Program-made: the position numbers and the translations under genes
In this document: positions 1-64,000 of the stretch, one piece after another
Layout: every line of letters starts with the position of its first letter
Numbering within the stretch: position 1 is the stretch's first letter
Assembly (NCBI GenBank): GCA_019187225.1
Contig: JABAQQ010000021.1
Span: forward strand, 85,211 to 149,210
Length of the DNA stretch: 64,000 nt
Direction: 5' to 3'
Source of the DNA: Saprospiraceae bacterium
GTDB taxonomy: Bacteria > Bacteroidota > Bacteroidia > Chitinophagales > Saprospiraceae
Notes under the pieces: generated by a model
Told to the model about the DNA's origin: nothing
Seen by the model: only the letters and a program-made list of their open reading frames with translations
Databases searched by the model: none

Positions 1-165
1 ATTGACTACATCGAAGAAAAGGACGGCGAGTTGTTTGCATGGGAGTTCAAGTGGAGTCCTTCAAAAAAGCCGGGGTTTCCCAAGACTTTCGGCGACAGTT
101 ATCACCCGGCTGTTCAGGAAGTTGTCAGCTCCGACAATTTTGAGTCGTTTTTAGGGATTCAATGA
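1..165 (+). CDS. C-terminal end of a DUF4143-type AAA ATPase (partial)
   Basis: The window opens inside a reading frame that ends with TGA at 163-165. The 54 visible residues include [16 protein letters not shown] and a tail ending in ...NFESFLGIQ. This pattern (acidic turn, then an xxWEFKW strand, then a short helix) is what I know from the C-terminus of ATPases with an N-terminal AAA domain and a C-terminal DUF4143 domain. Their biological role is poorly defined. Everything upstream is outside the window, so the ATPase motifs cannot be checked. The last codons overlap a different frame that encodes the end of a glycosidase. Confidence 0.6.
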
Positions 166-344
166 ATCTGTCGGGCGAGTCGAGCCAGAACGGCCACGAA
201 CGGATTTACGCTGAGAGCCAGCATTTTCAAGACCTTGTTTTGTTCTACGAATATTTCCACGGCGACACGGCGCGGGGCGTGGGCGCGAGCCATCAGACGG
301 GCTGGACGGGCGTGGTCGCGGCGTTGATCGGGGAGCTGGGGTGA
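144..344 (+). pseudogene. Orphan C-terminal fragment of a GH63/MGH1-like glucosidase
   Basis: A frame open from 144 to the TGA at 342-344 encodes [20 protein letters not shown] followed by [19 protein letters not shown]. That is the signature C-terminal stretch of MGH1/GH63-type glucosidases, including the GASHQTGW segment. Those enzymes are several hundred residues long and only about 65 residues remain here. The frame is closed upstream by TGA at 141-143, which lies inside the ATPase gene. The remainder therefore looks displaced by insertion or recombination of the ATPase gene. A start at ATG 162 could in principle express a 60-residue peptide, but no function would be expected. A glycogen debranching enzyme 0.8 kb downstream fits an older carbohydrate locus. 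Confidence 0.6.
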
Positions 345-357
345 AATTTTTCAAAAT

Positions 358-401
358 GTAACCCAGGTAAATTTTCACCCCGCCGCCCCACCCGACCTTT
401 G
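358..401 (+). promoter_or_regulatory. Palindrome-26-TTTG promoter, copy 1
   Basis: GTAAC-CCAG-GTAAA (358-371) is followed by exactly 26 nt and then TTTG (398-401), 28 nt before ATG 430 and 73 nt before ATG 475. The same geometry recurs at 4692, 12404, 17043 and, on the minus strand, 52951-52994. TTTG is the core of the Bacteroidota -7 box. A palindrome centred about 33 nt upstream of it fits a class II activator site. The binding protein is inferred, not shown. Confidence 0.6.
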
Positions 402-474
402 CCTCATTCAATTCAAAAAATCGCTCCGCATGATACATAATTCATTAACAGTCAACGAAAACGAAGACCAGGTT

Positions 475-1032
475 ATGAACGCCAAACAAGGTACCATCCT
501 CATCGCCGCCCAAATGGCCGGCCTGCTCGAACGCCTCGACGAAGTCACGTTCACCCGTCCTCTGCCACTCTTTCACGGCAGCACCATCGGGCAACACTTC
601 CGGCACATCCTCGAGTTCTATACCTGCCTGTTCGAGGGCGTTTTGCCGGCACGGGTGGATTACAGCGGCCGGAAGCGCAACCACGCCATCAGCGAAAAAC
701 CCGGCGTCGCATTGGCCGTGCTCGACTACATCGCCGACGCCGTGAAGCGGCAGGACGAACACCAATGGCTCAATGTGGAAAGCGAATTTTCCGACGAAGT
801 TGTCGCCCACGTTCAGCGCCCGGTGTACATGTCGAGCATGGGCCGCGAATTGCAATACGCTTTCGATCACGCGGTACACCACCTGGCGATCATTCGCATG
901 GGGCTGGAGGTGTATTTCCCTGAAATTCAGGTGGATGAAGATTTGGGCGTGGCGCCTTCGACTTTAAAATACAAAAAAGAAGGAAGAAAAATCCGGCTCG
1001 GAGACGCGATTCCGAAGACGGTGTATGGATAA
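475..1032 (+). CDS. DinB-like four-helix protein
   Basis: A 185-residue product with the spacing of the DinB/YfiT-like putative metalloenzyme superfamily. A first helix carries STIGQHFRHILEFY, and a later helix carries AFDHAVHHLAIIRM. Together these supply the three histidines that usually bind a divalent metal. Such proteins are cytoplasmic and often act as thiol-dependent transferases, but the substrate cannot be told from sequence. An in-frame ATG at 430 would add 15 residues (MIHNSLTVNENEDQV) that do not resemble the family core, so I prefer the ATG at 475. The gene follows one of the palindrome-26-TTTG promoters. A repeat hairpin separates it from the debranching enzyme. Confidence 0.75.
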   Translation: MNAKQGTILIAAQMAGLLERLDEVTFTRPLPLFHGSTIGQHFRHILEFYTCLFEGVLPARVDYSGRKRNHAISEKPGVALAVLDYIADAVKRQDEHQWLNVESEFSDEVVAHVQRPVYMSSMGRELQYAFDHAVHHLAIIRMGLEVYFPEIQVDEDLGVAPSTLKYKKEGRKIRLGDAIPKTVYG

Positions 1033-1122
1033 TGTTGATAAAGGTTGATGAAGGACGATAACGTAGAGTACACCCCGCAGATTTATCAACATTTATCAAC
1101 ATTTATCAACCCTTATCAACCA
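1033..1122 (+). repeat. Intergenic inverted repeat of TTGATAA/TTATCAA words
   Basis: Left side: GTTGATAA and GTTGATGA words. Right side: four ATTTATCAAC-type decamers, the reverse complement of the left word. The centre holds GATAACGTAGAGT (1057-1069), which recurs at 9047-9059 in an otherwise similar element. The right side ends 17 nt before the next ATG. The element could fold into an imperfect hairpin in the mRNA. Confidence 0.75.
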
Positions 1123-1139
1123 ATAAATTTTCCCTAACC

Positions 1140-3182
1140 ATGATTTCATTTAAAAACACACATCCCGATTTTCAGGAACTCACCTCGAAGGAGTGGTTGC
1201 TGACCAACGGCATTGGCGGGTACGCTTCATCCTCCGTCATCGGCGCCAACACCCGGCGTTATCACGGCTTGCTGGTGGCTTCCCTCAACCCGCCGACCGC
1301 CCGCACCGTCATGGTGTCGAAAGTGGAAGAGTGCATCGTGTTCAACCGCGATTGTGCCTTCGGCTTGTCGAGCAATCAATACCCTGGCGCATTGCATCCG
1401 CAGGGTTTTCAATACTTCAAATTTTTTGAACGGAAACCACTGCCACGTGTCAAATTCGAAGCGCACGGCCATCATTTGCTGAAGACGGTGTTTATGGTAC
1501 ATGGCTCCAACACCACCATTATAGAATACCAAAACACGGGCGATACCACTTTCAAACTACGCCTTACACCCTTGTTCGTTCACCGCGACTATCATGCACT
1601 GAGTAGAGAAAACAATTTCGACGATTATTGGATGAGGCCGCAAAATGGTTGTTATGTGCTCTATGCGCATTATGGCGCGCCACCTTTGTATTTCAATTTC
1701 AGTTCCGGAGAATTTTCGGAGAGCCGCCACTGGTTCAAAAACCTCGAGTACATCCGCGAACGGGAGCGCGGTCTTGATTACCGCGAAGACGCTTTTTCCG
1801 TCGCCAATATTGACGTCGTGCTAAAACCCGGCGCGAAGGCGCATCTGATTTTTTCCACCGATGAAAAAATGGCGAAAGTCGACCCGGAAATGCTGAAGAT
1901 CAAAGAATTGGAGCGTTTGGAGCAAATTGCACCGAAAAACGAGGGAGATTCTTTTTTACGGGATTTGATGTTGGCGGGAGAGCAGTTCATTGTGCGGCGC
2001 AACAGCACGGACGGCTACTCTCTCATTGCGGGCTTCCATTGGTTTGCCGATTGGGGGCGCGATACGATGATCGCCATGCGCGGCCTCACGATCGCCACCG
2101 GCAAACGGGAGGTTTCAAAATCCATCCTCGAAACCTTTCTTCACTCGGTGAACAGAGGAATATTGCCCAACCGCTTCCCCGATAATCCCGGCGACGCAGT
2201 GGAATACAATACCATTGATGCGACACTGTGGTTATTCGTGGCGCTGTACGAATACCATCAGAAGTTTCAGGATTTGAGTTTTATCGCGGAGCATCTCGAT
2301 ACGCTGAAGGATATTCTGGAATATCACATCGCCGGCACGCGCTACAATATCCACGTCACCCCTGAAGGATTTCTTGCCGGCGGCGAAGGTCTGGCACAAC
2401 TCACCTGGATGGACGCCCGCATAGGCGACTATGTGGTGACGCCACGCCACGGTTGTCCTGTAGAGATTCAGGCACTGTGGTTCAATGCGTTGCGTATTTA
2501 CCAGTATTTTGCCGGAACACTCGGAAAACCTTATGAAAAATACCAGGCCATCGGCGATTCGCTGCGGGTTCATTTTAAGAAATACTTCGTTCGCCCGAAC
2601 GGAAGCCTTAACGACGTCGTCAAATTCAGCGACCAACTGCCCGAAAGTTCGGACCCCGCCGCAGATACTTCTGTTCGCCCCAACCAAATCTACGTCGTCA
2701 GCCTGCCATTTTCTTTGCTCGAAAAGGACGCGGAAATGCGCGTGGTGGAAATCGTGCGCCAACACCTTCTGACCGATTACGGTTTGCGTACACTGTCGCC
2801 GGAGCATCCGGATTTCAAACCGCTATATGGTGGTAGCCCTTGGGAACGGGACACAGCTTATCACCAGGGCACTGTATGGCCTTTCCTGATCGGCGAGTAT
2901 ATCACGGCATTTTTAAAAGTCAATGACTGGTCGGAAAAGGCTCAAAAAGAAGTGTTTGCATTGCTGGAACCTTTAAAAAAGCATTTTTACCAAAACGACT
3001 GCATCCTCGGCATTTCCGAAATTTTCGATGGGAAAATGCCGCGCGCAGGCAAAGGCACAGTACATCAGGCCTGGTCGGTCGGAGCAGTCCTGAAAATTTT
3101 ACTCGATCTGAAAAGCCGCCAGAAAAAAGGCCGCCGCCATTCGCTAATTCCTTTTTCAGAAATAAAGTCCATGATTTTTTGA
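1140..3182 (+). CDS. Glycogen debranching enzyme (amylo-alpha-1,6-glucosidase family)
   Basis: A 680-residue protein of the bacterial/archaeal glycogen debranching type. It has an N-terminal beta-rich domain opening with KEWLLTNGIGGYASSS and an (alpha/alpha)6 C-terminal domain. Diagnostic stretches are FHWFADWGRDTMIAM near residue 298, TWMDARIGDYVVTPRHG near 421, and SPWERDTAYHQGTVWPFLIG near the end. The Asp residues of the WGRD and WMDA motifs belong to the conserved active-site region of this family. The enzyme is cytoplasmic and hydrolyses alpha-1,6 branches of glycogen. Its length is typical. The stop lies at the edge of a repeat hairpin, so the last few residues may be recently altered. 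Confidence 0.92.
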   Translation: MISFKNTHPDFQELTSKEWLLTNGIGGYASSSVIGANTRRYHGLLVASLNPPTARTVMVSKVEECIVFNRDCAFGLSSNQYPGALHPQGFQYFKFFERKPLPRVKFEAHGHHLLKTVFMVHGSNTTIIEYQNTGDTTFKLRLTPLFVHRDYHALSRENNFDDYWMRPQNGCYVLYAHYGAPPLYFNFSSGEFSESRHWFKNLEYIRERERGLDYREDAFSVANIDVVLKPGAKAHLIFSTDEKMAKVDPEMLKIKELERLEQIAPKNEGDSFLRDLMLAGEQFIVRRNSTDGYSLIAGFHWFADWGRDTMIAMRGLTIATGKREVSKSILETFLHSVNRGILPNRFPDNPGDAVEYNTIDATLWLFVALYEYHQKFQDLSFIAEHLDTLKDILEYHIAGTRYNIHVTPEGFLAGGEGLAQLTWMDARIGDYVVTPRHGCPVEIQALWFNALRIYQYFAGTLGKPYEKYQAIGDSLRVHFKKYFVRPNGSLNDVVKFSDQLPESSDPAADTSVRPNQIYVVSLPFSLLEKDAEMRVVEIVRQHLLTDYGLRTLSPEHPDFKPLYGGSPWERDTAYHQGTVWPFLIGEYITAFLKVNDWSEKAQKEVFALLEPLKKHFYQNDCILGISEIFDGKMPRAGKGTVHQAWSVGAVLKILLDLKSRQKKGRRHSLIPFSEIKSMIF

Positions 3183-3270
3183 TGTTGGATTTTTTGACGT
3201 TGGACAATGGACAATAAACATGCGTCAAATGTCAATTGTCAAAAAATCCAACGTCAAAAAGTCCAACATC
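3181..3270 (+). repeat. Inverted repeat of TTGGACG words between genes
   Basis: A 24-nt left arm (3181-3204, beginning GATGTTGGA) matches the reverse complement of 3247-3270 at 23 of 24 positions. The loop is 42 nt. The left arm overlaps the stop codon of the debranching-enzyme gene, and the right arm ends 28 nt before the ATG of the YHS gene. Confidence 0.85.
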
Positions 3271-3298
3271 CACTCATTCATTTTCAAACATCAGAACC

Positions 3299-3850
3299 AT
3301 GAAATTTACACTCATCGTCATCCTCGGCGTAGCCATCGCGGCTGCCCTGAATTCAACCGGCAAACCGAACGAATACACAGGCGACACGCTTTCCGGCAAT
3401 CTGCAATCCGAAATCCGCCATCCGCAATCATCGGATAATCCGCGCACCAAACACTTCCGCCTCGATAAAAACCGCGTGGCCATAGACGGCTATGATCCGG
3501 TCTCATACTTTAAGGGTGGACCCAAAAAAGGCAGTACGGCCCAGGCTTTTGACTACAACGGCGTGGTCTATCACTTCGCCAATGCTGCCAACCTGGCCGA
3601 ATTCAAAACCAATCCCGGCAAATACGAACCTGTTTGGGGCGGTTGGTGCGGCCATGCTATGGCCCTGCGCGGCGAAAAGGTGGAGATCAATCCGGAGTGT
3701 TACAAAATCGTGAATGGCCGCAACGTCCTGTTTTTCAAATCTTTTTACGCCAACGCTTTGACCAACTGGGAAAAGGAGATCAAAAAGACACCTGAAAATA
3801 CCCTGATGGCAAAGGGCGATGATTTTTGGGCGAAGACGCTTTTGAAATAA
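3299..3850 (+). CDS. Secreted YHS-domain protein
   Basis: A 183-residue product with a short hydrophobic N-terminal segment (MKFTLIVILGVAIAAAL), read as a signal peptide. A YHS-type domain follows: NRVAIDGYDPVSYF, then AFDYNGVVYHFANAANLAEF, PGKYEPVWGGWCGHAMA and NGRNVLFF. YHS domains are small, often metal-associated modules, and this type is exported. The segment NLQSEIRHPQSSDN just after the signal peptide is encoded by an ATCCGAA-type repeat (about 3409-3432) and is probably a low-complexity insertion. ATG 3299 is preferred over the frame opening at 3236, because the upstream stretch is pure intergenic repeat. A second secreted YHS protein lies at 17.2 kb. Confidence 0.75.
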   Translation: MKFTLIVILGVAIAAALNSTGKPNEYTGDTLSGNLQSEIRHPQSSDNPRTKHFRLDKNRVAIDGYDPVSYFKGGPKKGSTAQAFDYNGVVYHFANAANLAEFKTNPGKYEPVWGGWCGHAMALRGEKVEINPECYKIVNGRNVLFFKSFYANALTNWEKEIKKTPENTLMAKGDDFWAKTLLK

Positions 3851-3851
3851 A

Positions 3852-3916
3852 ACACATAGGCACATAGAGCACATAGAAATTTTATAGGGAAACCATGTGT
3901 TCTATGTGCCTATGTT
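3852..3916 (+). repeat. Inverted repeat of CACATAG words
   Basis: The left arm (from about 3853) contains CACATAGGCACATAGAGCAC. The right arm (3894-3915) contains TCTATGTGCCTATGT, its near reverse complement. The loop is about 17 nt. It lies between the YHS gene and the MIP channel gene, ending 13 nt before the ATG. Confidence 0.8.
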
Positions 3917-3928
3917 AAACCTCATTCA

Positions 3929-4666
3929 ATGCTACATGTACTTAAAAACAACTGGCCCAACTACCTCATCGAGGCCTGGGCGCTGGGGATGTTTATGCTC
4001 TCGGCTACTTTTTTTGCCGGCTTGCTGGGATTGCCGGGTTGGCCGGGACATGGCATCGAAGATCCGTTTGTACGGCGCCTGCTCATGGGCCTGGCAATGG
4101 GATTGACCGCCGTCGGACTGATCTACTCCGGCTGGGGCCGCCGCTCAGGGGCACACATGAATCCCGCTTTTACGCTCACTTTTTTGTTTCTGAAAAAAAT
4201 TGACCGGCGCAACGCGATTTGGTACATCCTCTTTCAATGCCTTGGCGGAGCTGCGGCCATGTTGCTGTTCAAAAGTCTGTTTCCGGCCTTTGTTGCCGCG
4301 CCGGAAGTCAACTATGTGCAAACCCAACCGGGTATGTTGGGAGTGGCGGGTGCATTCGTCGCTGAGGCGCTTATCTCGTTCGGGCTTGTCCTAACCGTCT
4401 TGTATTCAAGTAATTTTGAAAAAACAGCACCCTACACGGGCGTTTTTGCCGGCTGCCTCGTGATGCTGTATATTACAATTGAAGACCCGTTTTCCGGGAT
4501 GTCCATGAATCCCGCGCGGACGCTTGCTTCGGCGGTAGCGGCGGGCAATTTCATGCACTTTTGGATTTACCTGACAGCGCCTTTGATCGGAATGTTGGGC
4601 GCAGCGAAAGTGTGGAAGGTATGGATTTGCCGGAAGGCGGAGTTTCGGTGCGGGTATCACGGATAG
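3929..4666 (+). CDS. MIP family channel (aquaporin / glycerol-facilitator type)
   Basis: A 245-residue polytopic membrane protein with both half-helix motifs of the MIP family: HMNPAFTLTF near residue 76 and SMNPARTLASA near 191. Each sits at the expected place within two three-helix repeats. The family forms passive channels for water or small neutral solutes in the inner membrane. The selectivity-filter residues were not assigned, so water versus glycerol is left open. The tail after the last helix (KVWICRKAEFRCGYHG) is short. It is followed by a palindrome-26-TTTG promoter for the next gene. Confidence 0.88.
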   Translation: MLHVLKNNWPNYLIEAWALGMFMLSATFFAGLLGLPGWPGHGIEDPFVRRLLMGLAMGLTAVGLIYSGWGRRSGAHMNPAFTLTFLFLKKIDRRNAIWYILFQCLGGAAAMLLFKSLFPAFVAAPEVNYVQTQPGMLGVAGAFVAEALISFGLVLTVLYSSNFEKTAPYTGVFAGCLVMLYITIEDPFSGMSMNPARTLASAVAAGNFMHFWIYLTAPLIGMLGAAKVWKVWICRKAEFRCGYHG

Positions 4667-4691
4667 GAAGTGAACTGAAAAATCCAGAAAT

Positions 4692-4735
4692 GTAACCTGC
4701 GTAATTTTTCGCAAGACAAATCACCCTGACTTTTG
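4692..4735 (+). promoter_or_regulatory. Palindrome-26-TTTG promoter, copy 2
   Basis: GTAAC-CTGC-GTAAT (4692-4705), a spacer of exactly 26 nt, then TTTG (4732-4735). The ATG of the SDR gene is at 4811. The -7 region reads GACTTTTG, lacking the T at the first position of the TAnnTTTG consensus, which suits an activator-dependent promoter. Confidence 0.65.
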
Positions 4736-4810
4736 TGCAGTAATTTTGACCTGAACAAATAACCGAATCTACCAATAACCAAATCCACCGTTCAACAAAT
4801 CCACAACAAG

Positions 4811-5509
4811 ATGAAATCCATCATCGTCACCGGCGCGTCCGGCAACATGGGACAGGCTGTCGTAAAACGTTTCGCACAAGACGGCCAAAAAGTGTACGCT
4901 GTGCTTGGTCTTGGCGAGAATTCCCGCCTGTTCAGCGAGAGCGCCATGGCCCAAAACATTGATACGCAATTCCTCAACCTGACCGACGAAACCGTATCGG
5001 AAGGGTACGTAAAAACCATCGTTGCCAAAGACCCCGCCGTGGAAGCGGCTGTATGCATCGTGGGCGGTTGGCAACCCGGAACGCTCTCTGAAACAACAGG
5101 TTACGAATTGGACAAGATGCTAAAACTCAATTTTTACACCGCTTTCAACATCGCCAAACCGCTCATGGAATACTTCGAGCGGCGAGGCGGCGGGCAGTTC
5201 ATCTTTATCGGCGCGCGACCGGCCATTAACCCCGCGGAAGCGAGAAATCAGGTGGCCTACGCCCTATCGAAATCGTTGGTGTTCCGCCTGGCAGAGATCA
5301 TTAACGACCAGGGAAAATTCAAAAACATCCGCGCCAGCGTGGTCATACCCTCCGTGCTCGACACACCCCAGAACCGTGCCGCCATGCCCGACGCCGATAT
5401 GAGCGATTGGGTCACACCTGAATCCGCCGCCGATACCATTGCGTTCATCCTGAGCGAAACGGGCAGCGCCCTGCGGGAGACGGTGATCAAACTGTACAAT
5501 CAAGCGTGA
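4811..5509 (+). CDS. Short-chain dehydrogenase/reductase
   Basis: A 232-residue SDR. The N-terminal Rossmann motif is VTGASGNMGQAVVKRF, the strand/turn AAVCIVGGWQPG follows, and the active-site motif is YALSK (Tyr and Lys three residues apart). The residues after the active site (VIPSVLDTPQNRAAM) correspond to the SDR substrate loop. Cytoplasmic NAD(P)-dependent oxidoreduction is expected; the substrate is unknown. The gene starts 76 nt after the TTTG of a palindrome-26-TTTG promoter. A repeat hairpin separates it from the next gene. Confidence 0.88.
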   Translation: MKSIIVTGASGNMGQAVVKRFAQDGQKVYAVLGLGENSRLFSESAMAQNIDTQFLNLTDETVSEGYVKTIVAKDPAVEAAVCIVGGWQPGTLSETTGYELDKMLKLNFYTAFNIAKPLMEYFERRGGGQFIFIGARPAINPAEARNQVAYALSKSLVFRLAEIINDQGKFKNIRASVVIPSVLDTPQNRAAMPDADMSDWVTPESAADTIAFILSETGSALRETVIKLYNQA

Positions 5510-5510
5510 G

Positions 5511-5576
5511 ATGGTTGTTGGTTGTTGGTTCTTAGTTCGCAGAACCGACAACTAATAACCATGAACTAACAACCAT
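5511..5576 (+). repeat. Inverted repeat of TTGTTGG words
   Basis: ATGGTTGTTGGTTGTTGG on the left is mirrored by GAACTAACAACCAT on the right, with 12 of 13 outer bases pairing. The right arm runs into the ATG of the DUF1622 gene at 5575, so a hairpin would occlude that start codon. Confidence 0.75.
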
Positions 5577-5919
5577 GGAAACCTACCGTCTCATCCTCCT
5601 GCAACGCCTTTCCAACGGCATCGAATTGCTGAGCGCCGTAGTGCTGTTGGTCGGATTTGCCAAAGGCATGTGGGGCTTTTTGCTCCACGAATGGCGCGCC
5701 ATGCATTCCCATTCCGGAATGTCGCCCGAAAATGTGTCGGCCCTCCGCCCGATGGTGGGCAACTACATCCTGCTGGGTCTGGATTTTTACATCGTATCAG
5801 ACATTCTCGCCACCATGCTGCATCCCGAATGGAACGAACTCATCAGCCTGGCTGTCATCGGTTTACTCCGCACGACGATAGGGTATTTTTTGGGGAAAGA
5901 AATTGCTGTTGAAAAATAG
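5575..5919 (+). CDS. DUF1622 family membrane protein
   Basis: A 114-residue integral membrane protein with three hydrophobic segments (around residues 12-30, 62-82 and 88-108). The stretch NYILLGLDFYIVSDILATML is characteristic of DUF1622. The function is unknown for the family. The start codon sits inside the right arm of a hairpin. Downstream lies a long array of heptameric repeats. Confidence 0.8.
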   Translation: METYRLILLQRLSNGIELLSAVVLLVGFAKGMWGFLLHEWRAMHSHSGMSPENVSALRPMVGNYILLGLDFYIVSDILATMLHPEWNELISLAVIGLLRTTIGYFLGKEIAVEK

Positions 5920-5925
5920 GGCATT

Positions 5926-6165
5926 GGACGTTGGACAGTTGGACGTTGGACAGTTGGACGTTGGACTGTTGGACGTTGGACTGTTGGACGTTGGACTGTT
6001 GGACGTTGGACATTGGATCGTTGAAAACCGGATTTTTGAAGATCAGCATGTCGCATAAAACACACGCGTCCAATTTCCAATGTCCAACAGTCAAATGTCC
6101 AATCGTCAAACGTCCAATGTCCAATCGTCAAACGTCAAACGTCCAATGTCCAATCGTCAAATGTC
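5926..6165 (+). repeat. Long array of TTGGACG heptamers and their reverse complement
   Basis: From 5926 to about 6020, TTGGACG/TTGGACA words follow one another with 7-8 nt spacing. After a unique centre (about 6021-6066), the complementary word GTCCAAT/GTCAAAC repeats up to about 6160. The whole forms a giant imperfect palindrome of about 240 nt between the DUF1622 gene and a small membrane protein gene. No protein is credible here, although frames are open because the words contain few stop codons. Confidence 0.85.
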
Positions 6166-6172
6166 TTCTGAA

Positions 6173-6379
6173 ATGGAAACCATCCGCTTTCTCGTCAATG
6201 TCTTCTATCTCTACCTGCTGGCAGGCGCCGTTTTCGCGGCGCTGTTCGTTTGGCGCGGCGCTGCTGCACTCGATGAAGCCGCCAAAGGTATCTCCTGGAA
6301 AACCCGCGCCCTGCTATTTCCCGGTAGTGCAGCGCTGTGGCCGGTGTTGTTGCGCAAGTGGCTAAAGGATGGTCATTAA
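6173..6379 (+). CDS. Small membrane protein of unknown function
   Basis: A 68-residue product starting METIRFLVNVFYLYLLAGAV. It has one strong transmembrane helix (residues about 5-25) and a weaker hydrophobic stretch around ALLFPGSAALWPVLL. I do not recognise a family. ATG 6173 follows directly after the repeat array. An in-frame ATG at 6161 would add only four residues. It probably belongs with the neighbouring membrane genes at 5.6, 6.5 and 7.0 kb, all on the plus strand. Confidence 0.6.
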   Translation: METIRFLVNVFYLYLLAGAVFAALFVWRGAAALDEAAKGISWKTRALLFPGSAALWPVLLRKWLKDGH

Positions 6380-6440
6380 AAGTCATTACGGTCATTTTGG
6401 TAATGATAATCCCCGAAGTCATCCCGACGAACTCCGGCGC

Positions 6441-6480
6441 AATCCGAAATCCGCAATCCGAAATCCGAAATCCGCAATCG
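6441..6480 (+). repeat. Tandem AATCCGA/AATCCGC heptamers
   Basis: Five to six consecutive copies of AATCCGA or AATCCGC run up to the base before the next ATG (6482). The same word recurs at 6924-6962 after that gene, and inside the YHS gene at about 3409-3432. Confidence 0.85.
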
Positions 6481-6481
6481 A

Positions 6482-6925
6482 ATGACACTGCAATTAAGAA
6501 AAATCCATCGCTACGCCTGGTTTTCGCTGGCCGTCCTGCTCCCCGCTGGTTGGATGGCTGCAATATGGGCAATCCCAGGAGAACCTTGGCAAATACCCGT
6601 CCGACCGGAGCAACCATCCCCATTGCCTGTCATGTTGCAATCGAAAGAATCCGGGGATTTTATCATCAACCTGCGGCAAGACAGCACGGGTAAACACAGA
6701 CAAGTCGAAATTTTCATCAAGAAACCGCTTTCAAATCCGAACACGACGGTTACGGCAGGCGATGGACGGCAGACGTTAGACGGCGCAACTGTGCTCGGTT
6801 TGCTCGGCACACGCGGCGTTTGGCGCTTCGACCTGGATACCCTTATCACCCACAACAAGCCGTTGCAACTCCGGTTAGAAGATAAAATCCGGGGCCGGAC
6901 AATCCGAACCATAACATTCGAATAA
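6482..6925 (+). CDS. Membrane-anchored hypothetical protein
   Basis: A 147-residue product with an N-terminal transmembrane helix (WFSLAVLLPAGWMAAIWAI) followed by a polar, probably periplasmic domain. No family was recognised. It is flanked on both sides by identical AATCCGA-type heptamer arrays, and it immediately precedes the ferric-reductase/Rieske gene on the same strand. A role linked to that membrane redox protein is possible but only by position. The C-terminal part (VLGLLGTRGVWRFDLDTL) looks like a beta-sandwich fold, which is an impression rather than a match. Confidence 0.6.
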   Translation: MTLQLRKIHRYAWFSLAVLLPAGWMAAIWAIPGEPWQIPVRPEQPSPLPVMLQSKESGDFIINLRQDSTGKHRQVEIFIKKPLSNPNTTVTAGDGRQTLDGATVLGLLGTRGVWRFDLDTLITHNKPLQLRLEDKIRGRTIRTITFE

Positions 6926-6962
6926 TCCGAAATCCGAAATCTGAAATCTGAAATCCAAAATC
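6924..6962 (+). repeat. Tandem AATCCGA/AATCTGA heptamers
   Basis: Five copies of a heptamer (AATCCGA, AATCTGA variants) fill the gap between the hypothetical gene and the Rieske gene, ending 3 nt before its ATG. They are in the same orientation as the array at 6441-6480. Confidence 0.85.
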
Positions 6963-6964
6963 AT

Positions 6965-8056
6965 ATGTCTGTCATCTACGATCCGGTTCACTGGACGCCG
7001 CATAAAAACGTGTACGACAAGATCCTGTTGGCTTTTGTCGGTCTTTATCTCGTCTTGTTTGGCGCATTGGAAGCGATACTGCATCCGCAGGTCACAGCAG
7101 AGACGCTCGTCATCCGCGCGACTGGCACTCTCGCTTTCCTGATGTTGCACATCATTCTCTGCATCGGACCCTTGTGCCGCCTCGACAAGCGTTTTTTGCC
7201 CTTGCTCTACAACCGGCGGCATTTAGGCGTGACGATGTTCCTGATCGGTCTGACGCATGGTGTGTTTAATATCGTGCAATTTCACACACAGGGTAATGTG
7301 GACCCACTCGTGTCATTGTTCGTTTCCAACACCCACTACGGCTCGCTGGTGCGCTTTCCCTTTCAGTCGCTCGGCTTTTTTGCCTTGATTATCTTGTTTT
7401 TAATGGCCGCGACAAGCCACGATTTTTGGCTGAAAAATCTCACGCCGCCCGCTTGGAAAGTCCTTCATATGGGTGTATATGCGGCCTATGCAATGATCGT
7501 GATGCACGTCATGCTCGGAGTGATACAGTTGGAAAAATCGCCGGTTTTGATTGGCCTCACGGGTTTGGGAATGTTCAGCGTCATCGGCCTGCACGTGGTG
7601 GCGGCGTGGAAACAAATGAAAAAAGACCAGGCAGCACGACCGTCCGGCGTCCACTGTCCAATCTCCAATATCCCTCAAGGTTTCGTGTACGCCTGCGAAG
7701 TCGCCGACATACCCGACAACCGCGCCAAAATGCTGATCATTCATAGCGAGAACATCGCCCTTTTCAAATACGGCAACAAACTCTCAGCCGTGCACAACCT
7801 CTGTAAACACCAGAACGGCCCGCTCAGCGAAGGCAAGATCATTGACGGTTGCATCACCTGTCCCTGGCACGGCTATCAATACCGCCCGGAAGACGGCCAA
7901 TCGCCGCCGCCATTCAAAGAAATGGTTTGCACTTACGACGTCATGGTAGAGGGGACTAAAGTTTATGTGAACCCCCAACCATACCCGGAAGGCACGGCAA
8001 GGCCGCCGGCGACGATCCACTCGTCATGGAAGTCATTAGAAGTTATTTCGCAATAA
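6965..8056 (+). CDS. Ferric-reductase-like membrane domain fused to a Rieske [2Fe-2S] domain
   Basis: A 363-residue protein. Residues about 20-220 contain six hydrophobic helices with histidines in the places expected for haem b in MsrQ/YedZ-like ferric reductase domains (HIILCIGP, GLTHGVFNIVQFH, LHMGVYAAYAMIVMHVMLG). The C-terminal part is a Rieske domain with CKHQNGPLSEG near residue 279 and CPWHGY near 298, supplying the Cys-X-His and Cys-X2-His cluster ligands. Electron transfer across the inner membrane is expected; donor and acceptor are unknown. The linker GVHCPISNIPQGF is encoded by GTCCACT/GTCCAAT-like words and looks like an in-frame repeat insertion. Confidence 0.85.
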   Translation: MSVIYDPVHWTPHKNVYDKILLAFVGLYLVLFGALEAILHPQVTAETLVIRATGTLAFLMLHIILCIGPLCRLDKRFLPLLYNRRHLGVTMFLIGLTHGVFNIVQFHTQGNVDPLVSLFVSNTHYGSLVRFPFQSLGFFALIILFLMAATSHDFWLKNLTPPAWKVLHMGVYAAYAMIVMHVMLGVIQLEKSPVLIGLTGLGMFSVIGLHVVAAWKQMKKDQAARPSGVHCPISNIPQGFVYACEVADIPDNRAKMLIIHSENIALFKYGNKLSAVHNLCKHQNGPLSEGKIIDGCITCPWHGYQYRPEDGQSPPPFKEMVCTYDVMVEGTKVYVNPQPYPEGTARPPATIHSSWKSLEVISQ

Positions 8057-8065
8057 AAGAAAAAC

Positions 8066-8140
8066 GATCCGGCTGGCGCGAGTCCGGCTGGCGCGAGTCT
8101 CCGACTCGTGCAAACGATCTCCGCGTCTCCGACGCGACTA
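8066..8140 (+). repeat. Short direct and inverted repeats upstream of next gene
   Basis: CCGGCTGGCGCGAGT occurs twice in tandem (about 8070-8098). It is followed by CTCCGACTCGTG and CTCCGACGCGAC, which partly complement it. It is another example of word-repeat DNA filling a gap, ending about 15 nt before the ATG at 8156. Confidence 0.65.
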
Positions 8141-8155
8141 CAAAATACTGAAACC

Positions 8156-9007
8156 ATGCAAGAAGAATTTTATATCGGCTGGCAGACGGAAGCGCCGCCT
8201 TCGTTCGCCAGGGTTGTCCGACGATCCGTGACGGGTTTGTGTGTACTCGTTCCGCTGACAGCGATTTTGATCACTTATTTCCAGACCGGCTTTTCCAACG
8301 GCACATTCGAGTTCGGGAAAAAAACAGAGTTGGAAGGTATTTTTTCCGAAAACCCTTTTCCGTTTCTAACCATTGAAAGCGGAAAAGATGCGACAGGGAA
8401 CCCGGTTTTTCAGAAGATATTGCTGGTGGGGAAGGGCAAGTTTGGGTTTCAAAAGGCAGAGGGTGGAGGGTGGAGGGTAGAGGGGGAGCCCGCCTTCGCT
8501 GAAGCTATGGCGGGCAAGGGCGTCAAAGTCTCCGGCTTTCTGATCTACAACGACGGCAAAACGGCGATGGAGGTAGAATCCATTGAAATTCAAGAAGAAG
8601 CGAAAGAGTTTGAGAAACCATCCACCGTCTACCGTCCACCGTCTACCGTCCATCGTCTACCGTCCGCCGTTCAATTGCGCGGCGAGATCACCGACCCGAA
8701 ATGCCTGCTCGGCGTGATGAACCCGGGCCAGGGGAAACCGCACCGCGACTGCGCAGTGCGTTGCCTCGCCGGCGGTATTGCGCCGATGCTGAAAGTGACC
8801 GGCGCCAGCGGCGAAACCGAATATTACCTTCTCGCCGGCGCCAACGGTGAAGCCCTCAACGACCGGCTCCTCGAATATGCCGGCGACGGCGTACAGATCT
8901 GCGGACGGCTGGAACAACAGGATGACTGGTGGGTGCTGTATGCCGATCCGGCAACGATCCGGCGGGTGAACAAAGGGACGCTGAATGTGGGGGTTATGTG
9001 CAATTGA
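8156..9007 (+). CDS. Membrane-anchored protein of unknown function with repeat-derived inserts
   Basis: A 283-residue product (MQEEFYIGWQTEAPPSF...) with one transmembrane helix (GLCVLVPLTAILITYF). The polar C-terminal domain contains CLLGVMNPGQGKPHRDCAVR. No family was recognised with certainty. Two stretches are clearly foreign to the fold. GGGWRVEGEPAFAEAMAGKG is encoded by GGGTGGA words plus a CCGCC...GGCGG palindrome (8488-8515). PSTVYRPPSTVHRLPSAVQ is encoded by GTCTACC heptamers (8620-8670). Both keep the frame open. The gene follows the Rieske fusion closely and may share its role. Confidence 0.65.
   Translation: MQEEFYIGWQTEAPPSFARVVRRSVTGLCVLVPLTAILITYFQTGFSNGTFEFGKKTELEGIFSENPFPFLTIESGKDATGNPVFQKILLVGKGKFGFQKAEGGGWRVEGEPAFAEAMAGKGVKVSGFLIYNDGKTAMEVESIEIQEEAKEFEKPSTVYRPPSTVHRLPSAVQLRGEITDPKCLLGVMNPGQGKPHRDCAVRCLAGGIAPMLKVTGASGETEYYLLAGANGEALNDRLLEYAGDGVQICGRLEQQDDWWVLYADPATIRRVNKGTLNVGVMCN
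8488..8515 (+). repeat. REP-like palindrome inside a coding sequence
   Basis: GCCCGCCTTCGCTGAAGCTA continues into TGGCGGGC. The outer 7 bases pair exactly (GCCCGCC with GGCGGGC). It is read in frame as EPAFAEAMAGKG. A related CCGCCTTCGCT...GGCGG sequence occurs in the intergenic region near 15200-15265. This suggests a mobile or dispersed palindrome, comparable in behaviour to palindromic elements that insert into genes. Confidence 0.6.
8620..8670 (+). repeat. GTCTACC heptamer array inside a coding sequence
   Basis: Seven consecutive copies of CCGTCTA/CCGTCCA-type heptamers are translated as STVYRPP STVHRLP SAV. Because 7 is not a multiple of 3, all three frames of this strand encode the same cyclic heptapeptide and none contains a stop codon. 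The same word forms the intergenic giant palindrome at 27.3-27.8 kb. Confidence 0.85.
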
Positions 9008-9116
9008 TAAAATGGTTGATAAAAGTTGATAAGAATTGATGAGGTTGATAACGTAGAGTGCGCCGCGATTTATCAACTCTTATCAACCTTCATAAACCCT
9101 CCTCAACCTTTATAAA
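9008..9116 (+). repeat. Intergenic inverted repeat of TTGATAA/TTATCAA words, second copy
   Basis: GTTGATAA-type words on the left and TTATCAAC/TTATAAAC words on the right surround GATAACGTAGAGT (9047-9059), the same core as at 1057-1069. It ends 13 nt before the ATG of the esterase gene. Confidence 0.8.
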
Positions 9117-9129
9117 CAATTCTTTTATT

Positions 9130-10548
9130 ATGAAAACAATCACCGCTCATCTTCATTCTCTTCCACCCCAAACCCCACCCGGCGCGGCGCTTTTCCTCGC
9201 CGGCAATGTCAATGGCTGGCAGCCGGACGACGAACGTTTTCGCTTTCAGCCGAACGGCGACGGCTCCTATCGTCTTGATTTTCAGGCCGATCTGGATACA
9301 CTCGAATACAAGATCACACGCGGCCACTGGTCGGCTGCCGAAGGCGATGCCGAGGGCAGGGAATTGTCCAACCGCGTTGCCAAAATCAGCGCCGCAGAAA
9401 ATGAGCTCTGGATGCGCATAGAATCCTGGACGGATCTGTATCAAAAAACGCAGGGATACGACCTGCCGGAAAACATTATGCTGCTCCATCCCGATATTTA
9501 TATGCCGCAACTGGAGCGCAGCCGCCGCATCTGGGTTTGTTTGCCGCCCGATTATTGGACCGATCCCAAACGACGCTATCCGGTCGTGTATATGCAGGAC
9601 GGCCAAAACCTCTTCGATAATCCCGAAGCCCTGTTCGGCTCCTGGGGGATTGACAAGGCGATGAACCGCCTGTTTATAAATGAACAGATGCCTTTCAACA
9701 GCGATCATACAGTGACTGCCGTCTACCCTCAATCGTCCGCCGTCAACCGTCAACCGATTATCATCGGGATAGAAAACGGCGGGCAGCATCGCATCGCTGA
9801 ATATTCTCCCTGGCGAAATGCCCGGCATGGCGGCGGAGAGGGCGCTCAATATCTTGATTTTGTGTGCGATACGCTCAAACCCTTTGTGGACGAACACCTG
9901 CGCACTTTACCGGGACGAGAACATACCGCCATCATGGGCAGCAGCATGGGCGGCCTGATCTCACTGTATGCAGCGGTCGAAAAACCGAAGGTATTCGGCA
10001 TGGCGGGTGTGTTTTCACCCTCTTTGTGGTTCTCCAAAGAGGTTTATCAAATGGTCAAAAACCGCAAGCCGGACTTATCCGTAAGGATATTACTCATGGC
10101 GGGTCAGCAGGAAAGCCGGAATATGGTGGCCGATCTGCTCGATCTGTACGAGACATTGCTCGAAGCAGGTCATATAGAAGAAAACCTGCATTACGATCTG
10201 CACTCTGATGGCGTACACAGCGAATGGTTTTGGGCGCGCGAATTTGAACACGCCTTGCGCTGGTTGTTCGGCGACATGCCCGGACATGAACGGGGCGGCA
10301 TTACAGGTGATCTGATAAAATTTCAGGTAGACACGAAAGCGAAAGAACTGATCGTCCATGTCTCCCCCAAAATAGCGGAACCGCGTCTGGAGATTCGCGA
10401 CTACTGCCACAACCGGCAGTTCCATCACCCGCTCGATCACCATGATAACCGAATCCCTTATGCAGAATGGGAAAACTGCATTTACTCCTTACGTTTGCAC
10501 TCGAAGGGAGACCTGGTTTTTTCCCGGAGGGTGACGGTGGGGGAATGA
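9130..10548 (+). CDS. Esterase (Fes/esterase D family) with N-terminal carbohydrate-binding-like domain
   Basis: A 472-residue protein. Residues about 5-100 resemble a CBM48/starch-binding-like beta domain (FLAGNVNGWQPDD, YRLDFQADLDTLEYKI). The rest is an alpha/beta hydrolase of the putative esterase family: RRYPVVYMQDGQNLF, the nucleophile elbow MGSSMGGLISLYAA (Ser in GSSMG), and a C-terminal DGVHSEWFW containing the likely catalytic His. No signal peptide is evident, so it may be cytoplasmic. The stretch AVYPQSSAVNRQP is encoded by GTCTACC/GTCAACC heptamers and is probably an inserted loop. Substrates in this family range from siderophore esters to acylated sugars. Confidence 0.8.
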   Translation: MKTITAHLHSLPPQTPPGAALFLAGNVNGWQPDDERFRFQPNGDGSYRLDFQADLDTLEYKITRGHWSAAEGDAEGRELSNRVAKISAAENELWMRIESWTDLYQKTQGYDLPENIMLLHPDIYMPQLERSRRIWVCLPPDYWTDPKRRYPVVYMQDGQNLFDNPEALFGSWGIDKAMNRLFINEQMPFNSDHTVTAVYPQSSAVNRQPIIIGIENGGQHRIAEYSPWRNARHGGGEGAQYLDFVCDTLKPFVDEHLRTLPGREHTAIMGSSMGGLISLYAAVEKPKVFGMAGVFSPSLWFSKEVYQMVKNRKPDLSVRILLMAGQQESRNMVADLLDLYETLLEAGHIEENLHYDLHSDGVHSEWFWAREFEHALRWLFGDMPGHERGGITGDLIKFQVDTKAKELIVHVSPKIAEPRLEIRDYCHNRQFHHPLDHHDNRIPYAEWENCIYSLRLHSKGDLVFSRRVTVGE

Positions 10549-10683
10549 TTTGATCAAGCCAATAACCAACAGATGTTTCGATTCGCAAGCAGGGTATTAG
10601 GATGATTCGATTTGAACAAGCCAAAACAATTTTTCCTCCAGCTCTACCAAATTCAAAGCCTTTATTCACCATCAAAACTTGTA

Positions 10684-10759
10684 AATGAATTTGCGTTGGG
10701 GAGGGGTGAAAATTTTTACAAAAGAAAAAAATTTCACCCCTCCCCAATGCAAATTCATT
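10684..10759 (+). repeat. Long inverted repeat directly upstream of the Crp/Fnr gene
   Basis: The left arm starting AATGAATTTGCGTTGGGGAG and the right arm ending CCAATGCAAATTCATT pair over about 31 nt, with one mismatch and one bulged A. The loop is about 14 nt and A-rich. The right arm ends 8 nt before the ATG at 10768. In mRNA this would be a very stable hairpin next to the start codon. Confidence 0.85.
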
Positions 10760-10767
10760 CCCCTAAC

Positions 10768-11442
10768 ATGAAGAGTGTCTGGTTCTTCGAAGAAGTGGAT
10801 TTGTACGAGATACTTTGCCCGTACAAATACAGCGACCACATCAAAGCGCATCCGTTGAGTTGTTACAACAAAACGGATTTCCTGTTCATGGAGGGCGATC
10901 CGGTTCGGGAGATATTTCTGGTGGCCGAAGGCAGGGTAAAAGTAGGTTTTTATGACAACGATGGCAACGAACAAGTCATCGCCTTCCTCGGTCGCGGCGA
11001 GATACTGGGCGAAATGGCTTTGTTCGGCCAACAACGCTACAAGGAATTTGCCCAAGCTGTTACCGATCGCACGATGATCTGCAAACTCCGGGTAGAAAAA
11101 GCGCAGGAACTCGTACGCGATTTTGTGCCTTTTTCGCTCACCATCACCAAGCGTATGGGCGAACGCATGCAAAAATTTGAACGCCGCCTCCAGATACTCC
11201 TGTTCAAAGATGCCCGCCAGCGACTTGTGGAATTTTTAAAGGATTTGTGCCGCGACATTGGTACGCCCTACCGCACCGGTGTAAAGATCATGCTCGACAT
11301 CACACAAAGCGATATTGCAGCGCTCATTGGCGCCTCGCGCAAGACGGTATCGCTGTTGTTCACCGACCTGGAAGAAGCAGGGCTGGTGAAATTTTACGGA
11401 AGGAAGGAGATCTACGTGGCGGATGTGGGGAAACTGGCCTGA
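10768..11442 (+). CDS. Crp/Fnr family transcriptional regulator
   Basis: A 224-residue regulator. The N-terminal cyclic-nucleotide-binding fold includes FMEGDPVREIFLVAEGRVKV and LGRGEILGEMALFG. A dimerisation helix and a C-terminal winged helix follow (TQSDIAALIGASRKTVSLLF near residues 175-200). In the recognition helix the positions equivalent to E. coli Crp Arg180, Glu181 and Arg185 read Arg, Lys and Leu. Binding to the canonical TGTGA or TTGAT half-sites is therefore not expected. No FNR-type N-terminal cysteine cluster is seen. It is the only Crp/Fnr gene in the window and the obvious candidate for the GTTAC-N4-GTAAC sites. It converges with the HipA-like gene, with 2 nt between their stops. 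Confidence 0.9.
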   Translation: MKSVWFFEEVDLYEILCPYKYSDHIKAHPLSCYNKTDFLFMEGDPVREIFLVAEGRVKVGFYDNDGNEQVIAFLGRGEILGEMALFGQQRYKEFAQAVTDRTMICKLRVEKAQELVRDFVPFSLTITKRMGERMQKFERRLQILLFKDARQRLVEFLKDLCRDIGTPYRTGVKIMLDITQSDIAALIGASRKTVSLLFTDLEEAGLVKFYGRKEIYVADVGKLA

Positions 11443-11444
11443 AG

Positions 11445-12308
11445 TCATTCCAATATCTCTATCGGAATCAATCCATCTTCAAACCTCGCCCGGTTTGCCT
11501 CTCGTCTTTTTTTCTTATCCGCTTCATTTTCAGGTATTATTTTTCCGATATCGAGCAAAGTATTATCAAAACGATCACGTTGTTCCATTGCATCGGCCAA
11601 TCCTTTTATCAGCGCCTTTTTCAAATTTGCTACATCCGGTCTAACTGCCGCAGCCCATTCAGCGGGCAATGAATCCACGATGCCCGCGATATCCGCTTCT
11701 TGTAACCGGGAGAATAACGCTGTCGCGATTACCGCGTTCAAGTCCTGGTGAAAGAGCGGATTTTCCCGCAACGCCTGCAAAACAAAATCGCTCTGCGAAA
11801 AATCTTTGCCCTGCACGATGCCTATGAGCAGAAAAGAGGTCTCGTAGTCGAAAGAAAAGACGCGGCCATCCAGTTCCAGCAGGTTCGGGTTTTGGGCCGA
11901 GCGGTCGGTATTCTGCAAAAAAACGTCGTAGGCGAACAGCCTTTGCGCCGCATTGTCGTATTCGGCACGGGCTGTTTTGGCAGAACAGGGAATGGCGTTT
12001 TCAAAGAACGGAAAGGCGAGGTTTAGCCCGAAACTCTTGTGGATCAGGTCTTTGACTTCTTCGTGAATGCCTACGGTATCCAGCGTTTCATCTATCCGGA
12101 TCGTCTCCGGCACGCTTACCGGCAAACCCAGCGCTGTGCCGAGGCGGCCCGCGATCCACTCGTTCAGGTAGGAATAACTACCGCTTTGCCCGCCTTTGAG
12201 TTTAACCAGGTATTTCCGCCCGTCGGCACTTTGCACCACGATGGGGGTGGAAGAGCCGGCGGGTAAAAAGGAGAGGAATTGGAGAGGGTGTGGGATGCGG
12301 GAAATCAT
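11445..12308 (-). CDS. HipA-like kinase domain protein
   Basis: A 287-residue protein resembling the stand-alone HipA-like kinases. KYLVKLKGGQSGSYSYLNEW supplies the ATP-binding Lys region. LFAYDVFLQNTDRSAQNPNL contains the catalytic-loop Asp/Asn pattern, and GRVFSFDYETSF the metal-binding Asp. No HipB-like partner lies next to it, so a classical toxin-antitoxin role is not supported. The start at 12308 is favoured because the -7 box (12323-12330) lies just upstream, leaving a very short leader. An upstream in-frame start would lie before the promoter. Confidence 0.7.
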   Translation of the reverse strand: MISRIPHPLQFLSFLPAGSSTPIVVQSADGRKYLVKLKGGQSGSYSYLNEWIAGRLGTALGLPVSVPETIRIDETLDTVGIHEEVKDLIHKSFGLNLAFPFFENAIPCSAKTARAEYDNAAQRLFAYDVFLQNTDRSAQNPNLLELDGRVFSFDYETSFLLIGIVQGKDFSQSDFVLQALRENPLFHQDLNAVIATALFSRLQEADIAGIVDSLPAEWAAAVRPDVANLKKALIKGLADAMEQRDRFDNTLLDIGKIIPENEADKKKRREANRARFEDGLIPIEILE

Positions 12309-12322
12309 CGGATAGATTTCTG

Positions 12323-12366
12323 CAAAGATACGGCGAGGCAAGGCAACTGGCTACCCCACTGGTAAC
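12323..12366 (-). promoter_or_regulatory. Half-site variant of the palindrome-26-TTTG promoter (copy 6)
   Basis: On the minus strand: GTTAC-CAGT-GGGGT (12366 down to 12353), exactly 26 nt, then TTTG. The -7 box TATCTTTG (12330 down to 12323) matches the full TAnnTTTG consensus. Only the first half-site is intact. It is placed at the same distance as in the five better sites. Confidence 0.4.
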
Positions 12367-12403
12367 GGCGATGGCAGACTTTGCAAATCAAATTTTCCCC
12401 ATT

Positions 12404-12447
12404 GTTACCCCCGTAACATCCCACCCTCCGCGTCCCCCGCACCTTTG
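12404..12447 (+). promoter_or_regulatory. Palindrome-26-TTTG promoter, copy 3
   Basis: A perfect GTTAC-CCCC-GTAAC palindrome (12404-12417), exactly 26 nt, then TTTG (12444-12447). The GMC oxidoreductase starts at 12514. It is divergent from the HipA-like gene promoter, about 40 nt away. Confidence 0.7.
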
Positions 12448-12513
12448 TCCTATCAAACATAACAGTGATAAACGGCAGACCAAAACCGTCCACCGTCAAC
12501 CGTTTTTGGAACC

Positions 12514-14046
12514 ATGAATTTCGACATCATCATCATCGGCACCGGCGCAGGCGGCGGTACCCTGGCTTACAAACTCGCCCCCACCGGCAAACGCATCCTC
12601 ATCCTCGAACGCGGCGACTTCCTGCCCAAGGAAAAAGAAAACTGGGACCCGCTGGAAGTAGCCAAAGGCCGCTACAAAACCACTGAAATGTGGCGCGACG
12701 CGGCAGGCAAAGAATTTTCCCCCTACCAGCACTACTGGGTCGGTGGCAACACCAAAATGTACGGCGGCGCTTTGCTCCGCTTGCGCGAACGCGACTTCGA
12801 AGCCACTGAACACTTCGACGGACTTTCTCCCGAATGGCCGCTGAAATACCGGGATTTCGCGCCCTGGTACGACATGGCCGAGCAGCTATATGCCGTACAC
12901 GGCACACGCGGCCTCGACCCTACCGAGCCGCCGGCGAAAAACGGCTACCCCTACCCTGCCCTGCCGTTCGAGCCGCGTATGGTTGAAGTCACCGGGCATA
13001 TCCGCAGCCAGGGTTACCACCCCGCACCGATCCCACTCGCCATCCGCCTGCCGCAGGACCTGAACGGCCGCACCAACGACCGGCTTCACGTCGAACTCTA
13101 CGACGGCTACCCCGACCCCACCGGCGCCAAGGCCGACAGCCACGTCGTGGGTGTGCAGGGCGCCTTGCAATACCCCAATGTGACCTTGCTGCGCAACCGC
13201 AAGGCATTGAAAATCAATACCGACTCGAGCGGTCGCCGGGCATCGAGCGTTACCGTCGCCTGCGAGGGCATGGAAGAAACCTACCACGCCGAGACGATTG
13301 TGGTGGCTTGCGGCGCCATCAATTCCGCCGCCCTGCTGCTTCGATCGGCCAACGGCAAACACCCCAACGGGCTTGCCAACAGCAGCGGTCAGGTGGGTCG
13401 CAATCTCATGATACACAACAACGGCATCGTGCTGGCCTATTCGGCCAGGCCGAATCCTTCGACGTTTCAAAAGGCGATCCTGATACCCGATTTCTACCAC
13501 GGCGCCGACGGCGATCCGCGTCCTTTAGGTGCGATCCAGAATATGGGCAAAGCCGACCCGCTCCTGCTCGCCGACGCCTTAGGCGACGACCTCGGCAAAG
13601 ACGGTAAAGACGCGGCGCACTTTGCCAGCCATATCATTGATTACTTCATCACGGCGGAAGACTTGCCATTCGCAGAAAACCGGGTGACGGTAGACACGGA
13701 TGGAAACATCCAACTTCACTACACACCCAACAACCTCGAAGCCTATCGCCGACTGCGCGAAAAACTCATCCAAATCATGGATCGAGTGGCTGAAAACGAA
13801 GGTGTCGGCGGCACTACCAGGTACTACGGCTTCAAACTCGGGATCGGTGGCGTGAGCCATCAAAACGGCACCTGCCGCTTCGGGCATGATCCGCGCACTT
13901 CGGTGCTCGACCTGAACTGTAAAGCCCACGATCTCGACAATCTCTACGTCGTGGATACCTCGTTCTTCCCCTCGTCCGGCGCCGTGAACCCGTCCCTGAC
14001 AGCGATGGCAAATGCGCTGCGGGTAGGGGAAATTTTGAGTCATTGA
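12514..14046 (+). CDS. GMC family FAD-dependent oxidoreductase
   Basis: A 510-residue flavoprotein. The FAD-binding motif is IIIIGTGAGGGTLAYKLA at residues 5-22, then ILERGD, the YWVGGNTKMYGGALLR segment that contacts FAD, GGVSHQNGTCRFGHDP near 445 with the likely active-site His, and the C-terminal LYVVDTSFFPSSGAVNPSL. The family oxidises alcohols or sugars. No Tat or Sec signal peptide is present, so it is cytoplasmic unless co-exported. It lies at the head of a plus-strand oxidation cluster. A nearly perfect palindrome-26-TTTG promoter precedes it, and a GTCATT repeat follows. Confidence 0.9.
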   Translation: MNFDIIIIGTGAGGGTLAYKLAPTGKRILILERGDFLPKEKENWDPLEVAKGRYKTTEMWRDAAGKEFSPYQHYWVGGNTKMYGGALLRLRERDFEATEHFDGLSPEWPLKYRDFAPWYDMAEQLYAVHGTRGLDPTEPPAKNGYPYPALPFEPRMVEVTGHIRSQGYHPAPIPLAIRLPQDLNGRTNDRLHVELYDGYPDPTGAKADSHVVGVQGALQYPNVTLLRNRKALKINTDSSGRRASSVTVACEGMEETYHAETIVVACGAINSAALLLRSANGKHPNGLANSSGQVGRNLMIHNNGIVLAYSARPNPSTFQKAILIPDFYHGADGDPRPLGAIQNMGKADPLLLADALGDDLGKDGKDAAHFASHIIDYFITAEDLPFAENRVTVDTDGNIQLHYTPNNLEAYRRLREKLIQIMDRVAENEGVGGTTRYYGFKLGIGGVSHQNGTCRFGHDPRTSVLDLNCKAHDLDNLYVVDTSFFPSSGAVNPSLTAMANALRVGEILSH

Positions 14047-14078
14047 AGGTCATTGAGGTCATTAAAAAACATCCAGCC

Positions 14079-15188
14079 ATGCAATACTTTTTTCAACAGA
14101 TAGCCGCCGCTTCAGGCGCTTTTTTCCAATCGCGCTTTTTTTGCCCTGCAGTAAGCACCCGTCCGATCTACGGGTGGGTAGTGCTGCTGACCTTTTGCCT
14201 GCCTTTATTCGTTTTCTCCCAAAAAGCCACCGCTGTCACGAGCGTGAGCATCACCGTCGAAGACCTCGATCGAGAGGTGGCATTTTTTACAAAAGTTCTT
14301 GATTTTCAGAAAGTAAAAGAGGAAAAATGGGTGGGGGAAGAAGTGGCAAAATTGTTCGGCCTGCCGGAAAAAAAGGCCGGCGTCGAGGTCGTCACGCTTC
14401 AACTTGGCAAGGAGCATATCCGGCTGATGGACTTCGACGGCCCGGCTTCCCGGCCCATAACTTCCGATACCCGCAGCAATGACCTGTGGTTCCAACACCT
14501 TGCCATCGTCGTCAGCGATATGGACGCGGCCTATCAGAGATTGCTGAAAAACAAAGTAGCGCATGTCAGCACCGCTCCTCAGACCTTGCCCGATTACCTG
14601 CCCAATGCCGCCGGTATCAAGGCTTTTTATTTCCGCGACCCGGAGGGGCACAACCTCGAACTCATCTGGTTTCCACCGGAAAAAGGCAATCCGCGCTGGC
14701 AACCGTCAACCGTCAACCGTCAATCGTCAACCGTTTTCCTCGGCATTGACCACACCGCCATCGGCATCTCCGACACGGATTCGAGCATGACATTTTACCG
14801 CGACTTGCTCGGTCTCGTTCACGGCGGTCACTCGGAAAACTACGGCCCGGAGCAGGAGCATCTGAACCAGGTGTTCGGCGCGCGGCTCGACATCAACGGA
14901 CTTCATGCGGACAAAGGCTTTGGTGTGGAATTCCTGCGCTATATCGCCCCGCCCGGAGGTCGTCCCTTCCCTGCGGACAGCCGGCCCACCGACTTATGGC
15001 ATTATCAGACGGAAATGGAAGTGGACGACTTGTCGAAGGTGATGGAAAAACTTGAAAAACAAGGTTTTACAACAATTTCAAGCGCCGCCGCTACAATTGG
15101 AAATACCAAAATGTTCCTTGTTCGCGACCCAGACGGTCATGCGGTATTGTTGAAATCGCAGGCGAAAAACGATAGCGGAAAATTATAA
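14079..15188 (+). CDS. Exported double glyoxalase/VOC-fold protein
   Basis: A 369-residue protein. An N-terminal hydrophobic segment (WVVLLTFCLPLFVFSQ) is read as a signal or anchor. Two VOC domains follow: residues about 50-200 (SVSITVEDLDREVAFFTKVL ... FRDPEGHNLELIWF) and about 220-360 (IDHTAIGISDTDSSMTFYRD ... FLVRDPDGHAVLL). Both end with the metal-ligand-type DPxGH pattern. The linker QPSTVNRQSSTVF is encoded by GTCAACC heptamers and looks inserted. ATG 14079 is chosen over an earlier in-frame ATG at 14043, since the latter's first codons are GTCATT repeat DNA. Substrate unknown; dioxygenase, isomerase or binding roles are all possible. Confidence 0.8.
   Translation: MQYFFQQIAAASGAFFQSRFFCPAVSTRPIYGWVVLLTFCLPLFVFSQKATAVTSVSITVEDLDREVAFFTKVLDFQKVKEEKWVGEEVAKLFGLPEKKAGVEVVTLQLGKEHIRLMDFDGPASRPITSDTRSNDLWFQHLAIVVSDMDAAYQRLLKNKVAHVSTAPQTLPDYLPNAAGIKAFYFRDPEGHNLELIWFPPEKGNPRWQPSTVNRQSSTVFLGIDHTAIGISDTDSSMTFYRDLLGLVHGGHSENYGPEQEHLNQVFGARLDINGLHADKGFGVEFLRYIAPPGGRPFPADSRPTDLWHYQTEMEVDDLSKVMEKLEKQGFTTISSAAATIGNTKMFLVRDPDGHAVLLKSQAKNDSGKL
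14700..14734 (+). repeat. GTCAACC heptamers inside the double-VOC gene
   Basis: About five copies of CCGTCAA read in frame as PSTVNRQSSTV between the two VOC domains. It belongs to the same word family as the arrays at 8620-8670 and 27.3-27.8 kb. Confidence 0.8.
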
Positions 15189-15295
15189 CGCTCTAAAAAA
15201 ACCGCCTTCGCTTTTATCCGCCAAAGCTTGAACGACGGCGGAAAAACCACGGCGGATAAACACGAAATCGTTTTCATACAGGGCTTTTAATTGGA

Positions 15296-15331
15296 GCCGC
15301 CTCACGCCGCAAGGCGAAGGCGGCTTTTTTA
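15296..15331 (+). terminator. Rho-independent-type terminator
   Basis: An 8-bp outer stem AGCCGCCT/AGGCGGCT and an inner CGCC-GCAA-GGCG stem with a GNRA loop are followed by TTTTTTAT. It lies about 110 nt after the double-VOC gene. The intervening DNA contains another CCGCC...GGCGG palindrome. Confidence 0.75.
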
Positions 15332-15356
15332 TATTCGTAAAATGCGCGAATCAAAA

Positions 15357-15364
15357 TACTTTTG
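15357..15364 (+). promoter_or_regulatory. -7 promoter box TACTTTTG
   Basis: Exact match to TAnnTTTG, 58 nt upstream of ATG 15423 and just after the terminator. No clear -33 element was found. Confidence 0.5.
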
Positions 15365-15422
15365 CTTTTCCATTCGAGGTTTCAAATCAACAAATCCACA
15401 TTTCCCCAATTCACCCGAAAAC

Positions 15423-15959
15423 ATGAAATACCTGCTCCCTATCCGTGAAGAATTGACCTCCGAAGCCCTCGACATCATGGCCGCCTGCGAAGCAAAAGTC
15501 GGTTTTGTGCCCAGTATCGTCCAAATGCTCGCTTATTCGCCGCCCGCCCTCCGATCCTATCTCACCTTGTACGAAAACCAGGCACTTGGCGTGTTCAACG
15601 ACCAGGAACGCGAAGCGATCTACCTCCCCGTCTCCCAGATGAACGGCAGCCAATACTGCCTCGCCGCCCACACCAACTGGGCCAAACTCGCCGGTCTTTC
15701 CGAAGAAGAAACCCTCGCGCTCCGAAAAGGCGTCCACCACGAGGATCCGAAACTCGACTTTCTCGCGCGTTTCGGTCGCGCCGTCGCCGAAACACGCGGT
15801 CAGGTCCCACCCGAACTCATGGACGAATTCGGGGAGCGTGGCTACGACGCCCGCGCTTTGCTCGACGTGATCGCCATCATCGTGGAGTCGGTTTTTTCCA
15901 ACCTGATCGGCGTAATGATGCGGCCGCCGGTGGATTTTCCGGCGGTGAAGGAGGTTTAG
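15423..15959 (+). CDS. AhpD-like / carboxymuconolactone decarboxylase family protein
   Basis: A 178-residue all-helical protein carrying GSQYCLAAHTNWAKLAGL near residue 74, which matches the family's C-X3-H active-site region. The usual second cysteine, giving the CxxC form of AhpD peroxidase partners, is absent, so simple peroxidase activity is uncertain. Many such single-Cys proteins are of unknown function. It sits in the oxidation cluster between the double-VOC and YHS genes and has its own -7 box. The end of the gene is followed by a GTCATT-type inverted repeat. Confidence 0.8.
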   Translation: MKYLLPIREELTSEALDIMAACEAKVGFVPSIVQMLAYSPPALRSYLTLYENQALGVFNDQEREAIYLPVSQMNGSQYCLAAHTNWAKLAGLSEEETLALRKGVHHEDPKLDFLARFGRAVAETRGQVPPELMDEFGERGYDARALLDVIAIIVESVFSNLIGVMMRPPVDFPAVKEV

Positions 15960-15980
15960 GTGGTCATTGTGGGCATTGTG

Positions 15981-16053
15981 GTCATTTCGTTATTATCGCC
16001 ACTCGTTGTTGTGGCTAATTTCTAAAAATGACGACGATAATAACTCAAATGAC
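15981..16053 (+). repeat. Inverted repeat between convergent genes
   Basis: GTCATTTCGTTATTATCG (15981-15998) pairs with CGATAATAACTCAAATGAC (16035-16053), with one bulge or mismatch. It lies between the ends of the AhpD-like gene and a minus-strand gene, where it could act as a bidirectional terminator, although no long T-run follows. Confidence 0.65.
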
Positions 16054-16058
16054 ACAAC

Positions 16059-16958
16059 TTACCAATCCTCCATCCGTTTGCCCGCCCTGAATTCCGCTCC
16101 CCCTACCGTGCGGCCTTCGCTGCTGTCGTAATCCACCGCGATCTTCCAGCAGCCGTTCTCTTTCCGGGAAAAGACATGGAATTGGCCGTAGCCCGTCCAG
16201 GGTTCGCCTGCCGGTGGCATGTAGGTATATTTATAAACACCCCGTTCTGAAGCGGTTTTGCCGTTGGAGAAACGCTCGAAAAAGCGGAACTCGATGGACG
16301 TTTTGCCGCCCTGTTCTTTGCCGCGCTGGAATCCCGCACGGGTTCTTTCGCTGTAGCCGGCCAGGTCGTTTGTGTTTTGCGCATCGCCTTGTGCGCGGAT
16401 AAAATCTGCCGTGTGCAGGGCGAGGTATTTATCGGCATCGCTGGCAGCGTAGGCTTCCATAAAAGGAATCCAGATATCGCGGTTGAGTTCTTTCAGGAAC
16501 GGTAACGATTCGGCGGGCGGTAATTTTACCTGCCGGTCGGCATCGGCCGAAAAAATCGTTTTGCAACTTTTGAAAAAAGCATTTTCGCGAAAATCAGTGG
16601 GTTTCAGATGGTTCGCCAACTTCGGTCCGCCGGGTCGCAAGGTTTTCAGTATTGGCTGGAAATGTTCTTCGCTTTGGGCGTAAGCCGCGCTGTCCGGATA
16701 AGCCGTCATCAGCAGGAGGTCGAAATCGCCGAGCGAATCGGATGTGGTCTCCAGCAGGCGATAGCCGCTGATATAACCCTTTTCCAGCGCGGTGTCGCGA
16801 TAAAGTTTCCAGTTGTTTTCATAAAAGAACAGCGTCTCGGCACGATGGCCCGATTTGACTTTGACAAAATCAACAACCCAAACCGTTGTGTTTTTTTGGG
16901 CAAAAAGACCGGTGCAGAGCAGGCTGCCAAACAGCAGCAGAAAAACGTTTTTGTTCAT
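16059..16958 (-). CDS. Secreted protein with C-terminal SnoaL/NTF2-like domain
   Basis: A 299-residue product with a clear signal peptide (MNKNVFLLLFGSLLCTGLFAQ). The middle part (WVVDFVKVKSGHRAETLFFY ... YPDSAAYAQSEEHF) resembles a dimeric alpha/beta-barrel monooxygenase-like unit. The C-terminal part from about residue 180 (RDIWIPFMEAYAASDADKYL ... WKIAVDYDSSEG) resembles the SnoaL/DUF4440 NTF2-like fold. Function unknown; periplasmic location is likely. It is divergent from the YHS gene at 17.2 kb. Confidence 0.65.
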   Translation of the reverse strand: MNKNVFLLLFGSLLCTGLFAQKNTTVWVVDFVKVKSGHRAETLFFYENNWKLYRDTALEKGYISGYRLLETTSDSLGDFDLLLMTAYPDSAAYAQSEEHFQPILKTLRPGGPKLANHLKPTDFRENAFFKSCKTIFSADADRQVKLPPAESLPFLKELNRDIWIPFMEAYAASDADKYLALHTADFIRAQGDAQNTNDLAGYSERTRAGFQRGKEQGGKTSIEFRFFERFSNGKTASERGVYKYTYMPPAGEPWTGYGQFHVFSRKENGCWKIAVDYDSSEGRTVGGAEFRAGKRMEDW

Positions 16959-17042
16959 AAGACTCAATTTAAGATGTGGTTGATACAACTGATGTGCAAA
17001 ATCCGGCAACATCCCGTCCCGTCCCCACCTATTTTCCCAACT

Positions 17043-17086
17043 GTTACCTGCGTAACCTTGCGCTGACCTCGCCGCCCCGACTTTTG
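17043..17086 (+). promoter_or_regulatory. Palindrome-26-TTTG promoter, copy 4
   Basis: A perfect GTTAC-CTGC-GTAAC palindrome (17043-17056), exactly 26 nt, then TTTG (17083-17086). The -7 region GACTTTTGTGC is nearly identical to that of copy 2. The YHS lipoprotein gene starts at 17204. Confidence 0.7.
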
Positions 17087-17112
17087 TGCCGTGAATTGTT
17101 GATTTGTGGAAA

Positions 17113-17170
17113 CGGTGATTGGGCGATTTGAATGTGACACCTCACCCAATCCACATATCACCCAATCACC
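17113..17170 (+). repeat. Inverted repeat of GGTGATTGGG words
   Basis: CGGTGATTGGGCGATTTG (17113-17130) is largely complementary to CATATCACCCAATCACCA (17154-17171), with CACCCAAT also present in between. It occupies the 5' leader of the YHS gene, downstream of its promoter. Confidence 0.7.
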
Positions 17171-17203
17171 ATTTTTCACCAAATACACAAAAGTATCAGA
17201 ACC

Positions 17204-17692
17204 ATGAAAAAATTGATTTTTCTCCTCGTGCCCGCGCTGTCGCTCTTCGCTGCCTGCGCCGGCGCTCAACAACCCAATCTCGGCAAAGTCGTGGATGGCT
17301 ACCTCGTGAATGTGGACGAGCAAGGCGTCATCCTGCAAGGCTACGACGCAGTAAGCCTCCGCGAAGGCCATGCGGCCCAAGGCATTCAACAGTTCCAAAC
17401 CAGGTACAAAGGTGCGATCTATTACTTCGTCTCTGCAGAAAACAAAGCCAAATTCGACGCCAATCCCACCACCTACGAACCCGAATACGGCGGTTACTGC
17501 GCCTACGGCGTATCGGTCGGCCACCTCGCGCCCATCGAATTGTGGACCTACGACACCACCTACCAAAACCGCAACATCTACCAGCACAACCAGAAAGCAG
17601 TCAGCGGCTGGAAAAAAGACATTCCCGGCAACGATGCCCTCGCGAAAAAAGAATGGGCGAAGTTTCAGGAGAAGTATATAAAAAAGGGATGA
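17204..17692 (+). CDS. YHS-domain lipoprotein
   Basis: A 162-residue product with a lipoprotein-type signal (FLLVPALSLFAAC, Cys at about 19). A YHS-like domain follows: QGVILQGYDAVSLREGHA, FQTRYKGAIYYFVSAENK, TTYEPEYGGYCAYGVSVG and NRNIYQHNQKAVSGW. It resembles the secreted YHS protein at 3.3 kb in domain order. Expected location is the outer face of the inner membrane or the outer membrane. The role is unknown. It is preceded by one of the two perfect palindrome-26-TTTG promoters and followed by a GlcG-like gene. Confidence 0.8.
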   Translation: MKKLIFLLVPALSLFAACAGAQQPNLGKVVDGYLVNVDEQGVILQGYDAVSLREGHAAQGIQQFQTRYKGAIYYFVSAENKAKFDANPTTYEPEYGGYCAYGVSVGHLAPIELWTYDTTYQNRNIYQHNQKAVSGWKKDIPGNDALAKKEWAKFQEKYIKKG

Positions 17693-17731
17693 GTGTGGGA
17701 GGCACTCACACACTCCCAAACTCCCACACTC
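17691..17731 (+). repeat. Inverted repeat of CACTCCC words
   Basis: GAGTGTGGGAG (17691-17701) pairs perfectly with CTCCCACACTC (17721-17731). The loop repeats CACTCCCAAA. The left arm overlaps the stop codon of the YHS gene, and the ATG of the next gene is 24 nt after the right arm. Confidence 0.85.
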
Positions 17732-17755
17732 AAACACTTCATTAAAAAACAAGCC

Positions 17756-18223
17756 ATGAAAATAAAATTCCTCGTCGCTGCCCTCTTGCTGGCAGCCAGC
17801 TCAGCCAGGGCACAAGTCGCCCAAACCGCCACCCTTACCCTCGAAAGCGCTCAAAAAGTCATGGACGCAGCCGTCGGCTACGCTAAAGCCAACCAGTCAC
17901 CCGGCGGAAGTATCGCCGTCGTGGATGCGGGCGGTCACCTGTTGCTGTTCGAGCGCCTCGACGGGTCTTTCCCGGCTTCGGCTACCGTCGCCATCGAGAA
18001 AGCCCGCACCGCCGCGCTGTTCAGATTTGAAAGCAAAAAACTCGAAGACGCCATCAACAATGGACGCGACGCACTCATCACCGTGGGTTATACTTTCCTG
18101 CAAGGCGGTGTCCCTGTCCTCTACAACGGCCAGGTTGTGGGCGCCATCGGCGTCAGCGGCGCAAAATCGGCTGACCAGGACAGGGAAATTGCAACAGCAG
18201 GAGCTGGAGTGCAGTTGAATTGA
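17756..18223 (+). CDS. Secreted GlcG/HbpS-like protein
   Basis: A 155-residue product: signal peptide MKIKFLVAALLLAASSARAQ, then a complete GlcG/HbpS (DUF336) domain. The domain shows LTLESAQKVMDAAVGYAKAN, GGSIAVVDAGGHLLLFERLD, KARTAALFRFESKKL and VVGAIGVSGAKSADQDREIA. Family members bind haem or cobalamin-like ligands or act as small sensor/chaperone domains. Next to GMC oxidoreductase and YHS genes, an accessory role in periplasmic redox metabolism is plausible. Confidence 0.85.
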   Translation: MKIKFLVAALLLAASSARAQVAQTATLTLESAQKVMDAAVGYAKANQSPGGSIAVVDAGGHLLLFERLDGSFPASATVAIEKARTAALFRFESKKLEDAINNGRDALITVGYTFLQGGVPVLYNGQVVGAIGVSGAKSADQDREIATAGAGVQLN

Positions 18224-18243
18224 ACACTCAACATTTTTAAACA

Positions 18244-19908
18244 ATGAAAAACATACGATTGCTGGCGGCAATGCTCGTCGGCCTGACTTTCCTCTTTTCC
18301 TCCAAAACGAACGCCCAGGAACACCGCGAACTCGCTATCGGCCAGGCCGATGTGATCGTGGACTTGCGCACCCGCGAAGGCGCCAGCGCCGTAAATGCCG
18401 TCTGGAAGTTCCACGAGGCGAACATCGTCGAAACAGATTTTAAAGCACCCGGCGCGAGCGGGGCCGACCCCTTGCCACTTTACCCCACCGGCAAAAAGAT
18501 CAAATCCCATCGCCTCGAGCCCAAAGCAGGCGCCGCCGGTTTCGACGACTCCGGCTGGGCAACCCTCGATCCGACCAGGATGGAGACCCGCTTCGGCAGC
18601 GGCCTGCTGTCGTTCGTTTGGTTCCGGCTGAACGTGACAATCCCCGAAAAAATCGGCGATTATTCAAGCGCCGGCTCGACGGCTGTGTTGGAGATCGTGG
18701 CCGACGATTACTCCGAAATTTTTGTCAACGGCATATTGGCAAAAACATTTGGCCAATCCGGCAGCGGCGCGGTGAGCGGCTGGAATGCCAGAAACCGGGT
18801 TTTCCTGACGGATAATGCCCAAGCGGGGCAACAGTTCCAGATCGCCATTCTGGTCGCCAACGCGCCCTTTGCCGATTTGCCGGAGAACTACGTTTGGTTT
18901 CGCTCCGCGACAATTGATTTTTACAAAAAATATCCGCAAAGCGCTGACTGGCAAGATGTTGGCAAACTCGTTCAAATCGAAAAATCGTTCGGGGACGTCA
19001 TCGCACCCGACGCGAAAGTGGAAAAACTGGCCGACGGATTCCAATTCACCGAAGGCCCCGTTTGGCATCCCGACGGTTTTCTACTGTTCAGCGACCCGAA
19101 TGCGAATGTGATCTACCGCTATGAACCGCAGTCGCGCAACGTTTCGATCTATATGAGCAAATCGGGCTATACGGGCTTCGACATCGGCGCATACCACCAG
19201 CCCGGCTCCAATGGTTTGGCGATTGACACGGAAGGTCGTTTGATCGTCTGTCAGCACGGCAACCGCCGCGTGGTGCGACACGAGAAAAAAGGGCCGGTAA
19301 CAGTACTGGCTGACAACTGGGAGGGCCGCAAACTCAACAGTCCCAATGACCTGGTGCTGAAATCCGGCGGCGCGGTCTATTTCACCGATCCGCCCTATGG
19401 CCTGCCGAAAAACTACGCCGATGCGCACAAAGAGATGCCACATCAAGGTGTGTATCGCATCAAAAACGGCAAGACAGAACTGCTCACAACCGACCTTGGC
19501 GGCCCCAACGGTATCGCCTTCAGCCCCGACGAAAAGTACCTCTACGTCGCCAACTGGGATATCCGCGACATCCACCACACCAAAACGTTGTGGCGTTACG
19601 AGGTGACGGCCGACGGCCTGCTCGCCAACGGCAAAATCTTTTTCGACTTCAGTTTCACCGACGGCGACGAAGCCCTCGACGGCGTGAAAGTGGACAACGC
19701 AGGCAACCTCTTCGTCTCCGCACCCGGCGGCGTGTGGATCCTCTCGCCCGAAGGCAAATATCTCGGGAAGATCACCGGCCCCGAACGCCCGGCCAACATG
19801 GCCTGGGGTGATGCCGATGGCAAAACGTTGTACCTGACGGCGCACACGGGCTTGTATAAAATCCGGACGTTGAACGGCGGAAAAACGGCAGGACAGAATT
19901 TGCGTTGA
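18244..19908 (+). CDS. Secreted SMP-30/gluconolactonase-like protein with N-terminal sandwich domain
   Basis: A 554-residue exported protein (signal MKNIRLLAAMLVGLTFLFSS). Residues about 30-230 form a beta-rich, galactose-binding-like region (WFRLNVTIPEK, YSEIFVNGILAKTF). Residues about 255-545 form an SMP-30/lactonase six-bladed propeller: FTEGPVWHPDGFLLFSDPNA with the metal-binding Glu, NSPNDLVLKSGGAVYFTDPP with the Asn/Asp ligands, and DGDEALDGVKVDNAGNLFVS with another Asp. Lactone hydrolysis is the likely activity, which would follow sugar or alcohol oxidation by neighbouring dehydrogenases. Confidence 0.85.
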   Translation: MKNIRLLAAMLVGLTFLFSSKTNAQEHRELAIGQADVIVDLRTREGASAVNAVWKFHEANIVETDFKAPGASGADPLPLYPTGKKIKSHRLEPKAGAAGFDDSGWATLDPTRMETRFGSGLLSFVWFRLNVTIPEKIGDYSSAGSTAVLEIVADDYSEIFVNGILAKTFGQSGSGAVSGWNARNRVFLTDNAQAGQQFQIAILVANAPFADLPENYVWFRSATIDFYKKYPQSADWQDVGKLVQIEKSFGDVIAPDAKVEKLADGFQFTEGPVWHPDGFLLFSDPNANVIYRYEPQSRNVSIYMSKSGYTGFDIGAYHQPGSNGLAIDTEGRLIVCQHGNRRVVRHEKKGPVTVLADNWEGRKLNSPNDLVLKSGGAVYFTDPPYGLPKNYADAHKEMPHQGVYRIKNGKTELLTTDLGGPNGIAFSPDEKYLYVANWDIRDIHHTKTLWRYEVTADGLLANGKIFFDFSFTDGDEALDGVKVDNAGNLFVSAPGGVWILSPEGKYLGKITGPERPANMAWGDADGKTLYLTAHTGLYKIRTLNGGKTAGQNLR

Positions 19909-19999
19909 TCGTCATTTCTACTTGCCGGAGCTATGTGCGAAGGGGGGCGTTTGGCCATAAAAAGTTCGTTATTAATTTCTTTTCACGTTTAAAACCCAC

Positions 20000-20093
20000 A
20001 ACCTGCGATTGAGTGGAATGAACTTGCGGTGTACAGCCCATTCCGTTCCGGCAGTATCATACGCCGCAAGTTCATTCCACTCAATCGCAGGTT
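20000..20093 (+). repeat. Perfect 30-bp inverted repeat upstream of SDR gene
   Basis: AACCTGCGATTGAGTGGAAT... (20000-20029) is the exact reverse complement of 20064-20093, with a 34-nt loop. The right arm ends 12 nt before ATG 20106. Nothing of this sequence occurs elsewhere in the window, so the palindrome is specific to this site. Confidence 0.9.
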
Positions 20094-20105
20094 TCCAAAA
20101 CAATT

Positions 20106-20921
20106 ATGTACCAGCAACCCAACAATCGCCTCAAAAACCAAACCTGTATCGTCACCGGCGCCAATAGCGGCATCGGCCGCGCTGTGGCTATGTCCATGGC
20201 GCGCGACGGCGCCAACGTGGTGATCAATTACGTCTTTGGCGACGAAGCCGCACAGCAGGTCGTGGACGAGATCGCTCAAATGGGCGGCACGGCCATCGCC
20301 GTCAAAGCCGACGTCAGCAAGGAAGACCAGGTGATGGCCATGTTTCAGGAAACCATTTCGACTTTCGGCACCGTGGATATCTTAGTGAACAACGCCGGCC
20401 TCCAGCGCGACTCGGCATTCCACAACATGACTTTGAAGGACTGGCAGTTCGTGCTCGACGTAAACCTTACCGGCCAGTTCCTCTGCGCCCGCGAAGCCAT
20501 CCGCGAATTCCTGCGCCGCGGCCCGCGACCCGATGTGTCAGTGGCTTTAGGCAAAATAATCTGTATGAGTTCCGTTCACGAGGTCATCCCGTGGGGCGGC
20601 CACGTCAACTATGCGGCTTCCAAAGGCGGCGTGATGCTGATGATGAAATCGCTCGCCCAGGAGTACGGCCCGATGAAAATAAGGATTAATTCGGTTGGTC
20701 CCGGCGCCATCAAAACGCCCATCAACCGCCCGGCATGGGAAACGCCCGAAGCCGAACACAAACTACTCGAACTCATTCCTTATCAGCGCGTTGGAGAAAC
20801 TTCCGACATTGGCGCCGTTGCTGTCTGGCTGGCTTCCGACGAGTCGGACTATATCCACGGCACCACGATCTTTGTAGACGGCGGGATGACCTTGTATCCG
20901 GGATTTACGGAGAATGGGTAA
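20106..20921 (+). CDS. Glucose 1-dehydrogenase-like SDR
   Basis: A 271-residue classical SDR. The cofactor motif is CIVTGANSGIGRAVAMSMAR, then NNAG (VDILVNNAGLQRDSAF), the catalytic Ser region MSSVHEVIPWGG, the YAASK active-site motif near residue 167, and the C-terminal IHGTTIFVDGGMTLYPGF. The last segment and the overall pattern match glucose 1-dehydrogenases, which oxidise glucose to gluconolactone with NAD(P). The neighbouring SMP-30 lactonase would hydrolyse such a lactone, although it is exported while this enzyme is cytoplasmic. The exact substrate is not certain. Confidence 0.85.
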   Translation: MYQQPNNRLKNQTCIVTGANSGIGRAVAMSMARDGANVVINYVFGDEAAQQVVDEIAQMGGTAIAVKADVSKEDQVMAMFQETISTFGTVDILVNNAGLQRDSAFHNMTLKDWQFVLDVNLTGQFLCAREAIREFLRRGPRPDVSVALGKIICMSSVHEVIPWGGHVNYAASKGGVMLMMKSLAQEYGPMKIRINSVGPGAIKTPINRPAWETPEAEHKLLELIPYQRVGETSDIGAVAVWLASDESDYIHGTTIFVDGGMTLYPGFTENG

Positions 20922-21264
20922 GTGAGGTTGAAAAATCCGGGATGACTCATGCGAATCAAAGGCAAAACGCATCATTGAGTTTGAGGCATGTGAGAATCGT
21001 ATCAAAATACAGTGACTTGCAATAGAAATATGTTCAGAATTGGCCTCAGCATGACACGGTAGATAAGGAAAGTCTGTACACGTTTAGGGAAGTGGAGAGG
21101 TGTCATCCGTGAGGAACGAGCGGGTGACATCTCGAAACGGCGGTAGTTGTCAAATTTTTGTACGGGGGCAATATACCCATTTGACTAATACTGGCCATTT
21201 CAAAAGCCAAATTTCCAACTTCTCACCGCCGGGTCTGCGTCTCTTCTCAAAAAACGATCTTCCA
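20922..21264 (+). other. 343-nt gap without a gene, containing one hairpin
   Basis: No coding sequence was seen. A hairpin is formed by GAGGTGTCATCCG (21097-21109) and CGGGTGACATCTC (21121-21133) around the loop TGAGGAACGAG. The CATCC...GAGGAACGAG context resembles the short dispersed intergenic repeats common in Bacteroidota. An open frame from 21100 runs into the next gene but its first residues are unlike a signal peptide. Confidence 0.5.
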
Positions 21265-22575
21265 ATGATGAAACATCTTCTGCTTCCGGCGTTGCTCGCG
21301 CACACCCTTACCCCCTTTGCCCAGGGCCAATGGCAACTGAGCCAGCAACACACCACTACTTTCAACGGCGTTTACGGCCTCGACGCCCAACACCTGTGGC
21401 TCAGCGGCTACAACGGCGAATTTTTCCGCAGCACCGACGGCGGTGTTCAACTGGATTCTTTCAAAATACCCGACAGTTACTCTATTATGAACGACATCGC
21501 TGTCCGGAACGACAGCCTCGTGCTCATTGGCGGAGGCTGTTATTTTACTTTCGACCAGTGCCCCGGTGATATTGTGCTGCGCACCGACACCAGCGGCACC
21601 GGTTGGCAGATCAGCATGCTCGACACCTCCCCGTTCAGCATCGGTGTCGTGCATCAGTTCGACCTGCACCCCGACGGGCAGATATTTGCCCTCAGCGATT
21701 ACAGCGGCATTTTTCATTCGCCCGACCTGGGCGCCACCTGGACACCCGTGCCTGCGATGCCGGCAGCATCCCTGAATACTTATTCCGCTCTTCAATTTTT
21801 GGATAATCAAACAGGATATGTGCTGGGCACCAAATATCACCAGGCCAACGACTATAGTTTCAGGCTTTTTAAAACGGTCAACGGCGGTCAGGATTGGACC
21901 ATGGTGCTGGAAATTCCGTCAACCGATATCGTCAACCAGCGCGTTTTCCATTTTTTAAACACAGAAACGGGTTTCGTACCCGGCGATGCAGGTATTCTCT
22001 ACCGCACCACCGACGGCGGCCAGACCTGGACTGAGCAACAGGTAGGAAGTGCGGACGAATACCTCCAGCGCATTCAGTTTGCCGGCAACCAGACAGGTTA
22101 TCTTTCAACTCTTAATGCTACGCTTTGGCAATCCAGAATTTACCGCAGCACCGACGGCGGGCAAAACTGGTCGGTTGACCTGCAAGTGGACACGGCCTAT
22201 TTTTCAGACCTGCACTTTTATGAACCTAACGGGGGGTATGCCGTTACCCCCTATGGGCATATTTATGAGCGAACCGTTGCCAATTCAACGAAAGAAAGGG
22301 CTCGAAATCAAACCGTCAAAGTTTATCCCAATCCGGCGTATGAATTCACCACACTGCAGTATATATTGAAACAAACGGAAATTGTTTCGATCCGGCTGCT
22401 CGATCTTCAAGGCAAAGTGGTGCATACCATTCTGGAAAATGAACTCAGAACTTCCGGAGTACATCAACATACAATAGCCTTACCCGCAAATCTGCCAGCG
22501 GGTTTATACAGCATTTCGATCACTACAGGAAATGGAACAACGGCAGTCAGATTGGTGAAACAGGGCACGCATTGA
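21265..22575 (+). CDS. Secreted Ycf48-like repeat protein with T9SS sorting tail
   Basis: A 436-residue product starting MMKHLLLPALLAHTLTPFAQ (signal peptide). It contains repeated beta-propeller motifs of the Ycf48/BNR type: FFRSTDGGVQLDSF, LFKTVNGGQDWTMVLE, YRTTDGGQTWTEQQ and YRSTDGGQNWSVDL. The C-terminal 80 residues (KVYPNPAYEFTTLQYI ... LPAGLYSISITTGNGTTAVR) are a type A T9SS sorting domain, so the protein is exported to the cell surface. Role unknown; adhesion or polymer binding is typical for such propellers. ATG 21265 (or 21268) was chosen because the signal peptide begins there. Confidence 0.8.
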   Translation: MMKHLLLPALLAHTLTPFAQGQWQLSQQHTTTFNGVYGLDAQHLWLSGYNGEFFRSTDGGVQLDSFKIPDSYSIMNDIAVRNDSLVLIGGGCYFTFDQCPGDIVLRTDTSGTGWQISMLDTSPFSIGVVHQFDLHPDGQIFALSDYSGIFHSPDLGATWTPVPAMPAASLNTYSALQFLDNQTGYVLGTKYHQANDYSFRLFKTVNGGQDWTMVLEIPSTDIVNQRVFHFLNTETGFVPGDAGILYRTTDGGQTWTEQQVGSADEYLQRIQFAGNQTGYLSTLNATLWQSRIYRSTDGGQNWSVDLQVDTAYFSDLHFYEPNGGYAVTPYGHIYERTVANSTKERARNQTVKVYPNPAYEFTTLQYILKQTEIVSIRLLDLQGKVVHTILENELRTSGVHQHTIALPANLPAGLYSISITTGNGTTAVRLVKQGTH

Positions 22576-22652
22576 AATAAAAATTTTTCCGTGCAACGTA
22601 TTTGCCCGCGAATGGTCTTTGAACCCAGTTTTTCACCAAATAATTTTAAGCT

Positions 22653-24116
22653 ATGAAACGTCTTCCTGTACAAACATTGGGATTAACTGCCATGATCCTG
22701 CTTTTCTGCTGTGCGACACTGCCGGCGCAAGAACAAACCGACGCTTTCTTCCGGGACTGGAGCCCGGAAAAATATAGTTTTTCCGAACACCGGGACCCGT
22801 GCAAGGTCTTTATCGGCGTAGGTACTACCAGCGTTCCGGGGGGGCTGAAAGTGGATTACACCGTTGACAATACACCAGCCCGCGCCTCCGGCGTTCAGGA
22901 AGGTGACCTGATCCTGGCCTTGGACGGCATAGCAGTCGGAACTCATTCCGAATTGGTACGCGAACGCGACAAACACCGGCAAGGCGATGCTTTCACCCTG
23001 ACCATTCTGCGCGATGGCAGCGAGATAAAAATCAACGCCCGGTTTAAAGAATGCAGCCAGGAAGAACAGGAACAATTCCGCCAACAGGAAGAAGATATCC
23101 GGATGCGTATAGTAGAGCAAATGGAACACCTGAAAGCATTGCGACATCCGGGCGATTGGCAAATGAAAACACCCGGTTCGGAAGGCTTGATGAAGATCGA
23201 AAAAATGGAACGGCCGATCCTGGGAGTGTATGAAAACGAAGAAATCAGCGTGCCGGGACTTGTCATCGGGAGCGTGATTGCCGGAAAAGGAGCCGAAGCG
23301 GCCGGTCTGAAAACCGGCGATGTGGTGACCAGCGTGGATGGAAAAACGGTCACCGGCGGCGGTACCCTGCGGGCTGCATTGAATGACCATCGGCCGGGCG
23401 ACCATGTCACGGTCGTTTATCAGCGCGACGGTCAGACTTACGAGACAGAGCTCACCCTCAGCGCGGATCGCGGTTTTTCGTCGTTTAAAATGGAGCGCGA
23501 CCCCTGCGCCGTATTCATCGGTGTTTATACCGGCGAAAATGGGAGCGACGGACGCGGCGTGCGGGTGACGGGCATTGTGGACAATACCCCCGCCAAACAA
23601 AGCGGCGTACAACCCGACGACATCATTCTGGCACTCGACGATCAGCGGGTCAATACCAATGCCGAACTGCTCATCGAGCGCAACAAACACCGCTCCGGCG
23701 ATCCGTTCCAACTGACGATTGACCGCGACGGAGCCATTCTGACCATTGACGCCATTTTCAAATCCTGCCCAACGCCCGAAGTGGCGGAAATGCAGGAAGC
23801 AAAAACACCGGCCGAGCCGCGGAAAAATGACCCGGTGAACGTGGAAGCATCCCCATTCTTAGAAAGGCTGGAATTGTTCCCCAATCCGACGACAGGCCCC
23901 GTCAATGTCCGCTTCGAAGCAGAAGCCGTACCCACCACAGTCCGCATCCTGGACGCTTCGGGCAGAACGGTTTACAGCAAATCGCTTCCGCAGTTCAACG
24001 GCTATTTCAACGAACAGATCAACCTCTTCGGCAATACGCCGGGTACTTATCTGCTCACCATCCAGCAGGGCGAACGGGTCAGCAACCGGAAGGTGGTGCT
24101 GGTGCCGGGGGCATAA
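22653..24116 (+). CDS. Secreted three-PDZ protein with T9SS sorting tail
   Basis: A 487-residue product with a signal peptide (LTAMILLFCCATLPAQ) and three PDZ-like domains: about 50-130 (NTPARASGVQEGDLILALDG), about 195-275 (KGAEAAGLKTGDVVTSVDGK) and about 295-385 (NTPAKQSGVQPDDIILALDD). The first and third are clearly duplicated (RDPCKVFIGV and RDPCAVFIGV). No protease domain is present, so it is not a DegP-type enzyme. The C-terminus (LELFPNPTTGPVNVRF ... TPGTYLLTIQQGERVSNRKV) is a T9SS sorting domain. A surface scaffold role is inferred. Confidence 0.82.
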   Translation: MKRLPVQTLGLTAMILLFCCATLPAQEQTDAFFRDWSPEKYSFSEHRDPCKVFIGVGTTSVPGGLKVDYTVDNTPARASGVQEGDLILALDGIAVGTHSELVRERDKHRQGDAFTLTILRDGSEIKINARFKECSQEEQEQFRQQEEDIRMRIVEQMEHLKALRHPGDWQMKTPGSEGLMKIEKMERPILGVYENEEISVPGLVIGSVIAGKGAEAAGLKTGDVVTSVDGKTVTGGGTLRAALNDHRPGDHVTVVYQRDGQTYETELTLSADRGFSSFKMERDPCAVFIGVYTGENGSDGRGVRVTGIVDNTPAKQSGVQPDDIILALDDQRVNTNAELLIERNKHRSGDPFQLTIDRDGAILTIDAIFKSCPTPEVAEMQEAKTPAEPRKNDPVNVEASPFLERLELFPNPTTGPVNVRFEAEAVPTTVRILDASGRTVYSKSLPQFNGYFNEQINLFGNTPGTYLLTIQQGERVSNRKVVLVPGA

Positions 24117-24142
24117 TTGGTTGTTGGTTGTTGGTTGTTGAA
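24117..24142 (+). repeat. Tandem TTGTTGG heptamers
   Basis: Three exact copies of TTGTTGG directly after the stop codon of the PDZ gene. The same word occurs in the hairpin at 5511-5576. Confidence 0.85.
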
Positions 24143-24214
24143 AATTTCAATTTTTTCCCCTTCCACCCAACCCCTTTTAAAAAAAGTGCGTGTGTTTCGT
24201 AAAATTCACTTTTT

Positions 24215-27200
24215 ATGAAAAACACAACCTGCTACATTCTGACAACTGTAATGGCATTGCTGTGCATTCGCTCGAATGCACAGCAATTTTTTTTCTCCTC
24301 CGTACGACCCAGTACGTGTAATGCCGCAGACGGCATCGTCACTGTCGTTCCTACGCAAGGAGTACCACCCTTTACCTATTTGTGGAGCACGGGTGCGACC
24401 GAATTGAGTATCAAAAACGTCCCGAAAGGCGTGTACACCGCCACACTCACTGACGCGACCGGAGCAACCGTTGTCCATTCGCACATTCTGAACAGCGAAG
24501 AACTGGACCTGTACCTCGACGATGTGAAGCCGGTCACATTTTGCACATCCAATTCCGGCGCGCTGACCGTCAGTCCCGTCGGCGGGCTCGCGCCTTACAC
24601 TTACACCTGGAGCAACGGCCAAAGCACGGCAACAGCCTCAGGTTTGACAGCCGGCACTTACGCCGTCACGGTCACGGATGCCAACGGCTGCGTCGCCCTG
24701 GGCGAATACAAAGTGGGGTACCACCAGAACTATTACCCTTCCGCCTCCATCGCTACTGTGAATGAGCCGGACTGTATCAACACGACCAACGGTGAACTAC
24801 GGGCATACATGAATTGGAGCGGTTACGGACCTTATACCTACGCCTGGAGCAATGGCGCTTCGGCAGAAACGGTTTCCAACCTCGCTCCCGGCGTTTATTC
24901 TGTCACGGTCACGGATGCGCTCGGTTGCCCGCGTACTGCGACAGCGACATTGCACAATGCACTGACGATGACGGGCAGTGTCATTTGCGCAGGGAACGGT
25001 TCGGGCACGGTGAGTGCGACGCTGGTGAACGCCACTGCGCCGGTCAACTACTCGTGGAGCAACGGCCAAACGGGACAAAATCTGAGCAGCCTGAACAGTG
25101 GAACTTACACCGTCACAGCTTCCGATGCGAATGGTTGCAGTTCCATCAATCAGGTGCAAGTCTCTGTGCCACAATTAAACGTTTACGACAACTCGCCGAA
25201 ATGTTATGCCGGTAACAACGGCGTAGCCTACTGCTTTGTCAATGGCGACAACCCGGTGAGTTATTTGTGGGACAACGGCGGTACGGAGGCATACAACAAT
25301 TCGCTCAGCCCGGGCATACACAGCGTGACGGTCACGACAGCTTTGGGCTGCACTTTGACAAAGAATGTCACGATTGCCGCGCCGGTAGCTCCTCCCATCG
25401 AAATTGCCTACACCGCCGACCCTGCCGATTGCGCCAACGGAACGAACGGCGCATTGAACATCACCATTTCGGGCGGCATTCCGCCGTATAATTTCTACGC
25501 TTATGGAGCTAACGGTTTCACTGCCAACAACACAGCCGACATGCAAAATCTGGCAGGAGGAAAATACTACCTGTCGGTCTATACATCTTTCCCCAACTAT
25601 TGCACTGCAAACACGGAGGCTGTACTCCCCGATGCGGGAGGTTTCGATCCTGAACTGGTAGTAGAGCAGGTGGATTGCCTGACGGGCTTCGGCGCGGCGG
25701 CTATCACAGGTGTGACCATGCCCGGCGTGGAGTACGACTGGAATATAGGAGCGAATACGCCTGACGTGTACAACCTCACCTTTGGCGATTATGCCGTCAC
25801 CGTGACGGGGGCGGGGTCTTGTGTCAGATATTTCAATTTCAGCCTGTATAACAACGACACTTTGCAAGCCAACCTCGACTGCGCCGCGCTGGCGACGGGT
25901 ACTTTGCTTAATGACCTCGGCGTAACGGGCTGCAACGGAACTGCAGGTATTCCGTTCCAACTCATCCGCACACAGCCTTCGGGCGCGCTCAACTTTACCG
26001 ATGAAAACGGTGTGTTTGAGGTATGGCTGCCCGAAGGAACTTTCAACATCGAACCGGCCAATTATAACCCTGCTGACATAGCTTGCCCACCGAATGCTGC
26101 TCATACCGTCAATACTGTTCCTGGCAACACTTACTCCGGCCTCGATTTCCATTTTTACAACCCCAACCCGACCGACCACCGGGTGAAACACAGGGCTTTG
26201 CGTACAGCACAGCCGGGGTTCCCTTACTCATTGCGCTTCGAAGTGTGCAACGACGGCAGCAATTCCAGCAACGGTTCGGTAACGGTGGAATACGGCAATT
26301 TCTTCGGCAACATGGCAGCTGCGGCCTTCACACAACACGCAGGCACTTTTACTTTTGATTCCGAATCGGCAGGCATCCCGAACAATGAGGCGATTTTCAC
26401 TTTTCCCGGCATCACGCCCGGCGGCTGCGAGCTGTTCCAGGTTGATTTCGAAACGCCCACTACCACACCTGCCAACACAGAATTTATCACCCGCGCCACC
26501 GTGACACCTCCCAATGGCGACCCGACGCCCGACAACAATATTTCTACCTTGTTCAATACGGTTGTCGGCTCTTTCGACCCCAACAGCGTGTTCGCCTACC
26601 CCGCCCGCAATGGCAATCCGCGCGACGGCGGCAATATCCTGCGCAACCTCGACACTAAGATCACCTATCAGATATTTTTCCAAAATACCGGCACCGCGCC
26701 CGCCGACCTGGTCGTAATACGCGATACGCTGGCGCCGCAGCTCAACATCGCTACCGTCCGGAACATCACGGCATCACACGACGTAAAAGTATCGGTAGAG
26801 GGCGACAACGACGTACTGGTGTTCAAGTTCCCGAACATCCACCTACCCGATTCTGCAAGCGACTATGCCAACAGCATCGGTTCGATCCAGTATGAAGTCG
26901 ATCTTTTTCAAGGGCTCCCGGCAGGCACTGCAATCGCCAAACAGGCAGCGATCTATTTCGATTTCAACAGCCCTGTCGTCACCAACAACAATTTACTGAA
27001 AGTCGTGGATACCAATTCGACAGGAGGGCCGGAAAGAGATGACAAAACTGTTGTTGTTTTCCCGAATCCCGCCCTTGACTATTTCGGATTCTACAACGAA
27101 ACTGCTTGTGAAATGAGCATTTTCAACGCAATGGGAGCGCCCGTTTCCCGGCAAAATATTCCGCAGGGATTACAACAAATACCTGTGGCAGACTTGCCCG

Positions 27201-27271
27201 ATGGCATTTACTTCATACGATTAGACTCGGGTAAAACCGTACGGAACGGAAAAGTGGTGGTGAGTCGTTGA
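24215..27271 (+). CDS. Large secreted SprB-repeat protein with T9SS sorting tail
   Basis: A 1018-residue surface protein. After the signal peptide come about seven SprB-type units of some 75-90 residues, e.g. GLAPYTYTWSNGQSTATASG followed by GTYAVTVTDANGC. The later ones are degenerate. A carboxypeptidase-regulatory-like stretch follows near residue 570 (NGTAGIPFQLIRTQPSGALN). A repeat-associated domain lies at about 770-930, with SFDPNSVFAYPARNG at its start and YQIFFQNTGTAPADLVVIRD and AIYFDFNSPVVTNNNLLKVV further on. The T9SS tail is VVFPNPALDYFGFYNE ... VVVSR. In gliding Bacteroidota SprB is a cell-surface adhesin. This smaller relative is likely an exported adhesive or structural protein; motility is not implied. 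Confidence 0.88.
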   Translation: MKNTTCYILTTVMALLCIRSNAQQFFFSSVRPSTCNAADGIVTVVPTQGVPPFTYLWSTGATELSIKNVPKGVYTATLTDATGATVVHSHILNSEELDLYLDDVKPVTFCTSNSGALTVSPVGGLAPYTYTWSNGQSTATASGLTAGTYAVTVTDANGCVALGEYKVGYHQNYYPSASIATVNEPDCINTTNGELRAYMNWSGYGPYTYAWSNGASAETVSNLAPGVYSVTVTDALGCPRTATATLHNALTMTGSVICAGNGSGTVSATLVNATAPVNYSWSNGQTGQNLSSLNSGTYTVTASDANGCSSINQVQVSVPQLNVYDNSPKCYAGNNGVAYCFVNGDNPVSYLWDNGGTEAYNNSLSPGIHSVTVTTALGCTLTKNVTIAAPVAPPIEIAYTADPADCANGTNGALNITISGGIPPYNFYAYGANGFTANNTADMQNLAGGKYYLSVYTSFPNYCTANTEAVLPDAGGFDPELVVEQVDCLTGFGAAAITGVTMPGVEYDWNIGANTPDVYNLTFGDYAVTVTGAGSCVRYFNFSLYNNDTLQANLDCAALATGTLLNDLGVTGCNGTAGIPFQLIRTQPSGALNFTDENGVFEVWLPEGTFNIEPANYNPADIACPPNAAHTVNTVPGNTYSGLDFHFYNPNPTDHRVKHRALRTAQPGFPYSLRFEVCNDGSNSSNGSVTVEYGNFFGNMAAAAFTQHAGTFTFDSESAGIPNNEAIFTFPGITPGGCELFQVDFETPTTTPANTEFITRATVTPPNGDPTPDNNISTLFNTVVGSFDPNSVFAYPARNGNPRDGGNILRNLDTKITYQIFFQNTGTAPADLVVIRDTLAPQLNIATVRNITASHDVKVSVEGDNDVLVFKFPNIHLPDSASDYANSIGSIQYEVDLFQGLPAGTAIAKQAAIYFDFNSPVVTNNNLLKVVDTNSTGGPERDDKTVVVFPNPALDYFGFYNETACEMSIFNAMGAPVSRQNIPQGLQQIPVADLPDGIYFIRLDSGKTVRNGKVVVSR

Positions 27272-27757
27272 GGACGGTAGACGGTGGACGGTAGACGGTA
27301 GACGGTGGACGGTGGACGGTGGAGGGTAGACGGTGGACGGTGGACGGTAGACGGTGGACGGTGGACGGTAGACGGTGGACGGTGGACGGTGGACGGTGGA
27401 CGGTGGACGGTAGACGGTGGACGTTTTAAAAATGACAAGGGACTGTTCAAAAATATGTGTAAAATTTGCAAAATTAAAATATTCAAGCAGTTTATAATCA
27501 TTGCTTTAAACAAATAAACAACGAACAAAAACACAATATTTTGAACAGTCCCAATGACTATTATTTTAAAATGTCTACCGTCTACCGTCTACCGTCTACC
27601 GTCTACCGTCCACCGTCCACCGTCTACCGTCTACCGTCTACCGTCCACCGTCCACCGTCTACCGTCCACCGTCCACCGTCTACCGTCCACCGTCCACCGT
27701 CCACCGTCCACCGTCTACCGTCTACCGTCCACCGTCTACCGTCTACCGTCCAATGTT
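27272..27757 (+). repeat. Giant palindrome of GGTAGAC/GTCTACC heptamers
   Basis: The left arm (27272-27425) consists almost entirely of GACGGTA or GACGGTG heptamers. The right arm (27571-27752) consists of CCGTCTA or CCGTCCA, the reverse complement. Between them lies an AT-rich 114-bp unit with terminal inverted repeats. The arms could form about 150 bp of hairpin. The two neighbouring genes converge here, so the structure could terminate both. All frames of the right arm are stop-free. Confidence 0.9.
27439..27552 (+). mobile_element. MITE-like 114-bp element inside the heptamer palindrome
   Basis: GGGACTGTTCAAAAATAT at the left end is the reverse complement of ATATTTTGAACAGTCCC at the right end, apart from one extra A. 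It is flanked by the near-direct repeats AATGACAA (left) and AATGACTA (right), which look like an 8-bp target duplication. The interior is AT-rich and non-coding. No transposase gene is present in the window. Confidence 0.55.
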
Positions 27758-28383
27758 CAATTGAATGAATTGGGAACAACGCCTTCCTTTCTTCCCCCAA
27801 ACCACCCGAAACGAAGGGTAAGATTGTACACCGGTGCATTCAGGTCCTTCTTGCCGTAGGCGCCCCAACCGCTGATACCATCCACAAAGCGATAGCCGAC
27901 CGAACCGCTCAGCCGCATCCAGCGCGCCACATTGAGTTCGACGCCCGCTTCGGGTACTGCCACAAAAACCACGTCATCCCAATTATAATCGTCGTCCCAG
28001 TCCCAATCGTCCTCAAAATCGGTGACACCCACGCTGCCGCCGGCAATTTTTGCGGAGGCGTAAAAGTGAACCAGTTTGTGTGAGGGAATGGTGAATCCCA
28101 TCCAAAGCCCCCCGTAGCCCATCGCCAGTTGATTCCGGCCGATGACGGGATTGTCGAAGGTTTCACCCATTCCAAACAGACCGACAAAAAAACGGTCGAA
28201 TACCACGCCGCCACCGCCGCCGGCACCATAGCCGGTTTCACCGTTGGTGTGGCTCCAGGAAAATATGGGGCCGCCGAAACCGCCGCGCACACGGGCATTC
28301 CGGAAGAGAATTTCCTGTTCCTCCTGCCCGAAAACAGGAATGGTAAAAAGCAAAAGGGCGAAAAGCGAAATGTTCTTGATCAT
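27757..28383 (-). CDS. Secreted beta-barrel-like protein, paralogue of the gene at 42.1 kb
   Basis: A 208-residue product with signal peptide MIKNISLFALLLFTIPVFGQ and alternating hydrophobic strands rich in Gly and aromatic residues. It shares several blocks with the protein at 42072-42668: RGGFGGP against HGGFGGP, GGGGGV in both, MGYGGLWMGF against FGYGGLWVGY, and AKIAGGSVGV against VKIAGGSISI. The two are paralogues by direct comparison. An outer-membrane barrel or periplasmic protein is likely; no named family was recognised. A WDWDDDYNWDD stretch is unusually acidic. The start is fixed by the signal peptide. Confidence 0.7.
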   Translation of the reverse strand: MIKNISLFALLLFTIPVFGQEEQEILFRNARVRGGFGGPIFSWSHTNGETGYGAGGGGGVVFDRFFVGLFGMGETFDNPVIGRNQLAMGYGGLWMGFTIPSHKLVHFYASAKIAGGSVGVTDFEDDWDWDDDYNWDDVVFVAVPEAGVELNVARWMRLSGSVGYRFVDGISGWGAYGKKDLNAPVYNLTLRFGWFGGRKEGVVPNSFN

Positions 28384-28517
28384 AGCGAATGTGTGTTGGG
28401 TTGTTGTTTGAATTTTTACCTGAGACACACATGATCCGCTTTACCCTGATGACAGGTGTAAAAAAATTTGAGCAGGGGGCATATCTGCTACACGATGTAG
28501 TTCGCCGCCCGTGTTGG

Positions 28518-31232
28518 TCATTGTTTGATCAAAATCTGGGATACAGCTGCACCGTTTCCGGTCTTCAAGGTCAGGATATACCATCCTGCAGGCAGTTCCT
28601 TCACCGGTATTTCAATTTGTTGCTTGCCGGCCGGTTGGAATTCCTGTTCCAGTATGGAAGTTATGATCCGTCCATTGGGATCACTTATGAACAAACTGAC
28701 TTTTCCCGCTTCGATCAATTCATACCGGACAATGGATTGTTCTACTGCGGGACTTTGCACCCGCAACGCCAAAGTCCGTTGCGCGGTTTCTTTTGCACTG
28801 CTGATCGCTCCCGGCCAATAACGCGCAAGCGCAATATCGATATCCTGTCCATTCGTCGTGAAACCTCCGGCCAGTATTTTGCCTTCAGGCAGCCATATCA
28901 TGGTTGTTGCGGCATTGGGACGATACCCTATCTCTGTTATGATCTGGCCATTCCCGCCCCATGTCGAGTCCGGTTTGCCGTTTGCCGCGAATCGCCAGAC
29001 AGTCCATACTGCCGATACATCCGGTCCGGACAATGCTTCCTGGGCGCCTGCAGCAAGGATTTTGCCATCCGGCTGCAGGTCAACGCTGTAGACAAACTGG
29101 TTATAACTGGTATTACTCCCCCGGGCTATTCCATTATCTCCAAAGGTTGTATCCGGTTCTCCGGCTGTATTGTATTGGACCAGCAAATATCCGTCGTAAT
29201 ACGCTGTATCGTTGTACCAGCCTATTTCACCCGCTATCAGGATTCTGCCATCGGGTCGTATTTTCATATCGAAAAGGGACGTGTTAAAAGGTTCAAAATT
29301 GGTAGTAACGATTCCCTGATCCCCAAATGAGTCATCTATGGCCCCGCCGGGTTGAAACCGCGCTATAAAGAGCACATCGTTATAATCGGCATCCTGAGTA
29401 TTGCCGGCTACCAGGATTCGCCCGTCCGGCAATAAGCCGGAGTCGAAAGGATAAGCGCTGTAATCGCCAACGGGCATGACTACTCTCCCATTTACTCCGA
29501 ATGAGTTGTCGGGCGCGCCATCGTCAGAGATACGCAGGAGCAATACCCGGACCGGCACACTAAAACCGGGCGACCAATAACCGGTGACCAGGATTTTTCC
29601 ATCCGCCTGGACGGCGATATTGACAGGAACCGCATTGCCGCCGTCATCCTCCACAAAAAGGCCATTGGTCCCAAATGAATTGTCTATCTGGCCATTCGAT
29701 AAAAAACGGGCAACAAACAGCGCTTCTCCCGTCAATTGCGATACAATCCCCGTTACCAGGATTTTTCCGTCTGCCTGCAGCGCCATATTAACACCATAAA
29801 TTTCCGACGCGCCGGGGGGCAGCAGGTCAGCCCAGCCATTTACTCCGAAGGACGCATCCAGCAAACCATCCGGTAAAAAGCGAACCAGTATTTCCTTTCC
29901 GCCGAAAAACCGCTTTCCCACTATTTTTCCGTCAGGCTGAACCAAAAACTGATCAAACAGATCATCCCCGTTGGGATACTCCGGAATAAAATCTATACCG
30001 CAACTTGAAAAAGTGGTGTCGAACGTTCCCTCCGGCGTAAACCTGCGAAGGACGAAATCAGAATAAGATGCGTTTAACACCAGCAGATTTGAACTATCCT
30101 GCAGCGCTATGTCTTCCGTGATATAGATCTCGTATGGCTCCGATTGATAAATTCCATTGTCCGCAAATGTTTCGTCAGGCGCCCCCTGCGCATCTAATTT
30201 GGCAACTGACCATCCTTGCCCCTGACGGCTAAAAACGAAAATACTTCCATCCGCCCGGGAGATCACTTTCGTGATGGTCTTATCTTCTCCCGGAAATACA
30301 GGCGTCCAACCATTCACTCCAAATGTAGAATCCAGCGAACCGTTTGCCTCGAAACGCGCCAGAAATGCAGTTGGCACACTGTTCCCGCCCACCAGGTACC
30401 TGCCATCCGGTTGAGGCAACAGGCAATAAGCGGCGTTATCTTCTATATTGAATGAGTCCAGTATGATACCGTTTACATGGAACGTTGTGTCCGGAGAACC
30501 GTCGGGCAAATAACGCAAAAGGGCAATTTTCGAGGTTCCCCCCGGCGTATGCGATTCACCTACTCCGACAATACGCCCATCATCCTGCACCGCGAGCGCA
30601 TGGATTACTTCGAATGGATAAACATCCGCTACAATGCGCCCGTTTGTGCCGAAAGAAGGATCCAAACTTCCATCCGCCAGAAGCCGTACAAAAAGAAAAT
30701 CAAAGTTGTCAAAATTGGTCTCCACATATCCCCCCAATACTATTTTACCGTCCGTTTGTATCGCCATGTCGGCAATATGCGTAAATTTTCCATCGTTGTG
30801 TTCAATTCTCCCATTGTCTCCGAATGCAACATCCGCCGTCCCATCAGCGAGAAAGCGTCTCAAATTAACGCCATACGCATATTCCCCTGTCACCAATACC
30901 TTCCCGTCTGGCAGTATTTCCATATCGCCGAACCCATTCTGATCTAAAAAGACAGCGCATCCTTTTTCACCCCATGTCAGTTCAAGCGAACCATCCGGTT
31001 GGAAGCGGGTAAAACCTATTCCCACGCTCAACCCTCCATAAGCGGCGCCGCCCACCAAAATATCGCCATCAGGCAGTATTTTTAATGTCTTCCCGGATGA
31101 CACGCCTGTATAGTGGCCATCAGCCAGCGTTTTTCCGTTTGTTCCGAAGGTTAGATCGGGATCGCCTGTATTTTGAGCATAAAGCGCGGCAGAAGATACC
31201 AGCGCTGCAAATAATAGTAGATGTTTTTTCAT
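28518..31232 (-). CDS. Secreted delta-60 repeat protein with T9SS sorting tail
   Basis: A 904-residue protein with signal peptide MKKHLLLFAALVSSAALYAQ, followed by about a dozen delta-60 repeats. Each combines DxTFGTNG-like turns with QxDGKILVxG-like turns, e.g. DSTFGVNGWTPVFPGEDK and LQADGKILVTGIVSQ. These form a beta-propeller-like surface protein. The C-terminal 80 residues (VRYELIEAGKVSLFIS ... LPAGWYILTLKTGNG) are a T9SS sorting domain. The function is unknown. Its order in the genome, next to the SprB-repeat protein, suggests a group of exported surface proteins rather than a shared pathway. Confidence 0.85.
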   Translation of the reverse strand: MKKHLLLFAALVSSAALYAQNTGDPDLTFGTNGKTLADGHYTGVSSGKTLKILPDGDILVGGAAYGGLSVGIGFTRFQPDGSLELTWGEKGCAVFLDQNGFGDMEILPDGKVLVTGEYAYGVNLRRFLADGTADVAFGDNGRIEHNDGKFTHIADMAIQTDGKIVLGGYVETNFDNFDFLFVRLLADGSLDPSFGTNGRIVADVYPFEVIHALAVQDDGRIVGVGESHTPGGTSKIALLRYLPDGSPDTTFHVNGIILDSFNIEDNAAYCLLPQPDGRYLVGGNSVPTAFLARFEANGSLDSTFGVNGWTPVFPGEDKTITKVISRADGSIFVFSRQGQGWSVAKLDAQGAPDETFADNGIYQSEPYEIYITEDIALQDSSNLLVLNASYSDFVLRRFTPEGTFDTTFSSCGIDFIPEYPNGDDLFDQFLVQPDGKIVGKRFFGGKEILVRFLPDGLLDASFGVNGWADLLPPGASEIYGVNMALQADGKILVTGIVSQLTGEALFVARFLSNGQIDNSFGTNGLFVEDDGGNAVPVNIAVQADGKILVTGYWSPGFSVPVRVLLLRISDDGAPDNSFGVNGRVVMPVGDYSAYPFDSGLLPDGRILVAGNTQDADYNDVLFIARFQPGGAIDDSFGDQGIVTTNFEPFNTSLFDMKIRPDGRILIAGEIGWYNDTAYYDGYLLVQYNTAGEPDTTFGDNGIARGSNTSYNQFVYSVDLQPDGKILAAGAQEALSGPDVSAVWTVWRFAANGKPDSTWGGNGQIITEIGYRPNAATTMIWLPEGKILAGGFTTNGQDIDIALARYWPGAISSAKETAQRTLALRVQSPAVEQSIVRYELIEAGKVSLFISDPNGRIITSILEQEFQPAGKQQIEIPVKELPAGWYILTLKTGNGAAVSQILIKQ

Positions 31233-31276
31233 GTGAATGATTGAAATTAGTGAGCTGTTCTTTCGGGAATTTGGCG

Positions 31277-33013
31277 TCAGGCATCAAGGTTGTTGATGGT
31301 TTTTACTGCCACCGGCCGCTGCAAATGCAGGTAAAAATCTTTACCGTTCACGATCGCCGTATCGGCAAGGTCCACCCGGCCATTTTCGGGCAAATGGATA
31401 CGCGCCGGACACGCCTTCAGAATATCCCGCTCCACATCAATACCCGGCATCACCACGCGGAGTTCGAGACCTTTTGCCGTGAGCGCAAACACGCCGACAT
31501 TGGTCACGTAAAACACTTTTTTGCCCATCCGAAGCGCCTCATCGCCGCTAAAGGTAATGTAACTGACTTGTTCCACAAATTTGCAAGGCCCGGTTTTTTC
31601 GATGACAAGATGGTTGTCGTGCAGGGCAAAACGCCCCCCGGCCATCCAGGTGCCGACAAATATGATCGTTCGCGCTCCATGAGCAATATCCGGGAAACCG
31701 CCAGGGCCGACCATATCGGTCATGCGCGGACCCCGGTGCGAGGCGTTCACGTTACCGGCGCTGTCTACCTGCAAAAAGCCCAGCAGCGCTACATCCAGTT
31801 CCGACTGGTAACGGCGGAACATGACCGAAGAGGGTTCGAGGTGTTGCGGGCCGATGGCGGCACTGAAAAAAATGCCCGGCGCAGGCAGACCGCCGTAAGC
31901 GCCGGCCTCGGTGGTGAACAGCAATTGGCCGGCCACACCGTGTTCCACCAACTGGCGCGCCACCTCTTCCGGATAGCCCACGCCGATGTTGACCATGGCG
32001 CCTTCCTGTACCGATTCGGCAAATATGCGGGCGCCCAACCGGGCCAGGGCAAACTCCACTGCGCCGCGCACCGGCGTGATCTTCAGCACATTGTTGATAA
32101 AGCGCAATCGGCGGCTTGCAGCCGGCACATCTACTGCAACGCCGGCAGTGAACATAGGCCAATAACGCCGCTGGCGGATGCTGGCCGTTTGTTCGTTGTA
32201 GGGATGCACTACAATAAAATCCACCGCTTCGGCGGGCAAGCTGATGCGGTTTTTATCCTTGGGGATAATGGCGCTGACCGTCACCAATACTTTTCCCCCA
32301 TTTGCACGGGCAGCAGCAGCCGATTGTACGTTCTCCGTCCATGTGGCAGCATTGGTAAAATAGATATTGCCTTCCGCATCCGCATAGGGCGCATTGAACA
32401 ATGCAAATCTGATCGCCGGCAAATGATATGACAATATATCACTTTCCGAAGCGACGTACTGCTCCGTTGCGCCGGATGTCAGGGCAGAGCCGTTACCCAC
32501 GCGGGGGTCGAGAAAAGTGCCGATACCCACCGGGCTCTGTAAATGCGTTTTACCCGCAGCCTGAGTTTCGAGCAGCAGCGACATGACGCCCTGCGGAAGC
32601 GCATGGAGTTCAAGTTGTTGTTCTTCAGCCAGGTGCAATTGTGCCTTACAGGTTTCCAGGTGCCCGGCGATATACCTCCTTATCAATCCGGGAAGACCAA
32701 TCTCTTCGATGGTACCGGGTACCTTACCGCGCCCTCCCTGAGCACCGACGTTAATCCAGGTGAGTTCGCGCGGATGGCCCGTCCGTTGAAACAAATCGCG
32801 CAACGCCCAAAAGAATACCGAACAGCGGGCGTTCCCGGCAAGTCCGTTTGAAAAAACGGCAGACCCGTCCTGTATCTGTTGCACGGCCTTGCGGGCAGTG
32901 ACAAACTTGTCCGGCAGCAGCCCTTGGGGCAGGTAATCCAGGTCTTTTTTCGACCATGTGAGCCGCCAGCGGATGATGTGCAGCAACAATCGGAAACGTT
33001 CGAGCAGTCCCAT
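31277..33013 (-). CDS. Family I CoA-transferase, fused alpha and beta subunits
   Basis: A 578-residue protein in which the two subunit halves of acetate/3-oxoacid-type CoA-transferases are joined. The N-terminal half carries GSAVFSNGLAGNARCSVFF. The C-terminal half has the beta-subunit active-site motif TTEAGAYGG near residue 369 (catalytic Glu) and GPGGFPDIAHGA. The reaction moves CoA between acyl groups in the cytoplasm. It lies 133 nt upstream of the end of a ThDP-dependent enzyme gene on the same strand, and the pair may act on 2-hydroxyacyl or short acyl-CoA compounds. Substrate not determined. The length agrees with fused bacterial transferases. Confidence 0.85.
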   Translation of the reverse strand: MGLLERFRLLLHIIRWRLTWSKKDLDYLPQGLLPDKFVTARKAVQQIQDGSAVFSNGLAGNARCSVFFWALRDLFQRTGHPRELTWINVGAQGGRGKVPGTIEEIGLPGLIRRYIAGHLETCKAQLHLAEEQQLELHALPQGVMSLLLETQAAGKTHLQSPVGIGTFLDPRVGNGSALTSGATEQYVASESDILSYHLPAIRFALFNAPYADAEGNIYFTNAATWTENVQSAAAARANGGKVLVTVSAIIPKDKNRISLPAEAVDFIVVHPYNEQTASIRQRRYWPMFTAGVAVDVPAASRRLRFINNVLKITPVRGAVEFALARLGARIFAESVQEGAMVNIGVGYPEEVARQLVEHGVAGQLLFTTEAGAYGGLPAPGIFFSAAIGPQHLEPSSVMFRRYQSELDVALLGFLQVDSAGNVNASHRGPRMTDMVGPGGFPDIAHGARTIIFVGTWMAGGRFALHDNHLVIEKTGPCKFVEQVSYITFSGDEALRMGKKVFYVTNVGVFALTAKGLELRVVMPGIDVERDILKACPARIHLPENGRVDLADTAIVNGKDFYLHLQRPVAVKTINNLDA

Positions 33014-33146
33014 AAGGCAATTGATTTAAAGTAAATGGTTTAAGCATTGAGGTCTAAATAAATTGCCCCCCGAGATGGGACTTTTAGACCCTGACAACCC
33101 ATCATTTAGTCTATTGTCTAATGTCAAAAATCCAACACCCCGTCAT

Positions 33147-34880
33147 TTACATTGAAATGCTGCCCTTCCGGAAAGGCGTCGAGCCGATCATCGCATTGAT
33201 CAGATACGGCACGCCACGATCCATACTCTCAATGGCATGCTGTACCACTTGCGTAAATGCTTCCATTGTCTCCACCCGCTCACCGGCAGCGCCATAACCT
33301 TCGGCTACGCGGTGGTAATCGGAACGCGGCAGGGTGACAGCGGTATCCGACCCGAGCATCTGCACCTGGTCGCGGGCGATCTGCTCCCAGGAGCCGTTGT
33401 TGCCCACGATACCACATACCTTCAGACCGTTTTTGGCGAAAGTTTCAAACTCAGCGAGGCTGTATGCCACACTTCCGTCGCCGTAGATGATCCAGATGTA
33501 ATCTCCCGGATAACACGCCGCCGCGCCCAGTGCGAAGCCGCCGCCCACACCGAGTGTGCCGAATACGCCGGGATCCAGCCAACTGAGGGGTTTGCGCGGT
33601 CGCAGCGTATAGGCCGCGGTAGCCGCGAAGTCGCCGCCGTCGGCCACCAGCACCGAATTATCCGGAAGCATTTTTTCCAATTGCCGGAACAAAGCCAGCG
33701 GATTGATGCCGTTGACCACCTCGTCGGCCATTTGTGCGATCTCCGTTTCGCGCGCTGCTTCACGTTTATTCAACGTTTGTTTCCACTCCGTCCAATCGGG
33801 TAAATTCAGGGCCTCCCGTGCCAGATCCACCACAAACTGACCCGGATCGGTGCAGATGGCACGGTCGGGGCGCAGATTTTTGCGCAATTCGCGCCGGTTC
33901 CGGTTGATGGCGATCTTCCGGGCCTTACGGTTGAGTTGCCTTCCGTAGTCGAGGCGAAAATCGCAGGCGACACCGGCCAGTAGAATGAGGTCGGCTTCGC
34001 GCAATGTTTCCCTGCGGTGGTGGTGTAGTTGTACCGGGCTGTATTGCCCCGTCAATCCCCGCGCCATACCGCTGAGATAGACCGGAATGCCAAGATGATT
34101 AACTGCGACAGCCATTTCCGCTGCAAGGCCGGGCGACATCATGGCCCCGCTGCCCAACAACAGTACCGGGCGGTTGGCTCGATGGAGGGCTTTCGCTACC
34201 GCTTGCAGATCGCCGGCAGCAGAGCGGTCGAAAGTATTTAATATGACCGGACTACCGGATCTCATGTCGCCGATGGCGCCGGCAAAAAGCCGCTCCACAT
34301 GGCGGTTGATATACCATTGGGTGATTTTTTCTACGAGTCCTTTCGCGTCTTTATTCTTTTGCCCGTACCACTCCCGTACCGTCTCTTCCGGATAGAGCAG
34401 ATCCACCGGACATTCCAAAAAGGCTGGCCCCGGCACACCTTCACTGGCGCTGCGCAATGCCCCCCGGAGTTGAGGCGCCAGTTTGCGCAAAGTGTTGACC
34501 TGACTGATGTGTTTGACCGTCGAATGCATCAGCGACAACTGATCTATGTCCTGCAACGCGCCGCGTTTGCGCAGCAAGGTGGCTGTGGCGCCACCCAGCA
34601 GCAGCACGGGTGACTGGGCCAATTGTGCGTTCTTCATGGCTGTGACGGAGTTGGTCACACCCGGACCTGCCGTCACCACAGCCACACCGGGTGTACCTGT
34701 CAGACGGGCAAAGGCATCGGCGGCGAACACTGCCGTCGCCTCGTGCCGAACATCCCAAACCCGGATACCCGCTTTTGCCGCTTCCACGTAAATGGGACCG
34801 ATATGACCGCCACACAAGGTGAATAAATGCCCGATGCCGTGTTTTTGAAGTATTTGAGCGATGATTTCTCCGCCGTTCAT
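33147..34880 (-). CDS. Thiamine-diphosphate-dependent enzyme (ILVBL / 2-hydroxyacyl-CoA lyase-like)
   Basis: A 577-residue enzyme with the three-domain layout of acetolactate-synthase-like proteins. Pyr domain: [20 protein letters not shown] with the cofactor-activating Glu. A middle domain follows: [22 protein letters not shown] domain: [19 protein letters not shown] and a following NN ([13 protein letters not shown]), the ThDP-Mg motif. Overall similarity is to the ILVBL/HACL branch rather than to biosynthetic acetolactate synthase, since no small-subunit gene or valine/isoleucine genes are nearby. Cleavage of 2-hydroxyacyl-CoA is the leading hypothesis. The upstream in-frame extension to 34973 is not supported by the family. 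Confidence 0.82.
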
Positions 34881-34996
34881 AAGTTGAAATTGTTGGAAGA
34901 AAGGTAAGCCGGATTGTATTGGCGGGAAACGATTGTTATCAATGAAAGGGGTAATCCTGATCATGGAAAGCATCCCTCAGATATGTAAAATCTGTG

Positions 34997-35004
34997 TAAC
35001 TTTG
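34997..35004 (+). promoter_or_regulatory. -7 promoter box TAACTTTG
   Basis: Exact TAnnTTTG match 16 nt before ATG 35021. No palindrome lies at the 26-nt distance, so this promoter differs from the GTTAC group. Confidence 0.55.
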
Positions 35005-35020
35005 CTGTAAACACAATCCG

Positions 35021-35983
35021 ATGAATAACGCAAAAGGGTATAAACCTACCTTTCTGGGACGACGGTTGAAAGTTGCCTTTCCCCAACCCGGAGAGGCTCA
35101 TAAAAAAGACCTTGCTCCGGTAAAAGGCAGTCGCAACTCCGTGCTTCACTACCCGCATCACAGCGTGGTGTTGAGCCGGAAACGGAAGTTTCCTTTTTTT
35201 ACTGCGGTCAACATCGACAGCGCGGCGTTCCGGGGACTCAAACGGAATTCCCTTTTTAACGGCGGAAGCGACCGTTGGGCAATTGACGAGCGGGCGCGTG
35301 AATACCAGTGGGGAGACGAACTCTATTCTGAAGAAGGCAGCCACTTCGACAAGGGGCATTTGGTCAAGCGGGAAGACCCGCAATGGGGAGATGACGATGC
35401 CGTAGCCTCAGAAGCTGCCCGTTCCACCTTTTATTATTCCAATTGTGCGCCGCAGGTACCTGAACTGAACCGGCAGGAATGGCGCAGTCTTGAAGATTAC
35501 ATCCTGAAAAAAGAATCGGCGCCCAACAAGCTCCGGGTATGTGTTTTTACCGGCCCGGTATTGTCCGACAACGACCCGGTATTCGTCCGCCCCGTAAAAG
35601 GGAAGGAAGTGCAGATACCCGTGCTGTTCTGGAAAGTCATTTATTTCACGGCTGATGGAAAAAACCTCTACCGGGTGGCCTTCCTGATGGGCCAGGAGAA
35701 GCTATTGCTGAAGCGGCGCATTGTGCGGCCAAAAGAAGGAGAGTTGGAAGCCGTGGTGCGCAAGCCCGCCCTTTTCAACGATTTTGAGGATTCCTCCACT
35801 TATCAGGTCAATATCGAAACGGTGGAAAAGTTGACTGGATTGTCTTTTTCGCCCGCTGCAGACCCCTACCGCGACAAGCGCCCGGTGAAGATCATCTTGA
35901 AAAAAGTGGAAGTTGGCGACCTGGAGCGTTTTCCCGGCAACAATGCTTTGGATTTTGAATTGGACGGGCTTGTGTTGAAATGA
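35021..35983 (+). CDS. DNA/RNA non-specific endonuclease family protein
   Basis: A 320-residue protein of the beta-beta-alpha-Me NUC1 family. The active-site motif appears as FDKGHLVKREDPQWGD near residue 108, where the usual DRGH is DKGH. The catalytic His and the downstream Asn of STFYYSNCAPQVPELN are present. GPVLSDNDPVF and IPVLFWKVIYF also match the family. No signal peptide was seen, so it might act inside the cell or be exported by another route. These enzymes degrade single- and double-stranded nucleic acids. Replacement of the motif Arg by Lys may affect activity. Confidence 0.85.
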   Translation: MNNAKGYKPTFLGRRLKVAFPQPGEAHKKDLAPVKGSRNSVLHYPHHSVVLSRKRKFPFFTAVNIDSAAFRGLKRNSLFNGGSDRWAIDERAREYQWGDELYSEEGSHFDKGHLVKREDPQWGDDDAVASEAARSTFYYSNCAPQVPELNRQEWRSLEDYILKKESAPNKLRVCVFTGPVLSDNDPVFVRPVKGKEVQIPVLFWKVIYFTADGKNLYRVAFLMGQEKLLLKRRIVRPKEGELEAVVRKPALFNDFEDSSTYQVNIETVEKLTGLSFSPAADPYRDKRPVKIILKKVEVGDLERFPGNNALDFELDGLVLK

Positions 35984-35989
35984 CCGGAT

Positions 35990-36949
35990 TTACCGCACCA
36001 ACAAAACGGAATTGACGTAGCCGTCCCACGTAGTTTCGGTGCGCGGGTTAGCAGGATCGGTCATCCAGTTGCCGTCTACAATAAATTTGTACAGGTGTTT
36101 ACCTCCTACCAGCGGTATTTCGGTGGTCCAGCCACTTTCTGTCCGGCGCATTTTCAGGGCTTTTTCATTCCAGTCGTTAAAACTGCCCGACAGTATCACG
36201 GTGCGTGCATCATCGAAGCCCATTAAGTCGAACCGCACCTGTTTGGTGACGCGCAGCACGGAGTTGAAGGTATAGTATTGGTTGCGCCTTTTTTCCCGGT
36301 TGGCCGGGTCTTCCATCCATTTGCCGTCGGCGATGAATTTGTATTCGTACACCCCCGGCGCCAGCGACAGGCGCAATTCCCAACCATCGGCCACACGACG
36401 CATTTTCAGCGCTGTTTCGTCCCAATTGTTGAAGGTGCCGGTCAGAATGACCTGTTTGTTTTGGGTATAACCTTTCAGCCGGAACAATACATTGCCTGTA
36501 TCGGCGGAAGAAGGCGCGGGCGCATTCGGATTTTTAAGGTTGTACCAGCCCAGCACCCCTTGTTTTTTCAACATGGAATCGGTGGCGGTCCAGTAGGCTC
36601 CATTGATGACGAACTTGAATTGCCAGTTGGGCGCGTCCTTCAAATCCTTGAGATGTTTGCGCAACTGGTAGCGGTAGGGATCTATCTGATGCATCGTCCA
36701 CCCTTCTTCCGACCAGTTGTTGAAAGTGCCGGAAACAGCAACTTGCAGAATACCGAGGTCGGCAAAATCAACGGCCGTACTGTCGGACGCGCGCAGGGTC
36801 GCTTCATAAGCACGCACGTCGAACTCGAACACGACCTCGTCGCCTTCAAAATAGTATGTACCGTACTTGCTCCTGGCAGTATCAATCTGTGCCGTCGCCC
36901 AAACGGACAAGGCCAGAAAAAAGATACTTGCTGTATATTTGAGTCCCAT
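35990..36949 (-). CDS. Secreted protein with three glycogen-binding (AMPK/CBM48-like) domains
   Basis: A 319-residue exported protein (signal MGLKYTASIFFLALSVWATA). It carries three CBM48-type modules, each with a xGxFNxWxE turn: VSGTFNNWSEEGW near residue 75, LTGTFNNWDETALKMRR, and LSGSFNDWNEKALKMRR. The last two end with YKFIADGKWMEDPANRE and YKFIVDGNWMTDPANPR, typical of carbohydrate-binding domains of AMPK beta subunits. No catalytic domain is present. It may bind alpha-glucans outside the cytoplasm. The next gene on the minus strand is an aspartyl protease-like gene; no direct link to glycogen debranching at 1.1 kb is visible. Confidence 0.82.
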   Translation of the reverse strand: MGLKYTASIFFLALSVWATAQIDTARSKYGTYYFEGDEVVFEFDVRAYEATLRASDSTAVDFADLGILQVAVSGTFNNWSEEGWTMHQIDPYRYQLRKHLKDLKDAPNWQFKFVINGAYWTATDSMLKKQGVLGWYNLKNPNAPAPSSADTGNVLFRLKGYTQNKQVILTGTFNNWDETALKMRRVADGWELRLSLAPGVYEYKFIADGKWMEDPANREKRRNQYYTFNSVLRVTKQVRFDLMGFDDARTVILSGSFNDWNEKALKMRRTESGWTTEIPLVGGKHLYKFIVDGNWMTDPANPRTETTWDGYVNSVLLVR

Positions 36950-37067
36950 TGTATTGATCGTTTTGATGTCAGAGTCAGCGCGAAGTGGTTTTGAACGACA
37001 TTCACTTTTAAAAGACTGGTTACCAACAATTTTAAACAACTCAAACCATTCAAACCACTTTCAAACG

Positions 37068-37277
37068 ACTATATAACGCAAGTTGTGACCTATCTTTTCC
37101 ATTCCCGGAAACTGTCATTCCGTAACGCAGTGAAGGAAACTACACAACTCAAGTAACCCGAAATGTTGTAAAAAGCGTAGGATTTCGGGATAAAGTATGT
37201 CGTGTAGATGTCTTCACTGCGTTCCGACACGACAACCCTCGGGGTGAAACAATAGGTCACAACTTGAGTTATATAGT
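37068..37277 (+). mobile_element. Folded repeat element with 26-bp terminal inverted repeats
   Basis: ACTATATAACGCAAGTTGTG... (37068-37093) pairs with 37252-37277 at 25 of 26 positions. Inside, GTAACGCAGTGAAG is roughly complementary to CTTCACTGCGTTCC, and AACCCGAAAT to ATTTCGGG, so the 210 bp is nested palindromes. The phrase GTCATTCCGTAACGCAGTGA resembles short intergenic repeats common in Bacteroidota. A MITE or a structured non-coding RNA are alternatives. It is preceded by a CAAACCATT-type word repeat (37025-37067). Confidence 0.6.
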
Positions 37278-37344
37278 TTCCGGTTATTGCCCAATTCTCC
37301 CCATTGATTTCATTGACTCCATTTGCCACATTGGCCCCATTCCA

Positions 37345-38319
37345 TCAAGGTCTTTCTTTGACGTAAAAAGTTATCCGTCGTTTCCGGTGGTTGATACTGA
37401 CCGGTCGTTGCGACAGGAATTCATATCCCAACACGCCGTCGAGGTCGGTCTCGCAGGCAGCGTTGATCTCGTTGAGATTGGTCAGGATCGTTGCCATCGG
37501 CTTGAAATGGAATGTGTCGAGGCTGGCGTTTTGCAACACACCGCTGAATACTTCGAGACTTTGATTGCCCGTTCCGTGGAGTTTGACGCGTTTGCGAATT
37601 TCAAAATTTTCTTTCAAAAAGCGGTTGCCGGCAGTGTTGCTCAGCAAATTTTGCTCGGCGCCGGAATCGAGACCGAATTTTTTTTCCTTTTTGGCGCCGA
37701 AACGGAGCCATACTACCGCTATATGCCCGGCCGTTTCGATGGTAGCGCTGCCCAGCGGTTTGTATTCCCAGCGGGGCAAGGGCTCCATCTGTTGGCCGTT
37801 CCGGTCGGTGCGGATCAACACCAGCAGCGAAGCGTCATAGTCGAACAGTATTTCGTAATCTTTGAAGACCGAATGGCCGATCAAGCCGACCAGGTCGGTT
37901 TTTTTCGCGTTTTCGATGTGCGTGAAGTCAATTACTTCGGCTCCGATGTTGGTAGCCAACAGATTGTCGAGCCGGAAAGTATCCACTTTGGCGGCGCCCA
38001 ACACCTGCACCCTGCCTGTCACACCACCGCCCTCTGCTACTGCCGCACTTCCTCTCCTGCCAAAATACCGGTAATTGAGCAGTAAACCGCTGGCGCCCGT
38101 ATCGAAGAAAAAATTGCCCTCGATGCTGTCTATCTGCGCCCGCACCGTGATGACCGTACCCGTGAGTGTAAATGGTATCCGGATGATGTTGGGACCCAGC
38201 CATTCGGATTCCGTCAGGACCAAGTCCCACCCACCAATGGCATGTGCGGGAATTCCGGCAGCAATCAGAAACAATACTTGAATAACCCGGAATAAACGGG
38301 AGCAAAGATTCGCTTTCAT
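37345..38319 (-). CDS. Secreted retropepsin-like aspartyl protease domain protein
   Basis: A 324-residue product with a signal peptide (LFRVIQVLFLIAAGIPAHA) and two retropepsin-like halves. The first active-site motif is FFFDTGASGLLLN near residue 70. The second is FGLDSGAEQNLLS near 215, where the usual DTG is DSG. LDGVLGYEFLSQRPVSINHR matches the C-terminal strand of clan AA proteases. It is probably periplasmic. The start at 38319 is supported by the signal peptide and by the upstream -7 box. The frame is open further upstream, but that part overlaps the divergent CBS gene. Confidence 0.75.
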   Translation of the reverse strand: MKANLCSRLFRVIQVLFLIAAGIPAHAIGGWDLVLTESEWLGPNIIRIPFTLTGTVITVRAQIDSIEGNFFFDTGASGLLLNYRYFGRRGSAAVAEGGGVTGRVQVLGAAKVDTFRLDNLLATNIGAEVIDFTHIENAKKTDLVGLIGHSVFKDYEILFDYDASLLVLIRTDRNGQQMEPLPRWEYKPLGSATIETAGHIAVVWLRFGAKKEKKFGLDSGAEQNLLSNTAGNRFLKENFEIRKRVKLHGTGNQSLEVFSGVLQNASLDTFHFKPMATILTNLNEINAACETDLDGVLGYEFLSQRPVSINHRKRRITFYVKERP

Positions 38320-38336
38320 AGATGGCTCAAAGAACG

Positions 38337-38344
38337 CAAAATTA
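38337..38344 (-). promoter_or_regulatory. -7 promoter box TAATTTTG (minus strand)
   Basis: Matches TAnnTTTG, 17 nt upstream of the ATG at 38319. Confidence 0.5.
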
Positions 38345-38413
38345 CCCTGGCAGTTGATTCTTATCATTCCTGAAATGATCCCGGTATGCGCAGATTTGCG
38401 CAAAACAAGAACA

Positions 38414-38833
38414 ATGATAAACGAACCCATTGCAGCGATTATGACCCCCGATGTGGTCACCATCGAAATCCGCGAACCCCTCGAAAAAGCGCAAACCCTG
38501 ATGCAACAACACCACATCCGGCATCTACCGGTGGTAAAAATGGGCAAATTGGTCGGCATGCTCAGCCTGACCGACCTGATGCGCCTGAGTTTTTCCGACA
38601 ATTTCGGCGAAACGGAGTCCGAAGCCGACCTCGCTGTTTTCAGAATGCTCGGCATCCGACACGTAATGAAAGCGCACCCGGAAACCATCACGCCCGCACA
38701 CACCATCCGCGAAGCTGCGGAAATTCTCGCCAACCGGGAATTTCACGCGCTCCCGGTGGTGGAAGACGACAGAGTGGTGGGGATGGTCACCACAACCGAT
38801 CTGATACGGTATTTTTTAAAAACAGGGGTATAA
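38414..38833 (+). CDS. Two-CBS-domain protein
   Basis: A 139-residue cytoplasmic protein made of two CBS motifs: PLEKAQTLMQQHHIRHLPVV followed by KLVGMLSLTDLMRL, and TIREAAEILANREFHALPVV followed by RVVGMVTTTDLIRYFL. The pair forms a Bateman module that usually binds adenosine nucleotides. No catalytic partner is fused. Divergent from the aspartyl protease gene. The gene is followed by a TTTTTGACATTGGAC-type inverted repeat. Confidence 0.88.
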   Translation: MINEPIAAIMTPDVVTIEIREPLEKAQTLMQQHHIRHLPVVKMGKLVGMLSLTDLMRLSFSDNFGETESEADLAVFRMLGIRHVMKAHPETITPAHTIREAAEILANREFHALPVVEDDRVVGMVTTTDLIRYFLKTGV

Positions 38834-38843
38834 GTACATAGAT

Positions 38844-38930
38844 AATGGATTTTTGACATTGGACATTTGACCAAATGATTGGTTGTTAAGGTCAAACGTC
38901 CAACGTCCAATGTCAAAAATCCAATGTCCG
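38844..38930 (+). repeat. Inverted repeat of TTGGAC words
   Basis: AATGGATTTTTGACATTGG on the left pairs with CCAATGTCAAAAATCCAATG on the right. Additional TTGGACATTTGACC pairs with GGTCAAACGTCCAA inside. It ends about 28 nt before ATG 38959. Confidence 0.8.
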
Positions 38931-38958
38931 CATGCTTAATACCTGAAAATCAACAATC

Positions 38959-39408
38959 ATGGAACCTGTTTCTTTGTCAGTCACCAGTACCGCCTTCGCG
39001 GAAGGGGAATACATACCGGCTAAATATACCTGCGACGGCATCAACATCAATCCGCCGTTGGACGTGGAGGGTATACCTTCGGAAACGCAATCGCTGGCCT
39101 TGATCGTGGACGACCCCGACGCGCCCATGGGGACATGGGTTCATTGGGTGGTTTGGAACATTCCGGTATCGAAGCATATCGCCGAAAACCATATTCCGGG
39201 GGAGGAAGGGATGAATGACTTTCACCAACTGCATTATGGCGGCCCCTGTCCGCCGGGCGGTACCCACCGCTATTTTTTCAAAATATATGCGCTGGATACA
39301 ACGCTGAAGTTGCCGTCCGGCACCAACAAAACGCAATTGGAAAATGCGATGCACGGACATATTGTGGGCTACGGCGCTTTGATGGGTCTATATTCGCGGA
39401 TGCGTTGA
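38959..39408 (+). CDS. YbhB/YbcL-type PEBP (Raf kinase inhibitor-like) protein
   Basis: A 149-residue protein with the two conserved PEBP regions: DDPDAPMGTWVHWVVWNIP near residue 53 and YGGPCPPGGTHRYFFKIYAL near 93. Both line the anion-binding pocket. Bacterial members have no settled function. It is cytoplasmic (no signal peptide) and convergent with the RtcB gene. Confidence 0.88.
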   Translation: MEPVSLSVTSTAFAEGEYIPAKYTCDGININPPLDVEGIPSETQSLALIVDDPDAPMGTWVHWVVWNIPVSKHIAENHIPGEEGMNDFHQLHYGGPCPPGGTHRYFFKIYALDTTLKLPSGTNKTQLENAMHGHIVGYGALMGLYSRMR

Positions 39409-39430
39409 ACCAATTGATTTTTCTTATGTA

Positions 39431-40873
39431 TCAGCCTTTTATAACCGCAAGCGGACGCAATTTAGCCACTTTGAGCGCAATACCGGCGCGATGCATCGTT
39501 TCCACCACAAGGTTGACGTCCTTGTAGGCGATGGGTGCTTCTTCGGCAATGCCGCTGAACGAACCGGCCTCGACATAGATACCTGCCTTCAAAAGTTCCG
39601 CTTTAAGTTGGGGTGCATTCACCTGCCTTTTGGCGGCGCGGCGGGAAAGACTGCGCCCCGCGCCGTGGCAGGAGGTGCCAAAAGAAGCCTCCATGCCCGC
39701 CTGTGTTCCCAATAAAATATACGAGGCTGTGCCCATACTTCCGGGAATGAGCACCGGCTGGCCGATGTCGCGCAAACCGGCGGGCAATTCCGTAAAGCCT
39801 GCCCCGAATGCCCGTGTGGCGCCTTTCCGGTGGACGATGAGTTTCATTTTCCGGCCGTCTATTTTGTGTTCTTCGATCTTGGCGATGTTGTGCGCTACAT
39901 CGTACAGCAGGTGCAATGTGCCGCCTTTTTTCCCCAATACATTCGTCCAGGCGGTGCGCACTTCGTGGGTGATCACTTCGCGGTTGCACCAGGCGAAATT
40001 GGCGGCAGCGCACATGGCTTTGAAGTAATCCTGCCCCTCCGGAGAATGGAGCGGGACGCAGGCGAGTTCGCGGTCGGGCATTTTGATGCCGTATTTATCC
40101 ATCGCGCCCACCATGACGCGCAGGTAATCGGTAGCAACCTGGTGCCCCAGGCCCCGCGAGCCGGTGTGGATAAGCACGACGACCTGACCGGGATGGATGC
40201 CGAAAGCGCGGGCTGCCGTTTCGTGATAGATTTCTTCCACCCGATCCACCTCGACAAAGTGATTGCCCGAACCGATGGTGCCCAATTGGTCGTGCCCGCG
40301 CATTTTGGCGGCTTCGGAAACACATCCGGGGTCGGCCTCCGCGAGCCGGCCGTGACTTTCGATGTGCAACAGGTCCTCCGGTCGCCCCATTCCCTGTCGC
40401 ACGGCCCATTCGGCGCCCTGGGACAGCACCGCATCCATTCCCTTTTCTGACAATTTGACTGCGCCGCCCTTGCCCACGCCGGAAGGTATCTGTGCATACA
40501 GTTCTTTTGAAAGCGCCTCCAGTTTGTTTTGCACGTCTTCAAAATACAACTCCGACACCAACAGCCGCACCCCGCAGTTGATGTCGTAGCCGATCCCGCC
40601 CGGCGAAATAACACCGTCAGGGTAGCAGGTAGCCGCCACGCCGCCGATGGGAAATCCGTATCCTTCGTGCGCATCGGGCATTACCATAGCGGCGCCGACG
40701 ATACCGGGCAGGGTCGCCACATTGACCAATTGCTCCAGCGAACGGTCGGCGAGCATGGGTTCCAGCAAGGATTCGAGGGCATAAATACGCGCCGGGACAC
40801 GCATGTCGGCGCGGTAGCCCTGCGGGATTTCCCACAGATATTCGGCAAGGCGCAGCAGTTGTGCTTTTTCCAT
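39431..40873 (-). CDS. rtcB: RNA-splicing ligase RtcB
   Basis: A 480-residue RtcB ligase. Visible motifs are the metal-binding GIGYDINCGVRLLVSEL with Cys100, GTIGSGNHFVEVD near 205, LIHTGSRGLGHQ, and SCHGAGRSLSR near 410 with the His that is guanylylated in RtcB. It joins RNA 2',3'-cyclic phosphate ends to 5'-OH ends using GTP and Mn2+. An archease gene lies 17 nt upstream on the same strand, so the two form a repair operon. No RtcA or RtcR gene is near. It starts from ATG 40873. Confidence 0.93.
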   Translation of the reverse strand: MEKAQLLRLAEYLWEIPQGYRADMRVPARIYALESLLEPMLADRSLEQLVNVATLPGIVGAAMVMPDAHEGYGFPIGGVAATCYPDGVISPGGIGYDINCGVRLLVSELYFEDVQNKLEALSKELYAQIPSGVGKGGAVKLSEKGMDAVLSQGAEWAVRQGMGRPEDLLHIESHGRLAEADPGCVSEAAKMRGHDQLGTIGSGNHFVEVDRVEEIYHETAARAFGIHPGQVVVLIHTGSRGLGHQVATDYLRVMVGAMDKYGIKMPDRELACVPLHSPEGQDYFKAMCAAANFAWCNREVITHEVRTAWTNVLGKKGGTLHLLYDVAHNIAKIEEHKIDGRKMKLIVHRKGATRAFGAGFTELPAGLRDIGQPVLIPGSMGTASYILLGTQAGMEASFGTSCHGAGRSLSRRAAKRQVNAPQLKAELLKAGIYVEAGSFSGIAEEAPIAYKDVNLVVETMHRAGIALKVAKLRPLAVIKG

Positions 40874-40890
40874 GGTTTCCGTATTGATGA

Positions 40891-41322
40891 TCAGATATCG
40901 AAGATGATGCACGTGCTCCAGCGACCCGTTTTTTCATTGCGAACCACCTCGGCCTCGTGGTAGGTGACGGCTTTGATGTCGTCGTCGAAGTTTCTTATTG
41001 TATAGCCCGATACAGTAGCCTGAAGATATTGAAGTGACATTTCAAAGAAGTCAACCCGGCAAAAAAGGGCTTTCCCGGTATGGGTGGCGGTCAGTATTTC
41101 GGAAAGGAAATCCACGAGCAGGATGGTGGCGTCCGGCGCCCGGATGTCTATTTTGCGCGTAATGTCCAACACACCGGGTTTTCCGCAGCCGTTCTTTTTC
41201 AACACGCGGTTCATGGCTTCCAATCCGCCCCGAAACAAAGCTTCCTGCGAATCCGCCTCGATTTGAACGCGAACATCGGCGGTGTGGGGCAAAAAGCGGA
41301 TCTTATATTCTTTATTCGGCAT
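40891..41322 (-). CDS. Archease (RtcB cofactor)
   Basis: A 143-residue protein with the archease pattern: YKIRFLPHTADVRVQIEADS at the N-terminus (conserved His-Thr-Ala-Asp), LLVDFLSEILTATH in the middle, and a C-terminal AVTYHEAEVVRNEKTGRWST. Archease increases RtcB turnover by helping guanylylation. The gene lies directly upstream of rtcB with 17 nt between, so co-transcription is likely. ATG 41322 is preferred; a TTG at 41352 would add a short tail absent from archease. Confidence 0.88.
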   Translation of the reverse strand: MPNKEYKIRFLPHTADVRVQIEADSQEALFRGGLEAMNRVLKKNGCGKPGVLDITRKIDIRAPDATILLVDFLSEILTATHTGKALFCRVDFFEMSLQYLQATVSGYTIRNFDDDIKAVTYHEAEVVRNEKTGRWSTCIIFDI

Positions 41323-41458
41323 GAATTGTATGTTCAAAGGTTCATCATTCAAATACCGGGGTTTATGACAAAGATCAAGGCAGAGGTTGAGATTAGTTGT
41401 AGGTAAAATTCCTGAAACCGGCTCAACTTTGTGCCGTTCAATTCAAAAACTTCAATGT

Positions 41459-41908
41459 ATGAAACAAGTTAAAACCGGTATTTGGCTCGATTTCAAAGAT
41501 GCCTATGTGATTTCTTTCGATGAAAATGAAAATGCGAGCGTTCAGCATGTTCATTCGGAAGTGACCCACCCCGCCACTAAGGGCGGTTCGCGTTCCAAAA
41601 CGCCGTGGGGGCCGCAGTTTGCGCCGCCCGACAGCACCAATGAAGAGCGGGCCAAACACGAAGAACACCATTATTTCCAACAGGTGATGGAACTCATTTC
41701 CCCGGAAACGGATCAGCTCGTGATATTTGGCCCTGCGGAAGCCAAAATAGGTTTGAAAAAAGAGATCGAGCGCATCAAACACTACCACCCGCGCCTGCGC
41801 GCCGTGTTGCCTTCGGATTATATCTCCCAAAAAGAAATGGTCGTATTGGTCCGGAATTTCTTTGAAAATCCGGGGAACTACATCAAACCGGAAGAAGAGG
41901 AGCTATAG
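41459..41908 (+). CDS. Conserved hypothetical protein (eRF1/host-attachment-like)
   Basis: A 149-residue soluble protein. VKTGIWLDFKDAYVISFDEN at the N-terminus and QLVIFGPAEAKIGLKKEI in the middle resemble the small eRF1-domain or host-attachment-like proteins of Bacteroidota, which end with a helix like that here (KEMVVLVRNFFENP). The function is unknown. Divergent from the archease/rtcB operon, sharing about 135 nt of upstream DNA. Confidence 0.6.
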   Translation: MKQVKTGIWLDFKDAYVISFDENENASVQHVHSEVTHPATKGGSRSKTPWGPQFAPPDSTNEERAKHEEHHYFQQVMELISPETDQLVIFGPAEAKIGLKKEIERIKHYHPRLRAVLPSDYISQKEMVVLVRNFFENPGNYIKPEEEEL

Positions 41909-41934
41909 AAATTTAAAAGTGCCCGATGTTTGCA

Positions 41935-42014
41935 GATTTTCGCAGAAAAACCAGGCAGAGGGTGTCGGAAACATTTCATTTTCGGCACTTTCTCTGTTAT
42001 TTTCTGCGAAAATC
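41935..42014 (+). repeat. Inverted repeat with 15-bp perfect arms
   Basis: GATTTTCGCAGAAAA (41935-41949) is exactly complementary to 42000-42014. Flanking bases (GCCCG ... GGGGC) and an inner TCGGAAA/TTTTCGG pair extend the fold. It ends 57 nt before ATG 42072. Confidence 0.75.
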
Positions 42015-42071
42015 CGGGGCAAGGCCGTTAGTCATGCGAAAGTACCATTTATCAACAAAGACATCAGTGCT

Positions 42072-42668
42072 ATGAGACATTTACTTTTCGCTTTTCTTAT
42101 CCTGTTTTTTTCTCCGCTCCGTGCTCAGGAGGAAGAGGTTGTGTTTGACAAAGCCGTTGTACACGGCGGTTTTGGCGGCCCCCTGATTGAACTGTCCGGC
42201 ATGGCCGATCAGTCGGGCGTAATGGTCGGCGGCGGTGGCGGTGTCATCGTGAACGATTTTTTCTTCGGCGGCTTCGGCCAGGGCGGGAGCTTTGCCGAGC
42301 ATGCCATTGTGGGGCAATTGTATCCCATTAATTTCGGTTACGGCGGATTATGGGTGGGTTACGTAAAACCAACGCACAAAGCACTTCATTTTTTCAGCGG
42401 CGTCAAAATTGCAGGCGGCAGCATCTCGATTGCCGAAAGCCGCGATGATTTTGAGGACTCCCTGTTTGATGAAACCGTTTTTGTATTGCAACCCGAAGTG
42501 GGTGTCGAAGTGAATTTATGGAAATGGTTCCGCATTGCGCTCACGGGCAACTTGCGCGTGGTCAGCGGTATTCAGCCCCACAATCTTGCAGGGTTGAAAA
42601 ACAGCGATTTTAATTCGGGGGGTATGGCGCTCACCCTGCGGTTCGGGAAGTTTTACCGGAATGAGTGA
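42072..42668 (+). CDS. Secreted beta-barrel-like protein, paralogue of the gene at 27.8 kb
   Basis: A 198-residue product with signal peptide MRHLLFAFLILFFSPLRAQ. Blocks VVHGGFGGPLIELSG, VGGGGGVIVNDFFFGGFGQG, NFGYGGLWVGYVKPTHKALH and KIAGGSISIAES match the protein encoded at 27757-28383 position by position. Repeated aromatic/Gly strands suggest an outer-membrane barrel. No family name is offered. It ends with a short LTLRFGKFYRNE strand that resembles the aromatic C-terminus of outer-membrane proteins. Confidence 0.7.
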   Translation: MRHLLFAFLILFFSPLRAQEEEVVFDKAVVHGGFGGPLIELSGMADQSGVMVGGGGGVIVNDFFFGGFGQGGSFAEHAIVGQLYPINFGYGGLWVGYVKPTHKALHFFSGVKIAGGSISIAESRDDFEDSLFDETVFVLQPEVGVEVNLWKWFRIALTGNLRVVSGIQPHNLAGLKNSDFNSGGMALTLRFGKFYRNE

Positions 42669-42691
42669 TTGGGGATCAACATCGCCGCCCC

Positions 42692-43789
42692 TCACCCCGC
42701 AATAGACACTCCGATCAGTTTTCCGATAAAAAACGTGACGCCTGCCGCCGCCAGCCCGAACAGTACCTGACGGAAACCGGAATACCACACACTTTTACCG
42801 GTAAACAGCGTGATGGCCGCCCCTATCAGGAAAAGTCCCAATGCGCTCAGGGCCAGGCTCCAGATCACAGCCGGAGTTCCGCTGCCGAAAAAGAATGGCA
42901 ATACTGGCAAAACGGCCCCTACTGCAAACAGGAAAAACGATGCTAAAGCAGCCTCCCAGGCAGAGCCCTGCAATTCTTCGGCATTGATGCCCAGTTCTTC
43001 CTTGACAAGCACTTCATGGGCGTGCGCTTTGTCAGCCATAGTAGTTTCGGCCATTTTCCAGGCTTCCGCTTCCGAAATGCCTTTTGCCATGTAAATGAGG
43101 GCCAGTTCTTTTTTCTCCGCTTCCGGGTGGAGTTCAATCTCCTCCTGCTCCAGTGCCATCTGGCGTTCGTAGAGTTCCTGCGAACTTTTCACCGAAATCC
43201 ACTCGCCCAGTGCCATGGATAACGCACCGGCCAGCAGACCTGCCACGCCCGCCAGCAATACGCCGGAGCCGCCGGTAGCCCCCGCTACACCCATGACAAG
43301 GCTCATGTTGGATACGAGGCCATCGTTGCCGCCCAACACCGCCGCCCGCAACGCGTTGCCACCCACCGTTTTGTGTTTGCCTTCGAGTTGGGACAGTTTT
43401 TCGCCGGAGACGCGGCTTTTGGTTTGCAACAATGATTGCAGGATCTTAACGTGATTGGTCTCTGTGCCCGAAACGGGTGCCTGCTTTTTGTTTTTAGCGG
43501 TTACCACCGCATTGGCGATGCTTTTTTCGGTTTCCAGCAATGCACCCAGCAAATAATCGTAGCCGAAAACTTTGCCGACCTGATTGAGCGTGCGGGCACG
43601 CCAGGAGGGGCCGGGCAATGCGATGCCCCCATTCTGTTGGGAAAAATGAAGGGCGTGACTGCGTTCGATTTCCGCGAGCCCCCTGAAAATGGCGGCTACA
43701 TCCGGATTATCTTCCTGCGCTGCGATCTTGTCGTATAGCCAGGCAGTATCAATCTCGGTCTGGAGGTTGGCAAGCGATTTATTTTTCAT
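42692..43789 (-). CDS. VIT1/CCC1-family membrane transporter with N-terminal ferritin-like domain
   Basis: A 365-residue protein. Residues 1-115 are helical and rubrerythrin-like, with GLAEIERSHALHFSQQ supplying an Exx[HR]-type metal site. From about 150 the VIT1/CCC1 domain follows: RAAVLGGNDGLVSNMSLVMG, then GGSGVLLAGVAGLLAGALSMAL GEWISVKSS and a metal-binding Glu-rich loop (ALEQEEIELHPEAEKKE), with three more helices at the end. Such fusions are known as iron or manganese exporters or membrane-bound ferritin-like proteins. Inner-membrane location expected. It starts at ATG 43789. Confidence 0.85.
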   Translation of the reverse strand: MKNKSLANLQTEIDTAWLYDKIAAQEDNPDVAAIFRGLAEIERSHALHFSQQNGGIALPGPSWRARTLNQVGKVFGYDYLLGALLETEKSIANAVVTAKNKKQAPVSGTETNHVKILQSLLQTKSRVSGEKLSQLEGKHKTVGGNALRAAVLGGNDGLVSNMSLVMGVAGATGGSGVLLAGVAGLLAGALSMALGEWISVKSSQELYERQMALEQEEIELHPEAEKKELALIYMAKGISEAEAWKMAETTMADKAHAHEVLVKEELGINAEELQGSAWEAALASFFLFAVGAVLPVLPFFFGSGTPAVIWSLALSALGLFLIGAAITLFTGKSVWYSGFRQVLFGLAAAGVTFFIGKLIGVSIAG

Positions 43790-43803
43790 AGGCACTAAGA
43801 TAG

Positions 43804-43860
43804 GTTGTTTGAAATGGTTTGAGATGTTTGAGGGGTTTGATATTGACAATTTCAAACAAT
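43804..43860 (+). repeat. Short GTTTGA word repeat with inverted ends
   Basis: GTTTGA occurs four times (GTTTGAAATG, GTTTGAGATG, GTTTGAGG, GTTTGATA). The outer TTGTTTGAAA pairs with TTTCAAACAA. A similar word fills 51064-51115. Confidence 0.75.
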
Positions 43861-43861
43861 A

Positions 43862-44968
43862 TTACCGCTTATGAGCATCCCGCTCCGCCAGCCGTTTGAT
43901 GTTTTTCAATTCGGCGATTTGCATGATGGCATGTACGGGTGGATAAATGACAGCGCCCATCAACCATTCGGCCCATTTGGGTGCAATGGCGCCGCGTGCC
44001 CGGGTGATAAGGCGCGTCGCATCGGCGCCGATGGGCTCCAGTACGAAAGACCAGCTCATTTTAAAAGGACCACTGGTGAGCATAGTATGATCAGATTCGC
44101 CGCCGATCACAAAAAACCGCTCTTTTTCAACGGCATAGACTTCGAAAAAACCGTCCTGTGCGGGCGTGGCAGACAGCCTGTCCCCCACCGCCCGGCTTTC
44201 CCAGCCTTCCACCAAATGGTCAATGCTCGGCACGCCGCCGTTGTCCAGCGCATCAATACTGTACCATCCACCCCGGTCGCAGCCCAGTTGCATCAGGTAG
44301 CGCCACACGATAGAAGGCGGCGCTTCGATGTCGCGGTGGTGGGTCATTTGATATTTAGCACCGGGGATGCGTTCGTCGCCCGGCATAGCAATCTCGTCCA
44401 CATCAGGCCGTTTCATTTTGCCCATTTCCGCTTCGAGGTGGGCCATACCCGAATGCCGGATCAGGCGGGAACCGATGCCGATGACGCTGTAATAGCGTTG
44501 AAGTTTTTCCCAACTTTCATCGTCGGTGGCCGTCGTGCGCAGTTCGAGGCTGACGGTGCTGCCTTCGCCGCAGGGCTCCACCGCGATCGCCCAGGCGAGC
44601 TTGCCCCAACCCGGCTCGTTGAAATCGCGAAAATCAGCCGGCGCCACCGGGGCGAAGGGTATGTTCAGGTGCCAGAACTGTCCCACCGACCCCACCACGA
44701 CTTCGCGGCCAGGAACTTCTTCGAGGATCATGAATCCGGTACCCTGCCGGGCCACCTGGTCCACACCGATGCTTCGGTCTTCCTCTTTTCTTTTCCCGGT
44801 CAGCAGATCGGGCAAAGCGCGGATATCGAACAACAACCGCACCCAGGGAATGTCGGAAGCGTCGAAATGGCGGGCGGTTTCCCACGCCGCATCGGGTTTT
44901 GCTTTTACAAAAATCCGGTTGATCTCAGTGTGGCGGGGGTTGGGAAGGTGACGTTGGATGGCTCTCAT
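43862..44968 (-). CDS. Tandem SRPBCC-fold protein of unknown function
   Basis: A 368-residue protein with two halves that each resemble START/polyketide-cyclase (SRPBCC) domains. The first begins INRIFVKAKPDAAWETARHF; the second begins YQMTHHRDIEAPPSIVWRYL. The second ends with a helix near LMGAVIYPPVHAIMQIAELK. Such domains bind hydrophobic ligands. No catalytic residues are identified. No signal peptide. Upstream is the long heptamer palindrome at 45 kb. Confidence 0.65.
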   Translation of the reverse strand: MRAIQRHLPNPRHTEINRIFVKAKPDAAWETARHFDASDIPWVRLLFDIRALPDLLTGKRKEEDRSIGVDQVARQGTGFMILEEVPGREVVVGSVGQFWHLNIPFAPVAPADFRDFNEPGWGKLAWAIAVEPCGEGSTVSLELRTTATDDESWEKLQRYYSVIGIGSRLIRHSGMAHLEAEMGKMKRPDVDEIAMPGDERIPGAKYQMTHHRDIEAPPSIVWRYLMQLGCDRGGWYSIDALDNGGVPSIDHLVEGWESRAVGDRLSATPAQDGFFEVYAVEKERFFVIGGESDHTMLTSGPFKMSWSFVLEPIGADATRLITRARGAIAPKWAEWLMGAVIYPPVHAIMQIAELKNIKRLAERDAHKR

Positions 44969-44988
44969 AATTGAAGGGGAATTCAGGT

Positions 44989-45296
44989 GTTAAGGTTGGA
45001 CGCTGGGCTTTTTGACGCTGGACGTTGGACGCTGGACTTTTTGACATTGGACGCTGGACGCTGGACGCTGGATGTTGGACTTTTTGACGTTGGACGCTGG
45101 ACGCTGGATGTTGGACGCTGGATGTTGGACTTTTTGACATTGGACGCTGGATGTTGGACGCTGATCATTCGTCCCTGATGATCAATCATTTAGTCAAACA
45201 TCCAATGTCAAAAAGTCCAGCGTCCAACGTCAAAAAGTCCAGCGTCCAACATCAAAAAGTCCAATATCCAACGTCAAAAAGTCCAATATCCACCTG
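44989..45296 (+). repeat. Giant palindrome of TTGGACG / GTCCAAC words with TTTTTGAC
   Basis: The left side (44989-45170) alternates TGGACGC, TGGATGT and CTTTTTGAC words. The right side (45192-45296) alternates GTCCAGC, GTCCAAC and GTCAAAAA words, the reverse complement. The centre (about 45171-45191) is unique. It separates two minus-strand genes and contains no convincing coding sequence. Confidence 0.88.
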
Positions 45297-45297
45297 T

Positions 45298-46371
45298 TTA
45301 AATCAATCGGAAGCTCGTCACGCCCAGCAGCCCTTTTTCCGAATAAACTGCTGCGACATAGGTACCGCCCTTCAGGCGGTCGTCCAATTTGTAATTCAAT
45401 TCGATGCGTTGGTTCCGAATGACGTTTTGCAATTGTGTCTGCTGCGCGATGATCTCTACGTTGCCTTTGGGCGTTCTGATGGTGGCGCGGATGGGATTTT
45501 TCGAAGGAACGGGAATTCCTTTATCGTCCGTGATAGCCAGGTAGATTTGTTGGTTGCCCTGGTAGGAAGGCGGCACGTCGTTGAGTTCGAAACTCACTTT
45601 GATCTCGCGGGTCTTGCGGGCACGCACGGTCAGTTTGTCGTTGCGGCGCTCCATTTCCACCCGGAAGGAAGAGGCTTTAAACTGCGCCGATTGCGTTTGC
45701 CGTATCTGAGCTTCCAGTTTTCGGGCAAGATCGCTCACCTGCCACGTGAGAGAATCGGCCGTTCCCCTGAGCCGGGCGTTTTCAGCGCGGAGTTCGGCGT
45801 TCTGGTTGTTCAGAATAGCGATGACGGTTTCGTAGCGGTCTTTGAGCGTTTGCAGCCGTTGTACCTGGGCGCGCAGGGCTTTTTCTTCGCGTGCGTTCTC
45901 CGCCTGTATCTCCCGGATGACTTCTTCCTTTTCCGCAAGGAGGTTGGTCGCTTCGTTCAGGCTTTGCGCTAAAGAATCGTTGGTGACGCTCAGTTCGGCA
46001 AAAGTCGTTCCCAGGCTGCTCAGGTTGCTTTCGAGGTCGTTTTTTACCGTTACCAGCGAATCGAGCACGGCTTCGTGCGCTTCATTTTCTGCCTGGCGGA
46101 TGTTCTGCAGATTCTTCAGTCGCGTCCACGACCAGATGCCCAAGCCGGCGGAAAGCAACAACAACGCAGTCACCAACAAAGCATAAGTCCGGGCGCTCAG
46201 CAGGTAAGGCCGTTTAAAAGGTTGAACCCCGATGGATTCGTCCCTTTCATTTTTCTTCCGGAGGTGCGCTATTTCCGTATGCTGATCGGGATCAACTTCC
46301 GGCAGATCCAGTTTGCGCTGATGTTCGGGGCTGGATTCCTGTGAAAACTTTCGAAAAAGAGAACTGAACAT
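45298..46371 (-). CDS. Membrane-anchored coiled-coil protein
   Basis: A 357-residue product with one transmembrane helix near residue 65-85 (TYALLVTALLLLSAGLGIW), a long coiled coil (about 90-220, with repeats such as LLAEKEEVIREIQAENAREE), and a C-terminal beta domain (VRARKTREIKVSFELNDV ... YVAAVYSEKGLLGVTSFRLI). No named family was recognised. The topology suggests a bitopic protein with a large periplasmic part. Many Bacteroidota genomes carry proteins of this layout near envelope genes. Confidence 0.6.
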   Translation of the reverse strand: MFSSLFRKFSQESSPEHQRKLDLPEVDPDQHTEIAHLRKKNERDESIGVQPFKRPYLLSARTYALLVTALLLLSAGLGIWSWTRLKNLQNIRQAENEAHEAVLDSLVTVKNDLESNLSSLGTTFAELSVTNDSLAQSLNEATNLLAEKEEVIREIQAENAREEKALRAQVQRLQTLKDRYETVIAILNNQNAELRAENARLRGTADSLTWQVSDLARKLEAQIRQTQSAQFKASSFRVEMERRNDKLTVRARKTREIKVSFELNDVPPSYQGNQQIYLAITDDKGIPVPSKNPIRATIRTPKGNVEIIAQQTQLQNVIRNQRIELNYKLDDRLKGGTYVAAVYSEKGLLGVTSFRLI

Positions 46372-46483
46372 AGTCGGATATTTTTGTAAAAGTGCGGTCA
46401 GGCGACACATTTAAAAATGACAGGCAGCAAGACCGCTATTGACTTACATCATTACGCTGTTTTTCAGCATGAGTATCCCGCCC

Positions 46484-47584
46484 TTATTCATGCGGCATGA
46501 CGACATTGTATTCCATTTCCGTGATCTCTAATCTCAGCCAGGTAAACTCACCTGTATCGAGTTTCCATGTGATCTCGCTCTTGTATGGTATGCGGATGCC
46601 GTTCATCTCTTTCCAATCTTTGTTGGCGACAAACCAATCCTCCAGGGTGGCGCCATCCTTGCGGTCGTAGTAGCGTTTGGCTTCGAAACTCACCATATCG
46701 CCGTCGGCATTGAAACGGAAAATGCCCGGCGCCGTGAGGCCGCCGTATGTCATCGTGGCTTTGGCGCTGAGCGAATCCAGTTGCTCCCATCGAATGTAAT
46801 CGTTCAATGCCGCGGAGGGGAACCAGCATATTTCGGCTAAGTTGCGCAACATCGTTCCCTGATCGGTTTCCGGCCCTTTGGCGTTAGCGATGGGAAACAG
46901 CGACATCAGTTTGATGAGCATATTGCCCCGGCCGTTCTCATATTTATCCCTCCCGGCAAGGTGTATTCCCGGCCCGGCCTGAATTTGGGTGGTCCAGATA
47001 AAACCGGGTTTGTCTATCATGTTGTATTGTTCGGCTTCGAAAGAAATCCAGTTTCCGTCCGGCTTGGTTTTCATCTCTCCTTTTTGCTTCAGGTGCACGG
47101 TGTGCACCACTTCCCTCCCCACGACATTGGAGCGTTCAAGCCATTTTTGTACCACGGGCGGAAGCGGCAGGATCATCTCTGTTGTAACGGTTGGCCCGGA
47201 AGGCAGACCAGTCGGTAAAAACGACTTTATTTCATTGTTTACCATGGCGTTGAAGCTCCAGGCCCCATAGGCCACCACAGTGCCTGCCAAAGCGATGACG
47301 TTGGCGACGGTGCCGAATTTCGCGTCGCGCCATTGGGTGAAAATGAGGATTTGCGACAAAACGACCGCCGGCGCCGCTACCATCCACCACCAGTCTTTTT
47401 TCAAATAGAAAAACAGGACGGAAAAGGTGAATAACAGGGCGGTCAGGAGCCATAACACGCCCGCCGGTTTGGAGAAACTACCGCTGAGCTGGGGCACTTC
47501 GGCCAGTTTGAACGCTTTAGCGAAGCCCATGAGGTGGATGAGGCCGTGCACAAGCAGGATGATGGCGAAAAAGAGGCGGATCAT
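46484..47584 (-). CDS. DUF6544-type membrane protein
   Basis: A 366-residue product. Four N-terminal transmembrane helices (residues about 3-120: MIRLFFAIILLVHGLIHLMG, GVLWLLTALLFTFSVLFFYL, and others) are followed by a soluble domain of about 230 residues with the pattern LPPVVQKWLERSNVVG, FEAEQYNMIDKPGFIWTTQI, LAGRDKYENGRGNMLIKLMS and NLAEICWFPSAALND, typical of DUF6544. The function is unknown. The gene is followed on the same strand by a membrane protein gene about 135 nt upstream. Confidence 0.72.
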   Translation of the reverse strand: MIRLFFAIILLVHGLIHLMGFAKAFKLAEVPQLSGSFSKPAGVLWLLTALLFTFSVLFFYLKKDWWWMVAAPAVVLSQILIFTQWRDAKFGTVANVIALAGTVVAYGAWSFNAMVNNEIKSFLPTGLPSGPTVTTEMILPLPPVVQKWLERSNVVGREVVHTVHLKQKGEMKTKPDGNWISFEAEQYNMIDKPGFIWTTQIQAGPGIHLAGRDKYENGRGNMLIKLMSLFPIANAKGPETDQGTMLRNLAEICWFPSAALNDYIRWEQLDSLSAKATMTYGGLTAPGIFRFNADGDMVSFEAKRYYDRKDGATLEDWFVANKDWKEMNGIRIPYKSEITWKLDTGEFTWLRLEITEMEYNVVMPHE

Positions 47585-47720
47585 AATCTACAGGGGGTGA
47601 TAAAAGTTGATGAAAATTGATGAAGGTTGATAAGGGTTGTTTTTAAAAGTTCGATTCGACTTTTCCTTTCCGCTGTGCTCAGAATGACACGGCATCTGAT
47701 AGGAAGACCCGAACCGAATC

Positions 47721-48518
47721 CTACGCAGCCGTTTCTCTCAAATTGCGCAACAACAGCCATGAGCAGATTATACCGCCGATCGCGACGAAGGCATAAAACG
47801 GCGTAAGGGGGTCCCACGGGCCCGATACGCTGAACCCGGCCACAAAAGCCGCCATTGCCAACAATGCCAGGCCGTAGCTTGCGCCTTTGAGCGTCATCAT
47901 GGCCGCCAGGACGTACCCCCACGAGCGGCGACGCCACAGCCATACGGCACCCAACCCCATTGCCGGAACGATCAGCGAGAGATCGAGCGCGAACACCAGC
48001 ACAGGGTCTTTAGGAACTTCACCTTTTAAGATGGAGCCCAGTGATTTTGTCAACTCAAAAATGCCGAGAAAACCGGCGATGAACATCATGTAGCCCCCAA
48101 CCCAACCGACAGGTGTGCGCTCATCGAACCGGTGCCTTAATCCTTCCGCGTTGACACCCGAAAGCACATAAATAAGCGCGTACATGGATAATGTAAACAA
48201 TGCCACGTAAATGTGAAAAAAACGGTTGAACGCTGCTCCAAAGACATAAAAAGCGTAATTGTACAGCATATATCCCAACATCGCAGCCCACACCAGGTGC
48301 GCCCGTTCGGAGCCGCGTTTTGTGAAAATCATGCCGGTCACCAGTATCGGCACCGCCACAAACAGCGTCACCACATCATTCCCCTGAAAAGCCAGCTTGA
48401 AAAAGGGGGGATCGCGGTAGAGATTTCCAAGGAATAATCCACCGGCCGATGCAACCGCTGCCAAAATGGCGATGAAAACGGAAAGTATAAAAGCTATTTT
48501 GATATATGGCTGCCTCAT
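47721..48518 (-). CDS. Seven-helix membrane protein of unknown function
   Basis: A 265-residue integral membrane protein with about seven hydrophobic segments (e.g. IAFILSVFIAILAAVASAGG, GYMLYNYAFYVFGAAFNRFF, LDLSLIVPAMGLGAVWLW). No family could be named. A -7 box (48621-48628) lies about 100 nt upstream. Downstream lies a GTTGATGA word repeat and the DUF6544 gene. Location: inner membrane. Confidence 0.6.
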   Translation of the reverse strand: MRQPYIKIAFILSVFIAILAAVASAGGLFLGNLYRDPPFFKLAFQGNDVVTLFVAVPILVTGMIFTKRGSERAHLVWAAMLGYMLYNYAFYVFGAAFNRFFHIYVALFTLSMYALIYVLSGVNAEGLRHRFDERTPVGWVGGYMMFIAGFLGIFELTKSLGSILKGEVPKDPVLVFALDLSLIVPAMGLGAVWLWRRRSWGYVLAAMMTLKGASYGLALLAMAAFVAGFSVSGPWDPLTPFYAFVAIGGIICSWLLLRNLRETAA

Positions 48519-48620
48519 GCTTCCAAAATCTGATCGTACCGCATGATGGCCAACGGGTAAATGTAAGGAGCAGCAAAAGGATTGGCGGGTGATTCATGTG
48601 TATTCGATCGTATGACGTCA

Positions 48621-48628
48621 CAAATCTA
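48621..48628 (-). promoter_or_regulatory. -7 promoter box TAGATTTG (minus strand)
   Basis: Matches TAnnTTTG, about 100 nt upstream of ATG 48518. No palindrome at the 26-nt position. Confidence 0.45.
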
Positions 48629-48691
48629 CGTGCCTGCCGGTATTCGTAAAAATGACCTTTATTACTTGAGAACGTGACTCTTATCGCTGTT

Positions 48692-49978
48692 TCAGGCCAT
48701 TTTCAACAACCAGTATGCCGCGAAAGCGATGCCCACAAGGAGTACCGGGCCGAAACCTGCTAAAGCCGGCCTGCGGATCTCGGCCGCGCCGTTGAAAACG
48801 CTGACCGATAGTTTGAACAGCGAATTGGACATCACCGCCAACAGGACAATGATCGCTGCCTGGTAATGATGGTCGGGGTTGGCAGAAGCCCATTTGGCCG
48901 TACTGATGGTGATCGCGTCGCTGTCGGCAATACCCGATAATGCTCCGGTAAAGTAGGTCATCGTCGTACCAAGCCATTGGCGCGAGCCATACATCAGGAA
49001 GGTAATGCCGATATACAGCAGGACGAATAAAATGGCGTTTTTTATGTCCAGCGGGTTGCCGGGCGAAAGTTGCGAAACATCCGCATCTGTTTTAAAGGTT
49101 CGCATCATACGCCAGGTCGGCACGATGCTCACCAGCAGCATCAGGAGCAAAGGCGGCAGCAGTATCATCGCGACGGGAAAGGCGAAAACGGAAGTCAGCG
49201 CAAAAACCCGGATGTACATGATCGAAGAAGCCAGCACGATGCCCGAACCGAATGCGGGCGCCAGATCTTTTCTTTCCCGGCTCCGGGTTGAAAAAACCCA
49301 GGCGATCATGGTGGAAGAAAACAAGCCGCCGATGACGGCGGTCAGCGGGATGCCTTTTTTGGGACTGCTAAATTTCAGCATCAGATAACCTGCAAAGCTG
49401 ATGGACAACACCAGCACGGCGATCCAACCCAGATCGCGCAGGTTCAGCAGGTTTTCCGGCCCGAAAGTCTCGTCCGGCAGCATCGGCAGGATCAGCAGCG
49501 CCAATACGGTAAACTTGATGAATGCAAACAACTCTTCTTCCGTTATCCGCTTGATAAAACTGTGCAGTTGCTCTTTCAGAGACAGTATCAGCGTCATCAG
49601 CACTACGATGGCAAGCGATTCATGCACGTGACCTGCCGATATGACAATCCCCAACACCAAAGTCATGACCAGCGCCAGTTCGGTGGTCAGCCCCATGTTG
49701 TCCTTCAAGGCTTGCGCGTGATACGCAACGGCGACCAACAGGAAAAAACCAGCCAGCACAGCGATCAGCACCACCGGATATCCCAGATTTCCGATCCACC
49801 CTGCACTGTAACCCAATACGGACGTCATGGTGAACGTTCGGATACCGCCGATGTGCGCCGGTTTGTCGCGGGTGTTGAATTCACGCTCCAGACCGATGAT
49901 AAGCCCCACTCCGGCCGACACCAGCAGGCCGACAAAAAAAGGCGATAAGGCGCTGTTTAAATATTCAAACCAGTCCAT
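48692..49978 (-). CDS. MgtC-like membrane protein with DUF4010
   Basis: A 428-residue polytopic protein. The N-terminal part (GVGLIIGLEREFNTRDKPAH, GGIRTFTMTSVLG) is the MgtC/SapB domain, which contains a conserved GLxRE signature. The C-terminal part (GLFSSTMIAWVFSTRSRERK, DSDAITISTAKWASANPD) matches DUF4010. Twelve or more transmembrane segments are evident. Function is unclear; MgtC domains have been linked to Mg2+ homeostasis and virulence, but this architecture is uncharacterised. A TACATTTG -7 box precedes it. Confidence 0.83.
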   Translation of the reverse strand: MDWFEYLNSALSPFFVGLLVSAGVGLIIGLEREFNTRDKPAHIGGIRTFTMTSVLGYSAGWIGNLGYPVVLIAVLAGFFLLVAVAYHAQALKDNMGLTTELALVMTLVLGIVISAGHVHESLAIVVLMTLILSLKEQLHSFIKRITEEELFAFIKFTVLALLILPMLPDETFGPENLLNLRDLGWIAVLVLSISFAGYLMLKFSSPKKGIPLTAVIGGLFSSTMIAWVFSTRSRERKDLAPAFGSGIVLASSIMYIRVFALTSVFAFPVAMILLPPLLLMLLVSIVPTWRMMRTFKTDADVSQLSPGNPLDIKNAILFVLLYIGITFLMYGSRQWLGTTMTYFTGALSGIADSDAITISTAKWASANPDHHYQAAIIVLLAVMSNSLFKLSVSVFNGAAEIRRPALAGFGPVLLVGIAFAAYWLLKMA

Positions 49979-49986
49979 ATATCGCT

Positions 49987-49994
49987 CAAATGTA
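49987..49994 (-). promoter_or_regulatory. -7 promoter box TACATTTG (minus strand)
   Basis: Exact TAnnTTTG, 8 nt upstream of ATG 49978. An upstream TTTTGTGCC could serve as the -33 element. The gap is about 20 nt, typical for the phylum. The leader would be very short. Confidence 0.55.
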
Positions 49995-50096
49995 GCGACT
50001 TGCCGCTGACCGGCACAAAATTTTCATTCTGTTGAACGTTGATAAAAGTCAGACCCGCAGGTGACGCGTCGCAAGGGTTGTTACTGACGGAAGTTA

Positions 50097-50104
50097 TACA
50101 TTTG
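50097..50104 (+). promoter_or_regulatory. -7 promoter box TACATTTG
   Basis: Exact TAnnTTTG. A TTG lies 16 nt upstream (50078-50080). It drives the universal stress protein gene (ATG 50233) with a leader of about 120 nt. Confidence 0.5.
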
Positions 50105-50232
50105 CAACAATTTAGCAGATGCGCGCTGGAAGTGGGGACATTTGGCCGGAAGATTGTCCGTAAATTGAGGTGCGGATTTCCCATGTCAATGAACCCACGA
50201 TCCGTCATTTTACCAACTACGTTTCAAAAATA

Positions 50233-51063
50233 ATGAAAAATATCATCGTTCCCACCGATTTTTCCAAAAATGCCGCCAATGCCATGCACTACGCTGCGGC
50301 GCTCGCGCAGGCAGCCAAAGCCCGGCTGGTGCTTTACCACGCTTTCCCCTACCCCGTCATCGCCACCGATGTGCCCATCGAAATTCAGCAATTTATTGAT
50401 GAAACGACGGAAACCCACGTGGAGAAAATGCTCGATATCCGCCATGCACTGGAAAAGCAATACCACATCGAGATCAGCTGCGTCGCTCAGGCCGGTTCGG
50501 TCGCCTATCACTTGCAGGAGATCATGGAACGCGAAAAAGGCGACCTGGCCGTCATGGGACTGCGCGGGGCCAACCAGGCAGGCAATATCCTCATGGGCAG
50601 TACTACTTTCGAGGTGATGCGGCAGGGCAAAACACCCCTGCTCATCGTACCGCAAGGCGTGACATACCGCACCCCGCAGCACATTCTTTTTGCCTGCGAC
50701 GACCCCTATATCTCCAACGAAGCGACCGTCCGGCCCCTGAAGGACGTGGTGGCGCAATTCAATGCTGAAATCGAGGTTTACATGGTCAGCGAGCCGGAAA
50801 CCGCGCCCGCTTCGGACAAAAAACCGCGCGTGAGCAACCTGGAAAGACAATTTGAAAAACTCCGGCACGTCTATACGTTCGAGCGCGCCGAAGGCGTGCG
50901 CGAAAGCATCCTCGAAGGCATCCGCGCCAGCAACGCCGATATGCTGGCGATGATCCCGCGCCACCGCTCGATCTGGCAATACCTGTTGGGGAAAAGCGAT
51001 ACGCTCAGCGTGGCGTGCCAAACAACGATACCCTTGCTCGCGCTGGCTGAAAAAGCGGAGTAG
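50233..51063 (+). CDS. Tandem universal stress protein (UspA family)
   Basis: A 276-residue protein with two UspA folds. The first (MKNIIVPTDFSKNAANAMHY ... ) ends with the ATP-binding signature GLRGANQAGNILMGST (G-2x-G-9x-G-S/T) followed by PLLIVPQGV. The second lacks this signature (ADMLAMIPRHRSIWQYL), so only one half is likely to bind nucleotide. Cytoplasmic; a general stress role is typical. It is divergent from the MgtC-like gene. Confidence 0.9.
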   Translation: MKNIIVPTDFSKNAANAMHYAAALAQAAKARLVLYHAFPYPVIATDVPIEIQQFIDETTETHVEKMLDIRHALEKQYHIEISCVAQAGSVAYHLQEIMEREKGDLAVMGLRGANQAGNILMGSTTFEVMRQGKTPLLIVPQGVTYRTPQHILFACDDPYISNEATVRPLKDVVAQFNAEIEVYMVSEPETAPASDKKPRVSNLERQFEKLRHVYTFERAEGVRESILEGIRASNADMLAMIPRHRSIWQYLLGKSDTLSVACQTTIPLLALAEKAE

Positions 51064-51118
51064 TTATTCAAGATCATTTGAGTGGTTTGAAATTGTTTGA
51101 TATCGTTTGAAGTTGGCT

Positions 51119-52150
51119 ATGAATACGATGAAACCTTTATATTGCTTCCTGTTGCTGGCGCTGGCGCTCTCTGCGGGGGCTTGCAAAAACAAGTCGCGTT
51201 CCGGAGGGGAGGAAGGCGCAGCAACGCTTGTCGATGCCCAGGCTGCCTCTTTGCCGACCGACACCATCGAACGGCCGCTGGCGCTGATCGCGGTGACGCA
51301 GCCCGTCACCATCGGCGGGTATTTCAAATTTATGGACAAGCTGGTTGAGCAATACGATACGCTGGTCCCTTATGATTTGAGCGAGCACCTGTTGGTGCGC
51401 GCCAATCCCTGGCTGATAGATACCCTGGAAGAAACCGATTATTACCGCCAGATGGCGCGCGGCAATTTTGTGTTCGACCAGCGTAAAATGGTCGTTCTGC
51501 ATCCGGGCGATACCCTGCGGGTGCCGGGACCAAAAACTGCCGCCGCGATATGGTCCAGCATCAACAACACCCGACTCGATATCAACATCCCGGCATTCCG
51601 CTTGCGCATCGTGGAAGGAGACAGCATTTTATACGATTTTCCCTGCCGCGTCGGCAAAAACACCGAAAAATTCCTGGTTGTTGCCGGCCACAAAGTGGAT
51701 CTGCGCACACACCCCGGCGAGGGTGAGATCATCCGCGTCAACCGGGAACCTGTTTTTACCGACCCCGTCACGGGTGAGAAATTTAAATTCACCAAACGGG
51801 ACGACCGCAGGACCACGCGCATGCCCATCATTCCCTGGTTGGAACCCATCATTGACAGCGTCCGCTACGGACACATGATCCACCCGACCACTAACCCGAG
51901 AACAGTAGGCAGGGCAGCTTCCAACGGATGCATCGGATTGAAAGAAGCCGATGCCTGGCGCGTTTACTACTACGCGCCCGTCGGAACGAAGGTGATCATA
52001 CGTTATGATCTCATGGAGATCAGTCCCTCCGGCGATACCCTCCGGTACGAAGATGTGTACGCTCCGGCAAAAGCCAGGAAAAAAGCCGGCATCCAGGCTG
52101 CATGGTTCCCCTTTCCCAAACGGGCCGGTGAATGCTGGTGCGAGCCTTGA
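51119..52150 (+). CDS. L,D-transpeptidase (YkuD domain) lipoprotein
   Basis: A 343-residue product with a lipoprotein signal (YCFLLLALALSAGAC, Cys at about 22). The YkuD domain is in the second half. The catalytic motif is GHMIHPTTNPRTVGRAASNG followed by CIGLKEADAW (His near 255, Ser/Cys near 269-271), which matches HxxxN...SxGC. It crosslinks peptidoglycan or attaches lipoprotein to it in the periplasm. The adjacent upstream DNA is a GTTTGA word repeat. ATG 51119 is preferred; an in-frame ATG at 51128 is a close alternative. Confidence 0.87.
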   Translation: MNTMKPLYCFLLLALALSAGACKNKSRSGGEEGAATLVDAQAASLPTDTIERPLALIAVTQPVTIGGYFKFMDKLVEQYDTLVPYDLSEHLLVRANPWLIDTLEETDYYRQMARGNFVFDQRKMVVLHPGDTLRVPGPKTAAAIWSSINNTRLDINIPAFRLRIVEGDSILYDFPCRVGKNTEKFLVVAGHKVDLRTHPGEGEIIRVNREPVFTDPVTGEKFKFTKRDDRRTTRMPIIPWLEPIIDSVRYGHMIHPTTNPRTVGRAASNGCIGLKEADAWRVYYYAPVGTKVIIRYDLMEISPSGDTLRYEDVYAPAKARKKAGIQAAWFPFPKRAGECWCEP

Positions 52151-52151
52151 T

Positions 52152-52928
52152 TTAATCATTGTTCCGGTCTTCCACCGGCTCAATAGCGGGTCTCCATTTG
52201 TCCGGCATACACTGGTAAAACACTTTTGAATTGTAACAAATCTGGAACTCATCCACTTCCCGGTATCCTTCCGTGTTTTTCAGCGTGAATTTACGCAACT
52301 GCCCCTGAAAATCCCATTCGTTCACGGTGCGCTGATCGGTATATTCATCTATGATCGGCTTGATCTCCCGACCGTTGTACACGAGGAAATAGGCGCCGAT
52401 GCGCACCAAGTTTCCTTCCGTAATGGCAAGGCGGTCGTCGTACACCACTTCGAACAGATCGAAGTAGTCTTTTTTTTGCACCACACTGTCTATCAATGTT
52501 TTCAGCGGAAAAATGGTCATCAACGGAAGGGTCGTTTCGTAACCCGCCGCCCAATCGAAGCCGTACCCGCCCATGATATAAGCCGTGTCTTTATCCATAG
52601 TGTAGCAGAAATGTGCGGCAGAAAACTGATCGGCGACGCCCGGTGGGAAAAAACTGAGCGGCAGGACATAGGTCTTTTTCGCTTTTTCGTCCACCACGAT
52701 CATGTCGCAGTTGTAAACGCCTTCTTCATCCGGTGATTCCGGGTCGGAAAACTTGCCGCCCACCACGACTTTATAGCCCTCAGACTCGAAAACGGCCGCA
52801 CCTTCCATGGCGGGCAGGTCAGCGCCGGGAAATTCATAAATCGCGATGGAGTCGGAAAAACAGACGAACTGGCTATGGGCTGTTTGAATGCCCGCCAGAA
52901 ACAAGGTGATAACAAAGATGATACGCAT
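52152..52928 (-). CDS. Secreted protein of unknown function, palindrome-regulated
   Basis: A 258-residue product with signal peptide MRIIFVITLFLAGIQTAHSQ. Segments such as AAVFESEGYKVVVGGKFSDP and AYIMGGYGFDWAAGYETTLP recall kelch/beta-propeller-like blades, but no family was assigned. It converges with the L,D-transpeptidase gene, whose stop is 2 nt away. The fifth palindrome-26-TTTG promoter ends 22 nt upstream of its start codon. It might therefore belong to the same regulon as the redox genes of 0.4-17 kb. Confidence 0.65.
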   Translation of the reverse strand: MRIIFVITLFLAGIQTAHSQFVCFSDSIAIYEFPGADLPAMEGAAVFESEGYKVVVGGKFSDPESPDEEGVYNCDMIVVDEKAKKTYVLPLSFFPPGVADQFSAAHFCYTMDKDTAYIMGGYGFDWAAGYETTLPLMTIFPLKTLIDSVVQKKDYFDLFEVVYDDRLAITEGNLVRIGAYFLVYNGREIKPIIDEYTDQRTVNEWDFQGQLRKFTLKNTEGYREVDEFQICYNSKVFYQCMPDKWRPAIEPVEDRNND

Positions 52929-52950
52929 AACGACCGAGATTTTTGTGCCA

Positions 52951-52994
52951 CAAAAATGGGATATGGCGCGGGGGCAGGGAATGACCTGGGTTAG
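52951..52994 (-). promoter_or_regulatory. Palindrome-26-TTTG promoter, copy 5 (minus strand)
   Basis: On the minus strand CTAAC-CCAG-GTCAT (52994 down to 52981), exactly 26 nt, then TTTG (52954 down to 52951). The CCAG centre equals that of copy 1. Start codon of the regulated gene at 52928. Confidence 0.55.
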
Positions 52995-53095
52995 GGAGGG
53001 GGTTGAGAGATGTCAGGAAAGAACCTCTTGTAATACCCTGAGTGCATCACCATCTTCTAAAAATCATTGCGGCCTTACCAGTTCCACTCAGCGCA

Positions 53096-56000
53096 TTATT
53101 CCAGTTTTTCCTCCGCAGCCTTTTGTAAGGATAAATTCCAGTCCATCGTCGCATACTTTGCCCGGTGCTCTTTTTGCCACCATTCAGGTATTTCATCGGT
53201 TACTACCCGGTAGTCAATTTGCAGCAGGTCGTAGTATTTCTCTGCGCAGGTAATTTTCAAACCCTCACTGTGGAAACGAAGGCTGTCTTTGTCCGTACTA
53301 CCCTTCGTCTCCCGGATGAGTTCGATGGTGCGTTTGCCATCCGGGTCTTCGTACAACACACCCCAATCGGGATTGTAGTCGTGAATCATTTTCGGCAGCG
53401 CAATTTTGTAACTGCGGGGGAATTTGAAATAAAAAATCACTTCGCGTTGATCGCGCAGGCGGTTCGACATAAAACGATTTTCCACTTCACTGTCGATCTG
53501 CACCCGATCGTAAACGCTGTTCTGTCCCGCATCTTCGAGGCGGTACTGCACAAAACTCGGCTTTTCCGGGAAGTAGTGCGCCAAATCCAGCGCCTCTTTG
53601 CCCGAGACCTCAAATTCAAGGCTGGAAGCTATGTGATGCGCCACTAATTTTTTCAATTCATCCACAAATTTTTCAGTGAAGCCCTCCGGATTGAGCAGGC
53701 AATCTTTTACCTGATCCTGCGATATTTTGGAGAAAATGGTACTCACTGTTCGTTTCGTCAGTTTGGTCTCCCGAGCTGCCCGGCTGATGAGGTCGAACAC
53801 AGGGTACTGCTCTTCAATTTTGAAGTTTGGCGTTCCGGTGACCATGCGCTGCCCTCCAAAAGAGCGAAATGAAAGTGGCTGACCGATACTCACTTCCAGT
53901 CCGTTGCGAAAACGGAGGTAGGAGTTGTCAACATAGCGATCACGATGGATTTCATGCAGGATGAATTTTTCACCTTTCAAATGTTCCGAATAGATACGGT
54001 CTGCCAAATCTTCGTGCTGATCCAGGGTTAATTCTACCGCCTCTACATCTTTGTTGTGGGTGCTTGCCACTTCTATCCGCAGACGCACGCGGCCCATTTC
54101 TGCCACTTCTAAGAGTTTGATGGTCAGTTGCGATTGCACGAAGTCACCGCGTTGCGTTATTATTTTGGGTAATGGAAATTTGACGTGGTTCAATCTCGCC
54201 ACAGCATCCTGAATAAACCGCGCCTCATCGAATTTCAAATTGTATTGCACCCTTTGAGCCAGTTTGTCCCAGAATTCCCGGAATTCCGGCATCCCGAACA
54301 CCGCCTCGTTGCGAAAAACCTGCCCTTTCGAGGCATTTGACGGCGCGGGTGGGCGCTCGCCCGCAGCAAGGCGATCGTCGTCTGCGTAGTTTTTCTGAAG
54401 GCTGTTCACATAACTTTCATAACTCTCGTTGGCGATTACAGTCAGGATATTGACACTTTCATCCAGCACCCTTTCGCCAGACTGATTCACCGCGATGCGC
54501 AGGCCGCGCCCGATTTCTTGTCGCTTTTTCCGGTCGCTTTTGGTCTGATTGAGCGTGCAGATTTGAAATACGTTGGGGTTATCCCATCCCTCTTTCAACG
54601 CGGAGTGGGCAAAGATGAACGCTACCTGCGCTTTCGGGTCGGGCGACTGATCCGGCAAAGTCAGCAGCAGTTCTTTGTTCTTCATAATCAATTCAAACGA
54701 TCGTTTTTGCGCCTCCAGCGAATCTTTGTCGCTTGTCTCTTCATCCTCCACAAAAAACTCGGTTTCCACTGTGCTCCCCTTTATTTTCTTCTTGAAAGAA
54801 GCGAAATACGCTTCGCGCACCGCTGCTGCCGGATATTTTTTGAAATACGCGTCGCTGCCGGCTAAGCGTTGGTATTCCTCGTCGAACAGCTGCCGGATAA
54901 GGCCGTTTTCGGGATCGGTAAAGTTGGCTACCCGGTCAATAAAAAACAGTGTCAGCACTTTGATGCCTTGTGCCCGCAAGGCGTTTTGCCGGGCGAAATG
55001 CCGTTTCACCGCCTCCCGGATTTGCGCCCGAAACACAGCCTTGCGCGACACGCCCACCGTCTGACGCAGCCATACCCACTGCCCGTTCTCAAACTCTACT
55101 CCTTCTTCGCCGGGGGTGGCCACGATGTCGGCTACCTTGAATCCTTCTGCGTATTCTTCCTGACCATTCGTGAGTTTGTACAGGTGGTCGCCCATTTTAA
55201 TCGTCAGATCTTTTAATTCCGTACTTCCATCGGGGCGACGGTATTGGGTGCGCACCATCGCAACCGGCTTACTGCCGCGCTCGGCCCGCACTTCGAGCAG
55301 TTCGAGCCACGCCTGGTTATAGTTGTCATTTTCGGTGATGCCCAGCACTTCGATGCGTTTCACCAGGCCGTTGCGAAAGGCTTCGAATGGCGTCAGTTTG
55401 TACAGCAGGTTGTGGTGCGAGCGATGGGTGGCGCTATATCGCAATACAAAGAGTGGGTTCAGTGTGCGGATGGCGCGTTTGGCGCCATCGGATTCCATAT
55501 TCTGTGGCTCGTCGAGAATGACGATGGGTCGCGTCTGCTGCACATACTGATAGGGAAGCAGGTCGCTGCCTACGAGTTTGTCGGTCGGTTTGTAAAAATT
55601 GTTGCTGAGGCGGGCAAACGCCTGCAGCGTCATCACGAGCACCTCCGGTGCGCCGGAAGTGGCAAAATCCTTACAAATGGCAGGTTTGTCGCCGTCGTAG
55701 GCGCGGGCGTACATGTTGCCATACTCGCTCTCAAAGTGGGCGCGGGTCATATCGAAACTCTTCAAAACGCCCTGGTAAATAGCCACGCTGGGTACTACGA
55801 CCACAAATTTGCTGAATCCGAATTGTTGGTGCAACTCCCGCATGGTGCGCAGGTAAACATACGTTTTGCCGGTGCCGGTTTCCATCTCGATGTTGAATTG
55901 CGGAAAACGGCGGAGCTCATCTTTTAGATCGGCGCCCTGCTCCACCTGGAGGTGGTGGCTTTGCCGGATGCCATTGCGGTACTGTACCTGGTAAAGGTTG

Positions 56001-56176
56001 TTTTGGAGGGTGGACTCGAACAACTCTTCGCCAGGAGGCAGGTTGGGCGCCAGGTCTATCTGACTCATCCACTCGGCGCCGGGCTCGCGCTCGCGGCCCA
56101 TACCATTGAAAAGGTCAATCACCGACCTAATGGCTTGCTGCTGGAACTCAAGATCGCCGGAGAACTGAATTTTCAT
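53096..56176 (-). CDS. res: Type III restriction endonuclease subunit (Res)
   Basis: A 1026-residue SF2 helicase-nuclease. Motif I is METGTGKTYVYL (residues 99-110), motif II is VILDEPQNM near 222 (DExx variant DEPQ), motif III is RYSATHRSH, and motif VI is QEIGRGLRIAVN. The C-terminal PD-(D/E)xK endonuclease reads PDWGVLYEDPDG followed by TIELIRETKGSTD near 945-975. Together with Mod it cleaves DNA when the site is unmethylated. The gene begins 5 nt after the Mod stop, so the two form an operon. Cytoplasmic. Confidence 0.92.
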   Translation of the reverse strand: MKIQFSGDLEFQQQAIRSVIDLFNGMGREREPGAEWMSQIDLAPNLPPGEELFESTLQNNLYQVQYRNGIRQSHHLQVEQGADLKDELRRFPQFNIEMETGTGKTYVYLRTMRELHQQFGFSKFVVVVPSVAIYQGVLKSFDMTRAHFESEYGNMYARAYDGDKPAICKDFATSGAPEVLVMTLQAFARLSNNFYKPTDKLVGSDLLPYQYVQQTRPIVILDEPQNMESDGAKRAIRTLNPLFVLRYSATHRSHHNLLYKLTPFEAFRNGLVKRIEVLGITENDNYNQAWLELLEVRAERGSKPVAMVRTQYRRPDGSTELKDLTIKMGDHLYKLTNGQEEYAEGFKVADIVATPGEEGVEFENGQWVWLRQTVGVSRKAVFRAQIREAVKRHFARQNALRAQGIKVLTLFFIDRVANFTDPENGLIRQLFDEEYQRLAGSDAYFKKYPAAAVREAYFASFKKKIKGSTVETEFFVEDEETSDKDSLEAQKRSFELIMKNKELLLTLPDQSPDPKAQVAFIFAHSALKEGWDNPNVFQICTLNQTKSDRKKRQEIGRGLRIAVNQSGERVLDESVNILTVIANESYESYVNSLQKNYADDDRLAAGERPPAPSNASKGQVFRNEAVFGMPEFREFWDKLAQRVQYNLKFDEARFIQDAVARLNHVKFPLPKIITQRGDFVQSQLTIKLLEVAEMGRVRLRIEVASTHNKDVEAVELTLDQHEDLADRIYSEHLKGEKFILHEIHRDRYVDNSYLRFRNGLEVSIGQPLSFRSFGGQRMVTGTPNFKIEEQYPVFDLISRAARETKLTKRTVSTIFSKISQDQVKDCLLNPEGFTEKFVDELKKLVAHHIASSLEFEVSGKEALDLAHYFPEKPSFVQYRLEDAGQNSVYDRVQIDSEVENRFMSNRLRDQREVIFYFKFPRSYKIALPKMIHDYNPDWGVLYEDPDGKRTIELIRETKGSTDKDSLRFHSEGLKITCAEKYYDLLQIDYRVVTDEIPEWWQKEHRAKYATMDWNLSLQKAAEEKLE

Positions 56177-56181
56177 GGGGC

Positions 56182-58149
56182 CTATATCGTTTTAAGTTTC
56201 AGGCGATCGTCGAGTTTGAATTTTTGAAGGTCGCTCAGGGCACTGTCGAAGCAGATGAATACGTCGTCTTTGCCGGTTTGCAGCCCATCAACGGTGTCGT
56301 TGTGGATTTTCTCATCCAGACAGATGAATATCCGGTGCGCCCGGAAGTCGGACGAAACGCGAATGATGTTATTGGCACTCACACCGGAGTATGGCTCCTG
56401 TTGGCTGTGCAGTGGAAACCCTTCGAGCAGCAGAAGTTCAGTAAGCAATTGCGCCGGCTGCCAGCCCTCCACCAATGGATTGCGCACCTGTTCTTCAAAG
56501 GCCAATTTTAATTGAGCGACATTGCCGCCGGTGTAGTCGCGCCATGGGCGGAAAGCAGAAGAGGTTAGTTTGAGCACTTTAAATCCTGGATTAATGGGAG
56601 ACTTATATCTTTCACAACATGCTTTAAGTCTCTCTTGGGTTAATTCGGAAATTGACTCAATTCCAAATGCGTTAGCCTTTTTACCGACGTCGGATTTTGG
56701 GTCAATAATATCACGTACCTGGACTAAAATGAAATTTCTAATTATCTCAGTTTCTTTGTTCAATTCTATAACAGCTTGTCCTGTTGTGCCTGATCCCGCG
56801 AAAAAATCCATGATAATATCTCCTGATTTTGTGGACATAAATGCACACTTTTTTATCAATTCTGGAGATTTAGGGAAATCAAAATCAAGTTTTGGAAGGA
56901 TATTTTTGAAACTCCTTTTGCCAAAGTCAGTAGAAACATCTCCACCTATCCAAAATGATTTTGTTTTTGAAGTTCGTATAAGTCCTTCATCCTCATTTTC
57001 ATCTGATTCGCTAAATTCATCGTCTTCATCAATATCTTCAAGAATATTTAGATAAACCCTATGATCTATATTCCACTTATCACTTTTCTTAACATATCTA
57101 GGATGCAAATAAGAAAGGTTTTCCCTTACTTTATCTATACCCCATCGCCACCGGCCATCTGAGCCGTCGCTTCTTTTAGGTAGAATTTCGATATCTGATT
57201 CAAGTAACCTTTCTAATGAGACTCTCCTTGAATTTTGATCATAAAAGATAGGAAAAAACATATTTGGACGATCCTCTCTTTTGTCAGGACCACCCCTTTT
57301 TCGTAAATCTCGTAAAGCATACTTTTCTCCATTTTCATCCTCGAACTTGTAAAGTTTAAGCTGCTCTTCAGTAAGAGGTAAACCTAGTGATACAAAATCA
57401 TACTTCTGATATATGAGTAAGTATTCATGACATGTTGCAACATTCTTTTTATCGTTTCTTCCCTTTAAATTATTGATTATAACAAGTTGTCCTACAAAAT
57501 TTTCTTCTCCAAAAATTTCATTCATTAATGTTTTTAAATTATGTACTTCATTGTCATCAATACTAACAAAAATTACCCCATCGCTAGTCAATAAGTCCTT
57601 TGCAATCCTGATGCGCGGATAAATAAAATTTAACCAATTTGAATGAAAGCGACCTTGTGATTTGGGATTTGCAACGAGAAAGGTATCGCCAACTTTTTGC
57701 CCGCTTTTTTCTAAATATTCGTCTTTGCTTTCTGAAAAATTGTCCTTGTAAATGAAATCCTTTCCAGTATTATAGGGTGGATCAATATAGATCATTTTGA
57801 TGCGGCCGGCGTAGGCATTGCGCAGCAGTTTGAGCACTTCGAGGTTGTCGCCTTCGATGAAGATATTTTCGGTGTTGTCCTCATTGATGCCTTCGCCGGG
57901 GCAGGGAGCGAGCGCCGAGCCTTTGGGTGGGCGCATGGCGATGCGGCGGGCGTTGGCTTTGCCGGTCCATTGCAAGCCGAAGGTTTCTCGCCGGGCGTCA
58001 TCGTCGGTCAGGTCATCCGCGAGAAGTTCCTGCAGGAGATCGAGGTTGAGTTTGCCGTCGGCGAAGGCTTCAGGTGCGGCGGCGCGGAGTTGTTCGAGCA
58101 GCAGATTGCGGTCAGTGAAGTCGGGTGCTTGCGGGTTGATGCGTTCCAC
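56182..58149 (-). CDS. mod: Type III restriction-modification methyltransferase (Mod)
   Basis: A 655-residue N6-adenine methyltransferase of the beta class. IYIDPPYNTGKDF (motif IV) is near residue 121 and DFFAGSGTTGQAVIELN (motif I) near 448. The order IV before I and the large region between, which holds target recognition, are typical of type III Mod. It starts with GTG at 58149; a -7 box lies 25 nt upstream. The first about 120 and last about 125 residues are encoded by GC-rich DNA, whereas the middle (56570-57780) is strongly AT-rich and contains the catalytic core. It is a probable recombinant. Confidence 0.92.
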   Translation of the reverse strand: MERINPQAPDFTDRNLLLEQLRAAAPEAFADGKLNLDLLQELLADDLTDDDARRETFGLQWTGKANARRIAMRPPKGSALAPCPGEGINEDNTENIFIEGDNLEVLKLLRNAYAGRIKMIYIDPPYNTGKDFIYKDNFSESKDEYLEKSGQKVGDTFLVANPKSQGRFHSNWLNFIYPRIRIAKDLLTSDGVIFVSIDDNEVHNLKTLMNEIFGEENFVGQLVIINNLKGRNDKKNVATCHEYLLIYQKYDFVSLGLPLTEEQLKLYKFEDENGEKYALRDLRKRGGPDKREDRPNMFFPIFYDQNSRRVSLERLLESDIEILPKRSDGSDGRWRWGIDKVRENLSYLHPRYVKKSDKWNIDHRVYLNILEDIDEDDEFSESDENEDEGLIRTSKTKSFWIGGDVSTDFGKRSFKNILPKLDFDFPKSPELIKKCAFMSTKSGDIIMDFFAGSGTTGQAVIELNKETEIIRNFILVQVRDIIDPKSDVGKKANAFGIESISELTQERLKACCERYKSPINPGFKVLKLTSSAFRPWRDYTGGNVAQLKLAFEEQVRNPLVEGWQPAQLLTELLLLEGFPLHSQQEPYSGVSANNIIRVSSDFRAHRIFICLDEKIHNDTVDGLQTGKDDVFICFDSALSDLQKFKLDDRLKLKTI

Positions 58150-58174
58150 GGTGTTCAGCGTATATTGTTTCAGG

Positions 58175-58182
58175 CAAAAGTA
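58175..58182 (-). promoter_or_regulatory. -7 promoter box TACTTTTG (minus strand, mod)
   Basis: Exact TAnnTTTG, 25 nt upstream of the GTG start of mod. Confidence 0.5.
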
Positions 58183-58234
58183 AGGAAAGTCTTAACAAGC
58201 GATTCGGAGTATTGGGTGTTTGTGGCTCGTGTTC

Positions 58235-58242
58235 TACATTTG
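58235..58242 (+). promoter_or_regulatory. -7 promoter box TACATTTG (GHKL cassette)
   Basis: Exact TAnnTTTG, 36 nt upstream of ATG 58279. TTG at 58212-58214 lies 20 nt before it and could be the -33 element. It is divergent from the mod promoter. Confidence 0.55.
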
Positions 58243-58278
58243 CAAGTCAATAATCCTCCATCATTTTAAACAACACGC

Positions 58279-59175
58279 ATGCCCAAATCCGCAACCCCGC
58301 CCCCGTTACCTGCCGAATACGCTGCATTGCCCCGGATAACTTTTCCTGGCGCTGTGATGACCGGGAAAAGCGGCCATGACTTTCTTTGGTCGTTTTATCA
58401 TTGGGCTTGTCAATACAGGGACTGTACGATACTGCTTGACTTTTCCGGGCTTACCTTTTTTGAGGGCAATTTGTCGGCTTTATTGCTGGCTTTGGCCCAT
58501 AAATTGAAATGTGAATGCAATTTGCGTTTTGAGTGCTATGCCGGACGAAATCACAACGGGATGGATTTGCTGATGCGAAATGGATTGTATGGATTACTCG
58601 CCGACCAGCCGGGCGTCACATCTCCTGATTATCAGCAAAGTACAGTGCAAGCGAAGTTTTTTCAGCCGAATGAAGACGATGCATTTTTCAACTATATTGA
58701 AACGGAATTGCTCGGACACCGCAGCCTTCAAATCCTGCCGGGAGACTTACGCGAATGGCTCCAAAGCGACTTTTTCGTAGAGACTTTTACCAATATACGG
58801 GTTCACTCCAATTCGACGTTGCCGTTTGCTGCTTGCGGTCAGTACTTTCCGAAGAAGGGAAAAATGCATTTCAGTATTTGCGATTTAGGTGACGGCTTTT
58901 TCAAAAAGATACATGCTTATACTTCAGAGTTTGGACAGCCAATTACAGAGCCCATCCATGCAATCGAATGGGCGCTTAGTGGGGGATCAACACAACGAAG
59001 GCAAGGGGGAAATGCCCTGAAAAATATCCTCGAGCGCTGCCGGGAAAATGGACACGGATTAACCATTGTAACAGATGGGTTAATCTGGGAACTAAAGAAC
59101 GGCAAAATTCAGTGCAGGTCTTTGAGGGAACAGGTATTTGGCACGAGCATCCATATCGTTTTTCAGAATCTTTAA
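58279..59175 (+). CDS. STAS-like / GHKL ATPase fusion protein
   Basis: A 298-residue cytoplasmic protein. Residues about 18-110 read as a STAS-like or related alpha/beta domain (TILLDFSGLTFFEGNLSALL). From about 150 a GHKL (HATPase_c) ATP-binding domain is visible. Its N-box is FVETFTNIRVHSN, its G1 box ICDLGDGF (DxGxG), its G2 region STQRRQGGNALKNIL, and its G3-like strand GTSIHIVF. No dimerisation/phosphoacceptor domain exists, so it is not a histidine kinase. It resembles anti-sigma factor kinases of partner-switching systems. It is the first gene of a three-gene plus-strand cassette inserted between minus-strand defence genes. Confidence 0.72.
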   Translation: MPKSATPPPLPAEYAALPRITFPGAVMTGKSGHDFLWSFYHWACQYRDCTILLDFSGLTFFEGNLSALLLALAHKLKCECNLRFECYAGRNHNGMDLLMRNGLYGLLADQPGVTSPDYQQSTVQAKFFQPNEDDAFFNYIETELLGHRSLQILPGDLREWLQSDFFVETFTNIRVHSNSTLPFAACGQYFPKKGKMHFSICDLGDGFFKKIHAYTSEFGQPITEPIHAIEWALSGGSTQRRQGGNALKNILERCRENGHGLTIVTDGLIWELKNGKIQCRSLREQVFGTSIHIVFQNL

Positions 59176-59246
59176 AATTGAGGCAAATTATCGTCCGGAA
59201 AACGACCTTTTTGTCGAAAATAAAACTTAAATTAACTTGAAGCCGT

Positions 59247-59254
59247 TATATTTG
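59247..59254 (+). promoter_or_regulatory. -7 promoter box TATATTTG
   Basis: Exact TAnnTTTG, 51 nt upstream of the STAS-like gene ATG 59306. It allows the STAS-PIN pair to be expressed separately from the GHKL gene. Confidence 0.5.
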
Positions 59255-59305
59255 TAACGTCTTACCTAAGTTTGCCTTTGCATTCCATAATCCAAACGTC
59301 TTTCC

Positions 59306-59650
59306 ATGAAGAAGAACTTGCTCCATATTTTGGATATTATCGGAACGCCCAATGCGTTGCTCCCGGAATACGGGGCACGGATTTTTAAGGTTGCTCGCCC
59401 GTTATTAGCCAAAGGCGAGCCCGTCGAATTGGATTTTGGGGGATTGCGTCATGCGTCCACTACATTTTTTCATTCCTCAATCGGAGAATTGTATCTTGCC
59501 TTCCCGGATAAGTTTGAACGTCTCGTTTCGGCCATTAACATGGACCGCCCGGACTGGAAAATCAAATTTGAAGATGCTCTTGACCTGGCGCGCAATCCTC
59601 GCAAGGTAGAAGATATTCGCCGGGCGATGGAAGAACTCCTCGATGCTTGA
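59306..59650 (+). CDS. STAS-like protein (DUF4325 type)
   Basis: A 114-residue protein whose core VELDFGGLRHASTTFFHSSI (residues about 41-60) followed by GELYLAFPDKF matches STAS-like DUF4325 proteins. The strand-turn-helix at VELDFGG...SS resembles the site of anti-sigma factor antagonists, and Ser/Thr residues are present at the phosphorylatable position (STTFFHSS), although equivalence is not proven. The stop TGA (59648-59650) overlaps the ATG of the PIN gene by one base (TGATG), indicating translational coupling. In known switches a GHKL kinase controls a STAS protein. Confidence 0.72.
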   Translation: MKKNLLHILDIIGTPNALLPEYGARIFKVARPLLAKGEPVELDFGGLRHASTTFFHSSIGELYLAFPDKFERLVSAINMDRPDWKIKFEDALDLARNPRKVEDIRRAMEELLDA

Positions 59651-60207
59651 TGCCCTACCAAATTTATGACATCCGAACGACGCGTCCGGATGCTTTTCCG
59701 CTATATTTTTTGGATGCTAATGCATTGATTTATCACCTGACCCCTCGAACGGGCTTGAATAGGTACGAACGTGCGTATGCTGATTTTATTGACAGAACGA
59801 TGGCTCTGCATACAGGGAGTAACCCGGTGAAGCCCAGATTTGTTTGGCTCTCGATGTCATTGTCTGAGGTGATAAATACCTGGCTTCGGATGGATATGAG
59901 AAAGGCCGGGATGACGGATTTCAAACAAAAATACCGTCCGTCCCCTCTTTATCAAACTACCCTCACGCAATTGGTGTCAGACCTGCAAGGCTACGAGCCT
60001 TTTGTGGAATTAATGGATGACGAATTTACGTCTATGGACGCGTTTGGGCATTTACTTCCGGCACTTTCGCCTCAAATAGACTTCAACGACCTTTACTTTG
60101 CCGAATTTATGCGTAGGCGTAACATCGCAATCGTTACCAACGACGGCGATTTTAAGTTTGAGGATGTGCCGATTATTACTTGCAATGCTGCGCTTTTGGC
60201 ACTTTGA
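59650..60207 (+). CDS. PIN-domain protein (putative ribonuclease)
   Basis: A 185-residue PIN-like protein. Acidic residues occur in the expected order: LYFLDANALIYHL near 22 (first Asp), SMSLSEVINTWLR near 73 (Glu), IDFNDLYFAEFM near 145 (Asp) and IVTNDGDFKF near 166 (Asp). PIN domains coordinate metal and cleave single-stranded RNA; the toxin of VapBC belongs here. It overlaps the STAS-like gene by one base (TGATG). No VapB-type antitoxin is seen, so the STAS/GHKL partners may take that role. The stop is followed after 1 nt by the end of the minus-strand nuclease gene. Confidence 0.75.
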   Translation: MPYQIYDIRTTRPDAFPLYFLDANALIYHLTPRTGLNRYERAYADFIDRTMALHTGSNPVKPRFVWLSMSLSEVINTWLRMDMRKAGMTDFKQKYRPSPLYQTTLTQLVSDLQGYEPFVELMDDEFTSMDAFGHLLPALSPQIDFNDLYFAEFMRRRNIAIVTNDGDFKFEDVPIITCNAALLAL

Positions 60208-60208
60208 T

Positions 60209-61156
60209 TTAAGTGGTCCCGGCATCCAGCAAATTTAACCCCTGCACTGCTTCCGCATTTCTTCTCGCCAATTGTTCTCCTTCCGAGCCATAGTCATCCA
60301 CCGTATCGAGGGCGTAAAACACATCGTCGCGGGTGCGGAATTTTGTTTTTTGAGCATACGAGCGGTAGGCATCGCAGCCAAAGCGAGCATCGCAGTTGCG
60401 ACATACGTGGGTCACAAACATTGGTCCGGTGGCGCCGTGTGCAGGCATCTTTAATTTTTCCTGAGGTGGCGGTGCGAACACGCCGTTTTCAATCTTTTCA
60501 ACCACTTCCCGAAACTCGTCTATGGTATCTTCCACTGCGGCCTGATCGAAGGGGATGTCCACCAATGGGTTCCAGCGTTCAAGTTCCCGATCAATCATCA
60601 CAGCATTGTCTTGCTGAATGGCTTCTTTCAATTCTTCCGGGAAAGAGGTACAAATGATACAAGTTTCGTTCAGACCTTCCCCACGTAGGGTTTGCCAGAT
60701 GTGGGCATATACGTTCAACTGCTTCTGGTACATAGGTTTATTGGTATGCACCTGGTGGTAGTCGTGTGTCTTGATGTCGTACAGGATGGTGCGGTCGTTG
60801 TCGCGGACAATATCTACCACACCTTCAATGGTAAAAGTGGCGCCATCGCTTTTTTTGATGTTGGGCAGGGAAAGTTTTACTTCAGTTTGTGTCACGGAGG
60901 TAGCTACGTCGCGCATCTTGCGCCAGTACATCAGCACCTGTTTGAGCGCCATCTCCTTTACTTCCGGCGCCAGGCGGTTACCGCTTTCGGCTGTTAGCAA
61001 CTGGTAGTTGCGCTCGAAAGCATCGAGTATCAATTCTTCGGTGGATGCTTCCTGTTCCAATTCTTCCAATTCACGGCGTTGGCGCTCCAATGCTTCGCGA
61101 CGCTGGCGGGCTTCTTCCCTGATTTGGGCAGCCGTTTTATTGAGGATGTGTTTCAT
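60209..61156 (-). CDS. C-terminal part of a split RecB-like PD-(D/E)XK nuclease with Fe-S cysteines
   Basis: A 315-residue product. An N-terminal helical/coiled-coil region (KTAAQIREEARQRREALERQ) is followed by a nuclease core: FTIEGVVDIVRDNDRTILYD, IKTHDYHQ (the D...xK pair), and YQKQLNVYAHIWQTL (QxxxY). A C-terminal CRNCDARFGC is a Fe-S-type cysteine group. The N-terminal nuclease elements (CPRNYMVFRRYG and FFGSLVHQTIEDL) are in the preceding helicase gene, so the two products must assemble. It overlaps the helicase gene by 20 nt in another frame. The frame is open to 61216, but ATG 61156 is the likely start. Confidence 0.8.
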   Translation of the reverse strand: MKHILNKTAAQIREEARQRREALERQRRELEELEQEASTEELILDAFERNYQLLTAESGNRLAPEVKEMALKQVLMYWRKMRDVATSVTQTEVKLSLPNIKKSDGATFTIEGVVDIVRDNDRTILYDIKTHDYHQVHTNKPMYQKQLNVYAHIWQTLRGEGLNETCIICTSFPEELKEAIQQDNAVMIDRELERWNPLVDIPFDQAAVEDTIDEFREVVEKIENGVFAPPPQEKLKMPAHGATGPMFVTHVCRNCDARFGCDAYRSYAQKTKFRTRDDVFYALDTVDDYGSEGEQLARRNAEAVQGLNLLDAGTT

Positions 61157-63746
61157 GCGTTTTGCGGATAAGTTCGAGATGGAGGTCTTCAATGGTTTGG
61201 TGTACCAGACTGCCAAAAAATTGCGTCTGCGTACGGGATGGCACCAATCCGTAACGGCGAAACACCATGTAGTTGCGTGGGCAACGCTCGTACACTAAAT
61301 AGTCGGCGGTGTAGGAATAGGTTTTTGGCGACTTGTCCTCATTGTGTTTGGCATCCGAAAGCCCATCCAGATCGTATTGAGGAATACGTATGGGGTCTTG
61401 CAGAATTGGGTTGAATTGGACATTGATACGTTGCCCCGGCCCCCGGTAATGTGCAAGCACCAACAAGTTTTCCGCACGTGAAAGGGCGACGTAATACATA
61501 CGGGCAATATCGAATTCAGAGAGTCGCTCAAGTGGCTCGCCTTCTTTTGGTACCAATTGCCGGATGCAACGCTCTATGGGGCCGGCTGGTTTGGCGTCTT
61601 TGCGCAAGTTGCCCAGCACGACTACCGGAAATTCCAACCCTTTACTTTGGTGAATGGTCAGAAAAGGGATGCGGCCTTTGGGGAAAGGGTCGTCGGCATT
61701 TTCAAATTCACTTTCACCCCTGCGGTAAATGGGATAGATAAAGGACATGAAAAAGGAGCGCCGGAATTTTTCTTCTGCCAGGAAGTTGGCCGTCAACACT
61801 TGAGAATAGATGTCGTGGAATTTTGCGATGTACTGCGAGATCAGTCCCAGGTTACAAATCGGGCCTTCGTCTTCTCCACTTTCGGCAAGGTCGTACATCT
61901 CTTTGAATACAGGAAAGGCAGCAAGCCGGTAAAAAAGATCGAGCAAAGTCCAGTCTAAGGAGGAAAAACGTGTCAGAATGTCGCGCACGGTAAAAGGCCG
62001 CTGATCACTTCCTTTCCGCAGTCTTTTACGAGCCTGATCCTCCAAAAATTTGTTGGTAGCCCACTTCATGCAATGTGCCGAGATTCCTTTCGTTCCGCTG
62101 AAAGCAGGGCGCATTTTGTCCGGGTCATATAAATCATCCAGTTCCCAGTTGTTGTGGCGGCAGGTATCCACTAATTTGCTGTAGTCCGACACCACTTCTT
62201 CTACCTCGGCACGCTTTTTTTCAATGTAAAATTCCAGAGCCTTTTCTCTTGCAAACAGGTCCCGCACCTCCCGGTAACAGCGGTCTATCCAGTTGAAATA
62301 GTTGTTGTAGTCTGTGCTGTTGAATTCGCCCCGCGCCGGTCGGCCAAAGATGTGGAGCAGTACTCCGAAGAAAAGCCTGCATTCATCCACATCCAAAAAT
62401 CGCCCTGCACGCGGCGCATACACTCGTAAACCTTCGTCTTCTAAAGCGCGAATCATGCGGTGCACTTGTTCATTTGGTGCGCCGTTGAAGCCTTTTAACG
62501 CAGGGTATAAAAACGCGATCTGGTTCGGGTCTTTCACCTTGCCGGAATCCACGATCTCCCGTACCAACCGGGCGATTTCGGCACAGGCATCTTCCGGTCT
62601 TTGCGCCGTTGAAGCGATCACGGAAACTTCTTCGTCTTTGCTATTGGCCTTGATTTCTTTGTCGTGAACTCTGTAGTACTCTCCCGGCACCTCTTCTTTT
62701 TGCCAGTCATATTGGTCAATAAACTGGGTATAAGCCCCGACAATTTGTTGCTTAGAGCGATAGTTGGTGTTCAAAGGTATCTTTTCAGGCGCTACGCTAA
62801 GGTACTGCTGGCACCGTTTAGGAAACTCCACGAAGTTTTCCACCGTCGCACCCCGGAAACGGTACAGCGCCTGATCATCATCACCTACCACACAGACGTT
62901 TTTATTCCCTTCTGCCAATTTGAAAATCAGTTTTTCCTGGATTAGGTTTGTGTCCTGATATTCGTCCACGATGACGTGATGGAAGTATGCGTTTGCGCCG
63001 GGCATTGTACTGACAAGCTCGTATGCCTTTTGCTGAATCAGTGAGAAATCTGCCAGATCATTTTGCTCTCCTGCCAGCAGCATTGTCTGGTAGTGGTGGT
63101 ACATCTGCAAAAAGGGAGACAACGCCTCATCTGCGAGTGGCAGATGTACCTCCGGAACAATCATCTCTTCTGAAAAACGGCTGAAGAGGCTAATAAGGTT
63201 GGTAATAGCAGCATGACGGGACCCACCATTGTCATTAAAAAACCGGTTGATGGCTTGATTCGCGGACAAGTCGTCGAGTGTATCCAAGCCCCCCGCTTTC
63301 AGTAGCTCGGTCCAGTTGCTGCGTTTGGCGAAAAAGAAATAGGTATCCAGTTCATCCAGCAGTAATACCGGCTTCATTTTCCGGAAGTCCGGGTTCAGGT
63401 GTTTATCACGGATGATCTGCTGGCATAAGGAGTGGATGGTGCCGACATACATTTTGGCAAGGTCATAATGCACGTTCGTATGGTTGGTTGCCATACCCAA
63501 CAACGCCTTCAGGCCTTCTTTGAGTTGATGGGCTGCCTTCTCAGTAAACGTCCCTAAAAAAATGCGTTCAGGTGGCGTTTGGTGGAACACAATCAAGTTC
63601 AGGGTGCGCCATAGTAGCACCCGTGTTTTGCCCGAACCTGGACCGGCAGTGAGATACAGCGGCCCGGAAGTATGGAGGATGGCCCGTTCCTGTTCGGAAT
63701 TCGGATTAAAACCAACTTCTTTCCAAAGGTTCTGGATGGTTATCAT
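61137..63746 (-). CDS. UvrD/PcrA-type SF1 helicase with N-terminal half of a RecB-like nuclease domain
   Basis: An 869-residue helicase. Walker A is TAGPGSGKTRVLLWRTLN, motif II VDEYQDTNLIQEKLIF, motif III VGDDDQALYRFRGAT, motif IV LNTNYRSKQQIVGAY, motif V FLTIHQSKGLEFPVVVLGNL and motif VI MYYVALSRAENLLVLAHY. The last about 60 residues (YLVYERCPRNYMVFRRYGLV ... FFGSLVHQTIEDLHLELIRK) are the first part of a PD-(D/E)XK nuclease that continues in the next gene. Start at 63746 is preferred, since the preceding residues are not family-like. Role: DNA unwinding and end processing, probably in defence given its neighbours. Confidence 0.85.
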   Translation of the reverse strand: MITIQNLWKEVGFNPNSEQERAILHTSGPLYLTAGPGSGKTRVLLWRTLNLIVFHQTPPERIFLGTFTEKAAHQLKEGLKALLGMATNHTNVHYDLAKMYVGTIHSLCQQIIRDKHLNPDFRKMKPVLLLDELDTYFFFAKRSNWTELLKAGGLDTLDDLSANQAINRFFNDNGGSRHAAITNLISLFSRFSEEMIVPEVHLPLADEALSPFLQMYHHYQTMLLAGEQNDLADFSLIQQKAYELVSTMPGANAYFHHVIVDEYQDTNLIQEKLIFKLAEGNKNVCVVGDDDQALYRFRGATVENFVEFPKRCQQYLSVAPEKIPLNTNYRSKQQIVGAYTQFIDQYDWQKEEVPGEYYRVHDKEIKANSKDEEVSVIASTAQRPEDACAEIARLVREIVDSGKVKDPNQIAFLYPALKGFNGAPNEQVHRMIRALEDEGLRVYAPRAGRFLDVDECRLFFGVLLHIFGRPARGEFNSTDYNNYFNWIDRCYREVRDLFAREKALEFYIEKKRAEVEEVVSDYSKLVDTCRHNNWELDDLYDPDKMRPAFSGTKGISAHCMKWATNKFLEDQARKRLRKGSDQRPFTVRDILTRFSSLDWTLLDLFYRLAAFPVFKEMYDLAESGEDEGPICNLGLISQYIAKFHDIYSQVLTANFLAEEKFRRSFFMSFIYPIYRRGESEFENADDPFPKGRIPFLTIHQSKGLEFPVVVLGNLRKDAKPAGPIERCIRQLVPKEGEPLERLSEFDIARMYYVALSRAENLLVLAHYRGPGQRINVQFNPILQDPIRIPQYDLDGLSDAKHNEDKSPKTYSYTADYLVYERCPRNYMVFRRYGLVPSRTQTQFFGSLVHQTIEDLHLELIRKTHETHPQ

Positions 63747-63909
63747 CGGCTGAGGATATAGGTTTGATATTATGTAGGATACGCATACAATATTCCTGCC
63801 AGAGTGACAATAGGCCTGTTCGTTTGCTCTGACCATACATATTTAAGAAAAATTCCACTTCTTCATTTTTACTGCAGCGATTCTCGGTTTGTAAAAACGG
63901 TCAATATGT

Positions 63910-64000
63910 CTACTCCAAAAGCGGGAAGTCAAGTTGTTTATTTTTAGCAATAAAACGATAGATAGCGTTCATTGACAAGGCTGGTAAGAGATCAAATACT
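63910..64000 (-). CDS. Possible C-terminal end of a further minus-strand gene (partial)
   Basis: From the window edge a minus-strand frame runs to TAG at 63910-63912 and would encode VFDLLPALSMNAIYRFIAKN and KQLDFPLLE. Composition is protein-like but the segment is too short to identify. The 63747-63909 stretch between it and the helicase start is AT-rich and shows nothing else recognisable. Confidence 0.3.
   Translation of the reverse strand, partial: VFDLLPALSMNAIYRFIAKNKQLDFPLLE

Follow-up and report, generated by a model that had tools for sequence, protein, structure and literature searches.

At class II promoters of Escherichia coli, CRP occupies TGTGA-N6-TCACA centred at -41.5; CRP sites carry an AAAT flank, and the CRP recognition helix, SRETVGR, reads the fifth half-site base through Glu181 and Arg185. 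The accessible part of PMC12531629 gives the base contacts of CRP as Arg180, Glu181 and Arg185, and cyanobacterial NtcA recognizes GTA-N8-TAC at about -41.5, according to the portion of PMC3898017 available. From the same bacterial group and protein family as the system described here, a Bacteroides MalR matrix has been applied to Saprospiraceae Crp/Fnr homologues (PMC8510549); that matrix is Bacteroides-derived, and no GTTAC motif was seen in the part of the paper that was accessible. The words GTTAC and GTAAC do occur in the accessible text of a paper on zinc regulation (PMC5387054). In the open-licence literature, we found no published site for such Crp/Fnr proteins in this bacterial group.

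The window, a stretch of 64,000 nt (C20:85211-149210) from a 7.18 Mb Saprospiraceae genome, encodes a Crp/Fnr-family protein and contains predicted Crp-type palindromes at a fixed distance from a predicted -7 box. The original prediction listed six such places, and all of them are as it described, each followed by 26 nt and TTTG, with perfect palindromes at 12404 and 17043. Its pattern, GTWAC-N4-GTAAN, holds at 358, 4692, 12404 and 17043, where it can be refined to TGTWAC-N4-GTAAN; the candidates at 52994 and 12366 do not fit it. The sites, predicted boxes and genes behind them are:

358..371, + strand: predicted Crp-type palindrome GTAACCCAGGTAAA, upstream of the DinB-like/GDE/YHS/aquaporin genes; orthologue sites in G007, G009 and G031
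394..401, + strand: -7 box GACCTTTG, with TTTG at 398-401, 26 nt past the palindrome; predicted start 406
430..4666, + strand: genes behind 358, DinB-like (430-1032), glycogen debranching (1140-3182), YHS-like (3236-3850) and aquaporin (MIP, 3929-4666)
4692..4705, + strand: predicted Crp-type palindrome GTAACCTGCGTAAT, upstream of the SDR-to-crp run; also in G007, G009, G031, G008, G023 and L108
4728..4735, + strand: -7 box GACTTTTG; predicted start 4740
4811..10548, + strand: genes behind 4692, SDR (4811-5509), DUF1622, two unknowns, Rieske/ferric reductase (6965-8056), an unknown and an esterase (9058-10548)
12404..12417, + strand: perfect palindrome GTTACCCCCGTAAC, upstream of the GMC oxidoreductase/VOC/CMD genes; also in G007, G009, G031, G008, G023 and L108
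12440..12447, + strand: -7 box CACCTTTG; predicted start 12452
12514..15959, + strand: genes behind 12404, GMC oxidoreductase, glyoxalase-like (VOC) and CMD family
17043..17056, + strand: perfect palindrome GTTACCTGCGTAAC, upstream of the YHS/HbpS/SGL/SDR genes; also in G007, G009, G031, G008 and L108
17079..17086, + strand: -7 box GACTTTTG; predicted start 17091
17204..20921, + strand: genes behind 17043, YHS lipoprotein, HbpS-like, SMP-30-like and SDR
52951..52994, - strand: marginal candidate, CTAACCCAGGTCAT followed by 26 nt and TTTG; score 11.3, just over the null maximum of 9.9
12323..12366, - strand: half-site of the original prediction, rejected; background score

The DinB-like label at 430-1032 is carried over from the original prediction, as Pfam returned no match for this gene.

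GTWACN4GTAA occurs six times in the window (two of the matches being the same palindromes on the opposite strand), whereas 100 shuffles gave 0.38 on average and never more than 2. A scan for sigma-70 TTGACA/TATAAT promoters was uninformative, with 11 matches versus 13.7 in shuffles. The genome-wide scan that had been proposed as a check gave seven matches to the palindrome followed by 26 nt and TTTG. Five of them lie within 21 kb around the Crp/Fnr gene (C20:81342-102296, or -3868 to 17086 in window coordinates), and the other two are at C1:408445 and C25:117273, the latter with no clear gene found within 400 nt. Since the reversed control pattern matches five times, the raw genome count is unremarkable; the palindrome alone matches 67 times, versus 357 for its reversed control. 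The striking features are the clustering, spacing and conservation of the sites rather than their number.

A scoring matrix trained without the sites of this genome assigned 41-66 to the sites at 358, 4692, 12404 and 17043. The half-site at 12366 scored -15.3, which is background, and is surely to be dropped. The score of 11.3 at 52994 was reached in 0 of 60 simulated windows (maximum 9.9), so this site stands above the null, but it is marginal and off-pattern and is probably to be dropped as well. Because these two drop out, one surely and the other probably, the HipA-like kinase that had been named as a target is left without site support; neither the HipA-like gene nor the gene at 52994 had a match in the relatives' loci searched. 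The matrix scan found no site directly upstream of crp.

Gaps of 12-42 between palindrome and box were searched in those six genomes that carry a close regulator orthologue, a gap of 27 being equivalent to 26 nt after the 14-mer. Of 108 matches, 37 fall at gap 27: the other 30 gaps hold a mean of 2.4 and a maximum of 6, and the adjoining gaps 26 and 28 hold one and three. The Poisson p value for this peak, 5e-31, is overstated by the kinship of the genomes, as many of the 37 matches are mutual orthologues and thus not independent. The count of 37 is itself one too low, with G023:C253:45730 listed solely with a nearer TTTG. It includes G007:C3:106235 (GTAACTATTGTAAAG), which has no conserved gene behind it and was dropped from 40 sites to leave the 39 of the logo, and its G009 counterpart C4:475194, which is likewise absent from the logo sites. 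Spacing exact to one base is as would be expected for an activator in contact with polymerase.

The best consensus of the 39 sites is TGTWACCYSSGTAAM, 22 nt and SACYTTTG. Conservation of the half-sites and of TTTG is partly by construction, since both were search criteria, but two invariant positions lie outside the search pattern. A T at -1, flanking the left half-site on its outside, is present in 39/39 sites and in 7 of 33 control palindromes (a set which holds one true site), and the second position of the box is A in 39/39. At the first box position G is found 23 times, C 12 times, T three times and A once, so the first T of TAnnTTTG is mostly missing, in keeping with the weak -7 boxes that had been predicted. 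Columns 15-16 (-33/-32) are TT-rich, with T in 30 and 28 of the 39 sites, and the flanks upstream of the sites show an identity of only 0.39-0.53. The Bacteroidota TAnnTTTG box lies at -12 to -5, as mapped in Flavobacterium in the available portion of PMC9723704. With this borrowed box position the palindrome centre would fall at -41.5, the position of class II Crp/Fnr sites and close to the -41 originally proposed. The predicted +1 shows a YR step (C in 29/39, followed by A or G in 38/39).

The proposed cognate activator and its recognition helix are encoded within the cluster:

10768..11442, + strand: Crp/Fnr-family regulator with a cNMP-like domain and HTH_Crp; start set by orthologues
11335..11358, + strand: recognition-helix codons SRKTVSLL

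Profile matches to PF00027 (7.5e-19), PF13545 (4.4e-14) and PF00325 (1.5e-5) place the protein in the CRP/FNR family. It scored well below the cut-offs of the characterized groups: 85.1 bits versus 266 for the cAMP-CRP equivalog PRK11753, 79.8 versus 244.95 for the NtcA equivalog TIGR03697 and 62.1 versus 228 for the FNR subfamily PRK11161. SRKTVSLL is identical in all seven close orthologues read. The predicted system resembles E. coli CRP class II promoters in regulator family, dimeric palindrome, AAAT flank and predicted class II position. However, in an alignment with the CRP helix, the Arg-Glu-Arg triad which contacts bases in CRP is replaced by Arg, Lys and Leu, so two of three residues differ: Arg180 is kept, Glu181 becomes Lys and Arg185 becomes Leu. 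The half-site differs as well, TGTTAC-N4 here, and comparison of TGTGA with TGTTA(C) leaves the fifth base from the centre as the sole mismatch. These helix changes match those expected for the altered half-site, to which the protein would bind. Sequence reading also shows no obvious counterpart of the cAMP-pocket Arg-Ser, and the box is TTTG, not TATAAT. NtcA, which is among the solved relatives of the regulator (8h3v, E 1e-20), shares the GT...AC outer bases and the -41.5 position predicted here, but in addition to the score given above, it differs in core promoter box and in controlling nitrogen genes rather than the stress-type genes found here.

Of 60 related genomes, 46 contain a match to the regulator, and a close orthologue (at least 79% identity) is present in six, own genome included; the other five share 79-93% identity. 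These are the same six genomes that have the motif at 26 nt. In genomes where no regulator match exceeds 38% identity, the 26-nt motif is lacking; G020 has a single motif match, spaced differently, and in G009 there is an additional match that is one base longer. The sites lie upstream of orthologous genes in six groups of four to seven sequences each: GMC oxidoreductase (7 of 7 sequence sets, counting contig JAKLJF010000048.1 as one), SDR (7), YHS (6), GH63-like (6), DinB-like (4) and the unlinked gene F (4). Six relatives retain most of the gene order around crp, with some SDR-run genes missing from G007 and the VOC-YHS-HbpS-SGL genes on a separate contig in G008. Judged by match ends, four relatives have about 50-87 nt between the esterase and crp, and two have about 135 and 225 nt; in this genome the distance is 219 nt, and a long hairpin lies between the two genes. 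The short distances make it probable that crp is transcribed together with the SDR run in most of these genomes.

Gene F, which is weakly RimK-like and has matches in 37 of the 60 genomes, provides a test outside the cluster. Among the best 26 of the 37 loci, its promoter carries the site in four of the six regulator genomes (G000, G007, G009 and G031) and in none of the 19 genomes without the regulator whose locus could be read, the nearest candidate among them having three mismatches; G028 was at a contig end and unreadable. No site was found in G008 and G023, which do have the regulator.

At the level of the order, the short pattern GTWACN4GTAA-N27-TTTG matches at least 173 of 396 genomes and is too loose, so a 15-base form was used; it matches 58 of the 396, with about 29 matches for the reversed control. 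Two or more TGTTAC-type sites are present in six of the seven genomes with an SRKT-helix regulator (G000, G007, G009, G008, G388 and G186) versus 0 of 389 others, a split by site type that was chosen after the list was seen. A single TGTTAC-type site occurs in three of the 389 (G314, G237 and G129), without a regulator at E<=1e-42, and when TGTAAC-type sites are counted, the regulator-free G332 and G235 have three matches each. In G388, which is outside the genus, the sites are upstream of the methionine sulfoxide reductase genes MsrB and MsrA. In G186, from another family, both sites lie upstream of MsrB genes, each at the end of a short contig, and may be copies of a single locus. G224, the seventh of the regulator genomes, has a variant with TTTA for TTTG that is situated 112 nt after crp and upstream of a subtilase-like gene.

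We consider it very probable that these promoters are class II Crp/Fnr-activated, with the 10768-11442 protein as activator. The class II geometry originally proposed, here on a predicted Bacteroidota -7 box, is supported by the single-gap peak, the invariant box A, the predicted -41.5 centre, the co-occurrence with the regulator and the recognition helix; the proposed regulator at 10.77 kb is likewise favoured by the co-occurrence of its orthologues with the motif. A dimer of this protein would bind TGTWAC-N4-GTAA(C/A) centred at -41.5 and would bring the housekeeping polymerase of Bacteroidota to a weak SACYTTTG box, mostly without the first T of TAnnTTTG. Activation would turn on the local cluster (glycogen debranching, GH63-like, aquaporin, SDRs, GMC oxidoreductase, glyoxalase-like, YHS/HbpS and SMP-30-like genes) and at least the one unlinked, weakly RimK-like gene. 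In four of six relatives crp closely trails the esterase which ends the SDR run, so the regulator probably also controls its own expression. Oxidative or electrophile stress is the probable stimulus.

It is unlikely that some other transcription factor binds the palindrome of what would still be real promoters, with the Crp/Fnr gene merely nearby. The regulator does have paralogues, as its own genome holds five matches at E<=1e-15, itself included, but the motif follows this particular orthologue: it is lacking at 26 nt where the only matches are of at most 38% identity, and in other genera the site is again accompanied by SRKT-helix regulators. Site centre and half-site also fit binding of the Crp type. 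Less likely still, the palindrome would serve a repressor as its operator across the -33 region. The palindrome abuts a -33 element, visible in the TT-rich columns 15-16, but a repressor has no need of a gap exact to one base, and the weak -7 boxes are as expected for activated promoters.

GTAAC is also similar to the -35 boxes of extracytoplasmic sigma factors, and sequence reading places a sigma-factor-like gene next to the C25 site. That these are promoters of such a sigma factor is nevertheless barely credible: the usual spacing of that class is far from 26 nt, the box carries the housekeeping TTTG, and the T at -1, just outside the left half-site, is invariant.

The class II Crp/Fnr reading may extend beyond this regulator. 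TGTAAC-N4-GTAAC sites, which also turned up in the order-level scans, were searched in an even sample of 198 genomes across the class, and unexpectedly 28 of 123 matches had TTTG at 26 nt; the other gaps averaged 3.2 with a maximum of 9 (27 nt), giving a p value of 1.6e-17 that is inflated by relatedness. We read 24 of the 28 loci, some of which are near-identical sites of related genomes. By Pfam, the first gene is rhodanese, metallo-beta-lactamase plus rhodanese (which we label persulfide-dioxygenase-like) or TauE in 20 of the 24, and the remaining four show DUF302, DUF2490, DUF6132 and no clear gene. A Crp/Fnr gene lies beside the site in 10 of the 24 loci, with the helix RVV(I/V)SR in all ten, a single Cys common to all ten proteins and a CC pair in three; this type of helix is also found in four order-level loci. 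These sites constitute a predicted second regulon, which shares the architecture and the 26-nt spacing to TTTG with the stress regulon, but differs in its helix (SRKT here), its sulfur genes and its class-wide occurrence. It is likely, though less firmly so than for the promoters above, that Bacteroidia Crp/Fnr proteins with differing helices act from one position, with the palindrome ending 26 nt before TTTG, in at least two regulons: SRKT for stress and RVV(I/V)SR for persulfide/sulfide.

What emerges is a concrete site with its probable cognate protein, a list of targets, and a promoter rule exact to one base for an activator acting on the unusual Bacteroidota -7 box. The result also offers a natural experiment in how Crp-type recognition helices pick the fifth half-site base, and the class-wide persulfide regulon is made directly testable. 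Because a second Crp-type gene set, spread across the class, shows this spacing too, Crp/Fnr targets may be readable from sequence: if the geometry rule is true, genomes alone would suffice to read where Bacteroidota Crp/Fnr proteins that are still uncharacterised bind and which genes they control.

Immediately upstream of crp, the Crp/Fnr-family gene proposed to encode the cognate activator, lies a near-perfect inverted repeat:

10684-10759, plus strand: near-perfect hairpin immediately 5' of crp

Its outer stem comprises 28 bp, with a folding energy of -51.3 kcal/mol (z -10.7). The gap between the esterase gene and crp is only about 50-87 nt in four relatives, and the hairpin therefore has the appearance of a lineage-specific insertion or terminator. 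Arms resembling GGGGTGAAAATTTTT occur as inverted pairs in two places, flanking the site at position 358 (338-381) and inside this hairpin (10703-10740); the four matches compare with 0.53 expected.

In the related genome G008, the VOC-YHS-HbpS-SGL genes are found on a separate contig (G008:C22; L141), where VOC and YHS are each preceded by a site. Genomes G007 and G009 have in common a one-mismatch site, TGTTACGCAGGGAAC ... GACTTTTG (G007:C1:2340353 and G009:C2:711899). The regulator and three sites are present within a Saprospiraceae-type cluster on JAKLJF010000048.1 (L108), a contig whose record assigns it to a Thermoanaerobaculia MAG and which is probably mis-binned. The site at C25:117273 (L038:9274) scored highly, but against a matrix that included its own sequence. 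No clear gene was found within 400 nt of it: it lies between a sigma-factor-like gene encoded on the opposite strand and a CotH-like gene whose start is over 400 nt downstream.

A sister motif, TGTAAC-N4-GTAAC followed by 26 nt and TTTG, is spread class-wide:

L266, L277, L285, L293-L313 and L144-L172: sister-motif loci

Among the class-level loci read, rhodanese, persulfide-dioxygenase-like (our label) or TauE genes stand behind the motif in 20 of 24, and a Crp/Fnr gene with an RVV helix adjoins it in 10 of 24.
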